From assembly GCF_016862575.1 (NCBI RefSeq), contig NZ_BONF01000046.1, forward strand, positions 1-64,000: a DNA stretch of 64,000 nt, written 5' to 3'. Under the pieces are notes generated by a model. It worked only from the letters and a program-made list of their open reading frames with translations, ran no database searches and was not told where the DNA came from. Positions 1-64,000 of this stretch are shown here, piece after piece. This stretch comes from Catellatospora bangladeshensis. GTDB taxonomy: Bacteria > Actinomycetota > Actinomycetes > Mycobacteriales > Micromonosporaceae. The translations under genes and the position numbers were made by a program. The stretch's first letter is position 1; every line of letters starts with the position of its first letter.

Positions 1-33
1 TCTACGCATAGCGTTAAGAAGGTGCCCTTCCTT
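1..33. repeat. Partial copy of dispersed intergenic repeat, cut by the window edge
   Basis: These 33 bases are identical to positions 14753-14785, the right-hand part of a 52-bp element. In both places the repeat ends a few bases beyond the stop codon of a minus-strand gene (stops at 38 and at 14792). The visible part contains the half AAGAAGGTGCCCTTCCTT, which pairs with the missing left half. A role as transcription terminator or dispersed palindromic repeat is inferred. Confidence 0.75.
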
Positions 34-37
34 CGCC

Positions 38-400
38 TCAGTTCGGGGGGATCACGCGGAGGTGGCCGCGGCGGCCGGGGGTGGGCGGGCCGGCGTAGGG
101 CGGCGGCTCGGGGGCCTGGCGCGGGGCGGGGCGGGCCGCCTCGCGGACGGCCTCGGCCAGGGCGACCAGGTCGTCGGTGGTGGGCGGCGGCGGCTCGAAC
201 TCGCCGTCGTGGCGGACCAGGTCCCAGCCGCGCGGCGCGGTCAGGCTCAGCGCGTGCGGCTCGCACAGGTCGTACGTGTGCGGCTCCTGGTACGCGGCAA
301 GCGGGCCGACCACCGCGGTGGACTCGGCATAGACATAGGTCAGCGTTGCGACCGCCTGCCGGGGGCAGCCGTTACGAGAGCAACGCCGTGGAGACCTCAC
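38..400 (-). CDS. DUF3499 family protein (actinobacterial, possible zinc-binding)
   Basis: The product has 120 residues and matches the DUF3499 family of actinobacteria by its N-terminal pattern and its position next to a zincin-like gene and whiB. Cys7, Cys12, Cys46 and His49 (CSRNGC and DLCEPH) form a plausible metal site. The tail from about residue 70 is rich in proline and alanine and probably disordered. I start at the GTG at 400 because family members begin just before the Arg-rich CSRNGC segment; an upstream ATG in frame would add unrelated residues. The function is unknown. The M. tuberculosis counterpart, as I recall it, is Rv3258c. It diverges from the next gene across 120 bp. Confidence 0.8.
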   Translation of the reverse strand: MRSPRRCSRNGCPRQAVATLTYVYAESTAVVGPLAAYQEPHTYDLCEPHALSLTAPRGWDLVRHDGEFEPPPPTTDDLVALAEAVREAARPAPRQAPEPPPYAGPPTPGRRGHLRVIPPN

Positions 401-520
401 GGCGTGTGACGTTATCGCCCCGCCGGGCATCGGTGAACCGGAAACGCCGCGACACGCCGAGGGAAGGATCACGCCCCGGTACCGAGGCCCGCGACTGGCG
501 CGCGGGGATACATTGGCGAA

Positions 521-967
521 GTGACCAGTCCCGCCCGCCGCCGCCCGACACTCGCCCGCCGCCGCCGTGACCGCCACGGCAGGGGGATGCGGGGCCGGTT
601 GGTGCCCGCGAGCGTGCCCCTGGCGCGGACCAAGGCCGAGGTGTTCGACGAGCTGGTGCTGGACACGGTCGAGTCGCTCGAGGCGCGTTTCGCCAACGAG
701 CTGGCCGGGGTCGAGTTCGCCGTCGAGGACGTGCCGCCGGACCTGAACGTGTACGACTCCGACGTGCTGGAGGACGGGCGGGTGCCGCTGGCGCGGCTGC
801 TGCCGGGACGGCCGGGCCGGCACGGGGTGCCGCCGCGGATCGTGGTCTACCGGCGTCCGCTGGAGTTCCGCGCCTCAGATCGGGACGACCTGGGCGAGCT
901 GGTGCGTGACGTGATCGTGGAGCAGGTCGCGAACCTGCTCGGGCTCAACCCCGACGACCTGGCCTGA
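521..967 (+). CDS. Zincin-like metallopeptidase-family protein lacking the HExxH histidines
   Basis: This 148-residue protein resembles the PF06262 (zincin-like, MreP/Rv3259-type) family in length, in the LPGRPGRHG and RIVVYRRPLE segments, and in its place beside DUF3499 and whiB. Where a family zincin carries HExxHxxG, this one reads VEQVANLLG near residues 134-142, so the glutamate remains but both histidines are gone. It is therefore unlikely to be a zinc protease and may be a structural or regulatory relative. The start is the GTG at 521. TACATT at 509-514 is a possible -10 that would make the message almost leaderless. An alternative start further in is possible because the first 20 residues are unusually Arg-rich. 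Confidence 0.7.
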   Translation: MTSPARRRPTLARRRRDRHGRGMRGRLVPASVPLARTKAEVFDELVLDTVESLEARFANELAGVEFAVEDVPPDLNVYDSDVLEDGRVPLARLLPGRPGRHGVPPRIVVYRRPLEFRASDRDDLGELVRDVIVEQVANLLGLNPDDLA

Positions 968-991
968 GCCCTCGGCACAGCCCTGAACCGC

Positions 992-1034
992 GGAAGAGCT
1001 GCCGGGCCGTCCCCCAACGGCCCTGGCAGCTTCC
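992..1034. terminator. Bidirectional hairpin terminator between converging genes
   Basis: AGCTGCCGGGCCGT (997-1010) pairs with ACGGCCCTGGCAGCT (1017-1031) with one bulged base and a 6-nt loop. It sits between the stop codons of the zincin-like gene and whiB, so it can serve both. There is no T-tract, as is usual for high-GC actinobacteria. Confidence 0.7.
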
Positions 1035-1040
1035 ACGTCT

Positions 1041-1298
1041 TCAGACCGCGCGGCGCTTGAGCTTGCGGCGCTCGCGCTCGGACAGTCCACCCCAGATGCC
1101 GAAGCGCTCGTCGTGCGAGAGCGCGTACTCCAGGCACTCGGACTTGACCTCGCAGCGCGAGCAGATGCGCTTGGCCTCGCGGGTAGAACCACCCTTCTCA
1201 GGGAAGAACGCCTCCGGGTCAGTCTGGGAGCACAGTGCGTGCTCCTGCCACTCGGGCGCGTTGCCCAGCAGATCCGCCACGACGGGGCGACCGTCCAT
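1041..1298 (-). CDS. whiB: WhiB-family iron-sulfur transcriptional regulator (WhiB/WhmD/WhiB2 type)
   Basis: This 85-residue protein is a WhiB orthologue. It has a single N-terminal Cys in ALCSQTDPEAFFPEKGG, then CSRCEVKSEC giving the four cysteines that ligate the [4Fe-4S] cluster. The diagnostic turn GIWGG and a basic C-terminal tail (RERRKLKRR) follow for DNA binding. WhiB proteins bind the housekeeping sigma factor. In Streptomyces, WhiB acts with WhiA to start sporulation septation; in mycobacteria WhmD is essential for division. The ATG at 1298 is preceded by a perfect AAGGAGG at good spacing, which decides the start. The long leader carries the control features listed separately. Confidence 0.93.
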   Translation of the reverse strand: MDGRPVVADLLGNAPEWQEHALCSQTDPEAFFPEKGGSTREAKRICSRCEVKSECLEYALSHDERFGIWGGLSERERRKLKRRAV

Positions 1299-1617
1299 CT
1301 CCGCTGCCTCCTTATTGCGCGCCGACACGCGGTCGGCGCAACCCCCCACCTGGGAAGCGTTTGTCCACATAGGCGGTTTTGTGGATGCCGCTACCTCCAG
1401 CCCCACGCAAAATTACACGTGTGTCGTACGTGCACCGTCAAGCTGACTCTGGTACACGTCCGGCAGGGCCGTTCGGCTCGGACTTCACCGTCCCGCCACT
1501 GCCCTATCGATTCAGACCCGAAACCGGTGACGGCATGTCGGGCGTGTCGCGACGAAATTCTGCTGGCGTGTCGAACTTGACGGACGGCGCTGACGGTCTT
1601 CGGACAGGAGTGAACCG
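1299..1617. other. 319-bp intergenic region upstream of whiB
   Basis: This stretch has no gene. On the minus strand it holds a candidate sigma-70-type promoter (1412-1441) and a leader of roughly 100 nt. Inside the leader are a TTGTCCACA motif (1361-1369) and an inverted pair TCCACA-N10-TGTGGA (1364-1385). Four copies of the GACAC pentamer lie at 1324-1328 (plus strand) and, as GTGTC, at 1421-1425, 1544-1548 and 1568-1572. GACAC is the core bound by WhiA in Streptomyces. The part from 1442 to 1617 shows nothing else that I recognise. Confidence 0.5.
1412..1441 (-). promoter_or_regulatory. Candidate whiB promoter
   Basis: On the minus strand TTGACG (1436-1441) is followed after 18 nt by TGTAAT (1412-1417), a good match to the actinobacterial housekeeping consensus. 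It would give a leader of about 105 nt before the whiB ATG. One GACAC pentamer falls in the spacer. Confidence 0.5.
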
Positions 1618-4176
1618 CTAGCGGGCGTAACTCGTGGTACGCCGGCGAGCGGGGCGGCCCGCGGCCGCGGCGATGGCCTCCAGTTGCTCCACCGTACGTG
1701 CCGAGCCGTGCGCGGATCCGGCCATTCGGGAGATCGTCTCCTCCATGAGGGTGCCGCCGAGGTCGTTGCAGCCGCCGTTCAGCATGGCCACGGTGCCCTC
1801 GTCGCCCAGCTTCACCCAGGAGCACTGGATGTTGGGGATGCGCCCGTGCAGCAGCAGCCGGGCCATCGCGTGCACGACCCGGTTCTCCCGCCAGGTGGCC
1901 CCGGCACGGGCGATGCCGGCCAGGTAGATCGGCGCGTTGGTGTGCACGAACGGCAGCGCCACGAACTCGGTGAAGCCGCCGGTGCGGTCCTGCACCCCGG
2001 CCAGCACCCGGAAGTGGCCCAGCCAGTGCCGCGGGTGGTCGACGTGGCCGTACATCATCGTCGAGCTGGACCGGATGCCCAGCCGGTGCGCCGCCTCGAC
2101 GGTCTCCACCCAGGCGGAGGTGGGCAGCTTGCCCTTGGTCAGCACCCAGCGCACCTCGTCGTCGAGGATCTCCGCGGCGGTGCCGGGGATGGTGTCCAGC
2201 CCCGCCTCCCGCAGCCGGGTCAGCCACTCCACGACGGGCACCCCCGCCTTCGCGGCCGCGGTGACGATCTCCATCGGCGAGAACGCGTGCACGTGCATGC
2301 CCGGCACCCGCTCCTTCACGGCGCGGACCAGCTCCGGGTACACCGAGACGGGCAGCTGCGGGTCGATGCCGCCCTGCACGCAGACCTCGGTGGCGCCGTC
2401 CCGCCAGGCCTCCTCGGCCCGGTCGGCGACCTGCCCGATGCTCAGCCGGTACGCGTCGGCGTCCCGCTCGCGCTGCGCGAACGCGCAGAACCGGCACCCG
2501 ACGTAGCACACGTTCGAGAAGTTGATGTTGCGGTTGACCACGTAGGTCACGTCGTCGCCGACCGTGTCCCGGCGCACGTCGTCGGCGATGCGGCACAGCT
2601 CGTCCAGCGCCGACCCGTCGGCGTGCAGCAGCGCCAGCGCCGCCTCCTCGTGCACCGGCTCCAGCAGCGCCGCCGGGTTCTCCCGCGCGATCCGCAGCCC
2701 GGCCGCGAGCGCCCCGACGCTGACCGCCGGACCCGCCGTCCCGCTCGCGGGACCCGCGCTCGCCGCCGCCGGACCCGCGCCGACCGCCGCGCCCTCAGCC
2801 GCCTCGCCGACGGCCGACCAGTCGCCGTACACCGTGTCGAAGTCGCCGCGGCGATCATCGGTGCGGCCGCCGCCGTCTATCTCGCGGTGCAGGTCGACAC
2901 GGCCCGTGCCGCCCTCGACCTCGGGCTCCTGCCAGGGACGGCCGGTGACGGGCGCGTCGGCGACGGCCATGCCGCTCGCGTCGGCGAGGGCGCGCACGTG
3001 CGGGTGCAGCCGCGGGTCGATCCACCGGTCCGCGCCGCGCACGTAGCCCGGATACACCGTCAGCCGCTCGCGCAGCTCGAAGCCCGCCGCCTTCGTCAGG
3101 TCCGCCAGCTCGTCCAGGTGCGGCCAGGGGCGCTCCGGGTTCACGTGGTCCGGGGTGAGGGGCGAGACGCCGCCCCAGTCGTCGATCCCGGCCTTGACCA
3201 GCAGCTCGAACGACGCGTCGATCAGGTTCGGCGGGGCCTGGATGCGCATGCCCGGCCCGAGCAGCAGCCGGGTCACCGCGACCGTGGCGGCCAGGTCGCG
3301 CACCGAGGCGTCGGGAGTGGAGCGCATGGCCGTGTCCGGCTTGGCCCGGAAGTTCTGCACGATCACCTCCTGGAGGTGCCCGTACTCCCGGTGGCTCCGG
3401 CGCATCTCGAAGATCGCGTCGACCCGCTCGGCGTGCGTCTCCCCGATGCCGATCAGGATGCCCGTGGTGAACGGCACCCCGACCCGGCCCGCGTCGGCCA
3501 GCACCCGCAGCCGCACCGCGGGCTCCTTGTCCGGCGAGCCGTAGTGCGGCCCGCCCGGCTCGGACCACAGCCGCGTCGCGGTCGTCTCCAGCATCATGCC
3601 CATGCTCGGCGCCACCGGCCGCAACCGCTGCAGCTCCGCCCAGCTCAGCACGCCCGGGTTGAGGTGCGGCAGCAGGCCGGTCTCCTCCAGCACCGCGATC
3701 GCGACCGAGCGCAGGTAGTCCACGGTGGAGCCGTAGCCGCGCGCGTTCAGCCACTCCTGCGCGGCGGGCCAGCGCTCCTCCGGCCGGTCACCCAGCGTGA
3801 ACAGGGCCTCCTTGCAGCCCAGCGCCGCGCCCTGCCGCGCGATCGCCAGCACCTCGTCGCGGTCCAGGTAGGCCGCGGGCAGCCGGTGCGGCACCGTCGC
3901 GAACGTGCAGTAGTGACACCGGTCACGGCACAGCCTGGTCAGCGGGATGAACACCTTCTTCGAGAACGTGATCACACCCGGCCGCCCGGCGTCGCGCAGG
4001 CCCGCGTCGCGTACCCCCGAAGCCAGGGAAAGCAACTCGTCGAAGGCCGCACCATGGGCACTGAGCAGGGCGGTCGCCTCCCCGGCGTCCAGTGCCCGCC
4101 CGGCCGCGGCGCGCTTCAGCGCGCGCGCCACCTCCGCGTCGGTGACCTTGGACTGGGCGGCGACCTCGCTGGACAT
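1618..4176 (-). CDS. fbiC: FO synthase, fused CofG-CofH radical SAM enzyme
   Basis: This 852-residue enzyme makes 7,8-didemethyl-8-hydroxy-5-deazariboflavin (FO), the chromophore of coenzyme F420, from tyrosine and 5-amino-6-(D-ribitylamino)uracil. It has two radical SAM halves. The CofG half carries CX3CX2C at Cys83, Cys87 and Cys90 (CRDRCHYC); the CofH half carries it at Cys557, Cys561 and Cys564 (CYVGCRFC). An Ala/Gly/Pro-rich linker of about 60 residues, more variable than usual, joins them. The length fits actinobacterial FbiC. The start at 4176 is the ATG closest to the conserved region; TAGGCT just 7 nt upstream could be a -10 of a leaderless message. It diverges from fbiA across 58 bp, so the F420 genes share a control region. 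Confidence 0.95.
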
Positions 4177-4234
4177 GCCCGCCAGCCTACGACCCTGGCC
4201 CCGCCGCCCTCCCGCGGTGGGAGAGGATGTCGCC

Positions 4235-5191
4235 ATGCGGATCGTGGTGCTGGCAGGCGGCATCGGCGGGGCGCGCTTCCTGTCGGGGGTACGGGCACAC
4301 GCCCGCGCCACCGGCGCCGAGGTGACCGCCGTCGTCAACGTGGGCGACGACGTGTGGATGCACGGGCTGCGCATCACCCCCGACCTGGACTCGGTCATGT
4401 ACACCCTGGGCGGCGGCATCGACCCCGAACGCGGCTGGGGCCGCGCGGGCGAGACCTGGACCGTCAAGGAGGAGCTGGCGAACTACGGCGCCGAACCCAC
4501 CTGGTTCGGCCTCGGCGACCGCGACATCGCCACCCACCTGGTCCGCACCCGCATGCTCAACGCCGGCTACCCGCTGTCCGCGGTCGTCGCCGCGCTGTGC
4601 GACCGCTGGCAGCCCGGCGTCACCCTGCTGCCCGCCACCGACGACCGGGTCGAGACCCACGTCGTCGTCACCGACGCCGACGGCACCCGCGCCATCCACT
4701 TCCAGGAATGGTGGGTACGCCACCGCGCCGCGCTGCCCGCCGAGCAGTTCCGCTTCGTCGGCGCCGACACCGCCAAACCCGCGGCCGGGGTGCTCGACGC
4801 GCTCGCCGCCGCCGACGTCGTGCTGCTCGCCCCGAGTAACCCCGTCGTGTCCATCGCACCCGTGCTCGCCGTCTCCGCTCTGCGCGAAGCGCTGGTCAGC
4901 GGCTCCGCGCCCGTCGTCGGCGTCTCCCCGATCATCGGCGGCAGCCCCGTACGCGGCATGGCCGACAAGTGCCTCGCCGCGATCGACGTCCCGTGCACCG
5001 CCGAGGGCGTCGGCCGCCTCTACGGCGCGCGCGCCGCCGGTGGCGTACTCGACGCCTGGCTCGTTGACACCGGCGACGCGGGCACCGACGTGCCCGGCGT
5101 ACGCGTCGGCGCCGCGCCCCTGTGGATGACCGACGACGACGCCACCGCCGCGATGGTCCGCGCCGCACTGGAACTGGGAGGAGCCGCATGA
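4235..5191 (+). CDS. fbiA: 2-phospho-L-lactate/PEP transferase of F420 synthesis (CofD family)
   Basis: The 318-residue product joins a lactyl or enolpyruvyl phosphate unit from the FbiD/CofC nucleotide product to FO, forming (dehydro-)F420-0. The CofD signature is visible: the nucleotide-binding start [12 protein letters not shown] (residues 4-15), [11 protein letters not shown], the SVMYTLGGG segment, and the late [17 protein letters not shown] region. Length is typical. The ATG at 4235 follows a GGGAGAGG ribosome site at about 8 nt. Its TGA overlaps the start of fbiB in an ATGA, so the two are translationally coupled. Confidence 0.94.
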
Positions 5192-5952
5192 TCGACGGGT
5201 TCACCGTGCTCGCCGTCCGGGGCATCCCCGACGTGCGGCCCGGCGACGACCTCGCCAAGCTGATCGTCACCGCCGCCCCGTGGCTCGCCGACGGCGACAT
5301 CCTCGTGGTCACCAGCAAGATCGTGTCCAAGGCCGAGGGGGCGCTGGCCGACGTGCCCCCCGGCGGCCCCGAACGCGAGCAGGCCCGCGAGCGCATCCTG
5401 CGGTCGCAGACCGCCCGCGCCGTCGCCACCCGCGGCCACACCCGCATCGTGCAGACCCACCACGGCTTCGTCATGGCCTCGGCCGGCATCGACAACTCCA
5501 ACGTGGACCGCACGCAGCTCGTCCTGCTCCCCGAGGACCCCGACCGGTCCGCCCGCGCCCTGCGCCAGACGCTGCGCGACGAGTACGGCCTCGACGTCGC
5601 GATCATCGTCAGCGACACCATGGGGCGTCCCTGGCGCAACGGGCTCACCGACGTGGCCCTCGGCTGCGCCGGCATCGAGCCCTTGCGCGACCACCGCGGC
5701 GAGACCGACCCCCACGGCAACGAGCTCCAGATCACCCAGATGGCCGTCGTCGACGAGCTCGCCGCCGCCGCCGAGCTGGTCAAGGGGAAGATCGACCGGG
5801 TGCCGGTCGCGGTCGTCCGCGGCCTGCTCACCGCCACCCGCGACAGCAACGGCGTCATCCCCACCCTGATCCGCGACGCCGAACACGACCTCTTCTCCCT
5901 CGGCACCGCCGAAGCCCGCGCCGAAGGCCGCCGCGAGGCAGCCGACGCCTAG
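5188..5952 (+). CDS. fbiB: Coenzyme F420-0:L-glutamate ligase, single CofE domain
   Basis: The 254-residue enzyme adds glutamate residues to F420-0 in a GTP-dependent reaction. CofE hallmarks are present: GDILVVTSKIVSKAEG near residue 32, the ASAGIDNSNVD segment near 95, and VSDTMGRPWRNG near 140. Mycobacterial FbiB is about 450 residues because it carries an extra C-terminal nitroreductase-like domain that reduces dehydro-F420-0. That domain is absent here, and the reading frame stops cleanly, so this is a genuine one-domain form. The stop at 5952 is followed by a hairpin element. If the pathway here uses phosphoenolpyruvate, the missing reductase must be encoded elsewhere. Confidence 0.92.
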   Translation: MIDGFTVLAVRGIPDVRPGDDLAKLIVTAAPWLADGDILVVTSKIVSKAEGALADVPPGGPEREQARERILRSQTARAVATRGHTRIVQTHHGFVMASAGIDNSNVDRTQLVLLPEDPDRSARALRQTLRDEYGLDVAIIVSDTMGRPWRNGLTDVALGCAGIEPLRDHRGETDPHGNELQITQMAVVDELAAAAELVKGKIDRVPVAVVRGLLTATRDSNGVIPTLIRDAEHDLFSLGTAEARAEGRREAADA

Positions 5953-5997
5953 CCCCACCGCTCCCTTGGCGGCGCGCAGCGCCGCCGCCCCGTTCAA

Positions 5998-6058
5998 GAT
6001 CACTGTTTCGTGTCCAAAAGTGTGGCTGAGCCGCAGGTTTGGACACGAGATCGCGATC
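5998..6058. repeat. Intergenic palindrome, family A (TTCGTGTC type), degenerate
   Basis: TCGTGTCCAAA (6008-6018) pairs with TTTGGACACGA (6038-6048), and the outer flanks each carry GATC (5998-6001 and 6055-6058). The core CGTGTCCAAAAGTGTGG matches the arms of the elements at 55.57 kb and 57.49 kb. It lies just after the fbiAB operon and before the type VII cassette, so it may terminate fbiAB. Confidence 0.65.
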
Positions 6059-6219
6059 ATCGGCGGGTGCGACGAAGGGTTATCCACAGGGGGTGGTGCT
6101 AGGGCTGCGCTGAGTAGGGTCGATCCGTTACCCTGCCCGCAGGCGTCCTATCCGGCCGGTGTGTGGACCAGCGGAGTGCCGGGCCGCCATTCGCAGCGCG
6201 CTTCTTTGGGGAGGGAAGC

Positions 6220-6639
6220 ATGCCTGAACGACCTGTGCACGGCAGGCTCACCGTCGACCTGGCCGGCCTACGCGAGATCAGCGCCGACCTGCGTCGCGAC
6301 ACCGACGAGGACCTGCGCCCCGGCTTCGCCACCGCCCAGCGGCAGATGCGCTACGGTGCGCGCTTCTGCCTCGCACTCGACTGTGCCGAGGGCCGAGCCG
6401 CTCGCCATTCGGTGACCGAGGTGCTCAAACAGCATCATGCGAACGCGGCTTTCCAGCTCCAGATGGCGGAGCAGCTCACGATCGCGTTAGAACAGATCGT
6501 CGACAATTACGCCGCCGCCGATGCGAGATCCGCTTCACGCATCGCGGAGGTCGCCGCCGAGCTCAACAGAGTCTTCGAACAGCTGCAACAGCCTGCGCAG
6601 CCCACCCAAAGCCCACCGCTGAGAGGGATGCTCCCGTGA
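6220..6639 (+). CDS. Small type VII secretion substrate-like protein with YxxxD motif
   Basis: I do not recognise a named family for this 139-residue protein, but it looks like an ESX/WXG100-type helical hairpin. Almost all of it is predicted helix. After the second long helix it has Tyr97-Ala-Ala-Ala-Asp101 (NYAAAD), which fits the YxxxD/E export signal of type VII substrates; no WxG turn is evident. The C-terminus ends in a short Gln/Pro tail. The ATG at 6220 follows GGGAGGG. The stop overlaps the GTG of the next gene (GTGA), and the three genes to 8944 form one coupled operon. Base composition is less GC-biased than in the flanking F420 genes, suggesting later acquisition. Confidence 0.65.
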   Translation: MPERPVHGRLTVDLAGLREISADLRRDTDEDLRPGFATAQRQMRYGARFCLALDCAEGRAARHSVTEVLKQHHANAAFQLQMAEQLTIALEQIVDNYAAADARSASRIAEVAAELNRVFEQLQQPAQPTQSPPLRGMLP

Positions 6640-7883
6640 CCGCAGGGCAGAGCGGAATGCTTGCCGACGAAGGCGGCTACGTCGTCGCTCCCGGCGATGC
6701 CCTGAAAAGGTGGCCGACTACGGAGCAGACGAACTGGGTTTCGATCGACCCGCCCCGCGCGTGGGACATGGTTCGTCACGAAGATGACGCCTTGGGCTGG
6801 GAGCAGATCGCCGGTCTTCGTCGACTCGCAAGCCTGCTCCTGGCACATGCGGATCAACTCGACAAGCAGCGCACCGCCCTCGCCCAGATCTGGCCTGCGG
6901 AGGCAAGCCCAGCCTCCGCCGTCGCATTAGCCAAGATCGGCAAGCTGATCAACGGCATGCGGCTGGAGAGTGAGGCCGCTCTGCAGAATGCCCTAGCGCT
7001 TGATGGGATCATGGCAGCAACTGCTAAGGCCAAGCAGGAGATTCGGCAGGTCGTGCAGCAGTGGGAGACCACAACCCATGAGGGCGGCCCCGAATGGTGG
7101 GATCGCGAGGCCACCCGGCTGAGTTACGTCACAGAGCAGACGATGACCGCCACCGAACGCACCATTCGAGACCACCGGAGCCGCATAACCCTGCCGATTG
7201 ACTCTCGCAGTGTTGATGACGGTGCGCAGATCGTGGGTCTGCCCACACCAGCGCCTGATCCAAGTGGGTCGACCAGCACTCGCAAACGCGGACCCAACGG
7301 GCCTTTGCCCACGCCACCGCCCATGCCGGGATACCCGCCTCTCGTCAGTCCACTGCCGGGCGAGTCCGGCCCCGATCTTCAAGGCATGACGCCACCCGTT
7401 CCCGCTGCGCCAGGCCAGCCCGTGTCTATGTTGCCGATCGCGCCTGGCAACCCTCATGCCCCTTACGGCGGTGCCTACGTCCTCCCCGGCCCCGGCGTGG
7501 GGAAGAGCGGCTATGTGGTGTCACTGCCACAGCCGGGCTCCGGAGCTGGACCCGCTGTCACCGCGGCGGCCCGCGGTGGTGGGTCGAGCATGCCCGGAAT
7601 GATGCCGCTACCGATAGGCGGGCCGACCGGTCAGCCGAACAACCAGGGTGGAGGCGCGGCATATCGACGTCGGCCGGACACTTCATGGGACGTCGCACAG
7701 GGAGTGCCTCCCCTGATCGCGCCTGAAGCCGTCAGCCGTTCCTCGGAACCCACATCCGAGCAGATCGAGGAAGACTTCCGCCAGTGGTTCACCCAGACAG
7801 CGATGCCCTGGCGGAACGAAGACCACCCCGATGAACCAGCGCCCATCGTGACCATCCGCAGAGGAGGAGTAAAAAACCCGTGA
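6636..7883 (+). CDS. PPE/WXG-like secretion-associated protein with Pro-rich C-terminus
   Basis: The 415-residue protein has an N-terminal helical part of about 200 residues and a Pro/Gly-rich, probably disordered part from about residue 200 to 400. The N-terminal helices include ALAQIWPAEASPASA, which resembles the WxG turn between two hairpin helices of the ESX and PPE proteins. There is no signal peptide or membrane segment, as expected for a type VII substrate or chaperone partner. The GTG start at 6636 overlaps the previous stop by 4 bp, and its own stop overlaps the mycosin start in the same way. Assignment rests on hairpin shape and neighbours rather than on a clear family match. Confidence 0.6.
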   Translation: MTAGQSGMLADEGGYVVAPGDALKRWPTTEQTNWVSIDPPRAWDMVRHEDDALGWEQIAGLRRLASLLLAHADQLDKQRTALAQIWPAEASPASAVALAKIGKLINGMRLESEAALQNALALDGIMAATAKAKQEIRQVVQQWETTTHEGGPEWWDREATRLSYVTEQTMTATERTIRDHRSRITLPIDSRSVDDGAQIVGLPTPAPDPSGSTSTRKRGPNGPLPTPPPMPGYPPLVSPLPGESGPDLQGMTPPVPAAPGQPVSMLPIAPGNPHAPYGGAYVLPGPGVGKSGYVVSLPQPGSGAGPAVTAAARGGGSSMPGMMPLPIGGPTGQPNNQGGGAAYRRRPDTSWDVAQGVPPLIAPEAVSRSSEPTSEQIEEDFRQWFTQTAMPWRNEDHPDEPAPIVTIRRGGVKNP

Positions 7884-8944
7884 GCCCGCTCGCCACCGTT
7901 CGTCTCACCACAATCGCTCTCGTAATGACGGCTGTTCTGCTCGGAGCCGCAAACGGCGCCATCGCTACGGACGATGTGTCCGACGGACAGTGGTTCCACT
8001 CCTTCCTGAGCACCGACAAGGCGAACAAGATCACTGATGGCGCTGGCGTCACGGTCGCCGTTATTGACAGTGGCGTCGACGCCTCTCATCCCGATCTTCG
8101 GGGATCCGTGCGACCGGGCATCGATCTCGCAGAAGGCGGACACGGGGACGGCCGCACTGATGAAGACGGACACGGCACCGCGATGGCCGGACTGATCGCT
8201 GCCCACGGCCGTGTCCGAGGGATTGCCCCGGGTGCGGCGATCGTGCCGGTAAAAGTTTCACCACATCGGCAGATGACAGCAGCGGACATCGTTGAGGGAA
8301 TCCAGTGGGCAATCTCGCAGAAGGTCGACGTCATCTCAATCTCCCTCGCCGACGATTTCGATGACCCTGCGCTCCGACAAGCGGTCGCGCAGGCTCTCAA
8401 GTCGGACATAGTCGTGGTCGCGGGCGCTGGCAACAAGCCTGATCCGACAGTGGGCTTCCCTGCGGCGATTCCCGGTGTCGTAGCTGTGGGTGGCGTAGAC
8501 AGGCAGGGGGATCACGCGAAGATCTCGGTGACGGGAGCTGCGATCGTCGTCTGCGCACCCAGCGACGAAATCACCAGTACAGGCCTCCAGCATCTCTGGC
8601 GGAAGGCCACCGGTACGTCCGACTCAACGGCGATCGTCGCCGGTGCCGCAGCGCTGGTGCGAGCACGGTACCCAGATCTTTCAGCGGCCGAGGTCGTTCA
8701 TCGCATTACGGCCACCGCGATCGACAAAGGCCCCGCCGGACGCGACCCGCAGTACGGCTACGGCGTGCTCGACATCGTCGCGGCGCTCACCGCAGACGTG
8801 CCCCCGCTGGCCTCTGCTTCACCGAGCACACCCGCCGAGCCGGACTCCAACAACCCGTGGCCGCTGGTGATCATCATCGGTACCGTGGTGGTGGCTGGCG
8901 TGCTGGTGCTGCTGCTCGTGGTCAGATCACGGCGCAGGGGCTGA
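7880..8944 (+). CDS. mycP: Mycosin: type VII secretion-associated subtilisin-like serine protease
   Basis: The 354-residue protein is an S8 protease of the mycosin type. It has an N-terminal signal-like hydrophobic stretch (residues 8-26), the catalytic Asp63 (AVIDSG), His98 (DGHGTAMAG), the oxyanion Asn185 (AGAGN) and Ser247 (GTS). The usual proline after the serine box (GTSxAxP) is alanine here. A single C-terminal membrane helix (about 325-347) followed by RSRRRG anchors it facing outward. Mycosins are needed for ESX systems, yet no EccB, EccC, EccD or EccE gene lies nearby. The 3' end overlaps the converging regulator gene by 18 bp. Codon use is less GC-rich than in neighbours. Confidence 0.85.
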   Translation: MSPLATVRLTTIALVMTAVLLGAANGAIATDDVSDGQWFHSFLSTDKANKITDGAGVTVAVIDSGVDASHPDLRGSVRPGIDLAEGGHGDGRTDEDGHGTAMAGLIAAHGRVRGIAPGAAIVPVKVSPHRQMTAADIVEGIQWAISQKVDVISISLADDFDDPALRQAVAQALKSDIVVVAGAGNKPDPTVGFPAAIPGVVAVGGVDRQGDHAKISVTGAAIVVCAPSDEITSTGLQHLWRKATGTSDSTAIVAGAAALVRARYPDLSAAEVVHRITATAIDKGPAGRDPQYGYGVLDIVAALTADVPPLASASPSTPAEPDSNNPWPLVIIIGTVVVAGVLVLLLVVRSRRRG

Positions 8945-9925
8945 GCGGCCCACGAGCATCGCGTACCCCAGCTGCGTCAGCGTGTGGTGAACCGTGTTCC
9001 GGTCACGGACGCTGTGCAGCAGTCCCGCACCGCGCAGCACGGCCACGTGCTGGCTCGCGGCGGCCGGCGACACGTCGAGCCGCCGCGCCAGCTCACTGGT
9101 CGTGCTCCCCTGCGCCACCAGCTCCAGCACCGCCGCCCGCGTACGCCCCAGCAACGCCGACAGCGCCTCGCCGCCACGCACGACCGCGGCCCGCGCCTCC
9201 TGGTGCACGGAGTACACCAGCACCGGCGGCAGCTCCGGGTCGAACAGGGTCACCGGCTTGGTCGGCGTCTTGAAGTACGACGGCACCAGCTGCAGCCCTC
9301 GCCCCTCCAGATGCACCTCCCGATGCGACGGGTAGTCCGCCACCTCGAGCACGTTCCCGTCGAAGCGCACGGTCGGGTGCAGGCTGTTCAGCAGCCCCTC
9401 CGTCCCGGAGTCGATCATGGTGCGAGCCCGGATCCCCCGGTCCGCGTCGACGGCTGTACGTACCCGGTCCCACATCGGCGCGATGGCCGTCTCGTGATAG
9501 CGGCCGATGGCGGTGCCCAGCTCACCGATCGCACCCAGGTGACCGCTGCCGACGTCGTCGACCGGGGCGGGCAGTGACCCCTGCGCGTCGCCGAGCGCGT
9601 TGATCTCCTGCCGGAGCCGGTTCTTCGGCGTGGTCAGCACGGCGTCCAGCCCCGCACCGATACCGCCGGACGCCTCGGGCGGGGTGAGGAAGTCGGGGAA
9701 GTAGCCGACCGGCGGGTTGAGCGCCAGCAGCAGGCCCACCTCGTCCCGCAGCGGGCCGCCCGGCTTGAGGCCGTTGATCATGCGCTGCTTCCACCCGGCC
9801 AGCAGCGGATCGGTGCCGCGCATGCGGAGCAGGTGGATGCTGAGCGCGAGTTCCCACAGCGGATCCGGCACTGACGCGATCCGCGTACGGACCAGGTCGG
9901 CACCGGTGAAGTGGATGCGCAGCAT
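8927..9925 (-). CDS. ArsR-type winged-helix transcriptional regulator with N-terminal DUF5937-like region
   Basis: The 332-residue protein ends in a winged helix-turn-helix (about 255-325) reading LSALLGRTRAAVLELV, then the recognition part SELARRLDVSPAAASQHVAVLRGAGLL. That is the pattern of ArsR-like regulators which sense by dimerisation. The large N-terminal region of about 240 residues resembles the uncharacterised domain (DUF5937) often found before such HTHs in actinobacteria. No metal-binding cysteines are seen. The ATG at 9925 has GGAGAG upstream and leads into the MLRIHFTGADL start typical of the family; a 46-residue upstream extension in frame is unlikely. Its target is unknown. Confidence 0.75.
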   Translation of the reverse strand: MLRIHFTGADLVRTRIASVPDPLWELALSIHLLRMRGTDPLLAGWKQRMINGLKPGGPLRDEVGLLLALNPPVGYFPDFLTPPEASGGIGAGLDAVLTTPKNRLRQEINALGDAQGSLPAPVDDVGSGHLGAIGELGTAIGRYHETAIAPMWDRVRTAVDADRGIRARTMIDSGTEGLLNSLHPTVRFDGNVLEVADYPSHREVHLEGRGLQLVPSYFKTPTKPVTLFDPELPPVLVYSVHQEARAAVVRGGEALSALLGRTRAAVLELVAQGSTTSELARRLDVSPAAASQHVAVLRGAGLLHSVRDRNTVHHTLTQLGYAMLVGRSAPAP

Positions 9926-10206
9926 GGACTCTCCGGATGAGGGGGTGCCGCTGACTCTACCGGCGGACGTGACCTGCGTCTTTAAGTCACGGCCGAATGT
10001 CGTGGACCCGTCACCGTTCGGTGGACGATCCTTGTCGGGCCTGGGGAGCCGGGACGGCGTCACGCGGAGGGTGCCAGTCCCTGGACCGTACGGGGGCGTA
10101 CGGGGCGATGCGGAAGCGGCTGGTCGGAGTGCCGGGGGGCGGTCTGACCGGCCGCTCCGTGCGTTCGCACCCCACCCGGCCCGCCGTCACTCCCGGACCG
10201 GCGCGC

Positions 10207-10258
10207 ACTTTCGGGGAAAGTGCACCCGCCAAGCACCGGATGACCCCACTTTCCCCGA
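10207..10258. repeat. Intergenic palindrome, family C (TTTCGGGGAAAGTG type)
   Basis: TTTCGGGGAAAGTG (10207-10220) pairs with CACTTTCCCCGAAA (10245-10258). The left arm also forms its own small hairpin, GCACTTTC with GAAAGTGC. The same core occurs at 29.77 kb and twice at 44.02-44.08 kb. Confidence 0.7.
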
Positions 10259-10455
10259 AACCGCACCCCGAACCTGCGGCCGCCCTGAACCCGCGCCCAT
10301 CCCGAACCCCGCGCCCGCCTCGAACCCGCACCCATCCCGAAACCCGCGCCCCACCCCGAACCTGCGGCCCGCCCCAGACGCGCGCCCGCCCCGAAAAGTG
10401 CATCCCGAACGCGCGCCCCATCCCAAACCCGCGCCCACCCCCAACGCGGCCCGGA
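10251..10455. repeat. Degenerate tandem array of a 17-18 bp unit
   Basis: About eleven imperfect copies of a unit close to CCCGAACCCGCGCCCAT follow one another without interruption. The units vary by 1-4 bases and by small indels. The array starts inside the right arm of the family C palindrome, whose CCCCGAAA resembles the first bases of the unit. It therefore looks like amplification of palindrome-arm sequence followed by decay. It ends about 15 bp before the stop codon of the DUF3616-like gene. Confidence 0.6.
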
Positions 10456-10470
10456 CCGCGCGGGTATGCG

Positions 10471-11499
10471 TCAGTTGGTGAGCCAGAGGGCGATGCGGTG
10501 GTCTTCGTCGGCGACGTAGAGCGGGGTGCCGTCGCGGTCGGACACGCCCTCGATGTGGTGCAGCGGCGCGAGGTCGGCGACCGGTTCGGGCGCGATGAGA
10601 CCCGGGCCGCCCCCGTCGGGCAGCTGGAACCTCAGGTGGCGGCAGGTGGCGTGCCGGGCGTGCGGGTGGTGCTCCAGCAGGATCGACCCCTTGTCGAGCG
10701 CGTCGATCGACCCGACGACCACGTCGAAGCTCCCGTCGGCCCGCGCCGCCAGCGCCCGTACCCCCAGCGGCCCCGCCCCGACCCCGGTCAGCGCGTACAC
10801 CCCCGCGACCCCGAGCGTGCCACCGCCGAACAGCCCCGGCAGCCCCGTCAGCTCGACCAGGATCGGCTCCCCCGCAGCGGTCACCGGCCAGCGCAGCCCC
10901 GCCAGCAGCGTGCCCCGGGCGGTGAACGCCGCCCCCTCGATGTTGATCGGATGGTCCCCGGGCGCGAGCTGCGCGACCCACCCCTTGCCTTTGGCCGTGC
11001 CGCGCCGCCGCGCCGCGCCGACGAAGCCGTCGTGTACGGCGAACGCGACCTTCTCCGGCGCCGCCGGGTGCCCGGTGACGGCGAGCGCGGCGAGCGCGTC
11101 GTTGACGGCCCGGTGCAGCGCGAACCGATGCCGGATGATCTCCAGGCGCGGCGTCGCGGACTCGCGGAAGCGGGCCACGAAGGCCCGTTTCGGCTGCAGC
11201 GGCCCGGCCTTGGAGCCGAAATGGGAGCCGAGCACGTACACCCAGCCGTCGTGGCGGGCGAGCGCCTCGGCGTCCTCGGTGCGCCCGGCGTGCGCGCCGA
11301 CGTCGGCTTTGACGTGTTCGGCGCGCCACCGCCCGTCGGCGTGCTCGACGAGCAGGGCCAGGCATTCCTCGACCGGTCCCTCGTCGAGCACGGTCCAGTA
11401 GGCCCGGCGTGCGCCGAGTTCGCGCAGCAGTGCCTCGTCGTGTACGGGCAGCAGGTCGCTTGCTTCGTTGCCGGCCGCGGTCAGCTCCACCAATCGCAT
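10471..11499 (-). CDS. DUF3616-like predicted beta-propeller protein of unknown function
   Basis: The 342-residue protein has repeated beta-rich blocks and no signal peptide. Segments such as EALARHDGWVYVLGSH, INIEGAAFTARGTLLAGLR and HHIEGVSDRDGTPLYVADE resemble the DUF3616 pattern, in which each block contains (I/A)EG or EAL followed by a glycine strand. The function of that family is unknown. The ATG at 11499 is the first reasonable start and lies 11 bp before the stop of manC, which is upstream in the same direction, so the two are likely co-transcribed. I am more certain that it is a real gene than of the family name. Confidence 0.6.
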   Translation of the reverse strand: MRLVELTAAGNEASDLLPVHDEALLRELGARRAYWTVLDEGPVEECLALLVEHADGRWRAEHVKADVGAHAGRTEDAEALARHDGWVYVLGSHFGSKAGPLQPKRAFVARFRESATPRLEIIRHRFALHRAVNDALAALAVTGHPAAPEKVAFAVHDGFVGAARRRGTAKGKGWVAQLAPGDHPINIEGAAFTARGTLLAGLRWPVTAAGEPILVELTGLPGLFGGGTLGVAGVYALTGVGAGPLGVRALAARADGSFDVVVGSIDALDKGSILLEHHPHARHATCRHLRFQLPDGGGPGLIAPEPVADLAPLHHIEGVSDRDGTPLYVADEDHRIALWLTN

Positions 11500-11509
11500 G
11501 ATTGGCAGA

Positions 11510-12610
11510 TTAGATGCGGCTGTCGCCCCGCTCCTTGAGCTCGTCGACGAGCTTCTTGACGTCCTGGGCCCGGTGGCGCGGGCAGACGAGCACCGCGTCG
11601 GGGGTGTCCACCACGATCACGTCGCGCATGCCGAGCGCGGCGACGAGGCGGCCCGACTGGGGCACGAGCACGGTGCCGGCGCAGTCGTGCAGCAGCACCT
11701 CGGGCTTGCCGCCGTCGAGGGTGGCGCTGTCGCCGACCACGACGTTGCCGTCGTCGTCGCCGGGCAGCACGTCACCGAGGGTGTGGAAGTCGCCGACGTC
11801 GTTCCAGCCGAAGTCGCCGGGCACGGTGGCGACGAGACCGGCGGCGGCCGCGCCCTCCATCACCGCGTAGTCGACGGAGATCTTGGGCAGGGTCGGCCAG
11901 ATCTCGCCGAGCACCCGGTCGCGGTCGTCGCCGTCCCAGGCGGCGGCGATCCGGATCAGGCCGGCGTGCAGCTCGGGCTGCTGGCGGGCCAGCTCACGGA
12001 GGAAGACGTCGACCCGCCACACGAACATGCTGGCGTTCCACAGGTAGCGGCCGGACCGCACGTACTCGGTGGCCACGTCGAGCGACGGCTTCTCCTTGAA
12101 CTCGTCGACGGTGCGGATCGGGCCGTCGACGACGGCGCCGCACTGCAGGTAGCCGTACCCGGTCTCGGGGTGGGTGGGCGTGATGCCGACGGTCATCAGC
12201 AGGCCGCGGCGGGCGCCTGCCTCGGCGTCGCGCAGCACCTGGGTGAATCGCTCGCCGTCGCGGACCAGGTGGTCGGCGGCGAAGGAGCCCATCACGGCCT
12301 CCGGGTCGCGCTGCGCGATCACGGCGGCGGCCAGGCCGATCGCGGCGCACGAGTCGCGCGGGCTCGGCTCGATCAGGATGTTGGACTCGGGCAGGTCGGG
12401 CAGCTGCCGCGCGATGGCGGCCGCGTGGGCCGTGCCGGTCACCACGTACGTGTCGGCGAGCGCGGCCACCGGAGCGAGCCGGGTGACGGTCGCCTGGATG
12501 AGCGTGTCCGCGGTCCCGGTCAGCGGGTGCAGGAACTTGGGGTTCGTGGCGCGCGACAGCGGCCAGAGACGGGTTCCACTTCCACCTGCGGGAATGACGG
12601 CGTGCAGCAT
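11510..12610 (-). CDS. manC: Mannose-1-phosphate guanylyltransferase
   Basis: The 366-residue enzyme makes GDP-mannose from mannose-1-phosphate and GTP, feeding mannosylated envelope glycans. It opens with the nucleotidyltransferase signature AVIPAGGSGTRLWPLSR and has the sugar-binding elements VDEFKEKPSLD and VPGDFGWNDVGDF. Length fits the single-domain form without the phosphomannose isomerase extension. I place the start at the ATG at 12610, two residues before the AVIPAGG strand, although a further 13 residues upstream are open and the ribosome site is weak. In M. tuberculosis the equivalent gene (called manB or manC, Rv3264c) also lies near fbiAB. Confidence 0.9.
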   Translation of the reverse strand: MLHAVIPAGGSGTRLWPLSRATNPKFLHPLTGTADTLIQATVTRLAPVAALADTYVVTGTAHAAAIARQLPDLPESNILIEPSPRDSCAAIGLAAAVIAQRDPEAVMGSFAADHLVRDGERFTQVLRDAEAGARRGLLMTVGITPTHPETGYGYLQCGAVVDGPIRTVDEFKEKPSLDVATEYVRSGRYLWNASMFVWRVDVFLRELARQQPELHAGLIRIAAAWDGDDRDRVLGEIWPTLPKISVDYAVMEGAAAAGLVATVPGDFGWNDVGDFHTLGDVLPGDDDGNVVVGDSATLDGGKPEVLLHDCAGTVLVPQSGRLVAALGMRDVIVVDTPDAVLVCPRHRAQDVKKLVDELKERGDSRI

Positions 12611-12702
12611 CCGACCATCATGCCTGACAGATGCGACCTCCCCGCGCACCCCGCCCGTGACACAAGCCGCATTCGCCTGCTAGGGGCGGGGTGCCCGGAA
12701 GA

Positions 12703-13854
12703 TCACCGGTAGTGGTGACGGATGGACCGCTGCCACGCGGCGACGTGCGCCTCGGCGCTGGAGTTCCAGCTGAACTCCTTCGCACGGGCGAGTCCCGCCG
12801 CGGCCAGCGCGGACCGGCGCGCCTCGTCGTCGAGCAGGGCGGCCAGGTCCTTCGCGATGTGGTCGGCGTCCTGGCCGGTGTAGGCGACGGCGTCGCCGCC
12901 GACCTCGGGCAGGGACAGCCGCGGCGTGGTCAGCACCGGGGCCCCGCAGGCCATCGCCTCCAGGATCGGCAGGCCGAAACCCTCCCCATGGCTGGGGTAC
13001 GCGCACAGCACCGCCCCGCCGAGGAAGCCCGGCAGGTCGGCGTACCGCAGATAACCGGGGCGCAGCAGGCGCAGGTGCGCGGGGACCTCGCCGGCCACCC
13101 GGTCGATCTCGTCGTCGTGGCCCTGGCCACCGGCGAGCACCAGCGCGGGCGGGTCGATGCGGTCGCGGACCGCCGCGATCCAGCCCCGGACCAGGTTCGG
13201 CACGTTCTTGCGCGGCTCCTTCGCGCCGAGGAACGCGATGTACGACTGCTCGCCCAGGCCGAGCCGGGCCCGCACCCGCGCCTTCTCCTCCTCGCCGGGC
13301 ACGTGGAACGCGGTGTGGTCGACCCCGTGATACGCCACGTCGATCTTGGTGGGGTCGGCGTCGAGCAGGCGGATCAGCTCGTCGCGGGTCGCCTTGCTGG
13401 GCACGATCACGCGCTCGGCGCGGCGCAGCGAGGTCTTGATCGCGGAGCGGAAGAAGGTGCCGCGGGACTTGTCGTAGTGCTCCGGCTCGGTGAAGAACGT
13501 CGCGTCGTGCACGGTCACCGTCACCGGACAGCCGGCGCGCAGCGGGCAGGTGTAGAACGGCGAGTGCAGCACCTGCGCGCCGACCTGCTGGGCGAGCAGC
13601 GGCAGGCCGGTCTGCTCCCAGGCCAGCCGGGCGGGGCGGTGCGCGACCGCGGCGGGCGCGGCCACGACCTGCGCGTGCGGCAGCGTACGGGCGTAACGCT
13701 CCTGGTCGGTGCGCTGGGAGACCACGACCAGGTCGATGTCGGAATGGTCGGCGAGGGCGCCGAGCAGGCCGTCGAGATACCGGCCCACGCCGCCGCGGTC
13801 GGCGGGCACGCTGGTGGCATCGACGAGCACCCGGGGAGAGCGATCGATCGTCAC
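12703..13854 (-). CDS. GT4-family glycosyltransferase, probable mannosyltransferase
   Basis: The 383-residue protein is a GT-B fold enzyme of the GT4 (glycosyl transferases group 1) type. Visible markers are the N-terminal VPADRGGVGRYLDGLL, PSKATRDEL, FLGAKEPRKNVPNLV, and the donor-binding motif HGEGFGLPILEAMACGAPVL. The product of manC just downstream makes GDP-mannose a likely donor, but that is inference. The GTG at 13854 is chosen because AAGGAG lies 8 nt before it; a second GTG three codons upstream overlaps that ribosome site. An upstream open extension of 55 residues is not supported. Confidence 0.85.
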   Translation of the reverse strand: MTIDRSPRVLVDATSVPADRGGVGRYLDGLLGALADHSDIDLVVVSQRTDQERYARTLPHAQVVAAPAAVAHRPARLAWEQTGLPLLAQQVGAQVLHSPFYTCPLRAGCPVTVTVHDATFFTEPEHYDKSRGTFFRSAIKTSLRRAERVIVPSKATRDELIRLLDADPTKIDVAYHGVDHTAFHVPGEEEKARVRARLGLGEQSYIAFLGAKEPRKNVPNLVRGWIAAVRDRIDPPALVLAGGQGHDDEIDRVAGEVPAHLRLLRPGYLRYADLPGFLGGAVLCAYPSHGEGFGLPILEAMACGAPVLTTPRLSLPEVGGDAVAYTGQDADHIAKDLAALLDDEARRSALAAAGLARAKEFSWNSSAEAHVAAWQRSIRHHYR

Positions 13855-13948
13855 GGTGAACACTCCTTGTGGGGGTGTGCAGCGCAGCCCAGTCGACCGC
13901 CGCTCTGCGGTTGTGAGACTGTGCGCTGTTTCACAGCAGTCACGCTTC

Positions 13949-13976
13949 AGACTACGCCCGACATGCCCCGAGGCAA
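13949..13976 (-). promoter_or_regulatory. Candidate promoter of the GT4 gene
   Basis: On the minus strand TTGCCT (13971-13976) and TAGTCT (13949-13954) are separated by 16 nt. Transcription would start near 13942 and give a leader of about 90 nt with the AAGGAG site. Confidence 0.4.
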
Positions 13977-14011
13977 GGTCCACGACGCGGCAGTGTCGGT
14001 AGCCTGACCAC

Positions 14012-14725
14012 GTGTCCACTATCGGTCAGCTCTTCGCCGCATCAGTCGCCGCCGATCCGGCAAAACCACTGCTCACCTGGTACGACGACGGCACCGGCGA
14101 GCGCACCGAGCTCTCCGGCGCGACGCTGGCGAACTGGGTGTCCAAGACCGCCAACCTGCTGGTCGACGGGTGTGGCCTGGGCTCCGGGGACGTGGCCCGG
14201 ATCGCGCTGCCGCCGCACTGGCAGACCGCGGCGATCATGCTCGCGTCGTGGACGGCCGGGCTGGCCGTGTCCCACTCCGCCGACCTGCCCGCCGACGTCG
14301 CCTTCGTCGAGGCCGGCGTCGAGCCCGCCGCGCCCGACACGTACGCCGTCAGCCTTCACCCGTTCGCGCTGCCGCTGCGCGACCTGCCCGCCGGGGTGTC
14401 GGACTGGGTCAGCTCGGCGCGCGCCCACGGCGACTTCTACGGCGGCCCGCCCGCCGACCCGGCCGCGGCCTCGCTGGTCGGCCTGCCCGGCGGCGGGGGC
14501 TCGATCAGCCACGCCGACCTGGCCGAGCGCTCGCTGACCCGGGCCAAGGAGCTGGAGATCGGCAAGGGCGACCGGGTGCTCATCGACATCGGCGCCCACC
14601 CGCGCCCGCTCGACTGGCTGACCGCCCCCATCGCCGCCGGCGCGAGCCTGGTCCTGTCCTACCGCACCGCTCCGGGCATCCTCGACTCCCGCGCGGCGAC
14701 CGAACACGCCCGCCTCATCCCCTGA
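14012..14725 (+). CDS. TIGR03089 family protein (partial AMP-binding-like fold)
   Basis: The 237-residue protein matches TIGR03089, an actinobacterial family resembling the N-terminal part of acyl-adenylating enzymes. The start TIGQLFAASVAADPAKPLLTWYDD and the GSGDVARIALPPHWQTAAIMLASW region are typical. The phosphate-binding loop (T/S)SGTTGxPK of true adenylating enzymes is replaced by LPGGGGSISHADL, and the C-terminal subdomain is missing. It probably does not form acyl-adenylates by itself. The GTG at 14012 lies 6 nt after TAGCCT (14000-14005), so the message is probably leaderless. It converges on the acetoacetyl-CoA synthetase gene across the dispersed repeat. Confidence 0.8.
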   Translation: MSTIGQLFAASVAADPAKPLLTWYDDGTGERTELSGATLANWVSKTANLLVDGCGLGSGDVARIALPPHWQTAAIMLASWTAGLAVSHSADLPADVAFVEAGVEPAAPDTYAVSLHPFALPLRDLPAGVSDWVSSARAHGDFYGGPPADPAAASLVGLPGGGGSISHADLAERSLTRAKELEIGKGDRVLIDIGAHPRPLDWLTAPIAAGASLVLSYRTAPGILDSRAATEHARLIP

Positions 14726-14733
14726 CCGGCGAC

Positions 14734-14785
14734 GTTAAGAAGGGCACCTTCTTCTACGCATAGCGTTAAGAAGGTGCCCTTCCTT
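14734..14785. repeat. Full copy of 52-bp dispersed intergenic repeat, terminator-like
   Basis: GTTAAGAAGGGCACCTTCTT and GTTAAGAAGGTGCCCTTCCTT are near copies in both direct and inverted sense, separated by CTACGCATAGC. AAGAAGGGCACCTTCTT (14738-14754) therefore pairs with AAGAAGGTGCCCTTCCTT (14768-14785), and each half is itself nearly self-complementary. Bases 14753-14785 are identical to window positions 1-33. It occupies the whole gap between two converging stop codons. I remember similar sequences as common intergenic repeats in Micromonospora, but cannot check. Confidence 0.8.
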
Positions 14786-14791
14786 GCGCGG

Positions 14792-16732
14792 TCAGCGGGA
14801 CTTGGCGAGGGTTTCGAAGGCGAGGAGGGACTCGGGGTTGGCGAGGGCGCCCTTGGCGGCGGCTGAGTCGACGGGGGTGCCGGTCAGGATGCGCTTGACC
14901 GGGACTTCCAGCTTCTTGCCGGACAGGGTGCGGGGCACGGCGCCGACCTGGTAGATGACGTCGGGGATATGGCGGGGCGAGAGCGCGGTGCGCAGCTCGC
15001 GGGCGATCTTGGCCTTGAGGGTGTCGTCGAGGTCCAGGCCGGGCTGGAGCACGACGAAGAGCAGCAGCTCACCGGCGCCGCCTTCGTCGTCCTCCAGGTG
15101 TACGACCACGGAGTCGGCGACCTCGGCCATGCCCTCGACGACCGAGTAGAACTCGGCGGTGCCCAGGCGCACCCCGCCCCGGTTGAGGGTGGCGTCGGAG
15201 CGGCCGGTGATGACGCAGGTGCCGCGCTCGCTGATGGTGATCCAGTCGCCGTGCCGCCACACGCCCGGGAACACGTCGAAGTACGCCTCGCGGTAGCGCG
15301 AGCCGTCCGCGTCGCCCCAGAAGCCGACCGGCATGCTCGGCATCGGCGCGCTGATCACCAGCTCGCCTAGCGCGTGCTCGATCGGGTGACCGGTGGGGTC
15401 GTACGCCTCGACCTTCGCGCCCAGGCAGCGGGCCGCGATCTCGCCGGGGTAGACCGGGTTGAGCGGGGTGCCGCCGACGAACCCGGTGCACACGTCGGTG
15501 CCGCCGGACAGGGACAGCAGCAGCAGGTCGGGGTCGACGTTCTCGTACACCCACACGAAGCCCTCGGCGGGCAGCGGCGCCCCGGTGGAGCCCAGCCCGC
15601 GCAGCTTCGACAGGTCCGCGACCTCGCGCGGGACGACGCCCTCCTTGCGGCAGGCCAGCAGGTAAGGCGCGGAGGTGCCGAAGTAGGTCATGCCCGCCAC
15701 CTCGGCCAGCCGCCACAGGGCGCTCAGGTCCGGGGCGGCCGGGTTGCCGTCGAACAGCACGATCGCCGCGCCCACGGCCGGGCCGGAGACCAGGTAGTTC
15801 CACATCATCCAGCCGGTGGTGGAGAACCAGAAGAAGCGGTCGCCGGGCCCCAGGTCGTGGTGCAGGGCGAGCATCTTGAGGTGCTCCAGCAGGATGCCGC
15901 CGTGCCCGTGCACGATCGGCTTCGGCAGGCCGGTGGTGCCGGAGGAGTAGAGCACGTACAGCGGGTGCGCGAACGGGACGGGCGTGAACGCCAGCGGCTC
16001 GTCGGTGTCGGCGGCCAGCTCGCCCAGGCCCACCTGGCCCTGGGTGTACGGGAGCAGCACGGTGTGCGCCAGCGACGGCAGCGCGGCCTGGATCGCGGCG
16101 ACCTCGCCCCTGCGGTCGATCAGCTTCTCGCCGTACACGTAGCCGTCGACGGCGACCAGCACCTTCGGCGAGATCTGCTGCCAGCGGTCGGTGACGCTGC
16201 GGGTGCCGAACTCGGGCGCGCACGAGGAGAAGATCGCGCCCAGGCTGGCCGTGGCCAGCATCAGCACCACGGTCTCCGGGATGTTCGGCAGGTACGCCGC
16301 GACCCGGTCGCCCTCGCCCACGCCGAGCCGGCGCAGCCCGGCCCGCGCCCGGCGGACCTGCTCGCGCAGCTGCGCGGCGGTCAGGATCACCGGCTCGCGG
16401 GTCTGCGAGTAGCCGAGCACCACCGGCTCGTCGTCGCCGACGCCGGGCATGCGCAGCACGTTCTCGGCGTAGTTCAGCGTCGCGCCGGGGAACCACCTCG
16501 CGCCCGGCATGGTGGCGTCGGGCAACACATCCGCCGGCTGGTCATGTGCGACGACCTGGAAGTAGTCCCAGATCGAGGACCAGAACGCGGTCAGGTCGGT
16601 GGTGCTCCACCGCCACAGCTCGTCGTACGAGGCGAAGGCCAGCCCGCGCTCGCGCTCCAGCCAGCCGAGGTAGTCCCCGATCCGGGAGTGCTGCCTGACA
16701 TCTGCCGGTGGGGTCCACAGCGCCTCGGTCAT
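14792..16732 (-). CDS. Acetoacetate-CoA ligase (acetoacetyl-CoA synthetase)
   Basis: The 646-residue enzyme activates acetoacetate to acetoacetyl-CoA with ATP. Length and the tryptophan-rich start (W at TEALWTPPADV, then YLGWLERERG) are typical of this branch of the acyl-adenylating family. The P-loop YSSGTTGLPKP lies near residue 265, followed by the WFSTTGWMMWNYL segment and the conserved GGTDVCTGFVGG and RSDATLNRGGVR motifs. The C-terminal lysine is in SGKKLEVPVK. The ATG at 16732 fits the family start; an open frame continues upstream but is not homologous. The downstream neighbour on its promoter side is a thioesterase, suggesting CoA-ester metabolism, although 149 bp separate them. Confidence 0.9.
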   Translation of the reverse strand: MTEALWTPPADVRQHSRIGDYLGWLERERGLAFASYDELWRWSTTDLTAFWSSIWDYFQVVAHDQPADVLPDATMPGARWFPGATLNYAENVLRMPGVGDDEPVVLGYSQTREPVILTAAQLREQVRRARAGLRRLGVGEGDRVAAYLPNIPETVVLMLATASLGAIFSSCAPEFGTRSVTDRWQQISPKVLVAVDGYVYGEKLIDRRGEVAAIQAALPSLAHTVLLPYTQGQVGLGELAADTDEPLAFTPVPFAHPLYVLYSSGTTGLPKPIVHGHGGILLEHLKMLALHHDLGPGDRFFWFSTTGWMMWNYLVSGPAVGAAIVLFDGNPAAPDLSALWRLAEVAGMTYFGTSAPYLLACRKEGVVPREVADLSKLRGLGSTGAPLPAEGFVWVYENVDPDLLLLSLSGGTDVCTGFVGGTPLNPVYPGEIAARCLGAKVEAYDPTGHPIEHALGELVISAPMPSMPVGFWGDADGSRYREAYFDVFPGVWRHGDWITISERGTCVITGRSDATLNRGGVRLGTAEFYSVVEGMAEVADSVVVHLEDDEGGAGELLLFVVLQPGLDLDDTLKAKIARELRTALSPRHIPDVIYQVGAVPRTLSGKKLEVPVKRILTGTPVDSAAAKGALANPESLLAFETLAKSR

Positions 16733-16881
16733 CCTGATCCTCTCCCGCGAAACCTCGTCGTACCGCAGTTCGCATCCTGCCGCATGGCACGACGGATCAT
16801 TCTCCGACCTGGGACGGGTGCCTCGCGGTGGGTTCGGGCACATCAGCGGCGGCCGGGCGGTGGGCCGGGCCGCCACCGGGA

Positions 16882-17406
16882 TCAGGCGCGGTCGGCGCGG
16901 TGCTGGTCGATGGCGCGGCGGCGGGCCAGCCGGTGCTCGCGGCGGATCTCCGCCTCGTGGAAGCGGCGCACGTCCTCCGGCGTCTCCGGCAGCACCGGCG
17001 GCACCTCGCGCGGGTCGCCCGCGGCGTCCACCCCGACGAACACCAGGTATGCCGTGGCCACGTTGACGGGCTCGCTGCCGGCCTCGTTCCACCGCTCGGC
17101 GAACACCGTCACGCCGATCTCCAGCGAGGTCTTGCCGGTCCAGTTGACCTGCGCCTTCGCGTGCACCAGGTCGCCGACCCGCACCGGCACCATCAGCGTG
17201 ATCTCGTCGATGGCCACCGTGACCGCGTTGAACCCGCAGTGCCGCGCCGCGGCGGCGCCCGCCGCGTCGTCCACGAACTTCATGATCACGCCACCGTGCA
17301 CGGTGCCGTAGAGGTTCACGTCCTGGTTGGTCATGATGCGGCTCAGGGTGACCCGCGAGAACGCGGTCGGCCGGCCGAGCGGCGGAGTGTCGATCACGCC
17401 GTTCAC
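16882..17406 (-). CDS. Acyl-CoA thioesterase, hotdog fold (BACH/YciA type)
   Basis: The 174-residue protein has the hotdog thioesterase pattern: MTNQDVNLYGTVHGGVIMKFVDDAAG near residue 30 (helix that packs in the sheet), AVDE-type VAIDEITLMVPVRVGDL, and a strand NVATAYLVFVGVDAAG. It would hydrolyse medium or long acyl-CoA esters. The start is uncertain. I choose the GTG at 17406; an ATG at 17466 would overlap the divergent gene start, so it is unlikely. The highly charged tail (RRFHEAEIRREHRLARRR) is common in actinobacterial members. Confidence 0.82.
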   Translation of the reverse strand: MNGVIDTPPLGRPTAFSRVTLSRIMTNQDVNLYGTVHGGVIMKFVDDAAGAAAARHCGFNAVTVAIDEITLMVPVRVGDLVHAKAQVNWTGKTSLEIGVTVFAERWNEAGSEPVNVATAYLVFVGVDAAGDPREVPPVLPETPEDVRRFHEAEIRREHRLARRRAIDQHRADRA

Positions 17407-17428
17407 CGTACGCCCATCCGCCGAACGG

Positions 17429-17456
17429 TTGCGCAACGCCTGGAAATCAGTAAGGT
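17429..17456 (+). promoter_or_regulatory. Candidate leaderless promoter of the membrane-protein pair
   Basis: TTGCGC (17429-17434) and TAAGGT (17451-17456) are 16 nt apart, and the ATG at 17465 follows 8 nt after the -10. This places the transcription start at or very near the start codon. Confidence 0.5.
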
Positions 17457-17464
17457 ACCGGCCC

Positions 17465-18022
17465 ATGCGCCATGTATGGAGCCTTCTCGCCGGAATTGTC
17501 ATCGCACCTCTGGCCTGGCTGGTCATCGCATACGGCCAGGCGGTCATCACCGAATCGGAGCAGATCGGCGCCGAACGGCCACTGTGGTTCGGCCTGATCC
17601 TGCTCGCCCTCATCGGCCTGGCCCTCGGCACGGTCGGCAGCCTGCGCGTCTCCCCCGCCGGGCCCCTCGTCGTCGCCGCCGGCTACGTCGGCGCCACCGC
17701 GTTCCTCATCGCCGCCCCGGACGCGGCGCAGCGGCTGCTGCCCGACGTATGGGTGTTCCTGGGCGAGCTGGTCGTCCCGGCCAGCCCGGTCACCAGCGGC
17801 GTGCTCGGCATGCTCGGCACGATGCTGCTGATCGCCGTGCTGAGCCCGCAGCGCTGGCGCAACTGGCCGCGCCGCGACGAGGCGGACGAGCCGGCCTGGT
17901 CGGAACCGCTGTCCACCCGCGGCGACGGCCCGGACACCTTCAACGGATTCGCCGACTTGCGGACCCCCGCAGACATGTCTGGTGTCGATACGCCATCCTG
18001 GAGCGCGCCAACCAAGGTCTAA
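17465..18022 (+). CDS. Four-helix membrane protein, paralogue of the next gene
   Basis: I do not recognise a named family. The 185-residue protein has four predicted membrane helices, roughly residues 4-24, 42-62, 65-85 and 108-126, and a hydrophilic acidic tail of about 55 residues in the cytoplasm. The N-terminus MRHVWSLLAGIVIAPLAWL aligns with that of the following gene (VRHIGSFLLALVFAPAVFL), so the two are tandem paralogues that diverged mostly in the tail. They are 10 bp apart and likely one operon. The function is unknown. Confidence 0.75.
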   Translation: MRHVWSLLAGIVIAPLAWLVIAYGQAVITESEQIGAERPLWFGLILLALIGLALGTVGSLRVSPAGPLVVAAGYVGATAFLIAAPDAAQRLLPDVWVFLGELVVPASPVTSGVLGMLGTMLLIAVLSPQRWRNWPRRDEADEPAWSEPLSTRGDGPDTFNGFADLRTPADMSGVDTPSWSAPTKV

Positions 18023-18032
18023 CCCCGGAGGC

Positions 18033-18989
18033 ATGGTGCGCCACATCGGATCGTTCCTGCTCGCGCTGGTCTTCGCACCAGCGGTGTTCCTGCTGACCGG
18101 CACGGGACTAAGCGCCTTCCAGACCAGCTGGGTCGCGGGCGGCGCTCCCGAGGCGGTGCTCGACACGGCCGTCGCGCTCGGCGCGCTGCTGCTCGCGGGC
18201 GCCCTCTACGCCGTGCTCACCATGGTGCGCCTGTCGCCGGTGGGCCCGTTCCTGGCCGGGCTCGGCCTGCTCGGCATGAGCGTCTGGGCGATCGCCCACC
18301 CGGCGTCCTACGAGGACACGTTCGCGATGCTGAACGTGCACATGGGCGGCGCGGTCGGCCAGACCGGGCTGGGCATCGTGCTCGCGGTGCCGCTGCTGGC
18401 CACGGTCGGCAGCCCGCGCCGCTGGAAGAAGCACGACCGGCTGGCCGACGAGACGGTCGCGCTGGCGGCGTACCCGCTGCAGCAGGCCCGGCCCGGCGCG
18501 CCCGCCGACGCCACCCGCCAGTTCACGGCGCAGCCCGGCGGCACGGCGTACACCGGCCTGCCGGACGTGCCGCCGCCGTCGCTCCACTACCCGCGGATGA
18601 CCCCGCAGAGCGTGCCCACGGTCAACGTGCCGCCCGCCCCGCCGGTGTCCGCCGCCCCGACCGTCCAGACCCCGCCGAGCCCGCCCAGCGCCCCCAAGGC
18701 GCCCAAGGCTCCGAAGGCGCCGGCCGCGCCCGTGGCGGACGCCCCGCCGCTGCCACGCCGCACCCCTGCGGCGGCACCGGCCATCGCCCAGCAGCCCAGC
18801 GCGCCACAGCCGCCGAGTGCGCCGCAGCCGCCCAGCCCGCCGCAGGCGGCCACTCCTCCGGCGCCGCCCGCAGCACCGGCCCCCGCGGCGACGCAGCCGG
18901 TCGCACCGCCGCCGCTGCCCGAGGAGCAGACCGTCATGATCCTCGACCCCGCCGACCAGCAGACCATCAAGATCGACAAGAAGGACTGA
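18033..18989 (+). CDS. Membrane protein with long Pro/Ala-rich cytoplasmic tail
   Basis: The 318-residue protein has four predicted membrane helices in its first 135 residues, then a tail of about 180 residues dominated by proline and alanine with the motif KAPKAPKAP and repeated QPPSAPQPPS. The last residues MILDPADQQTIKIDKKD are polar and could be a binding peptide. It is paralogous to the previous gene over the membrane part. The ATG at 18033 lies only 1 nt after GGAGG, so the true start may be the GTG at 18036. Role unknown; such tails often serve as extended linkers or interaction platforms. Confidence 0.75.
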   Translation: MVRHIGSFLLALVFAPAVFLLTGTGLSAFQTSWVAGGAPEAVLDTAVALGALLLAGALYAVLTMVRLSPVGPFLAGLGLLGMSVWAIAHPASYEDTFAMLNVHMGGAVGQTGLGIVLAVPLLATVGSPRRWKKHDRLADETVALAAYPLQQARPGAPADATRQFTAQPGGTAYTGLPDVPPPSLHYPRMTPQSVPTVNVPPAPPVSAAPTVQTPPSPPSAPKAPKAPKAPAAPVADAPPLPRRTPAAAPAIAQQPSAPQPPSAPQPPSPPQAATPPAPPAAPAPAATQPVAPPPLPEEQTVMILDPADQQTIKIDKKD

Positions 18990-19020
18990 CCGGACCCACC
19001 GGCAGCTCCCACAACGAGTC

Positions 19021-19047
19021 GCGCCCCCACGGATCCCGTGGGGGCGC
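19021..19047. terminator. Intrinsic-type hairpin terminator
   Basis: GCGCCCCCACGG (19021-19032) pairs perfectly with CCGTGGGGGCGC (19036-19047) over a 3-nt loop and is followed by a pyrimidine run TTCCCTTTCC. It lies 32 bp after the membrane-protein stop codon and reads best on the plus strand. Confidence 0.85.
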
Positions 19048-19068
19048 TTCCCTTTCCGCCGCCTCACC

Positions 19069-19118
19069 AGATCTTGGAGAGTTGTTGTCGTTGGAGCGAC
19101 AACAACTCTCCAAGATCT
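19069..19118. repeat. Perfect intergenic palindrome with 22-bp arms (AGATCT ends)
   Basis: The arm 19069-19090, starting AGATCTTGGAGAG, pairs without mismatch with 19097-19118 over the loop TTGGAG. Both ends are the GATC-containing hexamer AGATCT. It is far more AT-rich than the surroundings. It lies in the gap between two converging genes, next to a second palindrome. Confidence 0.85.
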
Positions 19119-19133
19119 ACCCATCCCGTCCAG

Positions 19134-19190
19134 TGATCATGAAGTTAGGGGTGCGACACGCCGTCGAACACGCCCATAAGTTCATGATCA
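19134..19190. repeat. Intergenic palindrome, family B (TGATCATGAA type)
   Basis: The arm 19134-19153 (TGATCATGAAGTTAGGGGTG) pairs with 19171-19190 with three mismatches. The loop and right arm, from GCGACACGCCG to CCATAAGTTCATGATCA, match the right arm of the 147-bp element at 27962-28108. It looks like a shortened version of that element. It ends 36 bp before the hrpA stop. Confidence 0.8.
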
Positions 19191-19225
19191 ACGCAGCGGG
19201 GCCCGGAGGGCCCGGGGGCGGGCGG

Positions 19226-22200
19226 TCAGGTGGGGAGGGTGGCTAGGGCGCGGTAGATGCGTTTGTCGGAGACGGGGTAGGGGGTGCCGAGGGACTGGGC
19301 GAAGTAGCTGACGCGGAGTTCCTCGATCATCCAGCGGACCTCGGCGAGGGTGTCCCAGCCGGGGGCGCCGGGGCGGATCGAGGCCTTGGCGTCGGCGTAC
19401 TCCTGCTGGACGTCCTCGATGAGGAGGAGGCGTTCGCGGTCGCGCTGGGGCTGCTCGGGGAGCTTGGCGAGGCGCTGCTCGACGGCGCGGAGGTAGCGGG
19501 CCAGGTCCGGTAGGCGGCGCAGGCCGGTGGCGGCCACGAAGCCCGGGTACACCAGGCCGGTGAGCTGGGCGCGGATGTCGGCCACCGAGCGCACCAGGAG
19601 CACGTTCGTGATCGACTTGAGCCGCCGGTCGATGTCGTACGCCGACGACAGGATCGGCTCCAGCTGCTGGAGGATCTCGTACATGGTGTCCGGCATGTCC
19701 ATGCGCGCCTTGAGGACCAGGGCCGCGAACGCGTCGGCGTCCCACGCCGGGCCGCCCGCCTCGATGATGACCTTGTCGACCGCGGTGGTCACCACGTCTT
19801 CGAGCAGCTTGTTGACGCTGCCGTGCGGGTTGCGGCTGAGCGCCAGTTTGGCCTGGTTGGTCAGGCGACCCTGGAGTGACTTCAGCGGGGGCGGCGCGCC
19901 GAGCAGCACCAGCCGGCGGGTGCCCCGCCACATGGCGGTCCACTGTTCGCCGGGGCTGTCGAACACGCCGACGCCGACGGTCTCGCCCTCGTCGACCAGC
20001 GCCGGGTAACCCTTGACGGCGTACCCGCCGCGCTGCCGCTCGACGACCTTGGCCAGCGGGCCGATGGTCCACGCCTTGAGGCCGTGCTGCTCCATGTCGT
20101 CGGCGGCGGCCGCGACGGCGGCCTGGGCCTTGTCCCGGAGCTGGCGCTTGAGCGCGGCCAGGTCCTTGCCCTCGGCGAGCCGGGCGCCCTTCTCGTCCTC
20201 GACGCGGAACGTCATGCGCAGGTGGTCGGGCACCTTGTCCGGCTCCCACGCCTCGCGGGCCACGACCACGCCGGTCATCGTGCGCAGCTGCCGCTCCAGC
20301 AGCCCGAGCAGCGGCTCACCGTCGGGCCTGTGCCCGGCGATGGCCTCGCGTACGTAGTCGGGCACCGGCACGAAGTTGCGCCGGATCGACTTGGGCAGCG
20401 AGCGCACCAGCGCCACCGCCAGCTCCTCGCGCAGCCCCGGAATCTGCCAGTCGAACCCGGCCGGGGACACCTGGTTCAGCAGCGGCAGCGGGATGTGCAC
20501 GGTGACGCCGTCGGCGTCGGCTCCAGGTTCGAACTGATAGGTCAACGGGAACTCGAACTCCCCCTGGCGCCACACGTCCGGGTAGTCGGCCTCGTCGACG
20601 CCGCCCGCGGTCTCGTTGACCAGCATCGACTTCTCGAAGTCGAGTAGCTCGGGCGTCTGGTGGCGGGCCTTCTTCCACCAGGTGTCGAAGTGGCGGCCGG
20701 AGACCACGTCGGCCGGGATGCGGGCGTCGTAGAAGTCGAACAGGGTGCCGTCGTCGACGAGGATGTCGCGGCGGCGTACCCGGTGCTCCAGCTCCTCGAC
20801 CTCGGCAAGCAGGTCCCGGTTGGCGTGGAAGAACTTGTGGTGGGTCTCCCAGTCGCCGTCGACCAGCGCGTGCCGGATGAACAGCTCGCGCGACAGCGCC
20901 GGGTCGATCCGGCCGAAGTTGACCTTGCGCTTGGCCACGATCGGGATGCCGTAGAGGGTCACCTTCTCGTACGCCAGCACGGCGGCCTGCTTCTTCTCCC
21001 AGTGCGGCTCGCTGTACTGCCGCTTCACCAGGTGCTCGGCCAGGCTCTCGGCCCACTCGGGCTCGATCTTCGCGGCGATGCGGCCCCACAGCCGGGACGT
21101 CTCGACCAGCTCGGCGACCATCACCCAGCGCGGCGGCTTCTTGAACAGCGCCGAGCCCGGTGAGACGAAGAAGCGGCCGTTGCGGGCGCCGATGAAGTCG
21201 CGCTTCTCCGGGTCGTACAGGCCGATGTGCGACAGCAGGCCGGACAGCAGCGACTGGTGCAGCCGCTGCGGCTCGGCGGGCACCGTGTTGAGCGTGAAGC
21301 CCATGCCCTTGACCACCTGGCGCAGCTGCGACTCCAGGTCCTGCCACTCCCGGATGCGCAGGTAGTGCAGGAAGTCCGTCTTGCAGGTCCGCCGGAACTG
21401 GTTCGAAGACAGCTCTTTCTGCTGCTCCTTGAGCCAGTTCCAGAGATTGAGGTACGCGACGAAGTCGGAGTCCTTGTCCGCGAAGCGGGCGTGCTTCTCG
21501 GCCGCGGCCTGCTGCTTGTCCGCCGGGCGCTCGCGTGGGTCCTGGATGGACAGCGCCGCCGTGATGATCAGCACCTCGCGCAGGCAGCCGTTGCGGTCGG
21601 CCTCCAGCACCATGCGGCCCAGCCGCGGGTCGACCGGCAGCTGCGCCAGCTTGCGGCCCAGCGGGGTGAGCCGGCCGGGCTCGCCGCGCACCGGCGCCTC
21701 CAGCGCGCCCAGCTCGTGCAGCAGGTCGACGCCGTCGGCGATGTTCCGCCGGTCCGGCGGGTCGATGAACGGGAACGCCGCGATGTCGCCCAGCCCCAGC
21801 GAGATCATCTGCAGGATGACCGAGGCGAGGTTGGTACGCAGGATCTCCGGCTCGGTGAACTCCGGCCGGTTGACGAAGTCCGTCTCGTCGTAGAGCCGGA
21901 TCGCGATGCCGTCCGAGGTGCGCCCGCAGCGGCCCTTGCGCTGGTTGGCCGAGGCCTGCGAGACCGCCTCGATGGGCAGCCGCTGCACCTTGAGCCGGTG
22001 GCTGTAGCGGGAGATGCGGGCCGTGCCCGGGTCGACCACGTACTTGATGCCCGGCACGGTCAGCGACGTCTCGGCCACGTTGGTGGCGAGCACGATGCGG
22101 CGGCCGGTGTGCGGCTGGAAGACCTTGTGCTGCTCGGCGGTGGACAGCCGGGCGTACAGCGGCAGGATCTCGGTATGCCGCAGCCGTTGACTCTGAAGTG

Positions 22201-23218
22201 CGTGCTTGCGCAGCGCCTCGGCGGTGTCGCGGATCTCGCGCTCGCCGCTGAGGAAGACCAGCACGTCGCCGGGCGCCTCCAGGGCCAGCTCGTCGACCGC
22301 GTCGGAGATCGCCTGGATCTGGTCGCGCTCGTCGTCGTTGTCGTCCTCGTCGCCCGCGACGACCAGCGGGCGGTAACGGACCTCGACCGGGTACGTGCGC
22401 CCGGACACCTCGACGATCGGGGCCGGGACCGGCTCGCCGCCGCCCGCCGGGACGGTCGCGAAGTGGGCCGCGAAGCGCTCCGGGTCGATCGTCGCCGAAG
22501 TGATGATCACCTTGAGGTCGGGGCGGCGCGGCAGCAGCTGCTTCAGGTAGCCGAGGATGAAGTCGATGTTGAGGCTGCGCTCGTGCGCCTCGTCGATGAT
22601 CAGCGTGTCGTACTGGCTGAGGGTGCGGTCGTGCTGGATCTCGGCGAGCAGGATGCCGTCGGTCATCAGCTTGACCATGGTCTCGTCGCCGACGTGGTCG
22701 GTGAACCGGACCTTCCACCCGACCACCCCGCCGAGCGGCGTCTGCAGCTCCTCGGCGATGCGCTCGGCGACCGTACGGGCGGCCAGCCGGCGCGGCTGGG
22801 TATGGCCGATCAGCCCGCGCTGCCCGCGCCCGAGTTCGAGACAGATCTTCGGGATCTGGGTGGTCTTGCCGGAGCCGGTCTCGCCCGCGATGATCACGAC
22901 CTGGTGGTCGCGGATCGCCGCGGCGATGTCGTCGCGCTTCTGGCTGACCGGCAGCTCGTCGGGGTAGGTGACCTGCGGCACGTTGGCGGCCCGCAGGGCG
23001 ATCCGCTCCTCGGCCTTGGCGACGGCCTCCGTGATCTGCGCCACGGCGGCGTCCAGCGCCTCCCCGGGCTTCATCCGGCGTACGCCGTCGAGGCGCCGGG
23101 AGAGCCGACGCTGATCCTGCGCCAACAGCACGTCGACGCGTTTACGCAGCTCTACGAGCTGGCTGGGGTTGCGGGGCGGCCTGTTGCGGCGCGCCGCCGG
23201 CTCGGACTGCGATGTCAT
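19226..23218 (-). CDS. hrpA: ATP-dependent RNA helicase HrpA (DEAH box)
   Basis: The 1330-residue protein has the length and domain order of HrpA: helicase core, ratchet/OB part, and the long C-terminal DUF3418-type region. Walker A is GETGSGKT (residues 112-119), the DEAH box is at 209-212, and SAT follows near 242. Motif VI reads QRKGRCGR, just after NVAETSLTVPGI. The enzyme unwinds or remodels RNA and rescues stalled ribosomes in E. coli. The ATG at 23218 gives a short basic N-terminus. It stands alone on this strand: the chitinase upstream is separated by a hairpin terminator. Confidence 0.95.
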   Translation of the reverse strand: MTSQSEPAARRNRPPRNPSQLVELRKRVDVLLAQDQRRLSRRLDGVRRMKPGEALDAAVAQITEAVAKAEERIALRAANVPQVTYPDELPVSQKRDDIAAAIRDHQVVIIAGETGSGKTTQIPKICLELGRGQRGLIGHTQPRRLAARTVAERIAEELQTPLGGVVGWKVRFTDHVGDETMVKLMTDGILLAEIQHDRTLSQYDTLIIDEAHERSLNIDFILGYLKQLLPRRPDLKVIITSATIDPERFAAHFATVPAGGGEPVPAPIVEVSGRTYPVEVRYRPLVVAGDEDDNDDERDQIQAISDAVDELALEAPGDVLVFLSGEREIRDTAEALRKHALQSQRLRHTEILPLYARLSTAEQHKVFQPHTGRRIVLATNVAETSLTVPGIKYVVDPGTARISRYSHRLKVQRLPIEAVSQASANQRKGRCGRTSDGIAIRLYDETDFVNRPEFTEPEILRTNLASVILQMISLGLGDIAAFPFIDPPDRRNIADGVDLLHELGALEAPVRGEPGRLTPLGRKLAQLPVDPRLGRMVLEADRNGCLREVLIITAALSIQDPRERPADKQQAAAEKHARFADKDSDFVAYLNLWNWLKEQQKELSSNQFRRTCKTDFLHYLRIREWQDLESQLRQVVKGMGFTLNTVPAEPQRLHQSLLSGLLSHIGLYDPEKRDFIGARNGRFFVSPGSALFKKPPRWVMVAELVETSRLWGRIAAKIEPEWAESLAEHLVKRQYSEPHWEKKQAAVLAYEKVTLYGIPIVAKRKVNFGRIDPALSRELFIRHALVDGDWETHHKFFHANRDLLAEVEELEHRVRRRDILVDDGTLFDFYDARIPADVVSGRHFDTWWKKARHQTPELLDFEKSMLVNETAGGVDEADYPDVWRQGEFEFPLTYQFEPGADADGVTVHIPLPLLNQVSPAGFDWQIPGLREELAVALVRSLPKSIRRNFVPVPDYVREAIAGHRPDGEPLLGLLERQLRTMTGVVVAREAWEPDKVPDHLRMTFRVEDEKGARLAEGKDLAALKRQLRDKAQAAVAAAADDMEQHGLKAWTIGPLAKVVERQRGGYAVKGYPALVDEGETVGVGVFDSPGEQWTAMWRGTRRLVLLGAPPPLKSLQGRLTNQAKLALSRNPHGSVNKLLEDVVTTAVDKVIIEAGGPAWDADAFAALVLKARMDMPDTMYEILQQLEPILSSAYDIDRRLKSITNVLLVRSVADIRAQLTGLVYPGFVAATGLRRLPDLARYLRAVEQRLAKLPEQPQRDRERLLLIEDVQQEYADAKASIRPGAPGWDTLAEVRWMIEELRVSYFAQSLGTPYPVSDKRIYRALATLPT

Positions 23219-23309
23219 GACAGCCGCAAGGATAAGCCGCGCCCCCGGCCGGACGACCAGCGGTTTTCCGCACAGCCCGCGGCACCGCCGCCGACCTCCC
23301 CGAAAACGG

Positions 23310-23354
23310 CGGCGGGGCCGGACGCCCGCCGAAGCGGACGCACCGGCCCCGCCG
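23310..23354 (-). terminator. Hairpin terminator of the chitinase gene
   Basis: CGGCGGGGCCGG (23310-23321) pairs perfectly with CCGGCCCCGCCG (23343-23354) over a 21-nt loop, directly after the chitinase stop at 23360. Confidence 0.65.
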
Positions 23355-23359
23355 TACGT

Positions 23360-24778
23360 TCAGCGCAGGACCGGGCCCAGCGCGCCGATCAGCGCGTGGT
23401 CGTCGGAGTCCTGGCTCAGCTCCCACGCCATCGCGCCGCGCAGGCCGAGGAGCTTGATCAGCGCGGTGCGCTCGGCGAGCGACTTCGGATCGGTGTAGAC
23501 GATCGTCGTCGGCGCGGTGACCGTGCCGGACGCCAGCACGTGCTCGGCGGCCGGGTTGACCAGGTACGGCTCGCCCGCGAGCGGGTTCCACTTGCGGGTC
23601 CAGCCGCCGGTGGCGGTGCCGTCCGGGCTGAGCACGCCCGCGACGTCGACCAGGTCGTGGTACGACGGCTGGGGCTTCTGATCCCAGATCAGCGAGTCGG
23701 GGTTCAGCCCGGTGTTGTCGAACGCGCCGTAGAGCCCGTCGGGGTTGCGGATGTACTGCACGCCGTAGAAGGGCACGCCGACGACGATCTTGTTGGCGGG
23801 CACCCCCTGGGCGAGGTAGTAGCCGACCGTGCCGACGGTGTTCCAGGTCCAGTCGCCCGCGTTCGGGTCGCGCGGGTCACGCGTGAACAGGGTGCTCGGG
23901 CCCGCGACGGAGCCGCCGGGCACGTTGAAGTCGTAGGTCATGATGTTGACCCAGTCCAGCGACTTCACGAACTCGCGCAGCTCGTAGTACTTGGTGGAGC
24001 TCTTGGCGGCCGGGAGCGCGGCGGTCAGCAGGTAGTGCTTGCCGTCGAGCTTGCCCTGCGCGTCGAGCTGGCGGCGGAACTCCTGCGCCAGCAGCGTCGC
24101 GTTGTGGCGGTCCTCCGGGCCGTAGTCGACGTTGCTGTCGGCCTTGGCCGTCGGGTACTCCCAGTCGAGGTCGATGCCGTCGAAGATGCCCTTGGCGACG
24201 CCGATGCCGCCGGCGTCCTCCGGCCAGCCGCCGGTCGGCAGGTTGCCCTTGATGAAGGTGTCGATGCAGGCCGCGACGAACGCCTGGCGGCGCTCGGCGG
24301 TCTTGGACACGCTGGAGAACCAGGTGGACTTCGTCCAGCCGCCCAGCGAGATCTCGATCTTCAGGTGGGGGTTGGCCGCCTTCAGCTTGCGCAGCTGGTT
24401 GAAGTTGCCGTAGACGTTCTGGCCGGGATAGGTGTCGGCCACCCCGTCCACGGTGTTCTCCGGACCCCAGTACACCTGCTGGTAGTCGGCCCACGGGTCC
24501 AGCACGTCGCAGCCGACGGCCCCGGTCGCCTGGTTGAACGTCGGCACGCCGAAGGCGTACTGGATGACGTTGAGCCTGTCGGCCGGGATGTCCTTGACGA
24601 AGTAGCCGCGCCCGTAGACGGACCAGTTCGTGAAGTAGGCGGAGATCACCTTCTTCGGCACGTCCGGCTTGGGGGCACCGCCCCCGGCAGCGGCCGCGGG
24701 GCCGGCGGCCAGGAATCCGGCGCCCAGGGCCAGGGCGAGCGCCCCCGCGACACCCGGGCGGAGCAGAGATCTGAGCAT
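23360..24778 (-). CDS. Secreted GH18 chitinase
   Basis: The 472-residue protein has a Sec signal peptide (residues 1-31, ending AAGPAAAA) and a GH18 barrel. The catalytic motif DxxDxDxE is Asp200, Asp203, Asp205 and Glu207 (FDGIDLDWEYP), where Glu207 is the proton donor. SLGGW (near 144) is the usual third-strand motif, and the late MTYDFN and WELSQDSDD strands complete the barrel. No carbohydrate-binding domain is present. The ATG at 24778 follows GGGAG at 5 nt, better than an ATG four codons upstream that overlaps that site. The promoter region contains an operator-like palindrome. Confidence 0.92.
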   Translation of the reverse strand: MLRSLLRPGVAGALALALGAGFLAAGPAAAAGGGAPKPDVPKKVISAYFTNWSVYGRGYFVKDIPADRLNVIQYAFGVPTFNQATGAVGCDVLDPWADYQQVYWGPENTVDGVADTYPGQNVYGNFNQLRKLKAANPHLKIEISLGGWTKSTWFSSVSKTAERRQAFVAACIDTFIKGNLPTGGWPEDAGGIGVAKGIFDGIDLDWEYPTAKADSNVDYGPEDRHNATLLAQEFRRQLDAQGKLDGKHYLLTAALPAAKSSTKYYELREFVKSLDWVNIMTYDFNVPGGSVAGPSTLFTRDPRDPNAGDWTWNTVGTVGYYLAQGVPANKIVVGVPFYGVQYIRNPDGLYGAFDNTGLNPDSLIWDQKPQPSYHDLVDVAGVLSPDGTATGGWTRKWNPLAGEPYLVNPAAEHVLASGTVTAPTTIVYTDPKSLAERTALIKLLGLRGAMAWELSQDSDDHALIGALGPVLR

Positions 24779-24806
24779 ATGCACTCCCATCGTTCGTCCA
24801 ATGCGA

Positions 24807-24851
24807 ACCTTCACGCGGGAGCGCGCAACAGTCAAGAGACCTAACAGTTAG
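24807..24851 (-). promoter_or_regulatory. Candidate chitinase promoter with upstream palindrome
   Basis: On the minus strand TTGACT (24830-24835) is followed after 17 nt by GAAGGT (24807-24812). Just upstream of the -35 is the perfect palindrome CTAACAGTTAG (24841-24851), extended by TTTCCTTAG. This is a reasonable site for an activator or repressor that responds to chitin sugars. Confidence 0.4.
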
Positions 24852-24890
24852 ATTTCCTTAGTATCCGGAGCCCGTCCGGATCGAAGCAGG

Positions 24891-25904
24891 TCAGCCGCGC
24901 CTCGCGGCGCCCTGCGCGCGGCGCGGCCGCACCGGCTCCTCCACGAAGTCCGGCTCGTCGGGCTCCGCCGCGTCGGTCAGCGAGTCCGAACCGATGAAGT
25001 ACGCCGGGCGGCCCTGGATGCCCTGGTAGATGCGGCCGACGTACTCGCCGAGCAGGCCGAGGCAGATGAGCTGGCAGGCGCCGAGGAACAGCACGACCAG
25101 CGACAGCGACGTCCAGCCGGGCACGACCGCGCCCTGCCAGTACGCCCACAGCACCTTGACCGCGGCGATCACGCAGGCCAGCGCGCCGACCGCACCCAGC
25201 CAGATGGCCAGCCGCAGCGGCGCGGCGGTGAAGCTGATGACGCTGTCCACGGTCAGCTTGATCATCTTGCCGAGCGGGTACTTGCTGGTGCCCGCGGCGC
25301 GCTTCTCGCGCACGTAGGTGACCTCGCCGCTGGGGAAGCCGAGCCACGGCACCAGCAGGCGGTAGACCGGCGTCTGCTCGGGCAGGCCGCGCAGCGCGTC
25401 GACCATCGCCCGGCTCAGCATGCGGAAGTCGCCCGCGCCGTAGGGCATCTTCTTGCCCACGATGCTGCGCATCAGCCGGTAGTACAGCCCGGCGGTGCCC
25501 CGCTTGAACGCGGTGTCGCTGGCCCGGTCGCCGCGTACGCCGTAGACGATGTCGAGGTCGCGCTCCTCGGCCAGGTCGAGCATCTGCGCGATGACCTCGG
25601 GCGGGTCCTGCAGGTCGGCGTCGATGGTGACCACGTAGTCGCCGCGCGAGCGGTGCAGGCCCGCGGTGAGCGCAGCCTGGTGGCCGCTGTTGCGGCGCAG
25701 CCGGACCAGGCGCAGCTGCGGCCAGTTGGCCCGCATGAGGGTGACCAGGGCCGCGGTGTCGTCCCGGCTGCCGTCGTCGACCGCGAGCACCTCGTAGGTG
25801 CGGCCCAGCCCGTCGAGCACCGGCCGCAGCCGGGCCACGAGCAGGGGAAGCACCGCCTCCTCGTTGTACATCGGGATGACGACGGTCAGTCTCGGCTCGG
25901 TCAC
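24891..25904 (-). CDS. GT2 polyprenyl-phosphate glycosyltransferase, membrane-anchored
   Basis: The 337-residue enzyme belongs to the DPM1/GtrB branch of GT2. It has VVIPMYNEE (residues 8-16), the nucleotide motif VDDGSRDDT, and DADLQDPPEV, with the catalytic region GAGDFRMLSR. Two membrane helices follow at about 230-255 and 265-290, and the tail is acidic then basic. Such enzymes load a sugar (glucose, mannose or galactosamine-type) onto undecaprenyl or decaprenyl phosphate for use outside the membrane. The donor cannot be told from the sequence. The GTG at 25904 starts directly before the first strand. Confidence 0.88.
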   Translation of the reverse strand: MTEPRLTVVIPMYNEEAVLPLLVARLRPVLDGLGRTYEVLAVDDGSRDDTAALVTLMRANWPQLRLVRLRRNSGHQAALTAGLHRSRGDYVVTIDADLQDPPEVIAQMLDLAEERDLDIVYGVRGDRASDTAFKRGTAGLYYRLMRSIVGKKMPYGAGDFRMLSRAMVDALRGLPEQTPVYRLLVPWLGFPSGEVTYVREKRAAGTSKYPLGKMIKLTVDSVISFTAAPLRLAIWLGAVGALACVIAAVKVLWAYWQGAVVPGWTSLSLVVLFLGACQLICLGLLGEYVGRIYQGIQGRPAYFIGSDSLTDAAEPDEPDFVEEPVRPRRAQGAARRG

Positions 25905-25946
25905 CCCGAAACCATAGCCATCCGGAGCGGTTTGCTTAAGCGCCCG

Positions 25947-26720
25947 TCAGATGGAGAAGTCTGGATTATTCCTGATCACGGAGAACGTCGCACCCTGCGG
26001 ATCCTTCAGGATGGCGAAGCGCCCGGCGGGAGAGTCCACGGGCGCCATGACCTTGATCGCACCGAGGTCGAGCGCCTTCGCGTACGCCGCGTCGCAGTCG
26101 TCGACGGCGAAGTACACCGACCAGTGCGGCGCCATCGGGCCCCAGGCCGGGTCGATGGGCATGGCCCCGGCGACCGGCCGCCCCTCCGCCTCGAACAGGG
26201 TGTACGTCAGCCCCTCGCCCATCGACACGTCGCGCATGGCGAGGCCGAACACCTCCTGGTAGAACACCTTGGCGGCGTCGACGTCGGAGGTCGTCAGCTC
26301 GTTCCAGGTGACGCTGCCGGGCTCGTTGGCCAGCTCGAAGCCGCCGAACTCCAGCGCCTGCCACGCGGACAGGAAGGCGCCCTCGGGGTCGGTGAAGACC
26401 GCCATCCGGCCCTGGCCCATCACGTCCATCGACGGGGCCACCACCCGGCCGCCGTGCTCCTCAACCTTGATCGAGGTGTACTGCAGGTCCGGGGTGGCGA
26501 AGTACGTCGACCAGGTGCTGCCCCGGTCGAGGTCGGTGGCCGGGCCGAGCCCGGCGACCTGGCGGCCGTCCTTGCGCAGGATGCGGTATCCCCCGGCATC
26601 GGGCCCCATGTCCTCGGCGGTCCAGCCGAACAGCCCGCCGTAGAACGCGGCCGAGGCGTCCAGGTCCGTGCTGCCGAGATCGACCCAGCACGGGGTGCCC
26701 TGCTCGTACGTCTGCGCCAT
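25947..26720 (-). CDS. Two-domain VOC (glyoxalase-fold) protein, CFP30B-like
   Basis: The 257-residue protein contains two vicinal-oxygen-chelate modules (about 10-125 and 135-255), each beginning with the PCWVDLGSTDLDASAAFY or VTWNELTTSDVDAAKVFY pattern and ending with a (D)PxGAxFS/FL strand. It resembles the mycobacterial CFP30B antigen in order and start (MAQTYEQGTPCW). I therefore prefer the ATG at 26720 over one three codons upstream. Members bind metals or small hydrophobic ligands; the reaction here is unknown. It diverges from tspO across 52 bp. Confidence 0.85.
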   Translation of the reverse strand: MAQTYEQGTPCWVDLGSTDLDASAAFYGGLFGWTAEDMGPDAGGYRILRKDGRQVAGLGPATDLDRGSTWSTYFATPDLQYTSIKVEEHGGRVVAPSMDVMGQGRMAVFTDPEGAFLSAWQALEFGGFELANEPGSVTWNELTTSDVDAAKVFYQEVFGLAMRDVSMGEGLTYTLFEAEGRPVAGAMPIDPAWGPMAPHWSVYFAVDDCDAAYAKALDLGAIKVMAPVDSPAGRFAILKDPQGATFSVIRNNPDFSI

Positions 26721-26772
26721 GCCTGCCATCCTCGCCGGTTTCGGCTCGCCGGGGGCTGGTTACCTGGAAGAG

Positions 26773-27267
26773 ATGAGCACTGACGCCGTACGCAGGCCGC
26801 CGGGCAGCCCCTGGGCGCTCGCCGGATTCGGATTGGCCGTGCTCGTCACGGCCGGAATCGGCGGGCTCGCCGTGAGCGACGCCGGCGGGCAGTACGCCGA
26901 GCTGGCCCGGCCCGCCTGGGCGCCGCCGTCGTGGCTGTTCGGGCCGGTCTGGACCGTGCTGTACGTGATGATCGCGATCGCCGGGTGGCTGGCCTGGCGC
27001 CGCGCCGGGTTCGGCCCCGCCCTGCTGGTGTACGCCGCCCAGCTCGTGCTCAACGCGGCATGGACCCCGCTGTTCTTCGGCGCGGGCGCCTACGGCTGGG
27101 CGTTCGCCGAGATCACGGTGCTGTGGCTGGCCGTCGGCGCGACGGTGTGGCTGTTCGCCCGGATCTCCCGCCCCGCGGCCTGGCTGCTGGTGCCGTACTG
27201 GCTGTGGGTCACCTTCGCGGCCGCGCTCAACTTCACGATCTGGCAGCTCAACAAGGGTGTGTCCTGA
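26773..27267 (+). CDS. tspO: TspO/MBR family membrane protein
   Basis: The 164-residue protein has five membrane helices and the family motifs ARPAWAPPSWLFGPVWTVLY (residues 45-64), NAAWTPLFFG, and PYWLWVTFAAALNFTIWQLN near the C-terminus. TspO proteins bind tetrapyrroles and cholesterol-like ligands and modulate stress responses. The ATG at 26773 follows GGAAGAG. The dps gene begins 76 bp further on, so a shared stress role is possible but not shown. Confidence 0.9.
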   Translation: MSTDAVRRPPGSPWALAGFGLAVLVTAGIGGLAVSDAGGQYAELARPAWAPPSWLFGPVWTVLYVMIAIAGWLAWRRAGFGPALLVYAAQLVLNAAWTPLFFGAGAYGWAFAEITVLWLAVGATVWLFARISRPAAWLLVPYWLWVTFAAALNFTIWQLNKGVS

Positions 27268-27343
27268 AAGACTGGCCCCGGTGTGCCGACCAGAGCCTGC
27301 GCTGGACCGCTTCCGCGCGGGCCGCAACGAGAGGAACACATCG

Positions 27344-27934
27344 ATGCCCACCACCAAGTCGCCCGGCAAAACCGCCACCCGCGGCAGCCAGCCCGCCCTG
27401 CACCAGAAGGGCGCCCAGATCCAGGAGTTCGGCACCGTACGGCAGCTACCCGTGGGCCTGTCCCACGACGCGCGCATGTACTCGTGCGAGCGCCTCAACC
27501 AGTGCCTCGCCGACACCCAGATCCTGTACAGCCTCTACAAGAAGCACCACTGGCTGATGCGCGGCCCGACCTTCTACCAGCTGCACCTGCTGCTGGACAA
27601 GCACGCGGGCGAGCAGCTGGAGCTCGTCGACGTGATCGCCGAGCGGATCCAGAGCCTGGGCGGCGTCGCCATCGGCGATCCCCGGCACATCGCCGAGATC
27701 ACCGTGATCCCCCGCCCGCCGGACGGCGTGGAGGAGGTCCCCGCGATGATCTCCCGCCTGCTCGAGGCCCACGAGACCATCCTCATCGCCGCCCACGACG
27801 CGGCCCGCCACGCCGACGAGATGGGCGACGACGGCACCAACGACCTGCTCGTCAGCCAGATCATCCGCACCGGCGAGATGCAGGCCTGGTTCCTCGCCGA
27901 ACACCTCGTCGACACCCCCCTCGTCGAGGCCTGA
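27344..27934 (+). CDS. dps: Dps-family ferritin-like DNA-protection protein
   Basis: The 196-residue protein has the Dps four-helix bundle. The inter-subunit ferroxidase residues His69, His81, Asp85, Asp96 and Glu100 have exactly the spacing of E. coli Dps (His51, His63, Asp67, Asp78, Glu82). It would oxidise iron with peroxide and shield DNA. Its N-terminal tail of about 35 residues carries scattered Lys and Arg, as in DNA-binding Dps proteins. The start at 27344 has GAGAGGA upstream. The stop is followed by a very long palindrome. Confidence 0.92.
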   Translation: MPTTKSPGKTATRGSQPALHQKGAQIQEFGTVRQLPVGLSHDARMYSCERLNQCLADTQILYSLYKKHHWLMRGPTFYQLHLLLDKHAGEQLELVDVIAERIQSLGGVAIGDPRHIAEITVIPRPPDGVEEVPAMISRLLEAHETILIAAHDAARHADEMGDDGTNDLLVSQIIRTGEMQAWFLAEHLVDTPLVEA

Positions 27935-27961
27935 CCACCCACCCACCCACCCGCCCCGACG

Positions 27962-28108
27962 CGTTGATCATGAACCTATGGACGTGTTCGGCGGCGTGTC
28001 CCGACCCTGCCACCGTGATCACCGAGACGGCCCGGCGAGGCGGCCAGGTGATCACGGCGCGAGGGTCGGGACACGCCGTTCATCACGTCCATAAGTTCAT
28101 GATCAACG
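27962..28108. repeat. 147-bp intergenic palindrome, family B, with arms near 60 bp
   Basis: The arm beginning CGTTGATCATGAAC (27962) and the arm ending TTCATGATCAACG (28108) are complementary over about 60 bp with a few mismatches. They include GGCGTGTCCCGACCCT paired with AGGGTCGGGACACGCC and, innermost, CCGTGATCACC paired with GGTGATCACGG. The centre is a GC-rich loop of about 23 nt. The outer right arm supplies the TGA stop of the converging gene (28103-28105). It belongs with the element at 19134-19190. Confidence 0.88.
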
Positions 28109-28597
28109 CGAAGGGGTGGGGGTGGGGTCGAGGAGGCGGAGGGCTTCGTCGGCGGCGGAGGCGTCGACGAGGATCTGGTAGCGGTCGGCCTGCATGGCCG
28201 AGACCGAGGAGAAGTCGTGGCGGCGGCCGCTGAGGACGTGGCCGGCCAGGCCGAGCAGGGCGCCCGCGACCGCGCCGAACAGCGCGCCGTAGAGGACGAG
28301 CAGCAGCAGCGACATCAGCGGGGTGATCCAGTTGAAGAAGCCGAACAGCCAGGCGAACAGGCCGCCCACCAGCGCGCCGTTCAGCGCGCCCTGGCCTGCC
28401 GCGCGCCAGCCGGTCATCCGGCCGGTGACCTGCTCGACCAGGCTGAGCCCGCGGCCGGCGATCGCCGTGCGCTCCACCGGGAAGCCCTGGTCGGAGAGGT
28501 GGTCGACGGCTCGCTCGGCCTCGGCGTACGTCTCGTAGGTCGCGATCACGACCTGGCCGGTGACCCGGCTGTCCGCGGCCCAATCGGTCTGTGTCAT
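28103..28597 (-). CDS. Membrane protein with general-stress-protein (YflT-like) N-terminal domain
   Basis: The 164-residue protein begins with an alpha/beta domain (about 12-55) whose VVIATYETYAEAERAVDHLSDQGFPVERTAIAGRGL pattern matches the general stress protein 17M-like family. A Gly/Ala-rich double membrane hairpin follows (about 68-120), then a second small strand-helix repeat QILVDASAADEALRLL. Such proteins are induced by stress in actinobacteria and low-GC firmicutes; the biochemical role is not known. The ATG at 28597 is preferred over one six codons upstream. Its stop codon lies within the arm of the palindrome. Confidence 0.8.
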   Translation of the reverse strand: MTQTDWAADSRVTGQVVIATYETYAEAERAVDHLSDQGFPVERTAIAGRGLSLVEQVTGRMTGWRAAGQGALNGALVGGLFAWLFGFFNWITPLMSLLLLVLYGALFGAVAGALLGLAGHVLSGRRHDFSSVSAMQADRYQILVDASAADEALRLLDPTPTPSR

Positions 28598-28678
28598 GGG
28601 AGCCTTCCTCATCACGGCTGACGTTGCCGACCGGGTACCCGGCGTGCGGTCGGGCCAATCCCGGCGGCCGTTTCGCTG

Positions 28679-29128
28679 CTAGCGGACGGCGGGCCGGGTG
28701 CCGGGCGCGAAGCGGAACTGGATCCGCTCCATCAGCCCGCGGCGGCGGGTGTTGTGGAAGGCCGCGACCCGCCAGCCGCCGGGTTCGCGTACCAGGACAT
28801 AGGTCTGGATCTTCGACAGGGCGGGGCGGCGGCCCTTGAACGTGTCGCCGCGGCCGACCACGACGGCGGTGTCCGGGCCGAGGAACGTGGTGCCGACCGT
28901 CTCGGACGCCATCCGGGTGCCCTTGGTGAACGCCTGGAACAGGACCCGGTGGCTCTCGGTGATGTCAGCCCGGCCCCGGTAGTGGGTGCCGACGAAGGTG
29001 ACGTACGAGGCGTCGGCGGTGAAGGCGCGGCCGAACGCGTCGGCGTCGGCCGCGTCCCAGGCGCGCACGATGCCGTCCAGGAGCTGCTGGATCGCGGCGA
29101 GGTCGGCGGTGCGGTCGGGGTGGGACAT
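28679..29128 (-). CDS. SgcJ/EcaC-type SnoaL-like (NTF2-fold) protein
   Basis: The 149-residue protein has the NTF2-like fold of the SgcJ/EcaC group. Markers are DLAAIQQLLDGIVRAWDAADADAFGRAFTADASYVTFVGTHYRGRADI and the strand WRVAAFHNTRRR near the end. The activity is unknown; some relatives act on polyketides and others are merely ligand-binding. The ATG at 29128 follows AGGAGG at 4-5 nt. It diverges from a MarR regulator gene, and the palindromes between them make it the likely target of that regulator. Confidence 0.85.
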   Translation of the reverse strand: MSHPDRTADLAAIQQLLDGIVRAWDAADADAFGRAFTADASYVTFVGTHYRGRADITESHRVLFQAFTKGTRMASETVGTTFLGPDTAVVVGRGDTFKGRRPALSKIQTYVLVREPGGWRVAAFHNTRRRGLMERIQFRFAPGTRPAVR

Positions 29129-29157
29129 GGGCCCTCCTAGCATGGGTACGGGTACAC

Positions 29158-29193
29158 AGATACTGCATAGATGCAATATCTGCACGCATGCAG
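29158..29193. promoter_or_regulatory. MarR-type operator between divergent genes
   Basis: AGATACTGCA-TAGA-TGCAATATCT (29158-29181) is an inverted repeat with one mismatch. It is followed by a second perfect one, CTGCA-CGCA-TGCAG (29180-29193), sharing two bases. This AT-rich island in very GC-rich DNA, between a MarR gene and an enzyme gene, is what a MarR autoregulatory operator looks like. Confidence 0.75.
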
Positions 29194-29221
29194 AGATTAG
29201 CGCAGAGGAGCCCGCGCCGCC

Positions 29222-29704
29222 ATGTCCGACGACACGCCACCCAAGGGACTGCCCGCGGGGGCGCACGAGGCGTTCCGGCGCCACCTCGACGCGGTGACCG
29301 CGTACACGCAGGCGGCGGCGGACGCGGCCGGGATGCACCCCACCGACTGGGCCGCGCTCAGCGTTCTCAACCTGGCCGGGCGGCTCACTTCGGGCGAGCT
29401 GGCCGAGCGCACCGGCCTGACCACCGGCGCGACCACCCGCCTCATCGACCGCCTGGAGCGAGCGGGCCACGTACGCCGCGTTCCCGACCCGGCGGACCGG
29501 CGGCGCGTGCTGGTCGAGCCGCTGCCCGCGCTGGACGTGGGCGGCATCGTCGACCCGGCGCGGCAACGGCTGGCCGAGGTGTTCCGGCGCTATCGGCCGG
29601 AGGAACTGGCCGTGCTCTTCGACTACTTCGGACACGCCGCAGACGCACTGCTCGCGGCCACCCACGACATGCGCGCCCACGCCACCGGCCGAACCCGCCC
29701 CTGA
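29222..29704 (+). CDS. MarR-family transcriptional regulator
   Basis: The 160-residue protein has the MarR winged helix: DWAALSVLNLAGRLTSGELAERTGLTTGATTRLIDRLERAGHVRRVPDPADRRRVLVEPL (about 40-100), including the typical D-x-RxR wing. Long N- and C-terminal helices would form the dimer interface. It probably represses itself and the divergent SnoaL-like gene through the two palindromes. The ATG at 29222 follows AGGAG at 12 nt. Confidence 0.9.
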   Translation: MSDDTPPKGLPAGAHEAFRRHLDAVTAYTQAAADAAGMHPTDWAALSVLNLAGRLTSGELAERTGLTTGATTRLIDRLERAGHVRRVPDPADRRRVLVEPLPALDVGGIVDPARQRLAEVFRRYRPEELAVLFDYFGHAADALLAATHDMRAHATGRTRP

Positions 29705-29752
29705 GCGGGCCGACCGGCCGACTCCGCGCGGCCCGGCTTGCGCGTAGACGCA

Positions 29753-29829
29753 GACCGGGCTGCAGTTTCGGGGAAGGTGTGGCTTCGCCAGGCGAAATTC
29801 CTGCACTTCCCCGAAACTGCAGCCCGGTC
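29753..29829. repeat. Intergenic palindrome, family C, with perfect 24-bp outer arms
   Basis: The arm 29753-29776 (starting GACCGGGCTGCAGTTTC and containing TTTCGGGGAAG) is perfectly complementary to 29806-29829. A second inner stem forms from CTTCGCC and GGCGAA. It lies between converging stop codons at 29704 and 29851. Confidence 0.88.
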
Positions 29830-29850
29830 CGGGCGCGACGACGGGAGGGG

Positions 29851-31005
29851 TCAGATGATGCCCTTGAGGAGCTGGCGGGCCATGACGATGCGCTGGACCT
29901 GGTTGGTGCCCTCGTAGATCTGGGTGATCTTGGCGTCGCGCATCATGCGCTCCAGCGGGAAGTCCTTCGTGTACCCGTACCCGCCGAGCAGCTGGACCGC
30001 GTCGGTGGTGATGGCCATGGCGACGTCGGAGGCGAAGCACTTCGCGGCGGCGCCGTAGTAGGTCAGGTCGGCGTCGTCGCGCTCGGAGCGGGCGGCGGCG
30101 GCGTAGGTCAGCTCGCGCGCGGCGGTCAGCCGCATGCCCATGTCGGCGAGCATGAACTGCACGCCCTGGAAGTCGGCGATCGGCTTGCCGAACTGGCGGC
30201 GCTCCTTGACGTACGCCAGCGACGCGTCCAGCGCCCCCTGCGCGATGCCGATGGCCTGGGCGGCGATGGTGACCCGGGTGTGGTCCAGCGTGCGCATCGC
30301 GGTGGCGAAGCCGGTGCCGGGCGCGCCGATCAAACGGTCGGCGGGGATGCGGACGTTGTCGAGGTACACCTCGCGGGTCGGCGAGCCCTTGATGCCGAGT
30401 TTGCGCTCGGGGGCGCCGAAGCTGACGCCCGCGTCGGCCTTCTCGACCACGAACGCGGAGATGCCCTTGGCGCCGACGCCGGGCTCGGTGACCGCGAAGA
30501 CGGTGTAGTACTCGCTCACGCCGGCGTTGGTGATCCAGCGCTTGACCCCGTTGAGCACATAGTGATCTTCGTCACGAACTGCCCGGGTTGTCATGGCTGC
30601 GGCGTCACTGCCCGCCTCCGGCTCGGAGAGGCAGTAGGAGAACATGCCCTCGCCGGCCGCGACCTTGGGCAGGTAACGCTGCTTGAGCTCGGCGGACGCG
30701 GACAGCAGCAGCGGCATGGTGCCGAGCTTGTTGACCGCGGGGATGAGCGAGGACGAGGCACATGCGCGCGCCACCTCCTCGATGACGATGGCTGTGGCCA
30801 GGGCGTCCGCGCCCGCGCCGCCGTACTCCTCGGGGACGTGCGGGGCGTGGAAGTCCGACGCACGCAGCGCGTCGAGGCTGACCTGCGGAAACTCGCCGGT
30901 CTCGTCGGCGTGGGCGGCGTTGGGGGCCACCTTGGCGTCGCAGACCTCGCGTACCGCCTCGCGGATCGCCTTGTGCTCCTCGGAGAGCTGGTACAGGTCG
31001 AACAC
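29851..31005 (-). CDS. Acyl-CoA dehydrogenase (FadE25-like)
   Basis: The 384-residue flavoenzyme oxidises acyl-CoA to enoyl-CoA with FAD. Family motifs include FSYCLSEPEAGSDAAAM (residues 122-138), KRWITNAG, DHTRVTIAAQAIGIAQGAL, the dimer/FAD segment AVQLLGGYGYTKDFPLERMMRDAK and the catalytic Glu in QIYEGTNQVQR. Length is standard. In M. tuberculosis the gene fadE25 neighbours purE and purK. Here it lies about 7 kb from them, separated by ugd and a large membrane-protein gene, so the ancestral order is partly kept. Its start faces ugd across 167 bp containing a possible TetR site. Confidence 0.92.
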   Translation of the reverse strand: MFDLYQLSEEHKAIREAVREVCDAKVAPNAAHADETGEFPQVSLDALRASDFHAPHVPEEYGGAGADALATAIVIEEVARACASSSLIPAVNKLGTMPLLLSASAELKQRYLPKVAAGEGMFSYCLSEPEAGSDAAAMTTRAVRDEDHYVLNGVKRWITNAGVSEYYTVFAVTEPGVGAKGISAFVVEKADAGVSFGAPERKLGIKGSPTREVYLDNVRIPADRLIGAPGTGFATAMRTLDHTRVTIAAQAIGIAQGALDASLAYVKERRQFGKPIADFQGVQFMLADMGMRLTAARELTYAAAARSERDDADLTYYGAAAKCFASDVAMAITTDAVQLLGGYGYTKDFPLERMMRDAKITQIYEGTNQVQRIVMARQLLKGII

Positions 31006-31031
31006 CGAGACCTCCTCTGACCAGTGATTCG

Positions 31032-31043
31032 TACCGGTCGGTA
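31032..31043. promoter_or_regulatory. Possible TetR-family operator upstream of the acyl-CoA dehydrogenase
   Basis: TACCGGTCGGTA is an inverted repeat (TACCG/CGGTA) placed 27 bp upstream of the dehydrogenase start. Sequences of this kind are bound by TetR-type regulators of fatty-acid genes in actinobacteria. A regulator gene is not adjacent. Confidence 0.4.
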
Positions 31044-31172
31044 GCTTAACGCTCGCTCAGGTAAGCTCGTCCACCCCCCACGGTAAACTTTCCTCGGGGC
31101 TGGACAGGGCGTAGGCTCCTCATCTGCTCAAACCCGTTCACCCCCCAGCCCTTGCGGATTAGGAGACAGCGC

Positions 31173-32591
31173 GTGACCCTCCCGTACGCGAGCCAGCCCG
31201 CCCCCGTCACCCCTCCCTCCGGTGCCGCCCGGCCCCGGCTGACGTTCATCGGCACCGGCTACCTGGGAGCCACGTACGCCATCTGCTACGCCGAGCTCGG
31301 CTACGAGGTCATCGGCTTCGACGTGGACGTCGACAAGATCGAGAAGCTCGGCCAGGGCCAGGTGCCCTTCCACGAGCCCGGTCTGGACGAGATGCTGCGC
31401 CGCAACCTGGCCGCGGGACGGCTGCGCTTCACCACGTCGTACCAGGAGACCGCCGACTTCGGTGACGTGCACTTCATCTGCGTGGGCACCCCGCAGCGGG
31501 CCAACGGCCTGGGCGCCGACCTCACCTATGTCGAGGCGTCGGTCACCAACCTGGCCCAGCACCTGACCCGCAAGGCGCTCATCGTCGGCAAGTCCACCGT
31601 GCCGGTGGGCACCGCGGAGTGGGTCGAGCAGCTCGTCGCCAAGCACGCCCGCCCGGAGCTGGCCGTCGAGGTCGCCTGGAGCCCCGAGTTCCTGCAGGAG
31701 GGCTTCGCCGTCGACGACGTCATGCGCCCCAACCGCATCGTCGTGGCCACCAAGACCGAGTGGTCGAACTCGCTGCTGCACGCCGCGCACAAGGGCGTCT
31801 TCGACCTGGCCGCCACCGAGGACCGCGAGGTGCCGGTGGTCGCCACCGACTTCGCCACCGCCGAGCTGGTCAAGGTCGCCGCGAACTCGTTCCTCGCCAC
31901 CAAGATCTCGTTCATCAACGCGATGGCCGAGGTCTGCGAGGTGGCCGGTGGCGACGTCACCCAGCTCGCCCGCGCGCTGGGCTACGACCCGCGCATCGGC
32001 AACCGCTTCCTGCAGTCGGGCGTCGGCTTCGGCGGCGGCTGCCTGCCCAAGGACATCCGCGCGTTCCAGGCCCGCGCCCAGGAGCTGGGCGCCGGTGAGG
32101 CGCTGCGCTTCCTGCACGAGGTCGACCTGATCAACCTGCGCCGCCGCCAGCGCGTGCTGAACCTGGCCGCCGGGCTGCTCGGCCGCCGCTTCGGCCCGGC
32201 CGGCCCGGACCTGTCCGGCACCCGGATCGCCGTGCTCGGCGCGACCTTCAAGCCCAACTCCGACGACGTACGCGACGCGCCCGCGCTCGCCGTGGCGGGC
32301 ATGCTGTCGCGCGCCGGGGCCGACGTGCACGTGTACGACCCGCAGGGCATGGAGAACGCCAAGCGCTCGCTGCCCGAGGTCGAGTACGCCAAGTCCCTGG
32401 TGGACGCGGTGGCCGACGCCGACCTGGTGTGCGTGCTGACCGAGTGGGCCGAGTTCCGCAACGCCGATCCGGTGGCGCTGGGCGAGGTCGTCAACACCAA
32501 GCTGGTCATCGACGGCCGCAACTGCCTCGACGCCTCGGCGTGGAAGTCGGCCGGCTGGACCCTGCGCGCCCTGGGCCGCCCCACGGTCTGA
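31173..32591 (+). CDS. ugd: UDP-glucose 6-dehydrogenase
   Basis: The 472-residue enzyme oxidises UDP-glucose to UDP-glucuronate in two NAD-dependent steps. The N-terminal nucleotide fold starts TFIGTGYLGATYA, the catalytic cysteine is in GVGFGGGCLPKDIRAF, and the C-terminal domain has AVLGATFKPNSDDVRDAPA. A Pro-rich leader of about 20 residues precedes the fold. The GTG at 31173 follows AGGAG at 7 nt. Product use (capsule, glycan or natural-product sugars) cannot be told from the neighbours. Confidence 0.93.
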   Translation: MTLPYASQPAPVTPPSGAARPRLTFIGTGYLGATYAICYAELGYEVIGFDVDVDKIEKLGQGQVPFHEPGLDEMLRRNLAAGRLRFTTSYQETADFGDVHFICVGTPQRANGLGADLTYVEASVTNLAQHLTRKALIVGKSTVPVGTAEWVEQLVAKHARPELAVEVAWSPEFLQEGFAVDDVMRPNRIVVATKTEWSNSLLHAAHKGVFDLAATEDREVPVVATDFATAELVKVAANSFLATKISFINAMAEVCEVAGGDVTQLARALGYDPRIGNRFLQSGVGFGGGCLPKDIRAFQARAQELGAGEALRFLHEVDLINLRRRQRVLNLAAGLLGRRFGPAGPDLSGTRIAVLGATFKPNSDDVRDAPALAVAGMLSRAGADVHVYDPQGMENAKRSLPEVEYAKSLVDAVADADLVCVLTEWAEFRNADPVALGEVVNTKLVIDGRNCLDASAWKSAGWTLRALGRPTV

Positions 32592-32604
32592 CCGCTGATC
32601 TGCC

Positions 32605-32639
32605 GAAAGAGCCCATCCGCCGCGCGGGTGGGCTCTTTC
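32605..32639 (+). terminator. Terminator after ugd
   Basis: GAAAGAGCCCATCCGC pairs with GCGGGTGGGCTCTTTC with one G-U pair and a 3-nt loop, 13 bp beyond the stop codon. The stem starts and ends with an A/T-rich run like an intrinsic terminator. Confidence 0.85.
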
Positions 32640-32800
32640 ACATCCCCGGCCGTTCCACGATCTTCGTGGCCGAACGCGTGCGCTGCCGCTACCTGACTGA
32701 AATGGGGCTTTTCAAAGGTCACTCCGATCAGACATGCTGCCGGTAATCGATCCACACGCCGCGTCGTCGTCTGGTGACGTGCCGGGAGTCGGAGGTTGCC

Positions 32801-35800
32801 ATGGCTGCGGCCAGCACGTGCTCGATGTGTGGCCGGGAGCGGGAAGACCCCACCGTGCGCTGCCCGCACTGCGGTAACACGCCGGAGCAGCTCGCGGCCG
32901 AGGTGGCCCGGCTCAACAAGGCCATCGCCGAGATGAACGCCGAGGACGTGCGGCTGTCCGGCGAGCGCAAGAAGCTCAGCGGCAAGCTGCAGGCGGCGCT
33001 CTACCAGCGGGACATCCTCGCCCACGCCGAGGCGCAGCGGCAGAAGAAGGCCGCGCCGAAGCAGCGCCGCTGGATCCCCAAGCCGCCCGGGGCGAAGGAC
33101 CCGGCCGATACGGCCACCGCCCCGCCCCCGGCCGAGAACGGCGCGGACGTGCCCCGGCAGCCGCCCGGCCCGCCCGGTGACGGGCCCCGGCGGACCGCGC
33201 CGCGCACCGCCCCGCGCGTCGCGCCGCTGCCCGAGCACGAGCCGGAGGCGTCGCCGCGTTCGGTGCAGAACATCATGCTGGCGCTGGGCTCGCTGCTGAT
33301 CGGCATCGCCGCGGTGGTCTTCGCCGCCGTCGCGCTCAGCAACGTGGACCCCGGCATCCGGCTGACCGTGCTCGCCCTGGTCACCGCGGTGCTGCTCGGC
33401 ATCGCGCCGAGCCTGGTCAAGGGCGGGCTGTCGTCGACCGCCGAGGCGCTGGCCGGGGTCGGCCTGGCCCTGCTGCCCATCGACGGCTACCTGCTGGCGC
33501 AGCTCAGCCTGATCGACACCTCGCTGGTGATCGTGGCCGGGCTGGTCTTCGCGGTGACGGCCGCGATCGCGTACCTCTACCACCGCGCCACCGGCCTGAC
33601 CATCCCGCGCTACGCGGTGGTGCTGGCCATCCAGCCGGTGCTGCCGCTGCTGCTGTACGACCTCATCAACGGGCCCGCGGGGTGGGCCGTGGTGCTGACC
33701 GTGGTCGCCGCGCAGAACGCGGTGATCGCGCGGGCCGTCGAGATCGCCAACGCGTCCGGCTCGCGGGCCGCGCTGCCGCACACCCTCGCCGAGTTCATGC
33801 GGCGGCCGCCGGCCCGGCCCACCGCCGCCCGCGAGTCCGCGTTCTGGCTGCGCGAGCTGGCCTGGATCCTGCACGGCCTGGCCATCGCGGCGGCCGTCGT
33901 GTACGCGGTGGCCGCCCTGCTCACCGCGGACACCGTGCCGTCGGTCGGGCGGGCCGCGGCCAGCCTGCTGCTCGCGGTCACGGTCGCCCTGGTGGGCACG
34001 CTGATGCTGCGCCGCGCGCCGCTGAGCGAGCTGGCCGCCGGAGCCATGGTGCTGGCCGTGATCGGCTCGGCGGCACGGGTCGCCGTGGTCGCGCTGCCCG
34101 ACCGGGCACTGCTGGTGATCGCCGCCGCGGTGGCGGTGACCGGCCTCGGCGTACGCGCCGTGCCGGAGCCGACCCGGCGCGGGCCGCAGCTCGCCTCCAC
34201 GCTGGCACTGGTGGTGCTGGGGCTGTTCGTCGCGGGCACCGCGCTGCGGGCCGCGCTCGCGCCCGTCGCCGCGGCCTGGCCGGTGGGCTCGGCCGACGTC
34301 GACGGCTTCGGCGCCGAGATCGCGCAGCGGGCCGGGCACCCCGGCTGGCCGCTGGTGGCCACGGTCGCGCTGCTCACCGTGGCCGCCGCGCTGGCGCTGC
34401 CGGCCGCCTGGCGGCACGAGACCGTGGTCGGCGGCGCCGCGCTCACCGCGCTGGCCGCCCCCGCCTCGCTGCAGCTGAGCTGGGTCGCCACCCAGTGGGT
34501 GCTGGCCGTCGCCGCCATCGTGCTGCTCGGGGCCGGGATCGGCGTCGCCGGGCTGGGCGGCGCGGGCAGCGCGCCGTGGGCCGCGACCACGCCCCGGGCC
34601 GCCCGCGCGCACCTGATCGCCTCGTTCCTGGTCGGCGGGGTCGCCACGGGCGTCGCGCTGGCCCACACCTGGTCCACGGCCGGGCTGATGGCCGTGTTCA
34701 CGGTGGCGGGCGTGGTGCTGGCGGGCGCGCAGCGCGTACTGCCCGCACCGGCCGACCAGACCGCCACGCTGTCCATGACGGAGGGTCCGGCGGTGGCCGG
34801 GCTGACACCGCCCGCGACGGTGCTGCTCGGGGATGCCGCGGCGGGTGCCGCGGCCTTCGCCGCGCCGATCGCGGTCGGCACCGGGGTGCTGACCCTGTTC
34901 CCGGCGGCCGGGGAGCAGGTCGCGCTGGCCACCGCATTCCTCGCCTGCGCCGCCGTGCTGGCGCTGGTCGCGGCGCGGCTGGTGGCGCAGCGGCGCATCG
35001 GCACGCCCCTCGCGCTGGGCGCCGGGCTGGGCGCCCTGGTCATCGCCGGGGCCGCGTTCGGGGTGGCGGACACGACCGCGCTCGACGCGGGGCTCGGCGC
35101 GCTGCTGCTGATCTCGGCGATCCTGCTGGCGCTGGCCCCCTCGATCGACTCCGGCCGCCGTGCCGACCGCGCGCTGGACGGGGCGGACTTCGCCGCCGCC
35201 GCCGTCACCGTCGCGCTGGTCGCCGCGCTGGCCCGCACCGCACACCTGATCGCCCCGCAGTACTGGCTGGTGCTCGCGGCGCTGCTGGTGCTCGCCGTGG
35301 GCGGCTGCATCCGGCTGCTGCCCGAGGACCTGCGGCGCGGCCCGGTCGCGGGCAGCGCCGTGGCGGGCGTCGTGCTGATCGCCGTCGCGGGCTACCCGGC
35401 GCTGGCCGGCGGGATCAAGGCGCTCGCGCTGCCCGGGGAGCTGTGGGCCGCCGACCTTGCCCCGATCGGCGGGGACGTCGGCTTCGGCTGGCAGGCGCCC
35501 GTCGCGCTGATCATCCTGGCCGCGGCCAGCGCGATCACGCTGCCCCCGCCGCGCAGCCACCAGGGCGCCGCGATCGCCGCGATCCTGGCCACCGTCGGCG
35601 CCCCGGCCGCGCTCGGCTGGCCTTGGTGGGCCCCGATCGTGCTCGGTTTGACCATCGCGACCGGATACGCCCTGGCCTCGGCCGTCGCGCTCGACGCCCG
35701 CGCGGGCTACACCCGGCTGGCCGTGGCGACCGCGGTCGCGCTGCACGCGCTCGGGGCGGCCCTGGTGCGGCCGTGGACCACCGCCGCCGCGCTCGGCATG

Positions 35801-37753
35801 ATCGCGCTGGTCGGCGCGGCGATGGTGCTGATGGCCGTCCTCATGACCCGCCAGGCGCAGCTCGCCGCCGGTGAGCCGGAGCCGGGCGAACCGGCCGCGC
35901 TGGACCGGCGCGCCCCCGCCCACCTCGACGTGCTCGGCGGCGCGGGCGTGCTCGCCGTGCTGCTGGCCGGGCCTGCCGCGCTCGCCGCCCTGGCCGCGAG
36001 CCTGGACAAGCCCGTCGACATCGTGCTCACCGCGGCGCTCGGCGGCACCAGCATCGGCCTGGCCGCGCTCGCCGCGGCACGCCGCCCCGCCGCGCCCTAC
36101 CTCGGCTGGGGCACCGTCGGCGTGGCGGTCTCCGGCACGCTGATCGCCCTGCTCGCGCTGCCCACCTCGTATCCGGCCGGGGTGTACGCCGCCGCGGCGG
36201 TGCTGCTCGTGGTGCTCGCCGAGCTGCTGCGCACCAGCACCCGCGACCAGCTCGGGCTCACCCCGGAACGGACGGCCGCGCCACCGCCGCGCCGGATCCC
36301 CCGGGAGGGGCCGCAGCGCTGGCGCGTCGGCTTCGACGCCCGCCTGGAGCTGATCGAGCGCAGCCGCCGCTGGCCGTCCTACCCGGGCGCGATGGCGGCG
36401 GCCGCCGCGGCGGCACCGGCTCTGATCGCGCTGTTCTCGCTGACGTCCGCACTGCACGAGGCGCTCGTCCGGCCGTACGACAGCCTCAACGCCATCTGGC
36501 AGGGGCCGCCCACCGCCGCCACCGGACCCGGCGACGTCGCCGCCGTGCTCACCGCGGTGCTGCTCACGGTGGCGGCGGGCATCGCCGCGGTCGGCTTCGG
36601 CGGCGGGCCCACCCGGGCCGTTTCGGTGGTGGTGCCCGGCGCGGCCGTCACCCTGCTCATCGCCCCGGCCGGGCTCGGCCTGGCCTGGCCCGCGTCGGTG
36701 CTGGCCGGGCTCGGCGTGTTCACCGTCTGCATGCTGAGCGTCGCGCTGACCGAGCCGCCCACCGGCGAGGACACCGACCGCCCGATCCGGCTCGCCCGCG
36801 TCGCGGTGCTGGTCCTGGGCCTGGTCGCGGGCGGCGCCGGGCTGGCGGGCGCGCTCGCCACCCCCGGCATGACGATCTTCACCTTCGGCGGGGCCGTCGG
36901 CGTCGGGGCCGTCGCCGCGCTCGGCGGCAAGTCGCAGCGGGCCCGCATCCTCGGCTGGCTCGGCGCGGCGCTGGCCGCGCAGCTGTTCGTGCTGACCGTC
37001 AGCCTGCGCGTCGGCGCGAAGCCGGAGTGGGCGGCGTTCGGCGTGCTGGCCGTCGGCGCGATCCTGATCGTCGGCGCGGCGCTGCACCCGCGTTTCGCCC
37101 GGCCCGAGGCGCTGCGCGAAGCGCAGGCGGTCGAGTGGGCCGGGTACACCGCCGGGGTCATCGCGCTCGGGCTCGCCGTGCGGGCGCCGTCGCAGGCCGC
37201 CGCGCTGCTCGTCGGCTGGGGCGCGGTGCTCGGCATCGCGGCCACCCGCGCCGGGCGGCCCGCGGGGCAGCGCCGGGTGCTGTTCTGGGCCGCCGCGGCC
37301 AGCGAGATCGCCGCCTGGTGGCTGATCATGCGGACCGCCGACATCGCGCTGCCCGAGGCGTACACGCTGCCGTTCGCGCTGCTCGCGCTCGCGGTCGGCC
37401 TGCTGGAGCTACGGCAGCGGCCGCAGCTGGGCAGCTGGGCTGCGTACGGCCCGGCGCTGATCGCGGGCTTCGGCCCGACGGTCGTGGTGGTGCTGGTGAC
37501 GACCACGAACCCGATCCGCGAGGTCGGGCTGCTGGTCGCCGCGATCATCACGCTGGTGGTCGGCTCCCGCTACGGCCAGCAGGCCCCCGTCGCGGTCGGC
37601 GCGGCGGTCACCGTCATCGCCGCCCTGCACGCGCTCACCCTGGTCGGCACGACGTGGCTCGGCGTGCTGATCGGCGGCATCGTCCTCATCGTCCTCGGCG
37701 CCAACTCCGAACGCCGCCGCCGCGCCACCGACCGCTACCGCCAATTCCGCTGA
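32801..37753 (+). CDS. Giant polytopic membrane protein with N-terminal zinc ribbon (SCO7613-like)
   Basis: The 1650-residue protein begins with a small zinc ribbon, Cys7-X2-Cys10 and Cys21-X2-Cys24 (CSMCG and CPHCG). A charged helical or coiled-coil part (about 30-80) and a Pro-rich linker follow. From about residue 160 to the end it is almost continuously hydrophobic with several dozen potential membrane helices. This order matches the large SCO7613-type membrane proteins of Streptomyces, whose function is unknown. The ATG at 32801 follows GGAGG. It is alone between ugd and the converging purE. Sequence-based function cannot be assigned; the sheer size and the ribbon are the notable facts. 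Confidence 0.8.
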   Translation: MAAASTCSMCGREREDPTVRCPHCGNTPEQLAAEVARLNKAIAEMNAEDVRLSGERKKLSGKLQAALYQRDILAHAEAQRQKKAAPKQRRWIPKPPGAKDPADTATAPPPAENGADVPRQPPGPPGDGPRRTAPRTAPRVAPLPEHEPEASPRSVQNIMLALGSLLIGIAAVVFAAVALSNVDPGIRLTVLALVTAVLLGIAPSLVKGGLSSTAEALAGVGLALLPIDGYLLAQLSLIDTSLVIVAGLVFAVTAAIAYLYHRATGLTIPRYAVVLAIQPVLPLLLYDLINGPAGWAVVLTVVAAQNAVIARAVEIANASGSRAALPHTLAEFMRRPPARPTAARESAFWLRELAWILHGLAIAAAVVYAVAALLTADTVPSVGRAAASLLLAVTVALVGTLMLRRAPLSELAAGAMVLAVIGSAARVAVVALPDRALLVIAAAVAVTGLGVRAVPEPTRRGPQLASTLALVVLGLFVAGTALRAALAPVAAAWPVGSADVDGFGAEIAQRAGHPGWPLVATVALLTVAAALALPAAWRHETVVGGAALTALAAPASLQLSWVATQWVLAVAAIVLLGAGIGVAGLGGAGSAPWAATTPRAARAHLIASFLVGGVATGVALAHTWSTAGLMAVFTVAGVVLAGAQRVLPAPADQTATLSMTEGPAVAGLTPPATVLLGDAAAGAAAFAAPIAVGTGVLTLFPAAGEQVALATAFLACAAVLALVAARLVAQRRIGTPLALGAGLGALVIAGAAFGVADTTALDAGLGALLLISAILLALAPSIDSGRRADRALDGADFAAAAVTVALVAALARTAHLIAPQYWLVLAALLVLAVGGCIRLLPEDLRRGPVAGSAVAGVVLIAVAGYPALAGGIKALALPGELWAADLAPIGGDVGFGWQAPVALIILAAASAITLPPPRSHQGAAIAAILATVGAPAALGWPWWAPIVLGLTIATGYALASAVALDARAGYTRLAVATAVALHALGAALVRPWTTAAALGMIALVGAAMVLMAVLMTRQAQLAAGEPEPGEPAALDRRAPAHLDVLGGAGVLAVLLAGPAALAALAASLDKPVDIVLTAALGGTSIGLAALAAARRPAAPYLGWGTVGVAVSGTLIALLALPTSYPAGVYAAAAVLLVVLAELLRTSTRDQLGLTPERTAAPPPRRIPREGPQRWRVGFDARLELIERSRRWPSYPGAMAAAAAAAPALIALFSLTSALHEALVRPYDSLNAIWQGPPTAATGPGDVAAVLTAVLLTVAAGIAAVGFGGGPTRAVSVVVPGAAVTLLIAPAGLGLAWPASVLAGLGVFTVCMLSVALTEPPTGEDTDRPIRLARVAVLVLGLVAGGAGLAGALATPGMTIFTFGGAVGVGAVAALGGKSQRARILGWLGAALAAQLFVLTVSLRVGAKPEWAAFGVLAVGAILIVGAALHPRFARPEALREAQAVEWAGYTAGVIALGLAVRAPSQAAALLVGWGAVLGIAATRAGRPAGQRRVLFWAAAASEIAAWWLIMRTADIALPEAYTLPFALLALAVGLLELRQRPQLGSWAAYGPALIAGFGPTVVVVLVTTTNPIREVGLLVAAIITLVVGSRYGQQAPVAVGAAVTVIAALHALTLVGTTWLGVLIGGIVLIVLGANSERRRRATDRYRQFR

Positions 37754-37782
37754 CCCGCGCCGCCTCCGGGCGGCACGGCCAA

Positions 37783-37857
37783 GATCGTCCGACTTGCCAG
37801 GCACCTGGGCGTATCCGCGTTCAAGATACGCCTGTATGCCAGGCAATTCGGACGGTC
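37783..37857. repeat. Intergenic palindrome with 33-bp imperfect arms
   Basis: The arm 37783-37815 (GATCGTCCGACTTGCC...) pairs with 37825-37857 with about six mismatches and a 9-nt loop. It sits between the converging stops at 37753 and 37870. Its left end carries GATC; the right end reads GGTC. Confidence 0.8.
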
Positions 37858-37869
37858 AAGACGCGGACG

Positions 37870-38376
37870 TCAGAGGTTCGCCTGGAGGGCGGCGTCCTTC
37901 TGGGCGACCAGTTCGGTGAGGCTGTGGGCGTAGTCGGTGAGGGCGGCGCGGAGGGTGGCGTCGTGGGCGCCGAGGATGCGCGCGGCGAGCAGGCCCGCGT
38001 TGCGGCCGCCGGCGATGGAGACGGTGGCGACCGGGATGCCGGCCGGCATCTGCACGATGGACATCAGCGAGTCCATGCCGTCGAGGTACTTCAGCGGCAC
38101 CGGGACCCCGATCACCGGCAGCGGCGTCACGCTGGCGACCATGCCGGGCAGGTGGGCCGCGCCGCCCGCGCCCGCGATGATGACCTTGAGGCCGCGGTCG
38201 GCCGCCGACCGCCCGTAGTCGATCATCAGCTGCGGCGTACGGTGCGCGGACACGACGTGGACCTCGTAGGTCACGCCGAACTCGGCCAGCGCCTCGGCGG
38301 CGGGCTTCATCACGGGCCAGTCCGAGTCGGACCCCATGATGATCCCGACCTGCGGTGCCGGGGTCTGGTCAGTCAT
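37870..38376 (-). CDS. purE: N5-carboxyaminoimidazole ribonucleotide mutase
   Basis: The 168-residue class I PurE converts N5-CAIR to CAIR in purine synthesis. Conserved motifs are [12 protein letters not shown] (12-23), [12 protein letters not shown] near 40, [14 protein letters not shown] and the C-terminal [13 protein letters not shown]. It follows purK on the same strand with a 70-bp gap, and the two catalyse successive steps. Confidence 0.96.
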
Positions 38377-38446
38377 CGCGTTCTCCTCGCTGCGCTCGCC
38401 GGGCGCCCTGCGCCGGCCCGATCCGGTGGTTCGCTGGTGCGGCCGC

Positions 38447-39628
38447 TCAGGCGGGCGCGGTGCCGTAGGTGAGCCAGTGGGCGGCGCGCGCCGCGCGGCG
38501 GCGGCAGTCGGCCAGGTCGGCGCCGAGCGCGGTGACGTGCCCGATCTTGCGGCCGGGCCGGGTCTGCTTGCCGTAGAGGTGCACCTTCACGCCGGGCTCG
38601 GCGGCCATCAGGTGGTGCAGCCGCTCGTCGATCGACATGCCGCCCTCGGGGCCGCCCAGCACGTTGACCATGACCACGGCGGGCGCAGCGAGCGAGGTGT
38701 CGCCCATGGGGTAGTCCAGGACCGCGCGCAGGTGCTGCTCGAACTGGGAGGTGCGGGCGCCCTCGATGGTCCAGTGCCCGGAGTTGTGCGGCCGCATGGC
38801 CAGCTCGTTGATCACGAGCCCCTGCGGCGGGTCGCTCTGCTTGCCGGTTCGAGGCCCGCCTCCGGCGACCTCGAACAGTTCGACGGCCAGCAGTCCGACC
38901 ACGCCCAGCTCGTTCGCGATCCGGATGGCGAGCTGCTGCGCCCCGATCGCTACGTCCTCCGGCAGGTCCGGAGCGGGCGCGAGCACCTCGACGCAGATGC
39001 CGTCCTGCTGCACGGTCTCGACCACCGGATACACCGCGACCTGCCCGTATGGCGACCGCGCGACCTGCACCGCCAGCTCGCGGCGCAGCTCGACCTTCTC
39101 CTCGACGATCAGCTCGGCGCCACTGGCCAGCAGATCGATGATCTCCTCGACGTCGTTGACGACGAACACGCCGCGGCCGTCGTACCCGCCGCGGGCCGTC
39201 TTCACGATAGCGGGCAGCCCGAACTCGACCAGCTCGGCGGCGGTGGCGATGGGTGCCCAGCGCGGCACGGGCGCGCCCAGCTCGGACAGCCGGCGGCGCA
39301 TCTGGTGCTTGTCCTGGGCGTAGCGCAGCGCGTCGGCGCCGGGGAAGACCTTGTGCCCCTCGGCGGCCAGGGCGCGGATGTGCTCGCCCGGCACGTGCTC
39401 GTGGTCGAAGGTGACCACGTCGCACGACTTGGCGAAGGTGCGCAGGGCGGCCAGGTCGGTGTGGCTGCCGAGCTGGACGTCGGCCGCGACCAGCGCCGCG
39501 GACTCGTCGACGTCGTTGGCCAGCACCCGCAGCGACTGGCCGAGGGCGATCGCCGCCTGGTGGGTCATTCGGGCGAGCTGGCCGCCGCCGATCATGCCGA
39601 CGACAGGGAGGCCGGTGCGTGTGTCCAT
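38447..39628 (-). CDS. purK: N5-carboxyaminoimidazole ribonucleotide synthetase
   Basis: The 393-residue ATP-grasp enzyme makes N5-CAIR from AIR, bicarbonate and ATP. It has the start [13 protein letters not shown] (9-21), the ATP-binding [31 protein letters not shown], and the metal-binding [14 protein letters not shown]. Length is typical. Its start lies only 16 bp after the stop of the fusion gene upstream, so the three genes are probably one operon with purE last. Confidence 0.96.
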
Positions 39629-39644
39629 CGCTTCGGAAGTCTAG

Positions 39645-41831
39645 TCAGCGCCGCCGGGCCGAGGCCTTCGCGCCCTTGCGGGCGGTGGGCTGGGCCACCC
39701 GGCGCGGTGCGGCCAGTGCCAGCACCAGCGGCGTACGCTCGTCGCCCTGCCCGAACGGGTTGTCCGCGCACAGCCGGGCGAGCAGGCCCGCGGGCGGCTC
39801 GCCGGGCCGCGACCAGCCCAGCAGCCGCATCCCGGCCTCGTCCGCGCCGACCACGGCGCAGCCTTCGAGCATCGCGTACACGTCGTCGGGCAGGGTCTTG
39901 CGCAGCGCCGCGACGATCTCCTCGGCGACCCGGTCCGCGCCGCGCGGCGGCGGCACCACGGCCAGGTGCGCGGGCGGGCAGGCCTGCTCGCGGGGCGGGC
40001 AGACGGAGCGGGCCAGCGGCCCGGCGACGCGCTCGGCCCAGTTGAGCCGGCCCAGCCGGGCGCAGAGCGCGGCCAGCCCGAGCCGGGCCGGGCCTGCGTG
40101 GCCGAGCGCCACCTGCATGCTCCACGGGTCGGCCAGCCCGAGCGCGGGCCCGGCGAGCCGGACCAGGCCGCGGGCGTACGAGCCAGGCTCGATCTCCCAG
40201 ATGGCCCTGGCCAGGCCCTGTGCGACGGCGACCGGCTTGGCCGCCACGAGCAGGTGCCACGGCTGGCGCAGCGCCTGCCGGGCGGGCTTGTCGGCGCCGT
40301 GCGCGAACTCGGCGACGTACCAGGCGAACTTCTCGGCGACCCGGTCCCCGGCCGTGATGGGCTCGGTGACCAGGGCGTGCGTGACCCACTCGGCGCCCCC
40401 GGCGGTGATCGCGGCGGCGCGGGGCCGGGGCGGGGCCTGGCGCGCGGCGGGCACCTCGGGCTGGCGCTCGTACGGCGCGACGACCGTCACCAGCCAGCGC
40501 TCCAGCAGGTAGCGCCGCCACAGCCGGGCCACGTCGGCCTCGCTCGCGTCGCTCAGGTGCTGCATGACGGCGAGCCCGGCGTGGTCGGTCGGGCCGTGGT
40601 GCGGGTAGAGCAGCGCCCCGATCAGCTCCGCGCGCAGCCGCACCAGGATCTCCCGCAGCGGCGGCTCCAGGGTGGCCGCTGCGGGCGCGGCGACGGCGGC
40701 CCGCAGCGACACCGGCGGCAGGGTGCGCTCGGCGAGCACCCGCAGCTCGCCGCGCAGCGCCTCGTCGCCGGTCTCCAGGCCGCGGTAGGGGAAGCGCAGC
40801 GCCACGCCGTAGCGGGCGGCGACCCGGTCGGCCAGCCGCGACAGGTGGCCTACCGGCCCGCGCCACCCCGCCGCGCCGAGCAGCGCGTCCACCTCGCCGC
40901 CGGTGGACCGGGCGACGGCCCAGGCCAGGTACGCCGACAGGTCCGGCACCGGCTCGCCGACGTCGGCGAGGAAGCCGTCGACGTCGATCTCGTCGGCGAA
41001 GAACGGCAGCGCCCGGTGCCGCACGCTGGCATCGGGCAGCGGCCCGAGCAGCGCCGACGCGTACGCCGACGAGTCCATCGGCAGTCCCGGGAAGTTCACC
41101 GAGTACACCGGCAGCCCGCGGTGCTGGGGGTGCTCGGCCAGCGCCGCGCCGAGCACGGCCGCGCCGGGCAGGCCGGGACCGAGCAGCACGCCGAGGCGCC
41201 CCTCGCCGACCGAGCCGAGCAGCGCCATCCGGCCCGTGATCGCCGTACCCCGGCGGCGGGCCGGCGGATGCGCGCGGACCAGCCAGCCGTCGGTGTGCCC
41301 GGCGGAGATCTCGACAACCTGGTCGGGCAGCACCCGGCGGATGCCGTCGAAGAACGTGGCCGCGCCCTCGTCGCAGCCGCCGACGGCGAGGAACCGGGCG
41401 ACCGTCTCCGGGTCGGGCCGGGCGGGCACCCCCGCCGCGAGCAGCGCGGTCGGCTCGCTGGCGACCAGCACCGAGCCGCGGGTGCGGGCGTAGTAGAGCG
41501 GCGGGCCGTCGCCGCTGCGCGCCAGCACCAGCCCTTCCGGATCGGCCATGATCAGCGTGTACGGGTCGGCGCCGCCGACCAGGCCCAGCGGCCCGCGCTC
41601 GGCGTACCGGTTGGCCAGGGTGCTCAGCTCGACGATGCCGTCCACGATCAGCGTGGTGGTGTCGAGCCGGTGCACGATCGGCAGCGCGGCCCGGACCAGC
41701 AGCTTCGCCGACCCGTTGACGTCGCGGGCCTCCTCGGAGCCGCGCGGGGCGAGCGCCCGGGACAGCGCGGTGAGCGTCTCGGTGGAGCTGCGATCGGAGC
41801 CGAAACTCAGCAGGGCGGCGAGACCGGCCAC
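39645..41831 (-). CDS. Fusion of degenerate asparagine synthetase-like protein and CofE-like ligase domain
   Basis: The 728-residue protein joins two unrelated ligase folds. Residues 1-480 follow the asparagine synthetase plan: an Ntn-type part with GDGPPLYYARTRGSVLVASEPTALL (107-131) and a synthetase part. However, the catalytic Cys2 is absent (MAGLAALL start) and the PP-loop SGGxDS is replaced by GPGLPGAAVLG (218-228), so neither glutaminase nor AMP-forming activity is expected. Residues about 482-710 resemble the F420-0:glutamate ligase family (PF01996): WHLLVAAKPVAVAQG, the GADEAGMRLLG segment, and the family hallmark ADNPFGQGDERTPLVL (689-704). The true FbiB motif GIDNSN is not present. 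The GTG at 41831 follows GAGGAG. Function unknown; it precedes purK by 16 bp. Confidence 0.72.
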   Translation of the reverse strand: MAGLAALLSFGSDRSSTETLTALSRALAPRGSEEARDVNGSAKLLVRAALPIVHRLDTTTLIVDGIVELSTLANRYAERGPLGLVGGADPYTLIMADPEGLVLARSGDGPPLYYARTRGSVLVASEPTALLAAGVPARPDPETVARFLAVGGCDEGAATFFDGIRRVLPDQVVEISAGHTDGWLVRAHPPARRRGTAITGRMALLGSVGEGRLGVLLGPGLPGAAVLGAALAEHPQHRGLPVYSVNFPGLPMDSSAYASALLGPLPDASVRHRALPFFADEIDVDGFLADVGEPVPDLSAYLAWAVARSTGGEVDALLGAAGWRGPVGHLSRLADRVAARYGVALRFPYRGLETGDEALRGELRVLAERTLPPVSLRAAVAAPAAATLEPPLREILVRLRAELIGALLYPHHGPTDHAGLAVMQHLSDASEADVARLWRRYLLERWLVTVVAPYERQPEVPAARQAPPRPRAAAITAGGAEWVTHALVTEPITAGDRVAEKFAWYVAEFAHGADKPARQALRQPWHLLVAAKPVAVAQGLARAIWEIEPGSYARGLVRLAGPALGLADPWSMQVALGHAGPARLGLAALCARLGRLNWAERVAGPLARSVCPPREQACPPAHLAVVPPPRGADRVAEEIVAALRKTLPDDVYAMLEGCAVVGADEAGMRLLGWSRPGEPPAGLLARLCADNPFGQGDERTPLVLALAAPRRVAQPTARKGAKASARRR

Positions 41832-41964
41832 GCGACCATCTCCTCAGGGCAGGCTGGGCGACGGTGGCTTCACCACTGCGGGGGCAGGGGCAGGCACGCC
41901 ACTGTCGTTCGGGGGAGCTTTCAGCCTAGCCAGGATTGTCCGTTTGGCCGCTCATATCGTGCTA

Positions 41965-43974
41965 TCAGCCGAGAATTGTCGCCAGTTCGACAGTTGTCGT
42001 CACGGGACGGTCGCACACGAACCCCCGGCACACGTAGGCCGTGGGCTGCCCGTCGAGCATCGTGCGGCCCGCCAGCAGCGGCACGCCTGGCGCGTCCGGG
42101 TGACCCGCCACGATCACCGCGCCGGGTGGCGCGTGCTCGATCGCGGTCAGCACGAGCGGGTCGCCCTCCGGGTCGCCGGTCACGATCGCGATCTCGTACG
42201 GCCCCGACAACAGCGCCTCCGCCCCCGCCGCGGCATACCCGGCGAACCGCGGGTGCCGGGCCAGCAGCGGCGCGACCGTGGACAGCGCCCGCTCGGCCAT
42301 CTCCCGCCAGCGCGGCTCCCCGCTCAGCGCCGCGTAGCTCAGCAGCGCGTTGACCAGCGACGACAGCCCCGACGGGGTGGCGTTGTCGGTCGGGTCGGCG
42401 GGCCGGATCACCAGCTGCTCGGCGTCGTCGGCGGTGTCGTGGAACCCGCCCTGCCCGTCCCGGAACCGCTCCCCCGCCACGTCCAGCAGCACTCCCGCCG
42501 CGGCAAGCCAGCGCCCGTCCCCGGTGACCTGGTGCAGCGCGCAGAACGCCTCCGCCACGCAGCCGTAGTCCTCCAGCACGCCCGCCGGCCGCCCCACCAC
42601 GCCGTCCCGCGACACCCGCCGCAGCCTGCCGTCCACCAGGTGGTGCGTCAACAGCAGCTCACCGGCCTCCACCGCGACCGCCCGGAAGTCCACGTCCTCC
42701 ACCACGGACTCGCCGCCGACCTCGGTGGAGTTGCGCCAGAACTCGCACAGCGCGGTGATCGCCAGCCCGTTCCAGGAGGCCACCACCTTGTCGTCGCGCA
42801 TCGGCTGCGCCCGGTCGCGGCGGGCCGCCATCATCAGCCCGCGCACCCGCGCCCAGCGCTCCTGCACCTGCGGCGCGGCGTCGTCGATGTCGCGCTTGAG
42901 CACGAGCACCGACGTGCCGTGCTCGAACGTGCCCGCATCGGTCACCCCGAACAGGTCCGCAGCGAACTTCGCGTCGTCCTCGCCGAGCACCTCGGTCAGC
43001 TGCGCCGGGGTCCACGAGTAGGTGGTGCCCTCCACGCCCTCGGTGTCGGCGTCCAGCGCCGAGGCGAACCCGCCCTCCGGCGTCTGCAGATCATTGACCA
43101 GGAACAGCGCCGTCTCGGTGGCGATCCGCTGCGCCAGCGGATCCCCGGTCAGCCGCCAGATCTCGTTGTACGCCCGCAGCAGCAGCGCGTTGTCGTACAG
43201 CATCTTCTCGAAGTGCGGCACGGTCCACGTCGCGTCCACGGCGTACCGGTGGAACCCGCCCGCGAGCTGGTCGTAGATGCCGCCCCGGGCCATCGCCTCA
43301 CCGGTGTGCCGGGCCAGCTCCAGCGACTCGGCGTCCCCGGCGCGCCGGTGGTGGCGCAGCAGGAACAGCATCAGCATGTGCGGCGGGAACTTCGGCGCCC
43401 CGCCGAACCCGCCGCGCACCGTGTCGTAGTCGCCGCGCAGCAGCTCCACCGCGTGGTCCAGCAGCTCCTTGGTGATCTCGCCACCACCGCCGAGCGGGTT
43501 GCGGGCGATCGCCTCCACCACCGCGTCGCCCTGCTCCAGCACCTGCTGCCGCTGGTCCCGCCACGCGTCCGCGACCGCCCCCAGCAGCCTCGTGAACTGC
43601 GCCTTCGGGTAGTACGTGCCGCACAGGAACGGCTTGCCGTCCGGGGCGGCGAAGACCGTCATCGGCCAGCCGCCCTGACCGGTCATCGCCTGCGTCGCCG
43701 ACATGTAGACCGCGTCCACGTCGGGCCGCTCCTCGCGGTCCACCTTGATCGCCACGAAGTGCTCGTTGACCAGATCGCCGACGACGGCATCCTCGAACGA
43801 CTCGTGAGCCATCACATGGCACCAATGGCACGCCGCGTACCCCACGGAGATCAGCACCGGCACGTCCCGCCGCTTCGCCTCCGCGAACGCCTCGTCACTC
43901 CACGGCCACCAGTGCACCGGATTGTCAGCGTGCTGCAGCAGGTAGGGCGAGGTCGCGTCCCCGAGTCGATTCAC
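41965..43974 (-). CDS. DUF255 thioredoxin-like protein with (alpha/alpha)6 domain (YyaL/SPATA20 family)
   Basis: The 669-residue protein starts with the DUF255 module: [17 protein letters not shown], then Cys49-His-Trp-Cys52 ([13 protein letters not shown]), a thioredoxin-like active site, and [16 protein letters not shown]. From about residue 170 it has the helical (alpha/alpha)6 region of the family, similar to glycan-epimerase barrels. Length fits members from bacteria to animals. The activity is unknown. The upstream gene in its direction is the PspA operon, separated by a palindrome. Confidence 0.9.
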
Positions 43975-44021
43975 GCTCCCACCCTCTCACAACCGCCCAC
44001 CCCGTCCGGGTTCGTGGCGCG

Positions 44022-44081
44022 CTTTCCGGGAAAGTGCACGAATACCCGCTCTCCGGCGTGCACTTTCGGGGAAAGTGCACC
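44022..44081. repeat. Intergenic palindrome, family C, double core
   Basis: CTTTCCGGGAAAGTGCACG (44022-44040) pairs with CGTGCACTTTCGGGGAAAG (44058-44076) with one mismatch, and the right copy also folds on itself (GTGCACTTTC with GAAAGTGCAC). The core recurs at 10.2 kb and 29.8 kb. It follows the pspA stop in the direction of transcription. Confidence 0.8.
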
Positions 44082-44130
44082 GGGGAAGCCCTTGGCGATC
44101 TTGGGGCGGCCGACGATCCCGCTGCGCCGG

Positions 44131-44841
44131 TCAGCGGCTGGACTTCATGGCGGCCAGACGGGATTCGATCTCCTGGTCGCGGGAGGCTTTGGAGAGTTCC
44201 TCGAACTGGGCGTCGACGGTGGAGGCCTGAAGTTCCTCGTGGCCCTTCAAGCGGGCCTCCTCGCGGCGGACCATCTCCTCGAAGCGGCTGATCTCGGTGG
44301 TCGGGTCGAGGGTGTTGATGCTGTTCATCGAGGCCTGGACGCGGCCGCGGGCCTCGGTGACCTTGGCGCGGCCGACCAGCTCGTCGCGCTTGCGCCGCAG
44401 CTCGTCGAGCTTCTCGCGCATCTGCGTGACGCCCTGCTTGAGCTGGTCGGTGACCTGCGTCTGCTCGGCGATCATCGGGGCGAAGTTCTTGACGTCGTTC
44501 TCGTACGCGATCTGCTTGCCGATGGCGATGCGGGCCAGGTTGTCGAACTTGTCCGCGTCGGCGGCATTGCTAGCGCGCACCTGGTCCGCCTTGGCGCTGG
44601 CCGCCTGGGCCTTGACCTGCCACTCCTCGGCGTTCTTCTGCGCCTCGGCCGAGTCGGCCTCCAGCAGGCGCAGGTTGGCGATGGTCTGCGCCACCGCGTT
44701 CTCGGCCTCGCCGATGTTCGCCGTGTAGTCGCGCACCATCTGGTCGAGCATCTGCTGCGGGTCCTCGACGTCGTCGAGCATCGCGTGGATGTTGGCGCGG
44801 GCCATCTGGGTGATCCGGCCGAGGATCGACTGAGCCGCCAT
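44131..44841 (-). CDS. pspA: PspA/IM30 (ESCRT-III-like) membrane-stress protein
   Basis: The 236-residue protein is almost entirely helical coiled coil with the PspA pattern: an N-terminal amphipathic helix (AQSILGRITQMARANIHAMLDDVEDPQQMLDQMVRDY), then long heptad helices and a C-terminal SRFEEMVRREEARL. It would polymerise at the inner face of the membrane and protect it under stress. It follows the coiled-coil membrane protein gene by 18 bp; the two are surely co-transcribed. Confidence 0.93.
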   Translation of the reverse strand: MAAQSILGRITQMARANIHAMLDDVEDPQQMLDQMVRDYTANIGEAENAVAQTIANLRLLEADSAEAQKNAEEWQVKAQAASAKADQVRASNAADADKFDNLARIAIGKQIAYENDVKNFAPMIAEQTQVTDQLKQGVTQMREKLDELRRKRDELVGRAKVTEARGRVQASMNSINTLDPTTEISRFEEMVRREEARLKGHEELQASTVDAQFEELSKASRDQEIESRLAAMKSSR

Positions 44842-44859
44842 GATCTTGCTCCTCTTCTG

Positions 44860-46458
44860 CTACTTCTCCGGTCGCGTCCACGTGCTGGGGCCGCCGAAGC
44901 GGCCCTGAACCGTCCGCGACCCGGGGGCCGTCGCGTCGTCCTGGCCGGCCTCGCTGGTGAGGCCGATCCGGAAACCGCCCATGCCCCCTCCGCCGAGCAT
45001 GCTGTCGAGCAGGATGCCGCCGAGGACGGCGCCGCCCATGCGGCCCGCCGCGGCGGTGCCGAAGCCGCCGGGGCCGCCGATGACGACCCGGCCGCCGCCC
45101 TGCTGGCCGTACCCGGACGGGAAGGACCAGCGTTCGACGTCGTCCCGGGCGGAGTCGACGGCCTGCGCGGCGAGGTCGTGCGCGCGTTCGGCGGCCGACA
45201 GCGCGGCGACCGGGTCGGTGGTGTTCTCGGCGCGGTCGAGCTGCGCGTGCGCCTCGGACAGCCGGGCCCGCGCGGTGGAGCCGACCGCGCCGCGGCGGGT
45301 GGTGATGTAGTCGGTCGCCGAGTCCACGGCGGAGCGGGCCGCGTACAGCGCCTGTTCGAGCTGGCGGCGGGCCTGCTGGGAACGGTCGGCGGCGTCACGC
45401 ATCGAGCCCATGGCCTGGGCCAGTCCGGCCGCGGCGGCCTCCAGGCGGCGCATCATGCCCAGCGGATCGGTCCTCGCGCCGGTCAGGTGTACGCGTACGT
45501 CGCCGGTGACCTGGTCGGCGCGGGCGACGGCGGCGGCGAGGTTCATCTGGTCGGCTCCCCCGGCGTCGCCCGCGGCCTGCCGTGCCGCCTTGCCCGCGGC
45601 GACCTCGGCCTGCACCTCGTCGAGCAGCCGGGTCACGTTGGCTCCGGCGGCGTCCAGGTCGGCGGCGCCCTTGTCGAGCGCCGCCAGCAGGTTCGACGCC
45701 TGGCCGACGGCCTGCTCCGCGCCGCGGATGGCCAGTGCGGCCCGGCCCCGGTCCTTGCCGGCCAGCGCCGTCGCGGCCTCGCGGAGCTGCTCGTCGGCGA
45801 AGTCGAGCCGGGCGGCGGCCTCGGTGGCGTTGCCCGCGATCGGGGTGAGCGCGCCCTCGGTGTAGCGGTCGGCCAGGCGGGCCAGCGTGGCCTCGGCGGC
45901 GGGCAGCGCGCCGCGCAGCTGTGCGGCGCGGGTGGTGAGGCCCGCGCTCAGCTCCTCGGCGTTGGCCTGCATGGCGCGCAGCTTCTCGAACGCGTCGGCC
46001 TCGGCGTCCAGGCGCCGGTCCACCGCGGCGCAGCGGTCCACGATGTCGCGCAGCAGCCGCCGCTGGGTGGGCTCGTCCTCGGGGATCTCGTCGTCGAGCT
46101 GGTGCCGGATGCGGAACGCCGCTGCCAGCTCCTCCTTGGCGGCGGCGACCGCGGCGGCGTACGCGGTGACGGCGGCGGCGCCGTACTGCGCCGTGGCGAA
46201 GCCGAGTTCCTGCTCGCTGGTGCGCACCGCGTTGTCCACGGCGACGAGCTGCGCGTTGGCGTAGGTGTTGAGCTGCTGCGTGGTGTACGCGGCGTACGGG
46301 TCGGCCGGGCCGGTGGGCGGCTTCGGGACGGACTCCGCCCGCCCCTGCCGCTTGCGCCGTCGCCCCAGCATGGTGAACAGCAGCACCACGGCCAGGGCGG
46401 CGACGATGAGGCAGCACAGCACCGAGAAGAGGTCGACTTCGCTGCTCTGCACCGGCAC
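44860..46458 (-). CDS. Membrane-anchored coiled-coil protein, TPM-protein relative without the TPM domain
   Basis: The 532-residue protein starts with one membrane helix (about 10-31, LFSVLCCLIVAALAVVLLF), then a basic stretch, a long Ala/Glu/Arg-rich helical coiled coil (about 60-430) and a Gly-rich segment (GQQGGGRVVIGGPGG) near the end. In other actinobacteria a similar coiled coil follows an extracytoplasmic TPM domain and lies next to pspA. Here the open frame has no room for that domain before the helix. It may be a shortened anchor for PspA. The ATG at 46458 is the only reasonable start. Confidence 0.75.
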   Translation of the reverse strand: MPVQSSEVDLFSVLCCLIVAALAVVLLFTMLGRRRKRQGRAESVPKPPTGPADPYAAYTTQQLNTYANAQLVAVDNAVRTSEQELGFATAQYGAAAVTAYAAAVAAAKEELAAAFRIRHQLDDEIPEDEPTQRRLLRDIVDRCAAVDRRLDAEADAFEKLRAMQANAEELSAGLTTRAAQLRGALPAAEATLARLADRYTEGALTPIAGNATEAAARLDFADEQLREAATALAGKDRGRAALAIRGAEQAVGQASNLLAALDKGAADLDAAGANVTRLLDEVQAEVAAGKAARQAAGDAGGADQMNLAAAVARADQVTGDVRVHLTGARTDPLGMMRRLEAAAAGLAQAMGSMRDAADRSQQARRQLEQALYAARSAVDSATDYITTRRGAVGSTARARLSEAHAQLDRAENTTDPVAALSAAERAHDLAAQAVDSARDDVERWSFPSGYGQQGGGRVVIGGPGGFGTAAAGRMGGAVLGGILLDSMLGGGGMGGFRIGLTSEAGQDDATAPGSRTVQGRFGGPSTWTRPEK

Positions 46459-46542
46459 GTGATCACGATATCGTCCGGAATGCCCTGCAATCGCACTAAT
46501 CGATTGCGGCGGATACCCGCGACTGACCAGGGGAAAGAGAGG

Positions 46543-49089
46543 TCAGGAGGCGGTGCCCGTGCCGGTGCGGGAGCGGACCGAGCGGAGCGGGGCGGCGGCC
46601 AGCGCCAGGGCCCGCAGCGACTCGGTGATCTGGTCGGCGGGCAGCGGGCGGGAGAAGTGGAAACCCTGGCCGGCGTCGCAGCCCAGGCGGCGCAGGGCGG
46701 TGCGCTGGTCGGCGGTCTCCACGCCCTCGGCCACCACCCGCAGCCCGAGCTGGCGGCCCAGGTCCACCACCGCCTGCACGATGGCGGCGGCCTGCTTGGA
46801 GTCGGCCATGCGCGCCACGAAGGTGCGGTCCACCTTCAGCTCGTCGACCGCGATCCGGGTGAGGAAGGTCAGCGAAGAGAAGCCGGTGCCGAAGTCGTCG
46901 ACGGCGAACCTGACGCCGAGTTCACGCAGCTCGCGCAGCACCTGGTCGGTGACGGGCAGCGGGCTGAGCACGACCGTCTCGGTGATCTCCAGGACCAGCT
47001 TCGCGGCGGGCACGCCGTGCCGGCGCAGCAGCTCGGCCACGTCGGCGGGCAGCTGCGGGTCGAGCAGCGAGCGCGGCGAGAGGTTGACGGCGACCGGCAC
47101 GTCCACGCCCTGCCGCAGCCACTGCGCCGCGAGCGCCAGCGCCTGGTCGAGCACGTGGTGGGTGAACCGGCCGAGCAGATCGCTGGCCTCGACGGCGCGT
47201 ACGAAGTCCTTCGGGATGAGCAGGCCGCGCCGCGGGTGGTGCCAGCGGATGAGCGCCTCGACCCCGGTCGGCGCGCCGCTGCGCAGGTCCACCGCGGGCT
47301 GCATCATGAGGTGCAGCTGGTCGTCGGCGGCCAGTGCGGTGCGCAGCTCGGCCACCAGGGCGAGCCGGTCGGTGCTGGTGCGGTCGCGGTGCGGGTCGTA
47401 TCCGGTGACCCGCGCCCCCGACTCCTTGGCCTGGTAGAGCGCGATGTCGGCACGGCGCAGCAGCTCCGTCAGGTCGAACTCGCCGGCCGTGGCCACCACC
47501 ACGCCGACGGACACCTCCGACGACAACGTCACCCCGGCGACCTCGGTCGGGCTGGCCAGGGCGGCGGTCAGCATGCGGGCCCGGCGCTGCGCCACCACGG
47601 TGGCCGCGGTCAGCCGGTCCGGCTCGTCGTGGTCCGGGGACAGCCCCGGCAGGTCGGTCACCAGCAGCGCGAACTCGTCGCCGCCGAGGCGGGCCAGCAG
47701 TTCGCCGTGGCCGACGTCGGCCGACAGGCGGGTGGCCGCGGTCTGCAGCAGCTCGTCCCCGGCCAGGTGGCCCAGCGTGTCGTTGACCTCTTTGAAGTGG
47801 TCCATGTCGAGCAGCAGCAGGGCCACCGGGGTCCGCGCGTCGAGCCCGCGCAGCACCGCATCGCCGCGGTCCATCAGGGCGTCGCGGTTGAGCAGCCGGG
47901 TCAGCGGGTCGTGGTGGGACTCGTACATGGTGCGTTCGCGCAGCTCGCGCAGGGCGCTGTGGGTGGCCGCGTCGTGCAGGGCGGCGGACAGCGCGTCGCC
48001 GAACACGGCCAGCCGGTGCTGGTCGTTGAGGCCCCAGCCACGCTGGCGCAGCGGGCGCAGGGTGAGCACGCCCACCCGGCCGCCGGCCACCTCCAGCACC
48101 CGGGTCAGCGGCGGGATCCGGTCGGGGTCCACGCCGGACGCGGCGGGCGCCGGTTCGATCTGGATCTCGTCGCCGGTCCGGGCGGACCAGCGATAGCGGG
48201 TCTGCGAGCCGAGCACGGTCAGCTCGGCGGCGCGCACCGGGAACAGCGAACGGGCCGCGTGCAGGCCCTCCCGGGCCACCGCGACCTCGTCGAGCCGGTG
48301 CAGCGAGCGGCTGGCCAGGGCGAACGCGCGCCACGTGCGGCGCTCCTCGTCCTCGTGCACGCGGTGCACGTAGAGCTGGTGCAGCAGCCACAGCAGCGGC
48401 GGCAGCACCCAGAGCCAGCTGGTGCCCCACAGCCGTACGGCGACCAGGCCCAGCGCCACGTTGCCGACGATCATCACCGGGGTGCCGCGCAGCGCCTGCC
48501 ACACCACGCCCACCATGGACTGCCCGTCGCGTACGGCCAGGTGCACCGCGAGCAGGCCCGCACTGGTCAGCAGGTAGGTCAGCGCGGCCAGCACCACCAC
48601 CACGGCGGCCTGCGCCGTCATCGGCTGCACGGGCACGCCGCTGCCCTGGACGACCAGCGCCGCGAGCCCGGCGGCCAGCGTCAGCGAGGCGGCCGCGCGG
48701 ACCGTCTCCACCGGACTGGTGCGGTTGCCCGAGACCAGCGACACCACCGGCTTGGCCAGCAGCACGCCGATGCCCGCGGCGGCCGGCACCCAGGACACCG
48801 GGACCAGGATGAAGCCCACGATCAGCGCGGCCTCGCCCCAGTCCACATCGATGCCGGTGGAGCCGACCCGCATGCGCAGGCCGAACAGGTGGGCCAGTGT
48901 GATCAGGCCGATGAGCAGGCCGAACTGCCGGAGGTCACCCTCGCGTACGCCGAGGAGCAGCCCGAAGCCGCCGACCAGCACGCCGGCGACCACCAGCACG
49001 GAGATGACGGCGCGGGCACGAGGCGTCAGCGAAGCGGCGCCGGACCGGCGATACAGCCCGTCCACCGCGCGCGTCAGCCAACTGCCCAT
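46543..49089 (-). CDS. Membrane GGDEF-EAL protein (c-di-GMP synthesis and breakdown)
   Basis: The 848-residue protein has seven to eight N-terminal membrane helices (about 25-235), a GAF-like sensing region (about 250-390), then GGDEF and EAL. The cyclase site RLGGDEF is intact. The phosphodiesterase site is also intact: EAL in GVEALIRW, the asparagine in AVNLSPRSL, EITET, DDFGTG, the lysine in DELKVD, and AEGVET. Both activities are therefore possible, with the membrane and GAF parts choosing between them. In Streptomyces c-di-GMP controls development through BldD. I choose the ATG at 49089 because AGGGGG lies upstream; another ATG eight codons earlier is less well placed. Confidence 0.93.
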   Translation of the reverse strand: MGSWLTRAVDGLYRRSGAASLTPRARAVISVLVVAGVLVGGFGLLLGVREGDLRQFGLLIGLITLAHLFGLRMRVGSTGIDVDWGEAALIVGFILVPVSWVPAAAGIGVLLAKPVVSLVSGNRTSPVETVRAAASLTLAAGLAALVVQGSGVPVQPMTAQAAVVVVLAALTYLLTSAGLLAVHLAVRDGQSMVGVVWQALRGTPVMIVGNVALGLVAVRLWGTSWLWVLPPLLWLLHQLYVHRVHEDEERRTWRAFALASRSLHRLDEVAVAREGLHAARSLFPVRAAELTVLGSQTRYRWSARTGDEIQIEPAPAASGVDPDRIPPLTRVLEVAGGRVGVLTLRPLRQRGWGLNDQHRLAVFGDALSAALHDAATHSALRELRERTMYESHHDPLTRLLNRDALMDRGDAVLRGLDARTPVALLLLDMDHFKEVNDTLGHLAGDELLQTAATRLSADVGHGELLARLGGDEFALLVTDLPGLSPDHDEPDRLTAATVVAQRRARMLTAALASPTEVAGVTLSSEVSVGVVVATAGEFDLTELLRRADIALYQAKESGARVTGYDPHRDRTSTDRLALVAELRTALAADDQLHLMMQPAVDLRSGAPTGVEALIRWHHPRRGLLIPKDFVRAVEASDLLGRFTHHVLDQALALAAQWLRQGVDVPVAVNLSPRSLLDPQLPADVAELLRRHGVPAAKLVLEITETVVLSPLPVTDQVLRELRELGVRFAVDDFGTGFSSLTFLTRIAVDELKVDRTFVARMADSKQAAAIVQAVVDLGRQLGLRVVAEGVETADQRTALRRLGCDAGQGFHFSRPLPADQITESLRALALAAAPLRSVRSRTGTGTAS

Positions 49090-49196
49090 CTGGTGCCCCC
49101 TGTCCGAGCGCATGCGGCGGAGGGCTGCCGCCTAGGGGAAGGCGACGCTCTCCGGCCTGACGCGACAGGTCCGGGGGCCGGGTCCCTCGATCCGCC

Positions 49197-49427
49197 TCAG
49201 CGAGGGTCCGGCACGGCGGGTGTGTCGGTCGGCGCGCCGTCACTCATGCTCGCCGAATCGAACGTCTCGGGCAACCGCTTCAGCCGTTGATTCATGTTGC
49301 GAATCAGGAAAACAGTTGCAGCGGCCAGGAGCAGGATCAACAGCAGCGCCATCGGCCCGGCGAGACCGTCGCCCGACCGGGTGTCGCCGAAGTTGTTGTC
49401 GGCCAGGAACTCCAGCATCTGCCTCAC
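49197..49427 (-). CDS. Small single-pass membrane protein coupled to mca
   Basis: The 76-residue protein has one membrane helix (about 26-43, PMALLLILLLAAATVFLI) followed by a short basic then acidic tail. The GTG at 49427 overlaps the mca stop as GTGA, which argues for coupling and for this start. In M. tuberculosis a small membrane gene also neighbours mca and greA. The function is unknown. Confidence 0.75.
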   Translation of the reverse strand: MRQMLEFLADNNFGDTRSGDGLAGPMALLLILLLAAATVFLIRNMNQRLKRLPETFDSASMSDGAPTDTPAVPDPR

Positions 49428-50314
49428 CTATCCGTCGCCGCCGGCTCGCGTACACCGGCGAACAGGTCTTCCTCGGGGATCGCGGTCGCCACGGCGGACC
49501 GGACCAGCTGGTAGTCCTCGGTCGGCCAGGCGGCCCGCTGCACGGTCAGCGGCGCGCGGAACCAGGGACCGTCCGGGTCGATCTGGGTCGCGTGCGCGCG
49601 CAGCGCGTCGTCGCGCAGCTCGAAGTACTCGCCGCAGGGCACCCGGGTGGTGATGCGCGGCGACTTGTCGCCCTGCCAGTCGTCGTTGAGCCGCTCCCCG
49701 TACGGCGACTCCAGCCCGGCGGCCAGCATGGCCTCGTGCATCGCGGTGAACTTCACCTTGGTGAAGCTGATGTGGTAGTAGACCTTCGGCACGTCGAACG
49801 CGTCGCCGAACTCGGGGAAGCGCGCCGGGTCGGCGGCGGCCTCGATCGCGGCCATCGAGATCAGGTGCGTCTGGATGTGGTCGGGGTGCGGGTAGCCGCC
49901 CTCCTCGTCGTAGGTGAGCAGCACCTGCGGCCGGAACTCGCGGATGAGCTTCACCAGCGGCGCGGCCGCCTCCTCGACCGGCACCCGGGCGAAGCAGCCC
50001 TCGGGCAGGCCGGACGGGTCGGCCGGGTCGTAGCCCTCGATCCAGCCCGAGTCGACGAAGCCGAGCCAGGCCTGGTCGACGCCGAGGATGTCCCGGGCCG
50101 CGGCCATCTCCGCGCGGCGGATCTCGGCGATGTTCTCCCAGACCTCCGGGCGGTCCAGTTTCGGGTTCAGCACGTCGCCGCGCTCGCCGCCGGTACACGT
50201 GACGACCAGCACGTCCACGTCCTCCCGGGCGTAACGCGCCATCGTCGCGGCACCCTTGGACGACTCGTCGTCCGGATGCGCGTGCACCGCCATCAGTCGC
50301 AGCCGCTGCGTCAC
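49424..50314 (-). CDS. mca: Mycothiol S-conjugate amidase
   Basis: The 296-residue zinc hydrolase cleaves mycothiol S-conjugates to release mercapturic acids, a detoxification step specific to mycothiol-making actinobacteria. The metal site is AHPDDE (His13, Asp15, Asp16) with His146 in PHPDHIQTH. Later motifs VYYHISFTKVKF and CGEYFELRDDALRAHATQIDPDGPWF distinguish Mca from the related MshB. The GTG at 50314 has GGGGAGAG upstream; an earlier in-frame start at 50347 is less likely. It diverges from a DUF4307 gene, as Rv1082 and Rv1083 are adjacent in M. tuberculosis. Confidence 0.93.
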   Translation of the reverse strand: MTQRLRLMAVHAHPDDESSKGAATMARYAREDVDVLVVTCTGGERGDVLNPKLDRPEVWENIAEIRRAEMAAARDILGVDQAWLGFVDSGWIEGYDPADPSGLPEGCFARVPVEEAAAPLVKLIREFRPQVLLTYDEEGGYPHPDHIQTHLISMAAIEAAADPARFPEFGDAFDVPKVYYHISFTKVKFTAMHEAMLAAGLESPYGERLNDDWQGDKSPRITTRVPCGEYFELRDDALRAHATQIDPDGPWFRAPLTVQRAAWPTEDYQLVRSAVATAIPEEDLFAGVREPAATDR

Positions 50315-50393
50315 CGTGCTCTCCCCACGTGCGAGAATCGACCCCAACAGTGTTCCTCACGCCCCCGACACGCCTAGCGAAGGACCCCCACCG

Positions 50394-50837
50394 GTGACCG
50401 AGACCTCCACCGACACCGCCGCCGGCCAGGTGGCCGAGCGCGCGCCGTGGCCGGCCGGGCGTTACGGACGCCGGCGCGAGCGCCGCGGCGCCTCCCGCCC
50501 CGCCGTGCTCGCCCTGGCCCTCGTCGCGGCCCTGGTGTTCACCCTGATCGGGGTGCGCCTTTATCGGGCGTACGGTGACGGAGACTACACAGCCTCGGTG
50601 ACCGCCTTCGACGAGATCACCGACACACAGGTCGTGGTGACCTTCATGATCCGGCTGCCCGCCGACGGCGAGGCGGTGTGTCTGGTCCGGGCGCGCGACA
50701 AGACCGGGACCGAGATCGGTCGGGAAGAGGTCACAGTGCGGCCGGGTCCGGATCCGGAGCGCACCATGGTGAGCCACCGCCTGGTGACCACGGGACGCCC
50801 GGTCACCGGAGAGGTTAAGGGCTGCCACCCCGCCTGA
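50394..50837 (+). CDS. DUF4307 membrane protein (Rv1083-like)
   Basis: The 147-residue protein has a charged cytoplasmic start, one membrane helix (about 36-56, SRPAVLALALVAALVFTLIGV) and an extracytoplasmic beta-rich domain of about 90 residues ending CHPA. Two cysteines (one near 96 and one at 144) could form a disulfide. It matches DUF4307, found next to mca across actinobacteria. Role unknown. The GTG at 50394 follows AAGGA. Confidence 0.82.
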   Translation: MTETSTDTAAGQVAERAPWPAGRYGRRRERRGASRPAVLALALVAALVFTLIGVRLYRAYGDGDYTASVTAFDEITDTQVVVTFMIRLPADGEAVCLVRARDKTGTEIGREEVTVRPGPDPERTMVSHRLVTTGRPVTGEVKGCHPA

Positions 50838-50958
50838 TCCGCTGGTAGGTTGGTAACTTCGCCCATCGCGCTCAAGGAGGCAGGTACCTCTTTGGCGCAG
50901 GCGGTCGAGCACCGCCCGCACGAGTCCGAAAAATCCGTAAGACCTGAGGAGAACGCCC

Positions 50959-51447
50959 GTGTCCACGACTGATGCCACCTGGCTGTCCCAGGACGCGTAC
51001 GACAGGCTCCAGGCCGAGCTCAACGAGCTCATCGCCGCCCGCCCCGCCATGGCCGCGGAGATCAACGCCCGCCGCGAGGAGGGCGATCTTCGCGAGAACG
51101 GCGGCTACCACGCCGCGCGCGAGGAGCAGGGCAAGGCCGAGGGCCGGATCCGCCAGCTCCAGGAGCTGCTGCGGGTGGCCCGCGTCGGGGAGGCGCCGAA
51201 GGGTGACGGCGTGTCCGTCGGCACCGTGGTCACCATCTACTTCGACGACGACACCGACGACACCGAGACGTTCCTGCTGGGCTCGCGCGAGATCGCGGCC
51301 ACCACGGATCTCACCGTCTACTCACCGGAGTCGGCGCTGGGCCAGGCCATCACAGGCGCCCGCAAGGGCCAGACCGTGACCTACACGGCCCCCAGCGGCC
51401 ACGACATCAAGGTCACCGTCGTCTCCTTCGAGGCCTTCGCGGGCTGA
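50959..51447 (+). CDS. greA: Transcription elongation factor GreA
   Basis: The 162-residue factor inserts into the secondary channel of RNA polymerase and stimulates cleavage of backtracked RNA. The N-terminal coiled coil carries the tip residues in EEGDLRENGGYHAAREEQ (41-58), with the conserved Asp and Glu, and the C-terminal domain has the FKBP-like SPESALGQAITGARKGQTV. The GTG at 50959 has GAGGAG upstream. It converges with ilvA across a perfect palindrome. Confidence 0.95.
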   Translation: MSTTDATWLSQDAYDRLQAELNELIAARPAMAAEINARREEGDLRENGGYHAAREEQGKAEGRIRQLQELLRVARVGEAPKGDGVSVGTVVTIYFDDDTDDTETFLLGSREIAATTDLTVYSPESALGQAITGARKGQTVTYTAPSGHDIKVTVVSFEAFAG

Positions 51448-51460
51448 CCCTCCCGTTCTC

Positions 51461-51503
51461 ATGATCAAGGCTCTCCGCGGTCCGCGCGGGGAGCCTTGAT
51501 CAT
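51461..51503. repeat. Intergenic palindrome with 19-bp arms ending ATGATC/GATCAT
   Basis: ATGATCAAGGCTCTCCGCG (51461-51479) pairs with CGCGGGGAGCCTTGATCAT (51485-51503) with one mismatch. It fills the gap between the greA and ilvA stops and would terminate both. Confidence 0.88.
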
Positions 51504-51514
51504 TTGGTACGCGT

Positions 51515-52741
51515 TCAGCTGAAGTGCCCGCCCACGTCGACCTGGTAGCCCGCCCCGCGCAGCGCGCTGACGAGCTGGTCGGAGTGCTCCGCGCCGCGGG
51601 TCTCCACGCTCAGCTCGACCTCGACCTCGCCCAGGTGCAGGCGCGGGTCGTGGCGCTGGTGTGCCACGTCGAGCACGTTGGCGCGCAGGTCCGCGATCAG
51701 GGTGAGCAGCGCGGCGAGCTGGCCCGGCCGGTCCGCGCAGCGGACGTTGACGTGCAGGTAGCGCCCGGCGGCGCTGAGCCCGTGCTCGATCACCCGCAGC
51801 ATCAGCAGCGGGTCGATGTTGCCGCCCGAGACCACCGCCACGACCGGGGTGCGCACCTGCACCTTGCCCGCGAGCAGCGCCGCCACGCCGACCGAGCCGG
51901 CCGGCTCGGCGACCAGCTTGCCCCGCTCCAGCAGCATCAGCAGCGCCCGGGAGATCTCCTCGTCGGTGACCGTGACGACCTCGTCCACCAGCTTGCTGAT
52001 GTGGGAGAAGGTGAGGTCGCCGCAGCGCCCCACCGCGATGCCGTCGGCGATCGTGGCCACGCTCGGGATGCGCACCGGCCGCCCGGCCCGCAGCGCGGGC
52101 GGCACCGCCGCTGCCCCGGCGGCCTGTACGCCGATGACGGTGATATCCGGGCGCAGCGCCTTCGCGGCCACGGCCAGCCCCGAGATGAGCCCGCCGCCGC
52201 CGATGCCGGTGATGATGGTCTGCACGTCCGGGCACTGCTCCAGGATCTCCAGCCCGACCGTGCCCTGCCCGGCGATCACGTCCGGGTGGTCGAACGGGTG
52301 GATGAAGACCGCGCCGGTACGCTCGGCGAACTCCTGCGCGGCGACCAGCGCCTCGTCGACCGTGCCCCCGCTGAACTCGACGCGCGCGCCGTAGCCCTTG
52401 GTCGCGGCGACCTTGGGCAGCGGGGCGCCCACCGGCATGAACACGGTGGCCTTCGTCTTGCACAACCCGGCCGCCAGCGCCACGCCCTGGGCGTGGTTGC
52501 CCGCGCTCGCCGCGACCACGCCCCGCGCCCGCTCCTCGTCGCTCAGCCGGGAGATCCGCACGTACGCGCCGCGCACCTTGTAGGAGCCGGCGCGCTGCAG
52601 GTTCTCGCACTTCAGCCAGGTCGGGCCGCCGAGCTTCGCGGACAGCGGCCGGCACGGCTCGACCGGGGTGGTGCGTACGACGAAACGCAGGCGCTCGCGC
52701 GCCGCCTCGATATCAGCCAGGCTGACCAGCTCAGGTGTCAC
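51515..52741 (-). CDS. ilvA: Threonine ammonia-lyase (dehydratase) with C-terminal ACT domain
   Basis: The 408-residue PLP enzyme converts threonine to 2-oxobutanoate, the entry to isoleucine synthesis. The PLP lysine is Lys55 in AGSYKVRGA, the phosphate-binding loop is ITGIGGGGLISG, and SAGNHAQGVA is the substrate loop. The last 85 residues form one ACT domain (VNVRCADRPGQLAALL...), as in the shorter catabolic or TIGR01127 forms, so it lacks the double ACT of E. coli IlvA and is probably less sensitive to isoleucine. The GTG at 52741 gives the family start. Confidence 0.92.
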   Translation of the reverse strand: MTPELVSLADIEAARERLRFVVRTTPVEPCRPLSAKLGGPTWLKCENLQRAGSYKVRGAYVRISRLSDEERARGVVAASAGNHAQGVALAAGLCKTKATVFMPVGAPLPKVAATKGYGARVEFSGGTVDEALVAAQEFAERTGAVFIHPFDHPDVIAGQGTVGLEILEQCPDVQTIITGIGGGGLISGLAVAAKALRPDITVIGVQAAGAAAVPPALRAGRPVRIPSVATIADGIAVGRCGDLTFSHISKLVDEVVTVTDEEISRALLMLLERGKLVAEPAGSVGVAALLAGKVQVRTPVVAVVSGGNIDPLLMLRVIEHGLSAAGRYLHVNVRCADRPGQLAALLTLIADLRANVLDVAHQRHDPRLHLGEVEVELSVETRGAEHSDQLVSALRGAGYQVDVGGHFS

Positions 52742-52770
52742 ACGCCGATCGTGCCACCCCGGCGGGCGGC

Positions 52771-54144
52771 TCAGTTCGGGCGGGGGAAGCCCGGCGCGTG
52801 GCGGCGCCACGGCGCGGCCAGCTCCAGCTGACCTGCCACGGCGAGCAGCAGCAGCTCGGTGCCGGGCGGGCCGACCAGCTGCACCGCCGCGGGCAGCCCG
52901 TCCGGGCGTACGCCCACCGGCAGCGTGAGCGCCGGGAAGCCGGTGATGTTCCACGGCGCCGCGAACGGGGCGTTGCGCACCTGCGACGCGACGTTGGACA
53001 GCCAGCCGCGCCGGTGCCAGGCCGCCGCGCGCAGGGGCGGGCCGGTCAGCACCGGGGTGAGCAGCAGGTCCACCCCGTGCTCGACGAAGAAGCCCAGGCT
53101 CCGCTCGCGGAACTCCGTGCGGTCCTGCTCGCGGACCAGGCCGCGCCGCCAGGCCACGCCGCCCGCCGCGATCAGGCGCCGGCTGCGCTTCTGCAGGCTG
53201 CGCCGGTCCACCTTCGCCGCCTCCGCGTCCCGGTAGCCAGCCGCGAACCAGGTCGCCAGGCCGCGCAGGCCGAGGGAGGTGGGGTACACCGGGTCGGCGG
53301 TCAGGGTGTCGTGGCCGCACTCGGCCAGCAGCCGTGTCGCGTTGCTCACCGCGGCCCGGTTCGCCTCGTCGGCGCTCGCCCCGGCCACCGGCGAGCGCAG
53401 CGACACGGCGATGCGCAGCCGGCCCGGCTGGCTCAGCGGCTGCGGCGTACGCCCCGCGAGCACCGCGTGGCCGAGCGCCGCGTCGGCCACCGTGGTCGCC
53501 AGCACGCCGTGCTCGACCAGGCCGAACCAGTCGTCGGCACCGAGGTTCACCGGCAGCACGCCGCGGCCCGGCTTCAGGCCGATCAGCCCGCAGCAGGCCG
53601 CCGGGATGCGGATCGAGCCCAGGCCGTCGTTGGCGTGCGCGATCGGCACCAGGCCCGCGGCGACCGCCGCCGCCGAGCCGCCGGACGAGCCGCCCGGGGT
53701 GCGGTCCAGCGCCCACGGGTTGCGGGTCGTCGCCGAGTCGTCGTCGGTGACCCCCCACAGCCCCATCTCGGACATCCGGGTCGTGCCGATCACCACGGCG
53801 CCCGCCCCGCGCAGCCGGCGTACCAGCTCGTGGTCCTCCTCCGCGACGGCCTGCCGGGCGCCCGCCGAGCCGTGCCACGTCGGCAGGCCCGCGACCGGGG
53901 TGTTCTCCTTGACCGCGATCGGCACCCCGGCCAGCGGCAGGCTGCCCATGTCGGTCTGGTCGTCGACCTTCTCCGCCTCCGCCGCGGCCTCGGCGGCGCG
54001 CACCGTGCGGAACGCCGCCACCACCGGGTCCGTGCTGGTCAGATAGTCGAGATGGTCCGCGACGACCTGCGTGGCCGACGTGTCGCCGCGGCGGACCGCA
54101 CGCGCGATCTGCTTGGCGGTGGCCCCGACCCAGGTGTCTGCCAT
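52771..54144 (-). CDS. Amidase-signature enzyme
   Basis: The 457-residue enzyme has the Ser-cisSer-Lys triad of the amidase family: the lysine in GVPIAVKENTPVAG (near 75), the cis-Ser and nucleophile region in TPGGSSGGSAAAVAAGLVPIAH (near 150-171), and DGLGSIRIPAACCGLIGLKPGRG. It hydrolyses an unknown amide. The ATG at 54144 is chosen because GGAAAGAG lies directly upstream. It could also be an amidotransferase-like relative, but no GatB or GatC neighbour is present. Confidence 0.88.
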   Translation of the reverse strand: MADTWVGATAKQIARAVRRGDTSATQVVADHLDYLTSTDPVVAAFRTVRAAEAAAEAEKVDDQTDMGSLPLAGVPIAVKENTPVAGLPTWHGSAGARQAVAEEDHELVRRLRGAGAVVIGTTRMSEMGLWGVTDDDSATTRNPWALDRTPGGSSGGSAAAVAAGLVPIAHANDGLGSIRIPAACCGLIGLKPGRGVLPVNLGADDWFGLVEHGVLATTVADAALGHAVLAGRTPQPLSQPGRLRIAVSLRSPVAGASADEANRAAVSNATRLLAECGHDTLTADPVYPTSLGLRGLATWFAAGYRDAEAAKVDRRSLQKRSRRLIAAGGVAWRRGLVREQDRTEFRERSLGFFVEHGVDLLLTPVLTGPPLRAAAWHRRGWLSNVASQVRNAPFAAPWNITGFPALTLPVGVRPDGLPAAVQLVGPPGTELLLLAVAGQLELAAPWRRHAPGFPRPN

Positions 54145-54221
54145 CTCTTTCCTCCACCACACGACTGCGAAACCGGGGATCCAGTATGGAGTGCGGTGAC
54201 GCGATGTGAGCAACAGGAGCC

Positions 54222-54250
54222 TTGCCGCGACGGATTTCATTGGCGATGCT
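54222..54250 (+). promoter_or_regulatory. Candidate leaderless promoter, first copy of duplicated pair
   Basis: TTGCCG (54222-54227) and GATGCT (54245-54250) are 17 nt apart, 6 nt before the ATG at 54257. The same arrangement and bases recur before the paralogous gene at 54892-54920, which supports function. Confidence 0.5.
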
Positions 54251-54256
54251 GAGCGG

Positions 54257-54880
54257 ATGCAGCCGGAGCAGCGTCGCGATTGGACCGTTCCCGTCGTCGT
54301 CGGGGTGGTCGCACTGGTGGTGGTGCTGGTGCTGTGCGTGGCCGGCGGCGCCGCGGCGTACCTGCTGGCCCGCGACCGCGGCACCGAGCCGGCGCCCGTG
54401 GCGGCCTCACCGAGCCCCAGCCCCGTCGCGGTCGCGCCGTCGCCCAGCCCCGCCTCCCCCGCGAGCTGCCTGGTGGGCCGTTGGAAGGAGACGTCGTACA
54501 CCGGCAACGCCGAGATCTACGGCGCGACCGTCCAGCTCACCGGCTCCGGGGCGCTGTTCGACTTCCGGCCCGACGGCACCCTGGTCGCGGTGCACAAGAC
54601 GAGCCGGCGCGGCACCAACAGCGGCGACCGGTACGAGGTGATCCACAACGGCACGATCACCATCAACTACGAGGCCGACGACGAGATGATCCACTACAGC
54701 AACGCGCGGGCCACCGGCACCACCACGTGGAAGGTCAACGGCAGCAAGCGGGGCAGCCAGAAGCTGACCTCGACGCTCGACCCCGAGCGCTACACGTGCA
54801 AGGGCGACGAGCTGCGGCTGTATGGCGAGGGCTTCGCCGTGGAGGCCCAGCGCATCCTGCCGCCCGGCCGCCCGGTGTGA
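54257..54880 (+). CDS. Membrane-anchored lipocalin-like protein, first of tandem pair
   Basis: The 207-residue protein has a short basic start, one membrane helix (about 11-37), a Pro/Ser linker (SPSPSPVAVAPSPSPA) and a globular domain beginning CLVGRWKETSY, which resembles the GxW start of lipocalin-like barrels. It alternates polar and apolar residues to the end (RILPPGRPV). Two cysteines, one at the domain start and one in YTCKGDELRLYG, could pair. It is about 60-65 percent identical by eye to the next gene. Function unknown; it would face the outside. Confidence 0.78.
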   Translation: MQPEQRRDWTVPVVVGVVALVVVLVLCVAGGAAAYLLARDRGTEPAPVAASPSPSPVAVAPSPSPASPASCLVGRWKETSYTGNAEIYGATVQLTGSGALFDFRPDGTLVAVHKTSRRGTNSGDRYEVIHNGTITINYEADDEMIHYSNARATGTTTWKVNGSKRGSQKLTSTLDPERYTCKGDELRLYGEGFAVEAQRILPPGRPV

Positions 54881-54891
54881 TCAGCGCGGCC

Positions 54892-54920
54892 TTGCCGTGA
54901 CCGAGCGCGTTGGCGATGCT
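54892..54920 (+). promoter_or_regulatory. Candidate leaderless promoter, second copy of duplicated pair
   Basis: TTGCCG (54892-54897) and GATGCT (54915-54920) with a 17-nt spacer precede the ATG at 54927 by 6 nt, mirroring the first copy, including TTGGC just before the -10. Confidence 0.5.
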
Positions 54921-54926
54921 GGACCG

Positions 54927-55547
54927 ATGCAGCCGGAGCCGCGTCGCGATTGGACCGTCCCCATTGTCATCGGCGTGGTGGCGCTGGTCGTCGTGCTCGT
55001 GCTCTGCCTCACCGGCGGCGCGGCGGCGTACCTGCTGGCCCGCGACCGCGCCCCGGAGCCGTCGCCCACGCCCTCGCCCAGCCCGAGTCCCGTCGCCGCC
55101 GCCCCGTCGCCGAGCCCCGTCTCCCCCGCGCGCTGCCTGGTCGGCCGCTGGCAGGAGACCTCCTACACCAGCTACGGCGACATCTACGGCGTGAAGGTGC
55201 AGCTCAAGGGCGCGGGTGCGGTGTTCGACTTCCGCGCCGACGGCACGCTGTCGATCGTGCGCAAGACGTCGATGAAGGGCACCGCCAACGGCGACCGCTA
55301 CGAGGTCGTCTTCAGCGGCACCCACACGATCAACTACACCGCGGACGACAAAGAGATCAACTACAGCAACCCGCGCTCGACCGGCACCACGACCTGGAAG
55401 ATCAACGGCAAGGTGCGGGACCGGGAGAAGCTGGTCTGGATCACCACCCCCGACCGCTACACCTGCACCCCCACCGAGCTGCGCGTCTACGGCGACACCT
55501 ACGCCGAGGAGTTCACCCGCATCCAGCCCCCGGGCCGCCCGGTCTGA
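54927..55547 (+). CDS. Membrane-anchored lipocalin-like protein, second of tandem pair
   Basis: The 206-residue paralogue shares the start MQPEPRRDWTVP, the membrane helix, a longer Pro/Ser linker (TPSPSPSPSPVAAAPS) and the domain CLVGRWQETSY to RIQPPGRPV. The domain carries the same two cysteines. The duplication includes about 40 bp upstream, so the gene was copied together with its promoter. Divergence lies mainly in surface residues, suggesting different ligands or redundancy. Confidence 0.78.
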   Translation: MQPEPRRDWTVPIVIGVVALVVVLVLCLTGGAAAYLLARDRAPEPSPTPSPSPSPVAAAPSPSPVSPARCLVGRWQETSYTSYGDIYGVKVQLKGAGAVFDFRADGTLSIVRKTSMKGTANGDRYEVVFSGTHTINYTADDKEINYSNPRSTGTTTWKINGKVRDREKLVWITTPDRYTCTPTELRVYGDTYAEEFTRIQPPGRPV

Positions 55548-55569
55548 CGCGCCCGGCCTCCGCCGGTCG

Positions 55570-55634
55570 ATGATCGCGACTTCGTGTCAGAAAGTGGGGT
55601 CAGGCCGCACTTTCTGACACGAAGTCGCGATCAT
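55570..55634. repeat. Intergenic palindrome, family A, with perfect 27-bp arms
   Basis: The arm 55570-55596 (starting ATGATCGCGACTTCGTGTC) is perfectly complementary to 55608-55634 over an 11-nt loop. The core CGTGTCAGAAAGTGGGG recurs at 6.0 kb and 57.5 kb. It lies between converging stops at 55547 and 55648. Confidence 0.92.
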
Positions 55635-55647
55635 GGCAGGTAACCGA

Positions 55648-56784
55648 TCAGCCCAGCGCCGCCGCGAGGTCGCCCAGCAGGTCGTCGATGGTCTCGATGC
55701 CGACGGAGAGGCGGACCAGGTCGGCCGGGACCTCCAGCTCCGAGCCCGCGACGCTGGCGTGCGTCATCTTCCCCGGGTGCTCGATCAGCGACTCGATGCC
55801 GCCCAGCGACTCGGCCAGCGTGAACACCTTCGTCGTGTTGCAGACCCGCTCGGCCGCCGCCGCGTCGCCCATCCGGAAGCTGATCATGCCGCCGTACCGG
55901 CGCATCTGCTTGGCGGCCAGCTCGTGGCCGGGGTGCTCGGGCAGGCCCGGGTAGAGCACCTGCGTCACCTTCGGGTGGTGGGTCAGGAACTCGGCCACCT
56001 TCTCCGCGTTGTCGCAGTGCCGCTCCATGCGCACGGCCAGCGTCTTCACGCCGCGCAGGGTCAGCCAGGCGTCGAACGGCCCGTTGACCGCGCCCATCGC
56101 GTTCTGGTGGAACTTCAGCTCGTCGGCGAGCCCCGCGTCGTTCAGCACCAGCGCCCCGCCGACCACGTCCGAGTGCCCGCCCACGTACTTCGTGGTCGAA
56201 TGCACCACCACGTCCGCCCCCAGCGCCAGCGGCTGCTGCAGGTACGGGCTGGCGAACGTGTTGTCGACCACCAGCAGCGCGTGCGCGTCCCGGGCCACCG
56301 CGGCCAGGCCGGCGATGTCGGCGATGCTCAGCAGCGGGTTGGTCGGCGTCTCCACCCAGATCATCTTCGTGTTCGGGGTGACCTTGCGCCGTACGTCGTC
56401 GACGTCGGAGATCCGGGCCGCCGTCCAGGACAGCCCCCACCGCTGCGCCACCTTCGCGAACAGGCGGAACGTGCCGCCGTACGCGTCGTCGGGAATGATC
56501 ACGTGGTCGCCGGGCTTGCAAACGGTGCGGATCAGCGTGTCCTCGGCGGCCAGCCCGCTGGCGAACGTGAGCCCGCGCGCGCCGCCCTCCAGCGCCGCGA
56601 GGCACTCCTGGAGGGAGTCGCGGGTCGGATTGCCGGACCGGGCGTACTCGTAGCCCAGCCGCGGCGACCCGACGGCGTCCTGCTTGAAGGTCGACGTCTG
56701 GAAGATCGGCGGGATCACCGCACCGGTGCGCTCGTCCGGCTCCTGGCCCGCGTGGATGGCGAGCGTTTCAAACCCGTAAGACAT
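55648..56784 (-). CDS. metB: Cystathionine gamma-synthase/lyase family PLP enzyme
   Basis: The 378-residue enzyme belongs to the Cys/Met metabolism PLP family. The PLP lysine is in [16 protein letters not shown], the phosphate-binding part in [12 protein letters not shown], and [11 protein letters not shown] is typical. [20 protein letters not shown] near the C-terminus marks the synthase/lyase branch. It likely makes cystathionine from an activated homoserine and cysteine in methionine synthesis, but lyase activity cannot be excluded. The ATG at 56784 lies 30 bp from the divergent msrA start. Confidence 0.9.
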
Positions 56785-56814
56785 TCCCCCAGCGTAGAGG
56801 AGCAGACTGGAACC

Positions 56815-57471
56815 ATGTTCCTTCGCCACAAGAAGCTCGATGTCGTCACCGCCGCCGAGGCCCTGCCCGGTCGCGACACCGCGATCGAGGTGCCCGCGAA
56901 GCACTTCGTGCTCGGCACCCCGATGAAGGGCCCCTGGCCCGACGGGCTGCAGACGGCCGTGATCGGCATGGGCTGCTTCTGGGGCGCCGAGCGCCTCTTC
57001 TGGAAGCTGGACGGCGTCTACTCGACCTCCGTCGGGTACGCCGGCGGCCTCACCCCGAACCCGACCTATCAGGAGGTCTGCTCGGGTTACACCGGGCACA
57101 CCGAGGCCGTCGAGATCGTCTTCGACCCGAAGGTGATCTCGTACGGCGAGATCCTGCGGGTGTTCTGGGAGAACCACGACCCGACCCAGGGCATGCGGCA
57201 GGGCAACGACATCGGCACCCAGTACCGGTCGGCGATCTACACCACCAGCGAGGAGCAGCTCAAGGAGGCGCTCGCCTCGCGCGACGCGTTCCAGCCGGTG
57301 GTGAACGCCAACGGCTACGGCCAGATCACCACGGAGATCGCGCCGCTGTCGCACTACTACTACGCCGAGGACTACCACCAGCAGTACCTGGCCAAGAACC
57401 CCGACGGCTACTGCGGCATCGGTCCCAACGGCATGTCCTGCCCCATCGGCGTCGCCAAGACCGACGCCTGA
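56815..57471 (+). CDS. msrA: Peptide methionine (S)-S-oxide reductase
   Basis: The 218-residue enzyme repairs oxidised methionine. The catalytic Cys54 is in [10 protein letters not shown], followed by [20 protein letters not shown] and the [19 protein letters not shown] region. Resolving cysteines Cys200 and Cys209 in [12 protein letters not shown] correspond to those of E. coli MsrA. The N-terminal extension of about 45 residues is normal for the longer form. The ATG at 56815 follows AGAGGAG. Divergence from metB with only 30 bp between starts means overlapping promoters. Confidence 0.95.
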
Positions 57472-57490
57472 CGCCGCTCCCACGCGGCAT

Positions 57491-57551
57491 GATCGCGGGT
57501 TCGTGTCACAAAGTGTGGTCTAGCTGCACTTTCTGACACGAACCCGCGATC
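57491..57551. repeat. Intergenic palindrome, family A, with 25-bp arms
   Basis: GATCGCGGGTTCGTGTCAC... (57491-57515) pairs with 57527-57551 with a single mismatch, and ATGATC at the left end matches the element at 55570. The core CGTGTCACAAAGTGTGG is shared. It lies between converging stops at 57471 and 57570. Confidence 0.9.
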
Positions 57552-57569
57552 TTCACCCGGCAGCGGGAC

Positions 57570-58199
57570 TCACTCGTAGCAGTCCTGATTCTTGAGCTGG
57601 AGGGAGATGCTGCGGACCTTGCCCTGGAAGACGTCGATGCGGTAGTGCGCCTTGGCGTTGCCGGGCACGTCGACCACGCCGTGGCCCTCCTTGCCACCGC
57701 CGTCGCCCGTCGCCGACACCCAGTTCGGGTAGATGCGCTTCACCTCCGCGTAGGTCGCGCCCTCGACCAGCCCCTCCGCCGTGCGCACCCCCGAGTAGGC
57801 GTGGATCGCGACCATGCCGAGCCTGTCGGAGAAGGTGACCCCGCTCGACTCGACCTCGGCGGCAGGTGCGGCCTTCAGCTCGACCGGACCGCAGCCGCCG
57901 CTGCCGTCGACCCCGCCGATCTCGCCGGTCGCCAGCGCCTCCGGCCGGGTCTGGCCGAGGCGGAGCCGGCCGAGGCCGTAGGGGCCGAGGACCGGCCCGG
58001 CGAGCGCCGTCGCCGTCGGGGCAGCCGTCGCCGGGACGGACGCGGAGGGCGCGGCGCCGGCCGGGGCGCTCGCCGCCGGGGTGGCCGAGCCGACGGGCGC
58101 CGCCTCCGGTCTGCCGGCGCCGGTGCAGGCGGCAAGCAGTGCGAGCGTGACCAGGGCGGTCACGGTGGTGGCGGTGCGGCGGACGCGGTTCGTGGGCAT
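57570..58199 (-). CDS. Lipoprotein sharing the sensor-like domain of the anti-sigma partner
   Basis: The 209-residue protein has a lipoprotein signal (residues 1-25, LALLAAC with Cys25 lipidated), an Ala/Pro linker and a globular domain (about 70-209). That domain begins LGPYGLGRLRLGQTRPEALATGEI and ends RIDVFQGKVRSISLQLKNQDCYE. The same pattern (LGPKGYGPLRLDMTGAQARATGM ... RIDVRDGKVVSLSL...CYE) closes the next gene, so the two domains are paralogous. The domain is anchored outside the membrane in both. It may bind a signal or compete for it. Downstream of the sigma factor operon, same strand. Confidence 0.75.
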   Translation of the reverse strand: MPTNRVRRTATTVTALVTLALLAACTGAGRPEAAPVGSATPAASAPAGAAPSASVPATAAPTATALAGPVLGPYGLGRLRLGQTRPEALATGEIGGVDGSGGCGPVELKAAPAAEVESSGVTFSDRLGMVAIHAYSGVRTAEGLVEGATYAEVKRIYPNWVSATGDGGGKEGHGVVDVPGNAKAHYRIDVFQGKVRSISLQLKNQDCYE

Positions 58200-58336
58200 G
58201 GCGGGTTCCCCGTTTCGGTGATCGTGCGGATCTTTCGCAACGTCCACACGTCGCAGGGCGGCACCCGGTTGCGGGTGATCTGGATCACCCACCGGGGGCC
58301 GCCCCGCGATCGCCGGTCCGATGAGGACCGGACCGG

Positions 58337-59110
58337 TCACTCGTAGCAGCCCCGGTGGCGCGAGCCGAGCGACAGTGACACGACCTTGCCGTCCCGCACG
58401 TCGATGCGATACCTCGCATCGCTGTTGCCGCGCACCGCGGCGGGGCCGTGGCCCTCGGCTTCCCCGCTGACCGGCTCCCACTCCGGGTACGCCCGGCGCA
58501 GCTCAGCGAGGCTGCTGCCGATTCGGATGCCCTCCGGCGTGGACATCCCGGGAGTGGCCCAGATGACCGCCACCCGGCCGCCGTCGAACCACACCCGGCC
58601 CGGGTATCCGAAGGACTCCGGATACCTGGTGCCACGCAGGTACACCTCGGCGTTGCAGTCGGCGACAGCGGGAATCGCCGTGGTCATGCCGGTGGCGCGG
58701 GCCTGCGCGCCGGTCATGTCGAGCCGCAGCGGGCCGTACCCCTTCGGCCCGAGCGTGTAGCGGGCGGTGCTCTGCCTGGACGGCGGCGCCGACGGGCTCG
58801 GCGAGGCCGGGGCCGAAGGCGACGGGCTGGGGAAGGGCGACGGCGACGGCTCCGCGAGGCTCGGCGACGGGGTGCCGGGAGCGGTCGCGACGACCACGGG
58901 CGGGCCGTCGCGGTCGGGTCCGAGCGCCGCGTACGCCGTGACCGGCGCGACGATCAGCACCGCGAGCACGCTGAGCGCGGCGGTGCGCACCCGGCGGCGG
59001 CGGCGCACGGTGTGCCGCGCGGCGTCCATGCCCGGCGAGACGATCCGCGGCACACCCGCCCGGAAGCCCTCGAACTCGGCGTTCAGCTCTTCGACGTCGT
59101 ACTCAGACAT
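58337..59110 (-). CDS. Membrane protein, probable anti-sigma partner with extracytoplasmic domain
   Basis: The 257-residue protein has a cytoplasmic part of about 40 residues ending in RRRRRVR, one membrane helix (about 42-62, TAALSVLAVLIVAPVTAYAAL), a long Pro/Ser linker (about 75-110) and an extracytoplasmic domain related to the lipoprotein above. Its start overlaps the end of the ECF sigma gene by 8 bp, the arrangement of sigma/anti-sigma pairs. The cytoplasmic part is short and lacks a clear zinc anti-sigma motif, so the anti-sigma role is inferred from position. Confidence 0.65.
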   Translation of the reverse strand: MSEYDVEELNAEFEGFRAGVPRIVSPGMDAARHTVRRRRRVRTAALSVLAVLIVAPVTAYAALGPDRDGPPVVVATAPGTPSPSLAEPSPSPFPSPSPSAPASPSPSAPPSRQSTARYTLGPKGYGPLRLDMTGAQARATGMTTAIPAVADCNAEVYLRGTRYPESFGYPGRVWFDGGRVAVIWATPGMSTPEGIRIGSSLAELRRAYPEWEPVSGEAEGHGPAAVRGNSDARYRIDVRDGKVVSLSLGSRHRGCYE

Positions 59111-59633
59111 GACGGTGGTCCTTCCTCAGGTCGGCCAGTTCGCTGGCGAGGGCGGCGCGGCCGCGGTGCAGCCAGACGCGGACCGTCCCTTCGGCGACGT
59201 GCTCGGTGCGGGCGATCTCGGCGACCGGCACGTCGGCCAGGTGGTGCAGCACGACGACGCGGCGATGGCTCGCGGGCAGCTTGGACAGGGCCCTGGCCAG
59301 CACGACCCGGTCGGGGCCGGGGCCGGGCACGTGCTCCTCGCGCTGGGTGCGGGCGAACGCGAGCGCGCTGCGCACCCGCCGCCACCGGCTGTTGGCGAGG
59401 TTGAACGCGACGCGCCGGACCCAGGCCAGCGGGTCGTCGTACGCGGCGAGCTGCGACCAGCGCGGGATGGCCCGGCAGAACGCCTCCTGGACGAACTCCT
59501 GCGCGAGGCCGAGGTCGCCGGTGTACGCGTACAGCTGGATCGTGAGCGGCTGGAAGTTGACGGCGTAGAACTCGTCGATGTCGTGCGCCGGCGGTGACGC
59601 CTCGTCCTGTTCGATCGTGCGGTGAGTCCTCAT
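59103..59633 (-). CDS. ECF RNA polymerase sigma factor (SigE-family type)
   Basis: The 176-residue protein has regions 2 and 4 of an ECF sigma factor. Region 2 includes FYAVNFQPLTIQLYAYTGDLGLAQEFVQEAFCRAIPRWSQL with WVRRVAFNLANSRWRR; region 4 includes LSKLPASHRRVVVLHHLADVPVAEIARTEHVAEGTVRVWLHRGRAAL, the HTH for the -35. No extra C-terminal domain exists. The open frame overlaps the next gene by 8 bp. In this operon it probably responds to signals sensed by the downstream membrane protein. Confidence 0.9.
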   Translation of the reverse strand: MRTHRTIEQDEASPPAHDIDEFYAVNFQPLTIQLYAYTGDLGLAQEFVQEAFCRAIPRWSQLAAYDDPLAWVRRVAFNLANSRWRRVRSALAFARTQREEHVPGPGPDRVVLARALSKLPASHRRVVVLHHLADVPVAEIARTEHVAEGTVRVWLHRGRAALASELADLRKDHRHV

Positions 59634-59832
59634 GGGCTGGTGCCCCTCCCCGTGGTGAGCCGCCTGCCGGCTCGCACCCGTCAGACGCCTGGGGGTGCCG
59701 GGACGTTACACCGCCTGCGCCGCCGCTTTCGCGACACCGCGAACGACCGTCCACACGCGATCGGCGGCGATGACAGAAGCTCCCGCCATGCTGCCGGGAC
59801 AGCCTGGCGGGAGCTTCGCGCGCGATCGAGCG

Positions 59833-60753
59833 TCAGTCGTCCTCGGGGGCTTTGAGGGCGGCGTGACCCAGGGCGGCGAGGTCGGCCGCACCGGTGAGGC
59901 CGGGGTCGCCGTCGGCGATGACGACCGCGTAGCGCAGGGACACGGTCGCGCCGGGTGCGACCGGGACCTCGGTGGCGAAGAAGGGCGCCGGGCACAGGCA
60001 GGCGAACGGCTCCGAGCGGACGAACCACTGCACCGGGTGATCAGGGTTGTCCTCGGCGTCCACGAAGACGAGCGTCGACCAGCGGCCGTGGCCGTCGTGG
60101 CGGCCGGTGAAGCCCATCCACGGCGCGCGTACGCCCATCAGCTCGTCGCCGCCCTCGCGGTCGCCGCAGTAGACGCGCCCGCCGGTGAACGAACGCGGGC
60201 CGCGCCAGAACAGGCCGCCGTACCCGGCGTTGTCCCGGCCCTCGGTGGTCGGGCTGCCGATGACGATCTCCCGGTCGCTGACGTTGGTCAGCTCGGTGCC
60301 GAAGGTGAGGGTCCAGGCGCCCTGGTCGGCCGCGACGGTCACGCCTAGCCGGCGCTGCTCGCGGAACCAGGTCTCGCCCGGCTCGGTGAGCCAGTGCAGC
60401 CGCTCGGTGACGCCGACCGCGTCGGCCTGCGCGTCGAGCCGGGTGAAGACGTGGTGACGCTGGCTGCCGTTGTTGGGCAGCTGCACGTAGCCCTGGGCGC
60501 GGGTGTAGGTGACCCCGCCCCAGAAGTTGGCCGGGCCGACGTTGGGCAGCGAGAACGCGATGCCCCGGTGCCAGACGTGGTCGTGCGGCCGGAACAGGCT
60601 GACCGGGTCGCCGCCGAGCGTGTGCAGGGGGTAGAGGTAGGGCCGCGGCGACTCCAGCTGCGGGTCGTCGGGCTGGTACACGTACCGCAGCAGCGGCTGC
60701 CCGCCGAAGGCGACGTCCAGCGCGCCGGGCTGCTTGTCGAGCCGCAGGGTCAT
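59833..60753 (-). CDS. PmoA-family (DUF6807) protein
   Basis: The 306-residue protein matches the DUF6807/PmoA-type family: RPHDHVWHRGIAFSLPNVGPANFWGG with several histidines (near 55-80), GSPTTEGRDNAGYGGLFWRG, and PFFATEVPVAPGATVSLRY. The name comes from loosely related annotations; it is not particulate methane monooxygenase. The fold is a beta-sandwich like aldose epimerases and it accompanies sugar dehydrogenases. The ATG at 60753 follows GAGGAGAGG. It is the last gene of the GH3-Gfo operon, 73 bp from the preceding stop. Confidence 0.8.
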   Translation of the reverse strand: MTLRLDKQPGALDVAFGGQPLLRYVYQPDDPQLESPRPYLYPLHTLGGDPVSLFRPHDHVWHRGIAFSLPNVGPANFWGGVTYTRAQGYVQLPNNGSQRHHVFTRLDAQADAVGVTERLHWLTEPGETWFREQRRLGVTVAADQGAWTLTFGTELTNVSDREIVIGSPTTEGRDNAGYGGLFWRGPRSFTGGRVYCGDREGGDELMGVRAPWMGFTGRHDGHGRWSTLVFVDAEDNPDHPVQWFVRSEPFACLCPAPFFATEVPVAPGATVSLRYAVVIADGDPGLTGAADLAALGHAALKAPEDD

Positions 60754-60826
60754 GACCTCTCCTCGCTTGGCTGTGCGGCGGTGCGGACGACGCCGGTGCG
60801 GCCCGGCGGTGCGGGGGCCGGTGAGC

Positions 60827-61948
60827 TCATGCGGCGGCACCTGTGCGCACGGCGGGCCAGGGCGCGCCAGGTCCCTCCATCCGCTCGTAGAACGGCGAGC
60901 CGGGCCCGATCTCGCCGCAGCCGACGGGGCGGCGGGTGAAGGCGGAGGCGTAGATCGCGGCGACTAGTTCCATGGTGTCCCGCGCCTCGGCGGTGCCGAC
61001 GGGCGGCGTCCGGCCCGCGTCGAGCGCGTCGAGGACCGCGCTGAGCTGGGCGCCGTGCCCGCTCGGCCGGCCGGTGGGGCCCTCGGCCCAGGCCTCGGCG
61101 ACCTCCTGCTCGTGGCCGGGTGCGGCGGTGACGGTCCAGTCGCCGTCGCCGTATCCGTAGAGATGGGTCAGCTCGACCGAGGCGTGGTCGAGGTCGAACC
61201 GCAGGTGGCTGGTCTCGCGCGGGGACAGCAGGCTGTTGACGACGCTGGCCACGGCACCGGAGGCGAAGGTGACGAGCGCGCCGGACAGGTCCTCGGTGTC
61301 GGTGGGGCGGGCCCGGCGCGCGGCTACCGCGACCACCTCTCGCCACGGCCCGAGGATCGACAGCAGCAGGTCCATCTGGTGGATGCCGTGGCCCATGGTC
61401 GGGCCGCCGCCCTCCACGTCCCACCGCCCGCGCCACGGCACGGCGAAGTACGCGTCCGGCCGATACCACAGCGTGTGGCACACGGCGGTCAGCGGATCGC
61501 CGAGCCGCGGGTCGCCGACCAGGCGGCGCAGGTTGGCCGCGCCGCTGCCGAAACGGTGCTGGAACACGGTCGCGAAGCGGCCCCCGCCGGCCGCCTCGGC
61601 GGCCGCGATGCGGTCGAACTCGGCCAGGCTCAGCGCGGGCGGCTTCTCGCACAGCACGGTCAAGCCCCGGGTCAGGCAGGCGATCGCCTGCGGGGCGTGC
61701 AGGCCGGGCGGGGTGCACAGGTCGACCAGGTCGGGGCGGCGCTCGGCGAGCAGGCTGTCCAGGTCGGGGTAGCCCTGCGGCTCGGGCAGGCCCAGCTCGG
61801 CCAGGCGGGCGGTGAAGGCGCGCAGCCGGTCGGGGTCCACGTCGACCACGGCGCCGATGCGGGCGCGGCCGCCCAGCCGGGCGACGTCGGCGGCGTGCAC
61901 CGCGGCGATGCCGCCGGTGCCGACGATCGCCAGGTCATACGTCCGCAA
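60827..61948 (-). CDS. Gfo/Idh/MocA-family sugar oxidoreductase
   Basis: The 373-residue enzyme is a two-domain NAD(P)-dependent dehydrogenase of sugars or inositols. The nucleotide fold starts LAIVGTGGIAAVHAADVARL, the EKP motif is VLCEKPPALS, and the catalytic-region histidine pair lies in GGPTMGHGIHQMDLL. The substrate cannot be told; relatives work on oligosaccharide-derived sugars. It overlaps the GH3 gene by 14 bp and is followed by the PmoA-like gene, so all three are one unit. Confidence 0.9.
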   Translation of the reverse strand: MRTYDLAIVGTGGIAAVHAADVARLGGRARIGAVVDVDPDRLRAFTARLAELGLPEPQGYPDLDSLLAERRPDLVDLCTPPGLHAPQAIACLTRGLTVLCEKPPALSLAEFDRIAAAEAAGGGRFATVFQHRFGSGAANLRRLVGDPRLGDPLTAVCHTLWYRPDAYFAVPWRGRWDVEGGGPTMGHGIHQMDLLLSILGPWREVVAVAARRARPTDTEDLSGALVTFASGAVASVVNSLLSPRETSHLRFDLDHASVELTHLYGYGDGDWTVTAAPGHEQEVAEAWAEGPTGRPSGHGAQLSAVLDALDAGRTPPVGTAEARDTMELVAAIYASAFTRRPVGCGEIGPGSPFYERMEGPGAPWPAVRTGAAA

Positions 61949-64000
61949 CGGACACCTCCGAGGTCATCGCGCGCCGGAAGCCGGCCGTCCGCTCGGGGCC
62001 GTGCAGCCGCACGGGCACGGTGTGCCGGATGTCCGCGCTGGACGCACCCAGGCGCAGTTCGAGGTCGCCCGGCTCGACGATGCGGCGGCCCTCTCGGCCG
62101 GTGTACGCGGCGAGGTCGGCGGGCACCGTGAACTCGACCCGTTTCGCCCGGCCGGGCTCCAGCGGCACGCGGGCGTACCCGATGAGCCGGATCACCGGCC
62201 GGGTCACCTGGGCCACCGGGTCGTGCAGGTAGAGCTGCACCACCTCGGTGCCGGGCCGGTCGCCCGCGTTGCGCACGGTGACCGCGACCCGCACCGAGCC
62301 GTCGGTCGAGCAGCTCAGCGGCTCGGCCGCGGTCTCGCCGGCCCAGTCGAAGCGGGTGTACGCCAGCCCGTGGCCGAACGGGAACAGCGGCGTCGGGTCG
62401 ACGGTGCTCACCTCGGTGACGTGGCCGAGCGGCGGCGACAGGTAGGGCGCGGGCTGCCCGCCGGGGTGCCGCGGGACGCCCACCGGCAGCCGCCCGGACG
62501 GCTCGACGCGCCCGCCGAGCACCCCGGCCACGGCCGCCCCGCCCTCCTGGCCGGGGAAGAACGCCTGCACGATCGCGCCGAGCCGGTCCGCGAAGCCGCC
62601 GAGCGCGTACGGCCGCCCGCTGAGCAGCACCGCGACCACCGGTGTGCCGGTGTCGGCGACGGCGGCCAGCAGCTGCTCCTGCACCCCGGGCAGGCGCAGC
62701 TCGGCGACGTCGCAGCCCTCGCCGGAGGTGCCCTTGCCGAACAGCCCGGCCCGGTCGCCGAGCACCACCACGCACACGTCGGCGTCCCGGGCCAGCGCCA
62801 CGGCCTCGGCGAACCCGGTGGTGTCCGTGCCGTCCACGGTCGCGCCAAGGGCATGGCTGAGCTGCGCCTTCGGCAGCTCGGCCCGCAGCGACTCCAGCAG
62901 CGTCGGCGCGGCGACGCCCAGCGGCAGGCCGGGGTGGTGCAGGCCGACGTGGCGCGGGAACGTGTAGCAGCCGAACAGGCCCTCGGGGTCGTCGGCCAGC
63001 GGCCCGACCACGGCGATCGACGCGTCCGGCCGCAGCGGCAGCACCCCGTCGTTGGCCAGCAGCGTCACCGACTCCTCGGCGACCTGGCGGGCCAGCTCCC
63101 GGGCGGCGGGCGGGTCGAGGTCGACCGCCGTGTCCCGCGACGGCGTCCAGTCCGGGTCGAGCAGGCCCAGCTCGCACTTCTGCCGCAGCACCCGGCGCAG
63201 CGCGCGGTCGACCAGCGCGGGCGAGACGGTCCCGGCGGCGAGCGCGTCGCGCAGCGGGCGGCCGAAGCAGCGCACGATGGGCAGCTCCACATCGACCCCG
63301 GCGGCCAGCGCCTGCCCGGCGGCGTCACCGTGATCGGCGGCGACGCCGTGCAGCGAGTGCAGGAAGGTGACCCCGAAGTAGTCGGCGACCACGGTGCCGT
63401 CGAAGCCCCAGGCGCCGCGCAGCAGGTCGGTGAGCAGGCGCCGGTCCGCCGCGGCGGGCACGCCGTCGATCTCGGCGTACGAGTGCATCACCGAGCGCGC
63501 GCCGCCGTCGCGTACCGCCAGCTCGAACGGGGGCAGCACCACATCGGACAGCTCGCGCGGGCCCATCGCGACGGGGCCGAAGTTGCGGCCCGCGCGGGAG
63601 GCGGCGTACCCGGCGAAGTGCTTGAGCGTGGCGATGATCCCGGCCGACTGGAGACCGCGCACGTACGCGGTGCCCACGGTCGCCACCAGGTACGGGTCCT
63701 CGCCGATGGTCTCCTCCGTGCGCCCCCAGCGGGGGTCGCGTGTCACGTCCAGCACCGGCGCGAGCCCCTGGTGCACGCCGACCGCGCGCATGCCCTGCCC
63801 GATCTGGGCGGCCATCCGCTCGATCAGGGCCGGGTCGAAGGTGGCGCCCCAGGCCAGCGCGGTCGGGAAGATCGTCGCGCCGTGCGTGGTGAACCCGGTC
63901 AGGCACTCCTCGTGCACCAGCGCCGGGATGCCGAAGCGCCCGGCCGAGACGATCTCCTGCTGCAGCTGGGCCAGCCGGGCCATGCCCTCGGCGGGGGTGA
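61935..64000 (-). CDS. GH3-family glycoside hydrolase (beta-glucosidase/xylosidase type), 5' end outside the window
   Basis: About 688 residues are visible; the N-terminus continues beyond the right edge (codons before the ATG at 63983 stay open). Domain 1 includes GIPALVHEE, RDPRWGRTEETIGEDPYLVATVGTAYVRGLQ, KHFAGYAASRAGRN, and the nucleophile Asp in GFDGTVVADYFGVT. The (alpha/beta)6 sandwich domain and the C-terminal fibronectin-III-like domain (VVQLYLHDPVAQVTRPV...LIGYARV) follow. This order is typical of GH3 enzymes acting on beta-linked gluco- or xylo-oligosaccharides. No signal peptide can be judged. It leads a sugar-use operon. Confidence 0.92.
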   Translation of the reverse strand, partial: TPAEGMARLAQLQQEIVSAGRFGIPALVHEECLTGFTTHGATIFPTALAWGATFDPALIERMAAQIGQGMRAVGVHQGLAPVLDVTRDPRWGRTEETIGEDPYLVATVGTAYVRGLQSAGIIATLKHFAGYAASRAGRNFGPVAMGPRELSDVVLPPFELAVRDGGARSVMHSYAEIDGVPAAADRRLLTDLLRGAWGFDGTVVADYFGVTFLHSLHGVAADHGDAAGQALAAGVDVELPIVRCFGRPLRDALAAGTVSPALVDRALRRVLRQKCELGLLDPDWTPSRDTAVDLDPPAARELARQVAEESVTLLANDGVLPLRPDASIAVVGPLADDPEGLFGCYTFPRHVGLHHPGLPLGVAAPTLLESLRAELPKAQLSHALGATVDGTDTTGFAEAVALARDADVCVVVLGDRAGLFGKGTSGEGCDVAELRLPGVQEQLLAAVADTGTPVVAVLLSGRPYALGGFADRLGAIVQAFFPGQEGGAAVAGVLGGRVEPSGRLPVGVPRHPGGQPAPYLSPPLGHVTEVSTVDPTPLFPFGHGLAYTRFDWAGETAAEPLSCSTDGSVRVAVTVRNAGDRPGTEVVQLYLHDPVAQVTRPVIRLIGYARVPLEPGRAKRVEFTVPADLAAYTGREGRRIVEPGDLELRLGASSADIRHTVPVRLHGPERTAGFRRAMTSEVSVADV

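Follow-up and report, generated by a model that had tools for sequence, protein, structure and literature searches.

The long palindromes located between genes of the soil bacterium Catellatospora bangladeshensis are dispersed, REPIN-like elements; they have amplified within the genus Catellatospora and are retained chiefly 3′ of genes. They form families, with hundreds of copies placed at gene 3′ ends, and their wobble pairs show a strand bias; in family A, short boxes are conserved and neighbouring copies are spaced by approximately whole turns of the DNA helix. Palindromic repeats are a familiar feature of gene ends, and their retention by genomes still calls for an explanation. About an even chance is given here to the explanation that these REPIN-like palindromes are kept at 3′ ends both as RNA hairpins and, in family A, as DNA sites of a putative protein that would bridge copies on a single helix face. 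The strand-specific signature of the hairpins lies in RNA, and family A adds a DNA signature, composed of near-invariant boxes, whole-turn spacing and spacers that are for the most part unrelated. This DNA signature is not what a simple terminator would predict. A DNA role is therefore directly testable, and the 73 spacers of two sister species (partly shared) constitute a built-in phasing experiment.

Palindromic repeats in the window

The window is the whole stretch of DNA analysed, 64,000 nt of C. bangladeshensis (contig NZ_BONF01000046.1 of assembly GCF_016862575.1, positions 1 to 64,000; genome G000). The eleven inverted repeats that an earlier note had described were all present close to where it had placed them, ten of them among the 25 longest pairs listed, and the one assigned to 37783 was recovered as 37786-37854 by a separate hairpin scan. 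As had been claimed, eight of the eleven carry GATC in one outer arm or both (at 37783 in the left arm only), and families A, B and C with shared cores are real. The copy at 37783 represents a fourth family (D), and two further hairpins of the window, at 14739 and 59776, are members of families F and G, respectively (Table 1). RNA folding of nine hairpins of the window placed each of them ahead of all 200 of its dinucleotide shuffles (z -5.8 to -13.3). The stem score was reached in 96/254 real gaps vs 0/254 mononucleotide-shuffled gaps. Rfam gave no match in the window at gathering scores.

Table 1. Palindromes of the window, the gene gaps in which they lie and the analyses that support them
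Palindrome	Gene gap	Position	Support and remarks
Family A		5995..6060	nhmmer E 4e-15; RNA fold z -6.5
Family A, 27-bp near-perfect stem	convergent	55570..55634	inverted-repeat and hairpin scans, nhmmer; RNA fold -55 kcal/mol, z -13.3
Family A	convergent	57489..57553	inverted-repeat and hairpin scans, nhmmer, RNA fold
Family B (TGATCATGAA ends)	convergent	19134..19190	inverted-repeat and hairpin scans, RNA fold; seed of family B
Composite family B, 185 bp	convergent	27943..28127	related copies at several places elsewhere in G000 and G007
Family C (TTTCGGGGAAAGTG)	codirectional	10199..10270	inverted-repeat listing
Family C, perfect 24-bp arms	convergent	29753..29829	inverted-repeat and hairpin scans, RNA fold
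Family C	codirectional	44016..44081	inverted-repeat and hairpin scans
Family D (GATCGTCCGACTTGCCxGGCA)	convergent	37783..37858	hairpin scan, RNA fold
Family F (GAAGGGCACCTTC)	convergent	14737..14785	hairpin scan, RNA fold; seed of family F; absent from the earlier note
Family G (GAAGCTCCCGCC)	codirectional	59776..59817	inverted-repeat and hairpin scans; absent from the earlier note
Perfect, GATC-containing, unassigned among families A-G	convergent	19069..19118	inverted-repeat and hairpin scans, RNA fold
GATC-ended, unassigned among families A-G	convergent	51461..51503	inverted-repeat and hairpin scans, RNA fold

Location at gene ends and copy number

A hairpin census of 821 kb of G000 (this and the 880 kb sampled from the sister species, G007, each represent approximately one tenth of the genome) revealed long hairpins in 78/95 convergent, 101/294 codirectional and 3/113 divergent gaps (convergent vs divergent, Fisher 4e-36). 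The seven families (A-G) comprised 157 copies in these 821 kb, only seven of them inside called coding sequence, and GATC was the commonest tetramer common to both outer arms (56/207 hairpins). Genome-wide pattern searches, counted per strand so that a single element may match one strand or both, gave at least ~250 copies of family A in G000, ~99 in G006 and ~140 in G001, the latter two being other members of the genus; the exact family A core was absent from 50 genomes of other genera. High copy number, palindromic structure and extragenic location are features of REP/REPIN elements.

The view that the hairpins are amplified and sit at gene ends was borne out by the copy number of family A, by gains and losses relative to the 95%-identical sister species, and by both the orientation of the gaps and the placement of the copies. 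The outcomes that had been named as speaking against it, cores that are rare genome-wide or copies scattered irrespective of gene ends, were both checked and neither was found. The claim of ten converging gene pairs, nine with a hairpin, held in part: ten pairs were called and eight have a long stem, the 967/1041 pair is devoid of one, and the 5952/8927 pair is probably an artefact, since the codon-based gene calling performed here missed genes there (probably two, at 6.6-8.9 kb). A signal tied to chromosome position was considered and rejected. Along the G007 contig, exact cores were unevenly distributed (KS p 0.001, 39 sites); no unevenness was observed by distance of these cores from the contig start (p 0.17) or for the arrays along the contig (p 0.26, 28 arrays).

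Signature at the RNA level

In codirectional gaps of G000, wobble pairs read on the transcript strand were biased to GU over AC (48:20, p 0.0009), and a similar ratio was observed in G007 (43:15), which is not independent of G000. Convergent gaps, which are transcribed on both strands, gave ratios of 19:24 (G000) and 22:20 (G007), and the GATC families alone gave 26:9 in codirectional vs 12:16 in convergent gaps. This strand-specific bias indicates that the hairpin is under selection as RNA. Taken over the whole fixed stem, the bias of family A by itself did not reach significance (G000, 23:16; both genomes pooled, 44:28, p 0.08), and families C, F and G gave only 1:3. In RNA, the 3′-end hairpins would stop or protect transcripts, acting both ways in convergent gaps.

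The suggestion that the hairpins are bidirectional terminators gained only indirect support, from the bias on the transcribed strand, and was weakened by the sequence downstream of the stems. The stable stem of intrinsic terminators is present near stop codons and the U tract after it is missing, TTT occurring in 1/26 codirectional and 0/36 convergent cases of the GATC families; other hairpins have TTT more often (12/70 unique codirectional). Bidirectional intrinsic terminators devoid of a U tract are stable hairpins near stop codons and in convergent gaps, and in these respects the Catellatospora hairpins resemble them. It is nevertheless quite unlikely that the elements are only ordinary terminators of this type, copied by recombination by chance, with their phasing being secondary or lineage noise. 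Such terminators would explain the convergent-gap location, the stable stems and the wobble bias, and hairpins are also found in 18/47 convergent gaps of other genera of the family and order (samples of 320 kb and 280 kb, mostly without a genus-by-genus test). They need a stem and not a specific sequence, yet GATC and TCGTGTC are near-invariant while the rest changes at 20%, and they do not predict helical phasing. Boxes conserved beyond pairing, repeat families and phased arrays set the Catellatospora hairpins, as candidate terminators, apart from them.

Conserved boxes of family A

Conservation was assessed in situ on 23 of the 24 orthologous family A pairs of G000 and its sister species, one being excluded because of its length or its model ends. 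Changes had occurred at 7/506 sites of the GATC and TCGTGTC boxes and at 200/989 of the remaining sites. GATC, which is self-complementary and symmetric, occurs in both arms. Compensation was evident, as 10/13 double changes that started as a Watson-Crick pair also ended as one, and the box pair 16-50 was T-A in 71/75 and G-C in 4/75 copies, with 0 mismatches. Among the changes that affected one side of a pair at shared copies, 53 broke the pairing and 48 created it, and the arms were 77% paired vs 72% when arms were dealt among copies; pairing is therefore not strictly kept outside the boxes. Conserved ends, a variable middle and compensatory changes are, again, characteristic of REP/REPIN elements. 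At the DNA level, a putative sequence-specific protein would recognise family A as an operator with two half-sites, GATC-N6-TCGTGTC and the inverse of this sequence.

Helical phasing of neighbouring copies

Adjacent family A copies are separated by spacers of 33, 42-45, 54-55 or 64-66 bp, which correspond to ~9-12 helical turns from centre to centre. At a period of 10.5 bp, the 41 adjacent pairs of G000 gave R 0.85 and the 32 of G007 gave R 0.90, and the 45 clusters into which these spacers were grouped gave R 0.91 (Rayleigh ~6e-17). The clustering is conservative, because GC-rich spacers get chained together (one cluster comprised 19), and the longest spacers were compared over part of their length. 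Both 20-bp spacers were ~3 bp off phase. Family A showed no phase relative to stop codons (R 0.10, P 0.65), family E alone showed a weak one (P 0.034), and ordinary indels had no 10-11 bp peak. Six A-F or A-G spacings differed between the species, five of them by net 10, 11, ~21, 22 and 44 bp and one by 1 bp. Phasing was also observed for A-F (n 10, P 0.002) and for A-B (n 3, P 0.008), in tests chosen after the numbers had been seen and with some A-F distances being the same arrays counted in both species; one A-F distance and two A-B distances that were orthologous had been omitted. A phase common to all family pairs was rejected, since the pooled distances gave R 0.09 and 0.10 (n 11 each). 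Arrays with phasing came to light in the two sister species only; nine other genomes, including G006, presented no 30-60 bp arrays detectable by a pattern that cannot match copies with another core.

Whole-turn spacing with mostly unrelated intervening DNA suggests that a putative protein binds the copies in register, and the phasing points to a DNA-level role of the whole element rather than of GATC alone. A GATC-linked chromosome signal may still apply: GATC is the commonest tetramer shared between outer arms, is near-invariant in family A and belongs to phased copies, and the role would fall to the whole element. Close family A copies would be bridged by the putative protein on one helix face, and only phase-keeping spacers would then be tolerated. 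With somewhat less than even confidence, family A may represent binding sites for an architectural (or copying) protein not described so far, one that would recognise GATC-N6-TCGTGTC and measure distance in DNA turns, placing neighbours, and possibly hairpins of other families, on one helix face while the spacer sequence drifts, so that gene 3′ ends would serve as phased nucleoprotein docking sites. In yeast, according to the available text of PMC2522279, nucleosome linkers are preferentially quantised and the distances from one protein-bound unit to the next differ by whole helical repeats; the present case involves defined repeats in a bacterium and a putative protein instead of eukaryotic chromatin. 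The literature searches, which covered full texts in part, brought up no description of these repeats and none of helical phasing in bacterial palindromic repeats.

The phasing could otherwise be the footprint of the copying machinery, with a complex on a resident A copy inserting the next one a fixed number of turns away and the elements having no cellular job, which is considered unlikely. Array neighbours exceeded random copies only slightly in identity (mean 0.76 in 21 pairs vs 0.73, sd 0.05, in 595 random pairs) and 15/22 spacers had no detectable relation to either flank (z below 3), so that second copies look like separate arrivals; copies have also been gained and lost between the sister species (of 36, 24 kept, 10 absent and 2 unmapped). 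A footprint alone, however, would decay, whereas most of the changed A-F and A-G spacings shifted by about whole turns after the species split and the boxes of shared copies have stayed conserved in situ. Moreover, it has no candidate enzyme, and the indels by which a copy is gained or lost have ends that differ from those of the element.

Tandem duplication was rejected as the cause of the fixed spacing, considering the spacers unrelated to their flanks and the survival of the phase after related spacers were collapsed. The other 7/22 spacers were related to a flank (z above 3), including those at C5:168 kb and C6:14 kb and in a three-copy G007 array, and tandem duplication is likely behind some arrays, above all those with three or more copies.

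Spread of the repeats and relation to REP systems

The copying mechanism is not a resident REP transposase. A linked transposase of this type had been anticipated, and the search did not support it: the Y1 transposase domain (PF01797) was not found in G000 or G006, and a resident RAYT flanked by its own REPs was not encountered. Nine PF01797 matches occur in the genus, and within 1.5 kb of the eight whose flanks were examined the sole A-G match was a 24-bp B-like one; the G007 gene is a TnpA adjoining the TnpB of an IS605 element. A role of RAYT or IS605 in moving the repeats was rejected, since PF01797 presence does not track copy number (genomes with it range from ~4 to 235 copies, and the ~140 copies of G001 go with three genes). 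MITEs are marked by terminal inverted repeats, target-site duplications at clean boundaries and a parent transposon that shares their ends; here, the presence/absence differences between G000 and G007 span 54 to 339 bp and do not match the element exactly, by eye they show no constant duplication, and the transposase search covered the Y1 type.

REPINs resemble family A in copy number, extragenic place, inverted conserved ends, looser middle and compensatory changes (PMC3116915, available text), and the 61 bp of family A from GATC to GATC are similar to the 71 bp between the first residues of the ends of the GI REPIN (PMC3116915). This anatomy would fit REP/REPIN elements of a RAYT since lost from G000, a scenario rendered very improbable by the lack of PF01797 in two genomes rich in copies, by its uneven relation to copy number elsewhere, by the IS605 nature of the G007 gene and by the absence of any GTAG- or CGTC-type tag, in whose place GATC is found. 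Unlike REPINs, the Catellatospora elements also have helix-phased neighbours and several unrelated families together.

REP dimers and BIMEs of the GTAG/CGTC superfamilies are, in the available text of PMC3733652 and PMC8266576, located 3′ of genes between convergent or codirectional ORFs; their frequent GT pairs are taken as a sign of transcription, and some have spacers of like length and different sequence. The Catellatospora repeats share the gene-end location, the GT pairs and the length-constrained spacers of differing sequence. Spacing by whole helical turns is not described in the available text of these sources, nor do the words actinobacteria and GATC occur in that of PMC3733652.

Phage carriage was rejected, since the family A pattern had 0 matches in a viral collection. 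The 18-base pattern of family B had two matches in this collection.

Hairpin families at gene ends

The eleven inverted repeats described in the earlier note were real and present in the window (GC 72.7%), and its proposals that such hairpins occupy converging gene ends and that their shared cores are multi-copy across the genome were both upheld in the C. bangladeshensis genome (G000; 8.83 Mb in 115 contigs, with the window on contig 46). The G000 sample comprised 821 kb, namely the window, contig C5 and 400 kb of contig C8; genes were called by a codon-usage script, and ungapped stems scoring at least 12 were counted in gaps of 30-1500 bp. Stems were found in 78/95 convergent, 38/112 and 63/182 codirectional and 3/113 divergent gaps, and in the sister species (G007) in 67/100, 43/124 and 61/189, and 6/116, respectively. 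After mononucleotide shuffling, none of 254 gaps (421 kb) reached this score. Convergent-end hairpins are a general feature but heavier in G000: samples from other genera within the family (Micromonosporaceae) and the order had them in 4/19 and 14/28 convergent gaps.

Profile searches of the 821 kb revealed seven palindrome families, A to G, totalling 157 copies, distributed among convergent gaps (84), codirectional gaps (59), divergent gaps (7) and called coding sequence (7); the excess of convergent over divergent copies was observed despite the larger number of bases in divergent gaps (26.5 vs 18.3 kb). At least one copy was present in 68/96 convergent gaps, and family members accounted for 107 of the 207 scanned hairpins (64/92 in convergent gaps), the remaining ones being unique. 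Those hairpins of families A, B, D and E that carried GATC in both outer arms had a start-to-start distance fixed within each family. The window contained 439 GATC, compared with about 160 expected by simple arithmetic from base composition alone. Family F presented two versions, with either a short loop or an inserted inner hairpin of about 33 bp (GGCTCGCGTCAGCGAGACGAGCAGCAGC).

Palindrome families in 821 kb of G000 and their retention in G007
Family	Copies	GATC start-to-start	Kept in G007
A	36	57 bp	24 (10 absent, 2 unmapped)
B	17	51 bp	16/17
C	14		11/14
D	18	71 bp	15/18
E	24	72 or 63 bp	21/24
F	36		34/36
G	12		8/12

The family-A hairpin pattern matched 13 stretches among about 85,000 named genomes, all of them from Catellatospora (own-genome records were possibly left out). 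With up to two mismatches, forward plus reverse matches, in which one element may match on one or both strands, amounted to 254+250 in G000 and 235+239 in G007, and in other members of the genus to 142+139 (G001), 99+98 (G006), 45+41 (G002), 34+27 (G003), 26+27 (G010), 4+4 (G005), 2+2 (G008), 0+2 (G009) and 0 (G004); the reversed pattern had no match in any of the eleven genomes. The exact 14-base core was found in 8/61 genomes, all Catellatospora, and in 0/50 genomes of other genera, with its reversed control matching once in each of two genomes.

Helical phasing of neighbouring family-A copies

Family-A copies, which span 61 bp from GATC to GATC, were frequently paired with a neighbouring A copy. 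Searches in which the right end of a first copy had to precede the left end of a second, at spacers of 0-29, 30-60 and 61-91 bp, yielded 1, 34 and 6 pairs, respectively, in G000, 2, 29 and 1 in G007, and none in reversed controls; the shortest and longest ranges covered these two genomes only, and at 30-60 bp none was found in nine other members of the genus, where copies with another core cannot match.

Spacers between neighbouring family-A copies
Genome	Spacer, bp (n)
G000	20 (1), 33 (7), 34 (1), 42-45 (19), 47 (1), 54-55 (6), 64-66 (5), 86 (1)
G007	20, 22, 33 (6), 43-45 (18), 52-55 (5), 65

Spacers of 23-32, 35-41, 48-51 or 56-63 bp occurred in neither genome. The main centre-to-centre classes (spacer + 61) were about 94, 105, 115, 126 and 147 bp, corresponding to 9, 10, 11, 12 and 14 helical turns at 10.5 bp per turn, and the 20-bp spacers gave 81 bp, about 3 bp below 8 turns. 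The phase at 10.5 bp was R 0.85 in G000 and 0.90 in G007 (best-fitting period 10.75-10.8), and no value as high arose in 20,000 sets of jittered or uniform spacers. Moreover, when the 73 spacers were collapsed by similarity into 45 clusters, R was 0.91 (Rayleigh ~6e-17).

Relative to stop codons, family A was unphased (R 0.10, P 0.65, n 42); for the other families tested, P was 0.12 (F), 0.16 (D) and 0.034 (E). A 10-11 bp peak was absent from ordinary indels between G000 and G007, and no common phase was found in pooled distances between adjacent different families. Tested after the fact, A-F distances (n 10, P 0.002) and A-B distances (78, 88 and 99 bp, P 0.008) were phased within type. Among A-A spacers, paired across species by similarity only, two differed (64 v 52, 43 v 45) and others were equal, e.g. 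33/33 and 20/20. The between-species spacing changes speak for selection on phase in place.

Sites compared between G000 and G007 (L numbers are stretches of these genomes)
Position in G000	Families	Observation
Window 14739	F	Inner hairpin differs between orthologous copies
Window 44123-44127	C	~1.2 kb extra in G007 (L072), adjoining the palindrome; start of insert includes GATC stretch TAGATCTTGTGCAGTTCATGTC, resembling a palindrome end in G007's C5:36-kb gap
Window 57472-57569	A	G007 ~1.2 kb longer, with an A copy flanking the extra DNA on each side (L072-L073, G007 573955-575152)
C5:25460 (L053)	A	54-bp interior gone in G007, part of outer GATC left
C5:145 kb	F	Inner hairpin differs between orthologous copies
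C5:234 kb	F	Inner hairpin differs between orthologous copies
C5:243 kb	A-F	Spacing differs by net 10 bp
C5:356 kb	F-A	Spacing differs by 1 bp
C8:116 kb	A-F	Spacing differs by ~21 bp (8- and 13-bp gap)
C8:236 kb	F-A-F	Spacings differ by 22 and 44 bp, several indels
C8:285 kb	A-G	Spacing differs by net 11 bp

Sequence constraint, turnover and the origin of the phase

The two sister genomes were collinear, with 95-96% identity over most of the compared length. In 14 orthologous family-A copies the element was no better conserved than its flanks (88.8% vs 89.2%), an average that masks two regimes, near-fixed boxes and a variable remainder: in 23 orthologous pairs, the GATC and TCGTGTC boxes of both arms had changed at 7/506 sites, compared with 200/989 at all other positions (Fisher 4e-30). 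At 9/10 missing family-A copies the G007 gap was shorter by at least 63 bp; therefore these were true deletions, and detection bias was not the cause of the box conservation. No clean element-sized ends were found at gain or loss boundaries between the two genomes. The interior loss at C5:25460 is as expected for slippage across the palindrome.

The second box can vary in relatives with both arms altered together, as in CGGGTC/GACCCG (two of three compared G001 copies and several G002 copies) and GCGGTC with GACCGC (G009); the arms were incompletely matched in the third G001 copy and in one compared copy each from G006 and G010. Initially Watson-Crick pairs that had changed on both sides were Watson-Crick again in 10/13 cases, and of the changes confined to one side, 53 abolished a pair and 48 created one. 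Arm pairing was 0.767, against 0.719 after arms had been redistributed among the copies (300 rounds, maximum 0.738).

RNA folding would give an unpaired spacer no reason to measure whole helical turns, so the simplest view is that the phase is fixed at the DNA level. A putative protein bound to neighbouring family-A copies on one helix face could set it, or else the machinery that places new copies; the bound protein is favoured over placement alone, since the boxes are conserved in situ and spacer changes are close to whole turns. The consensus places the GATC and TCGTGTC boxes roughly one turn from each other (centres 11.5 bp apart), which would suit a putative protein reading both from one side.

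Evidence at the RNA level

If an RNA hairpin mattered, G-U pairs would be tolerated on the transcribed strand and A-C mismatches would not. On this premise, GU:AC in codirectional gaps was 48:20 in G000 (p 0.0009) and 43:15 in G007, the latter dependent on G000. For convergent gaps, which are read on both strands, the ratios were 19:24 (G000) and 22:20 (G007). Codirectional and convergent ratios were 26:9 vs 12:16 for the GATC families, 21:8 vs 6:5 for unique hairpins and 1:3 vs 1:3 for families C, F and G; the whole fixed stem of family A presented a weaker bias (23:16). In the G000 folding-energy sign test, the GATC families scored 25 to 13 (p 0.07) and families C, F and G scored 12 to 8; no U tract was found in the GATC families. 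The data support an RNA role for these hairpins as a whole, which we infer to be termination or end protection.

Relationship to known repeats

A linked REP-type tyrosine transposase (RAYT), also suggested previously, did not materialize: PF01797 was found in neither G000 nor G006, the G007 gene adjoins OrfB/TnpB (IS605), and a RAYT system was rejected. In the flanks of eight of the genus's nine PF01797 matches, the sole A-G match was a 24-bp B-like one (L036). No known Rfam family matched in the window.

Judged from the portions available of PMC3116915, PMC3733652, PMC8266576 and PMC2267715, the nearest kin of these hairpins are REPINs and REP dimers. According to the text available of PMC3733652, REP dimers at convergent and codirectional ends were already known, GT pairing was interpreted as evidence of transcription, and the spacers of dimers resembled one another in length, not in sequence; gene-end location, GT pairing and length-alike spacers are thus already known from REP dimers. 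In contrast, the helical phasing of Catellatospora family A is absent from what that text says on REP dimers, and no earlier description of whole-turn phasing with free spacers was found in the literature searched; it is this phasing that appears to be new here, in hairpins otherwise akin to REPINs and REP dimers.

F-like copies were also found in a different genus (G020) with GATC-containing palindromes of its own, and such palindromes may be family-wide. In this genome, of the same family, two convergent gaps contained the GATC palindrome GATCTAGGGC...GCCCTAGATC and a looser version of it (L138-L141). Convergent ends of the basal genus members G008 and G009 (L144-L149) carried a further repeated palindrome, GACxxTGGCCTAT..., which lies outside families A-G and had four copies in 120 kb.
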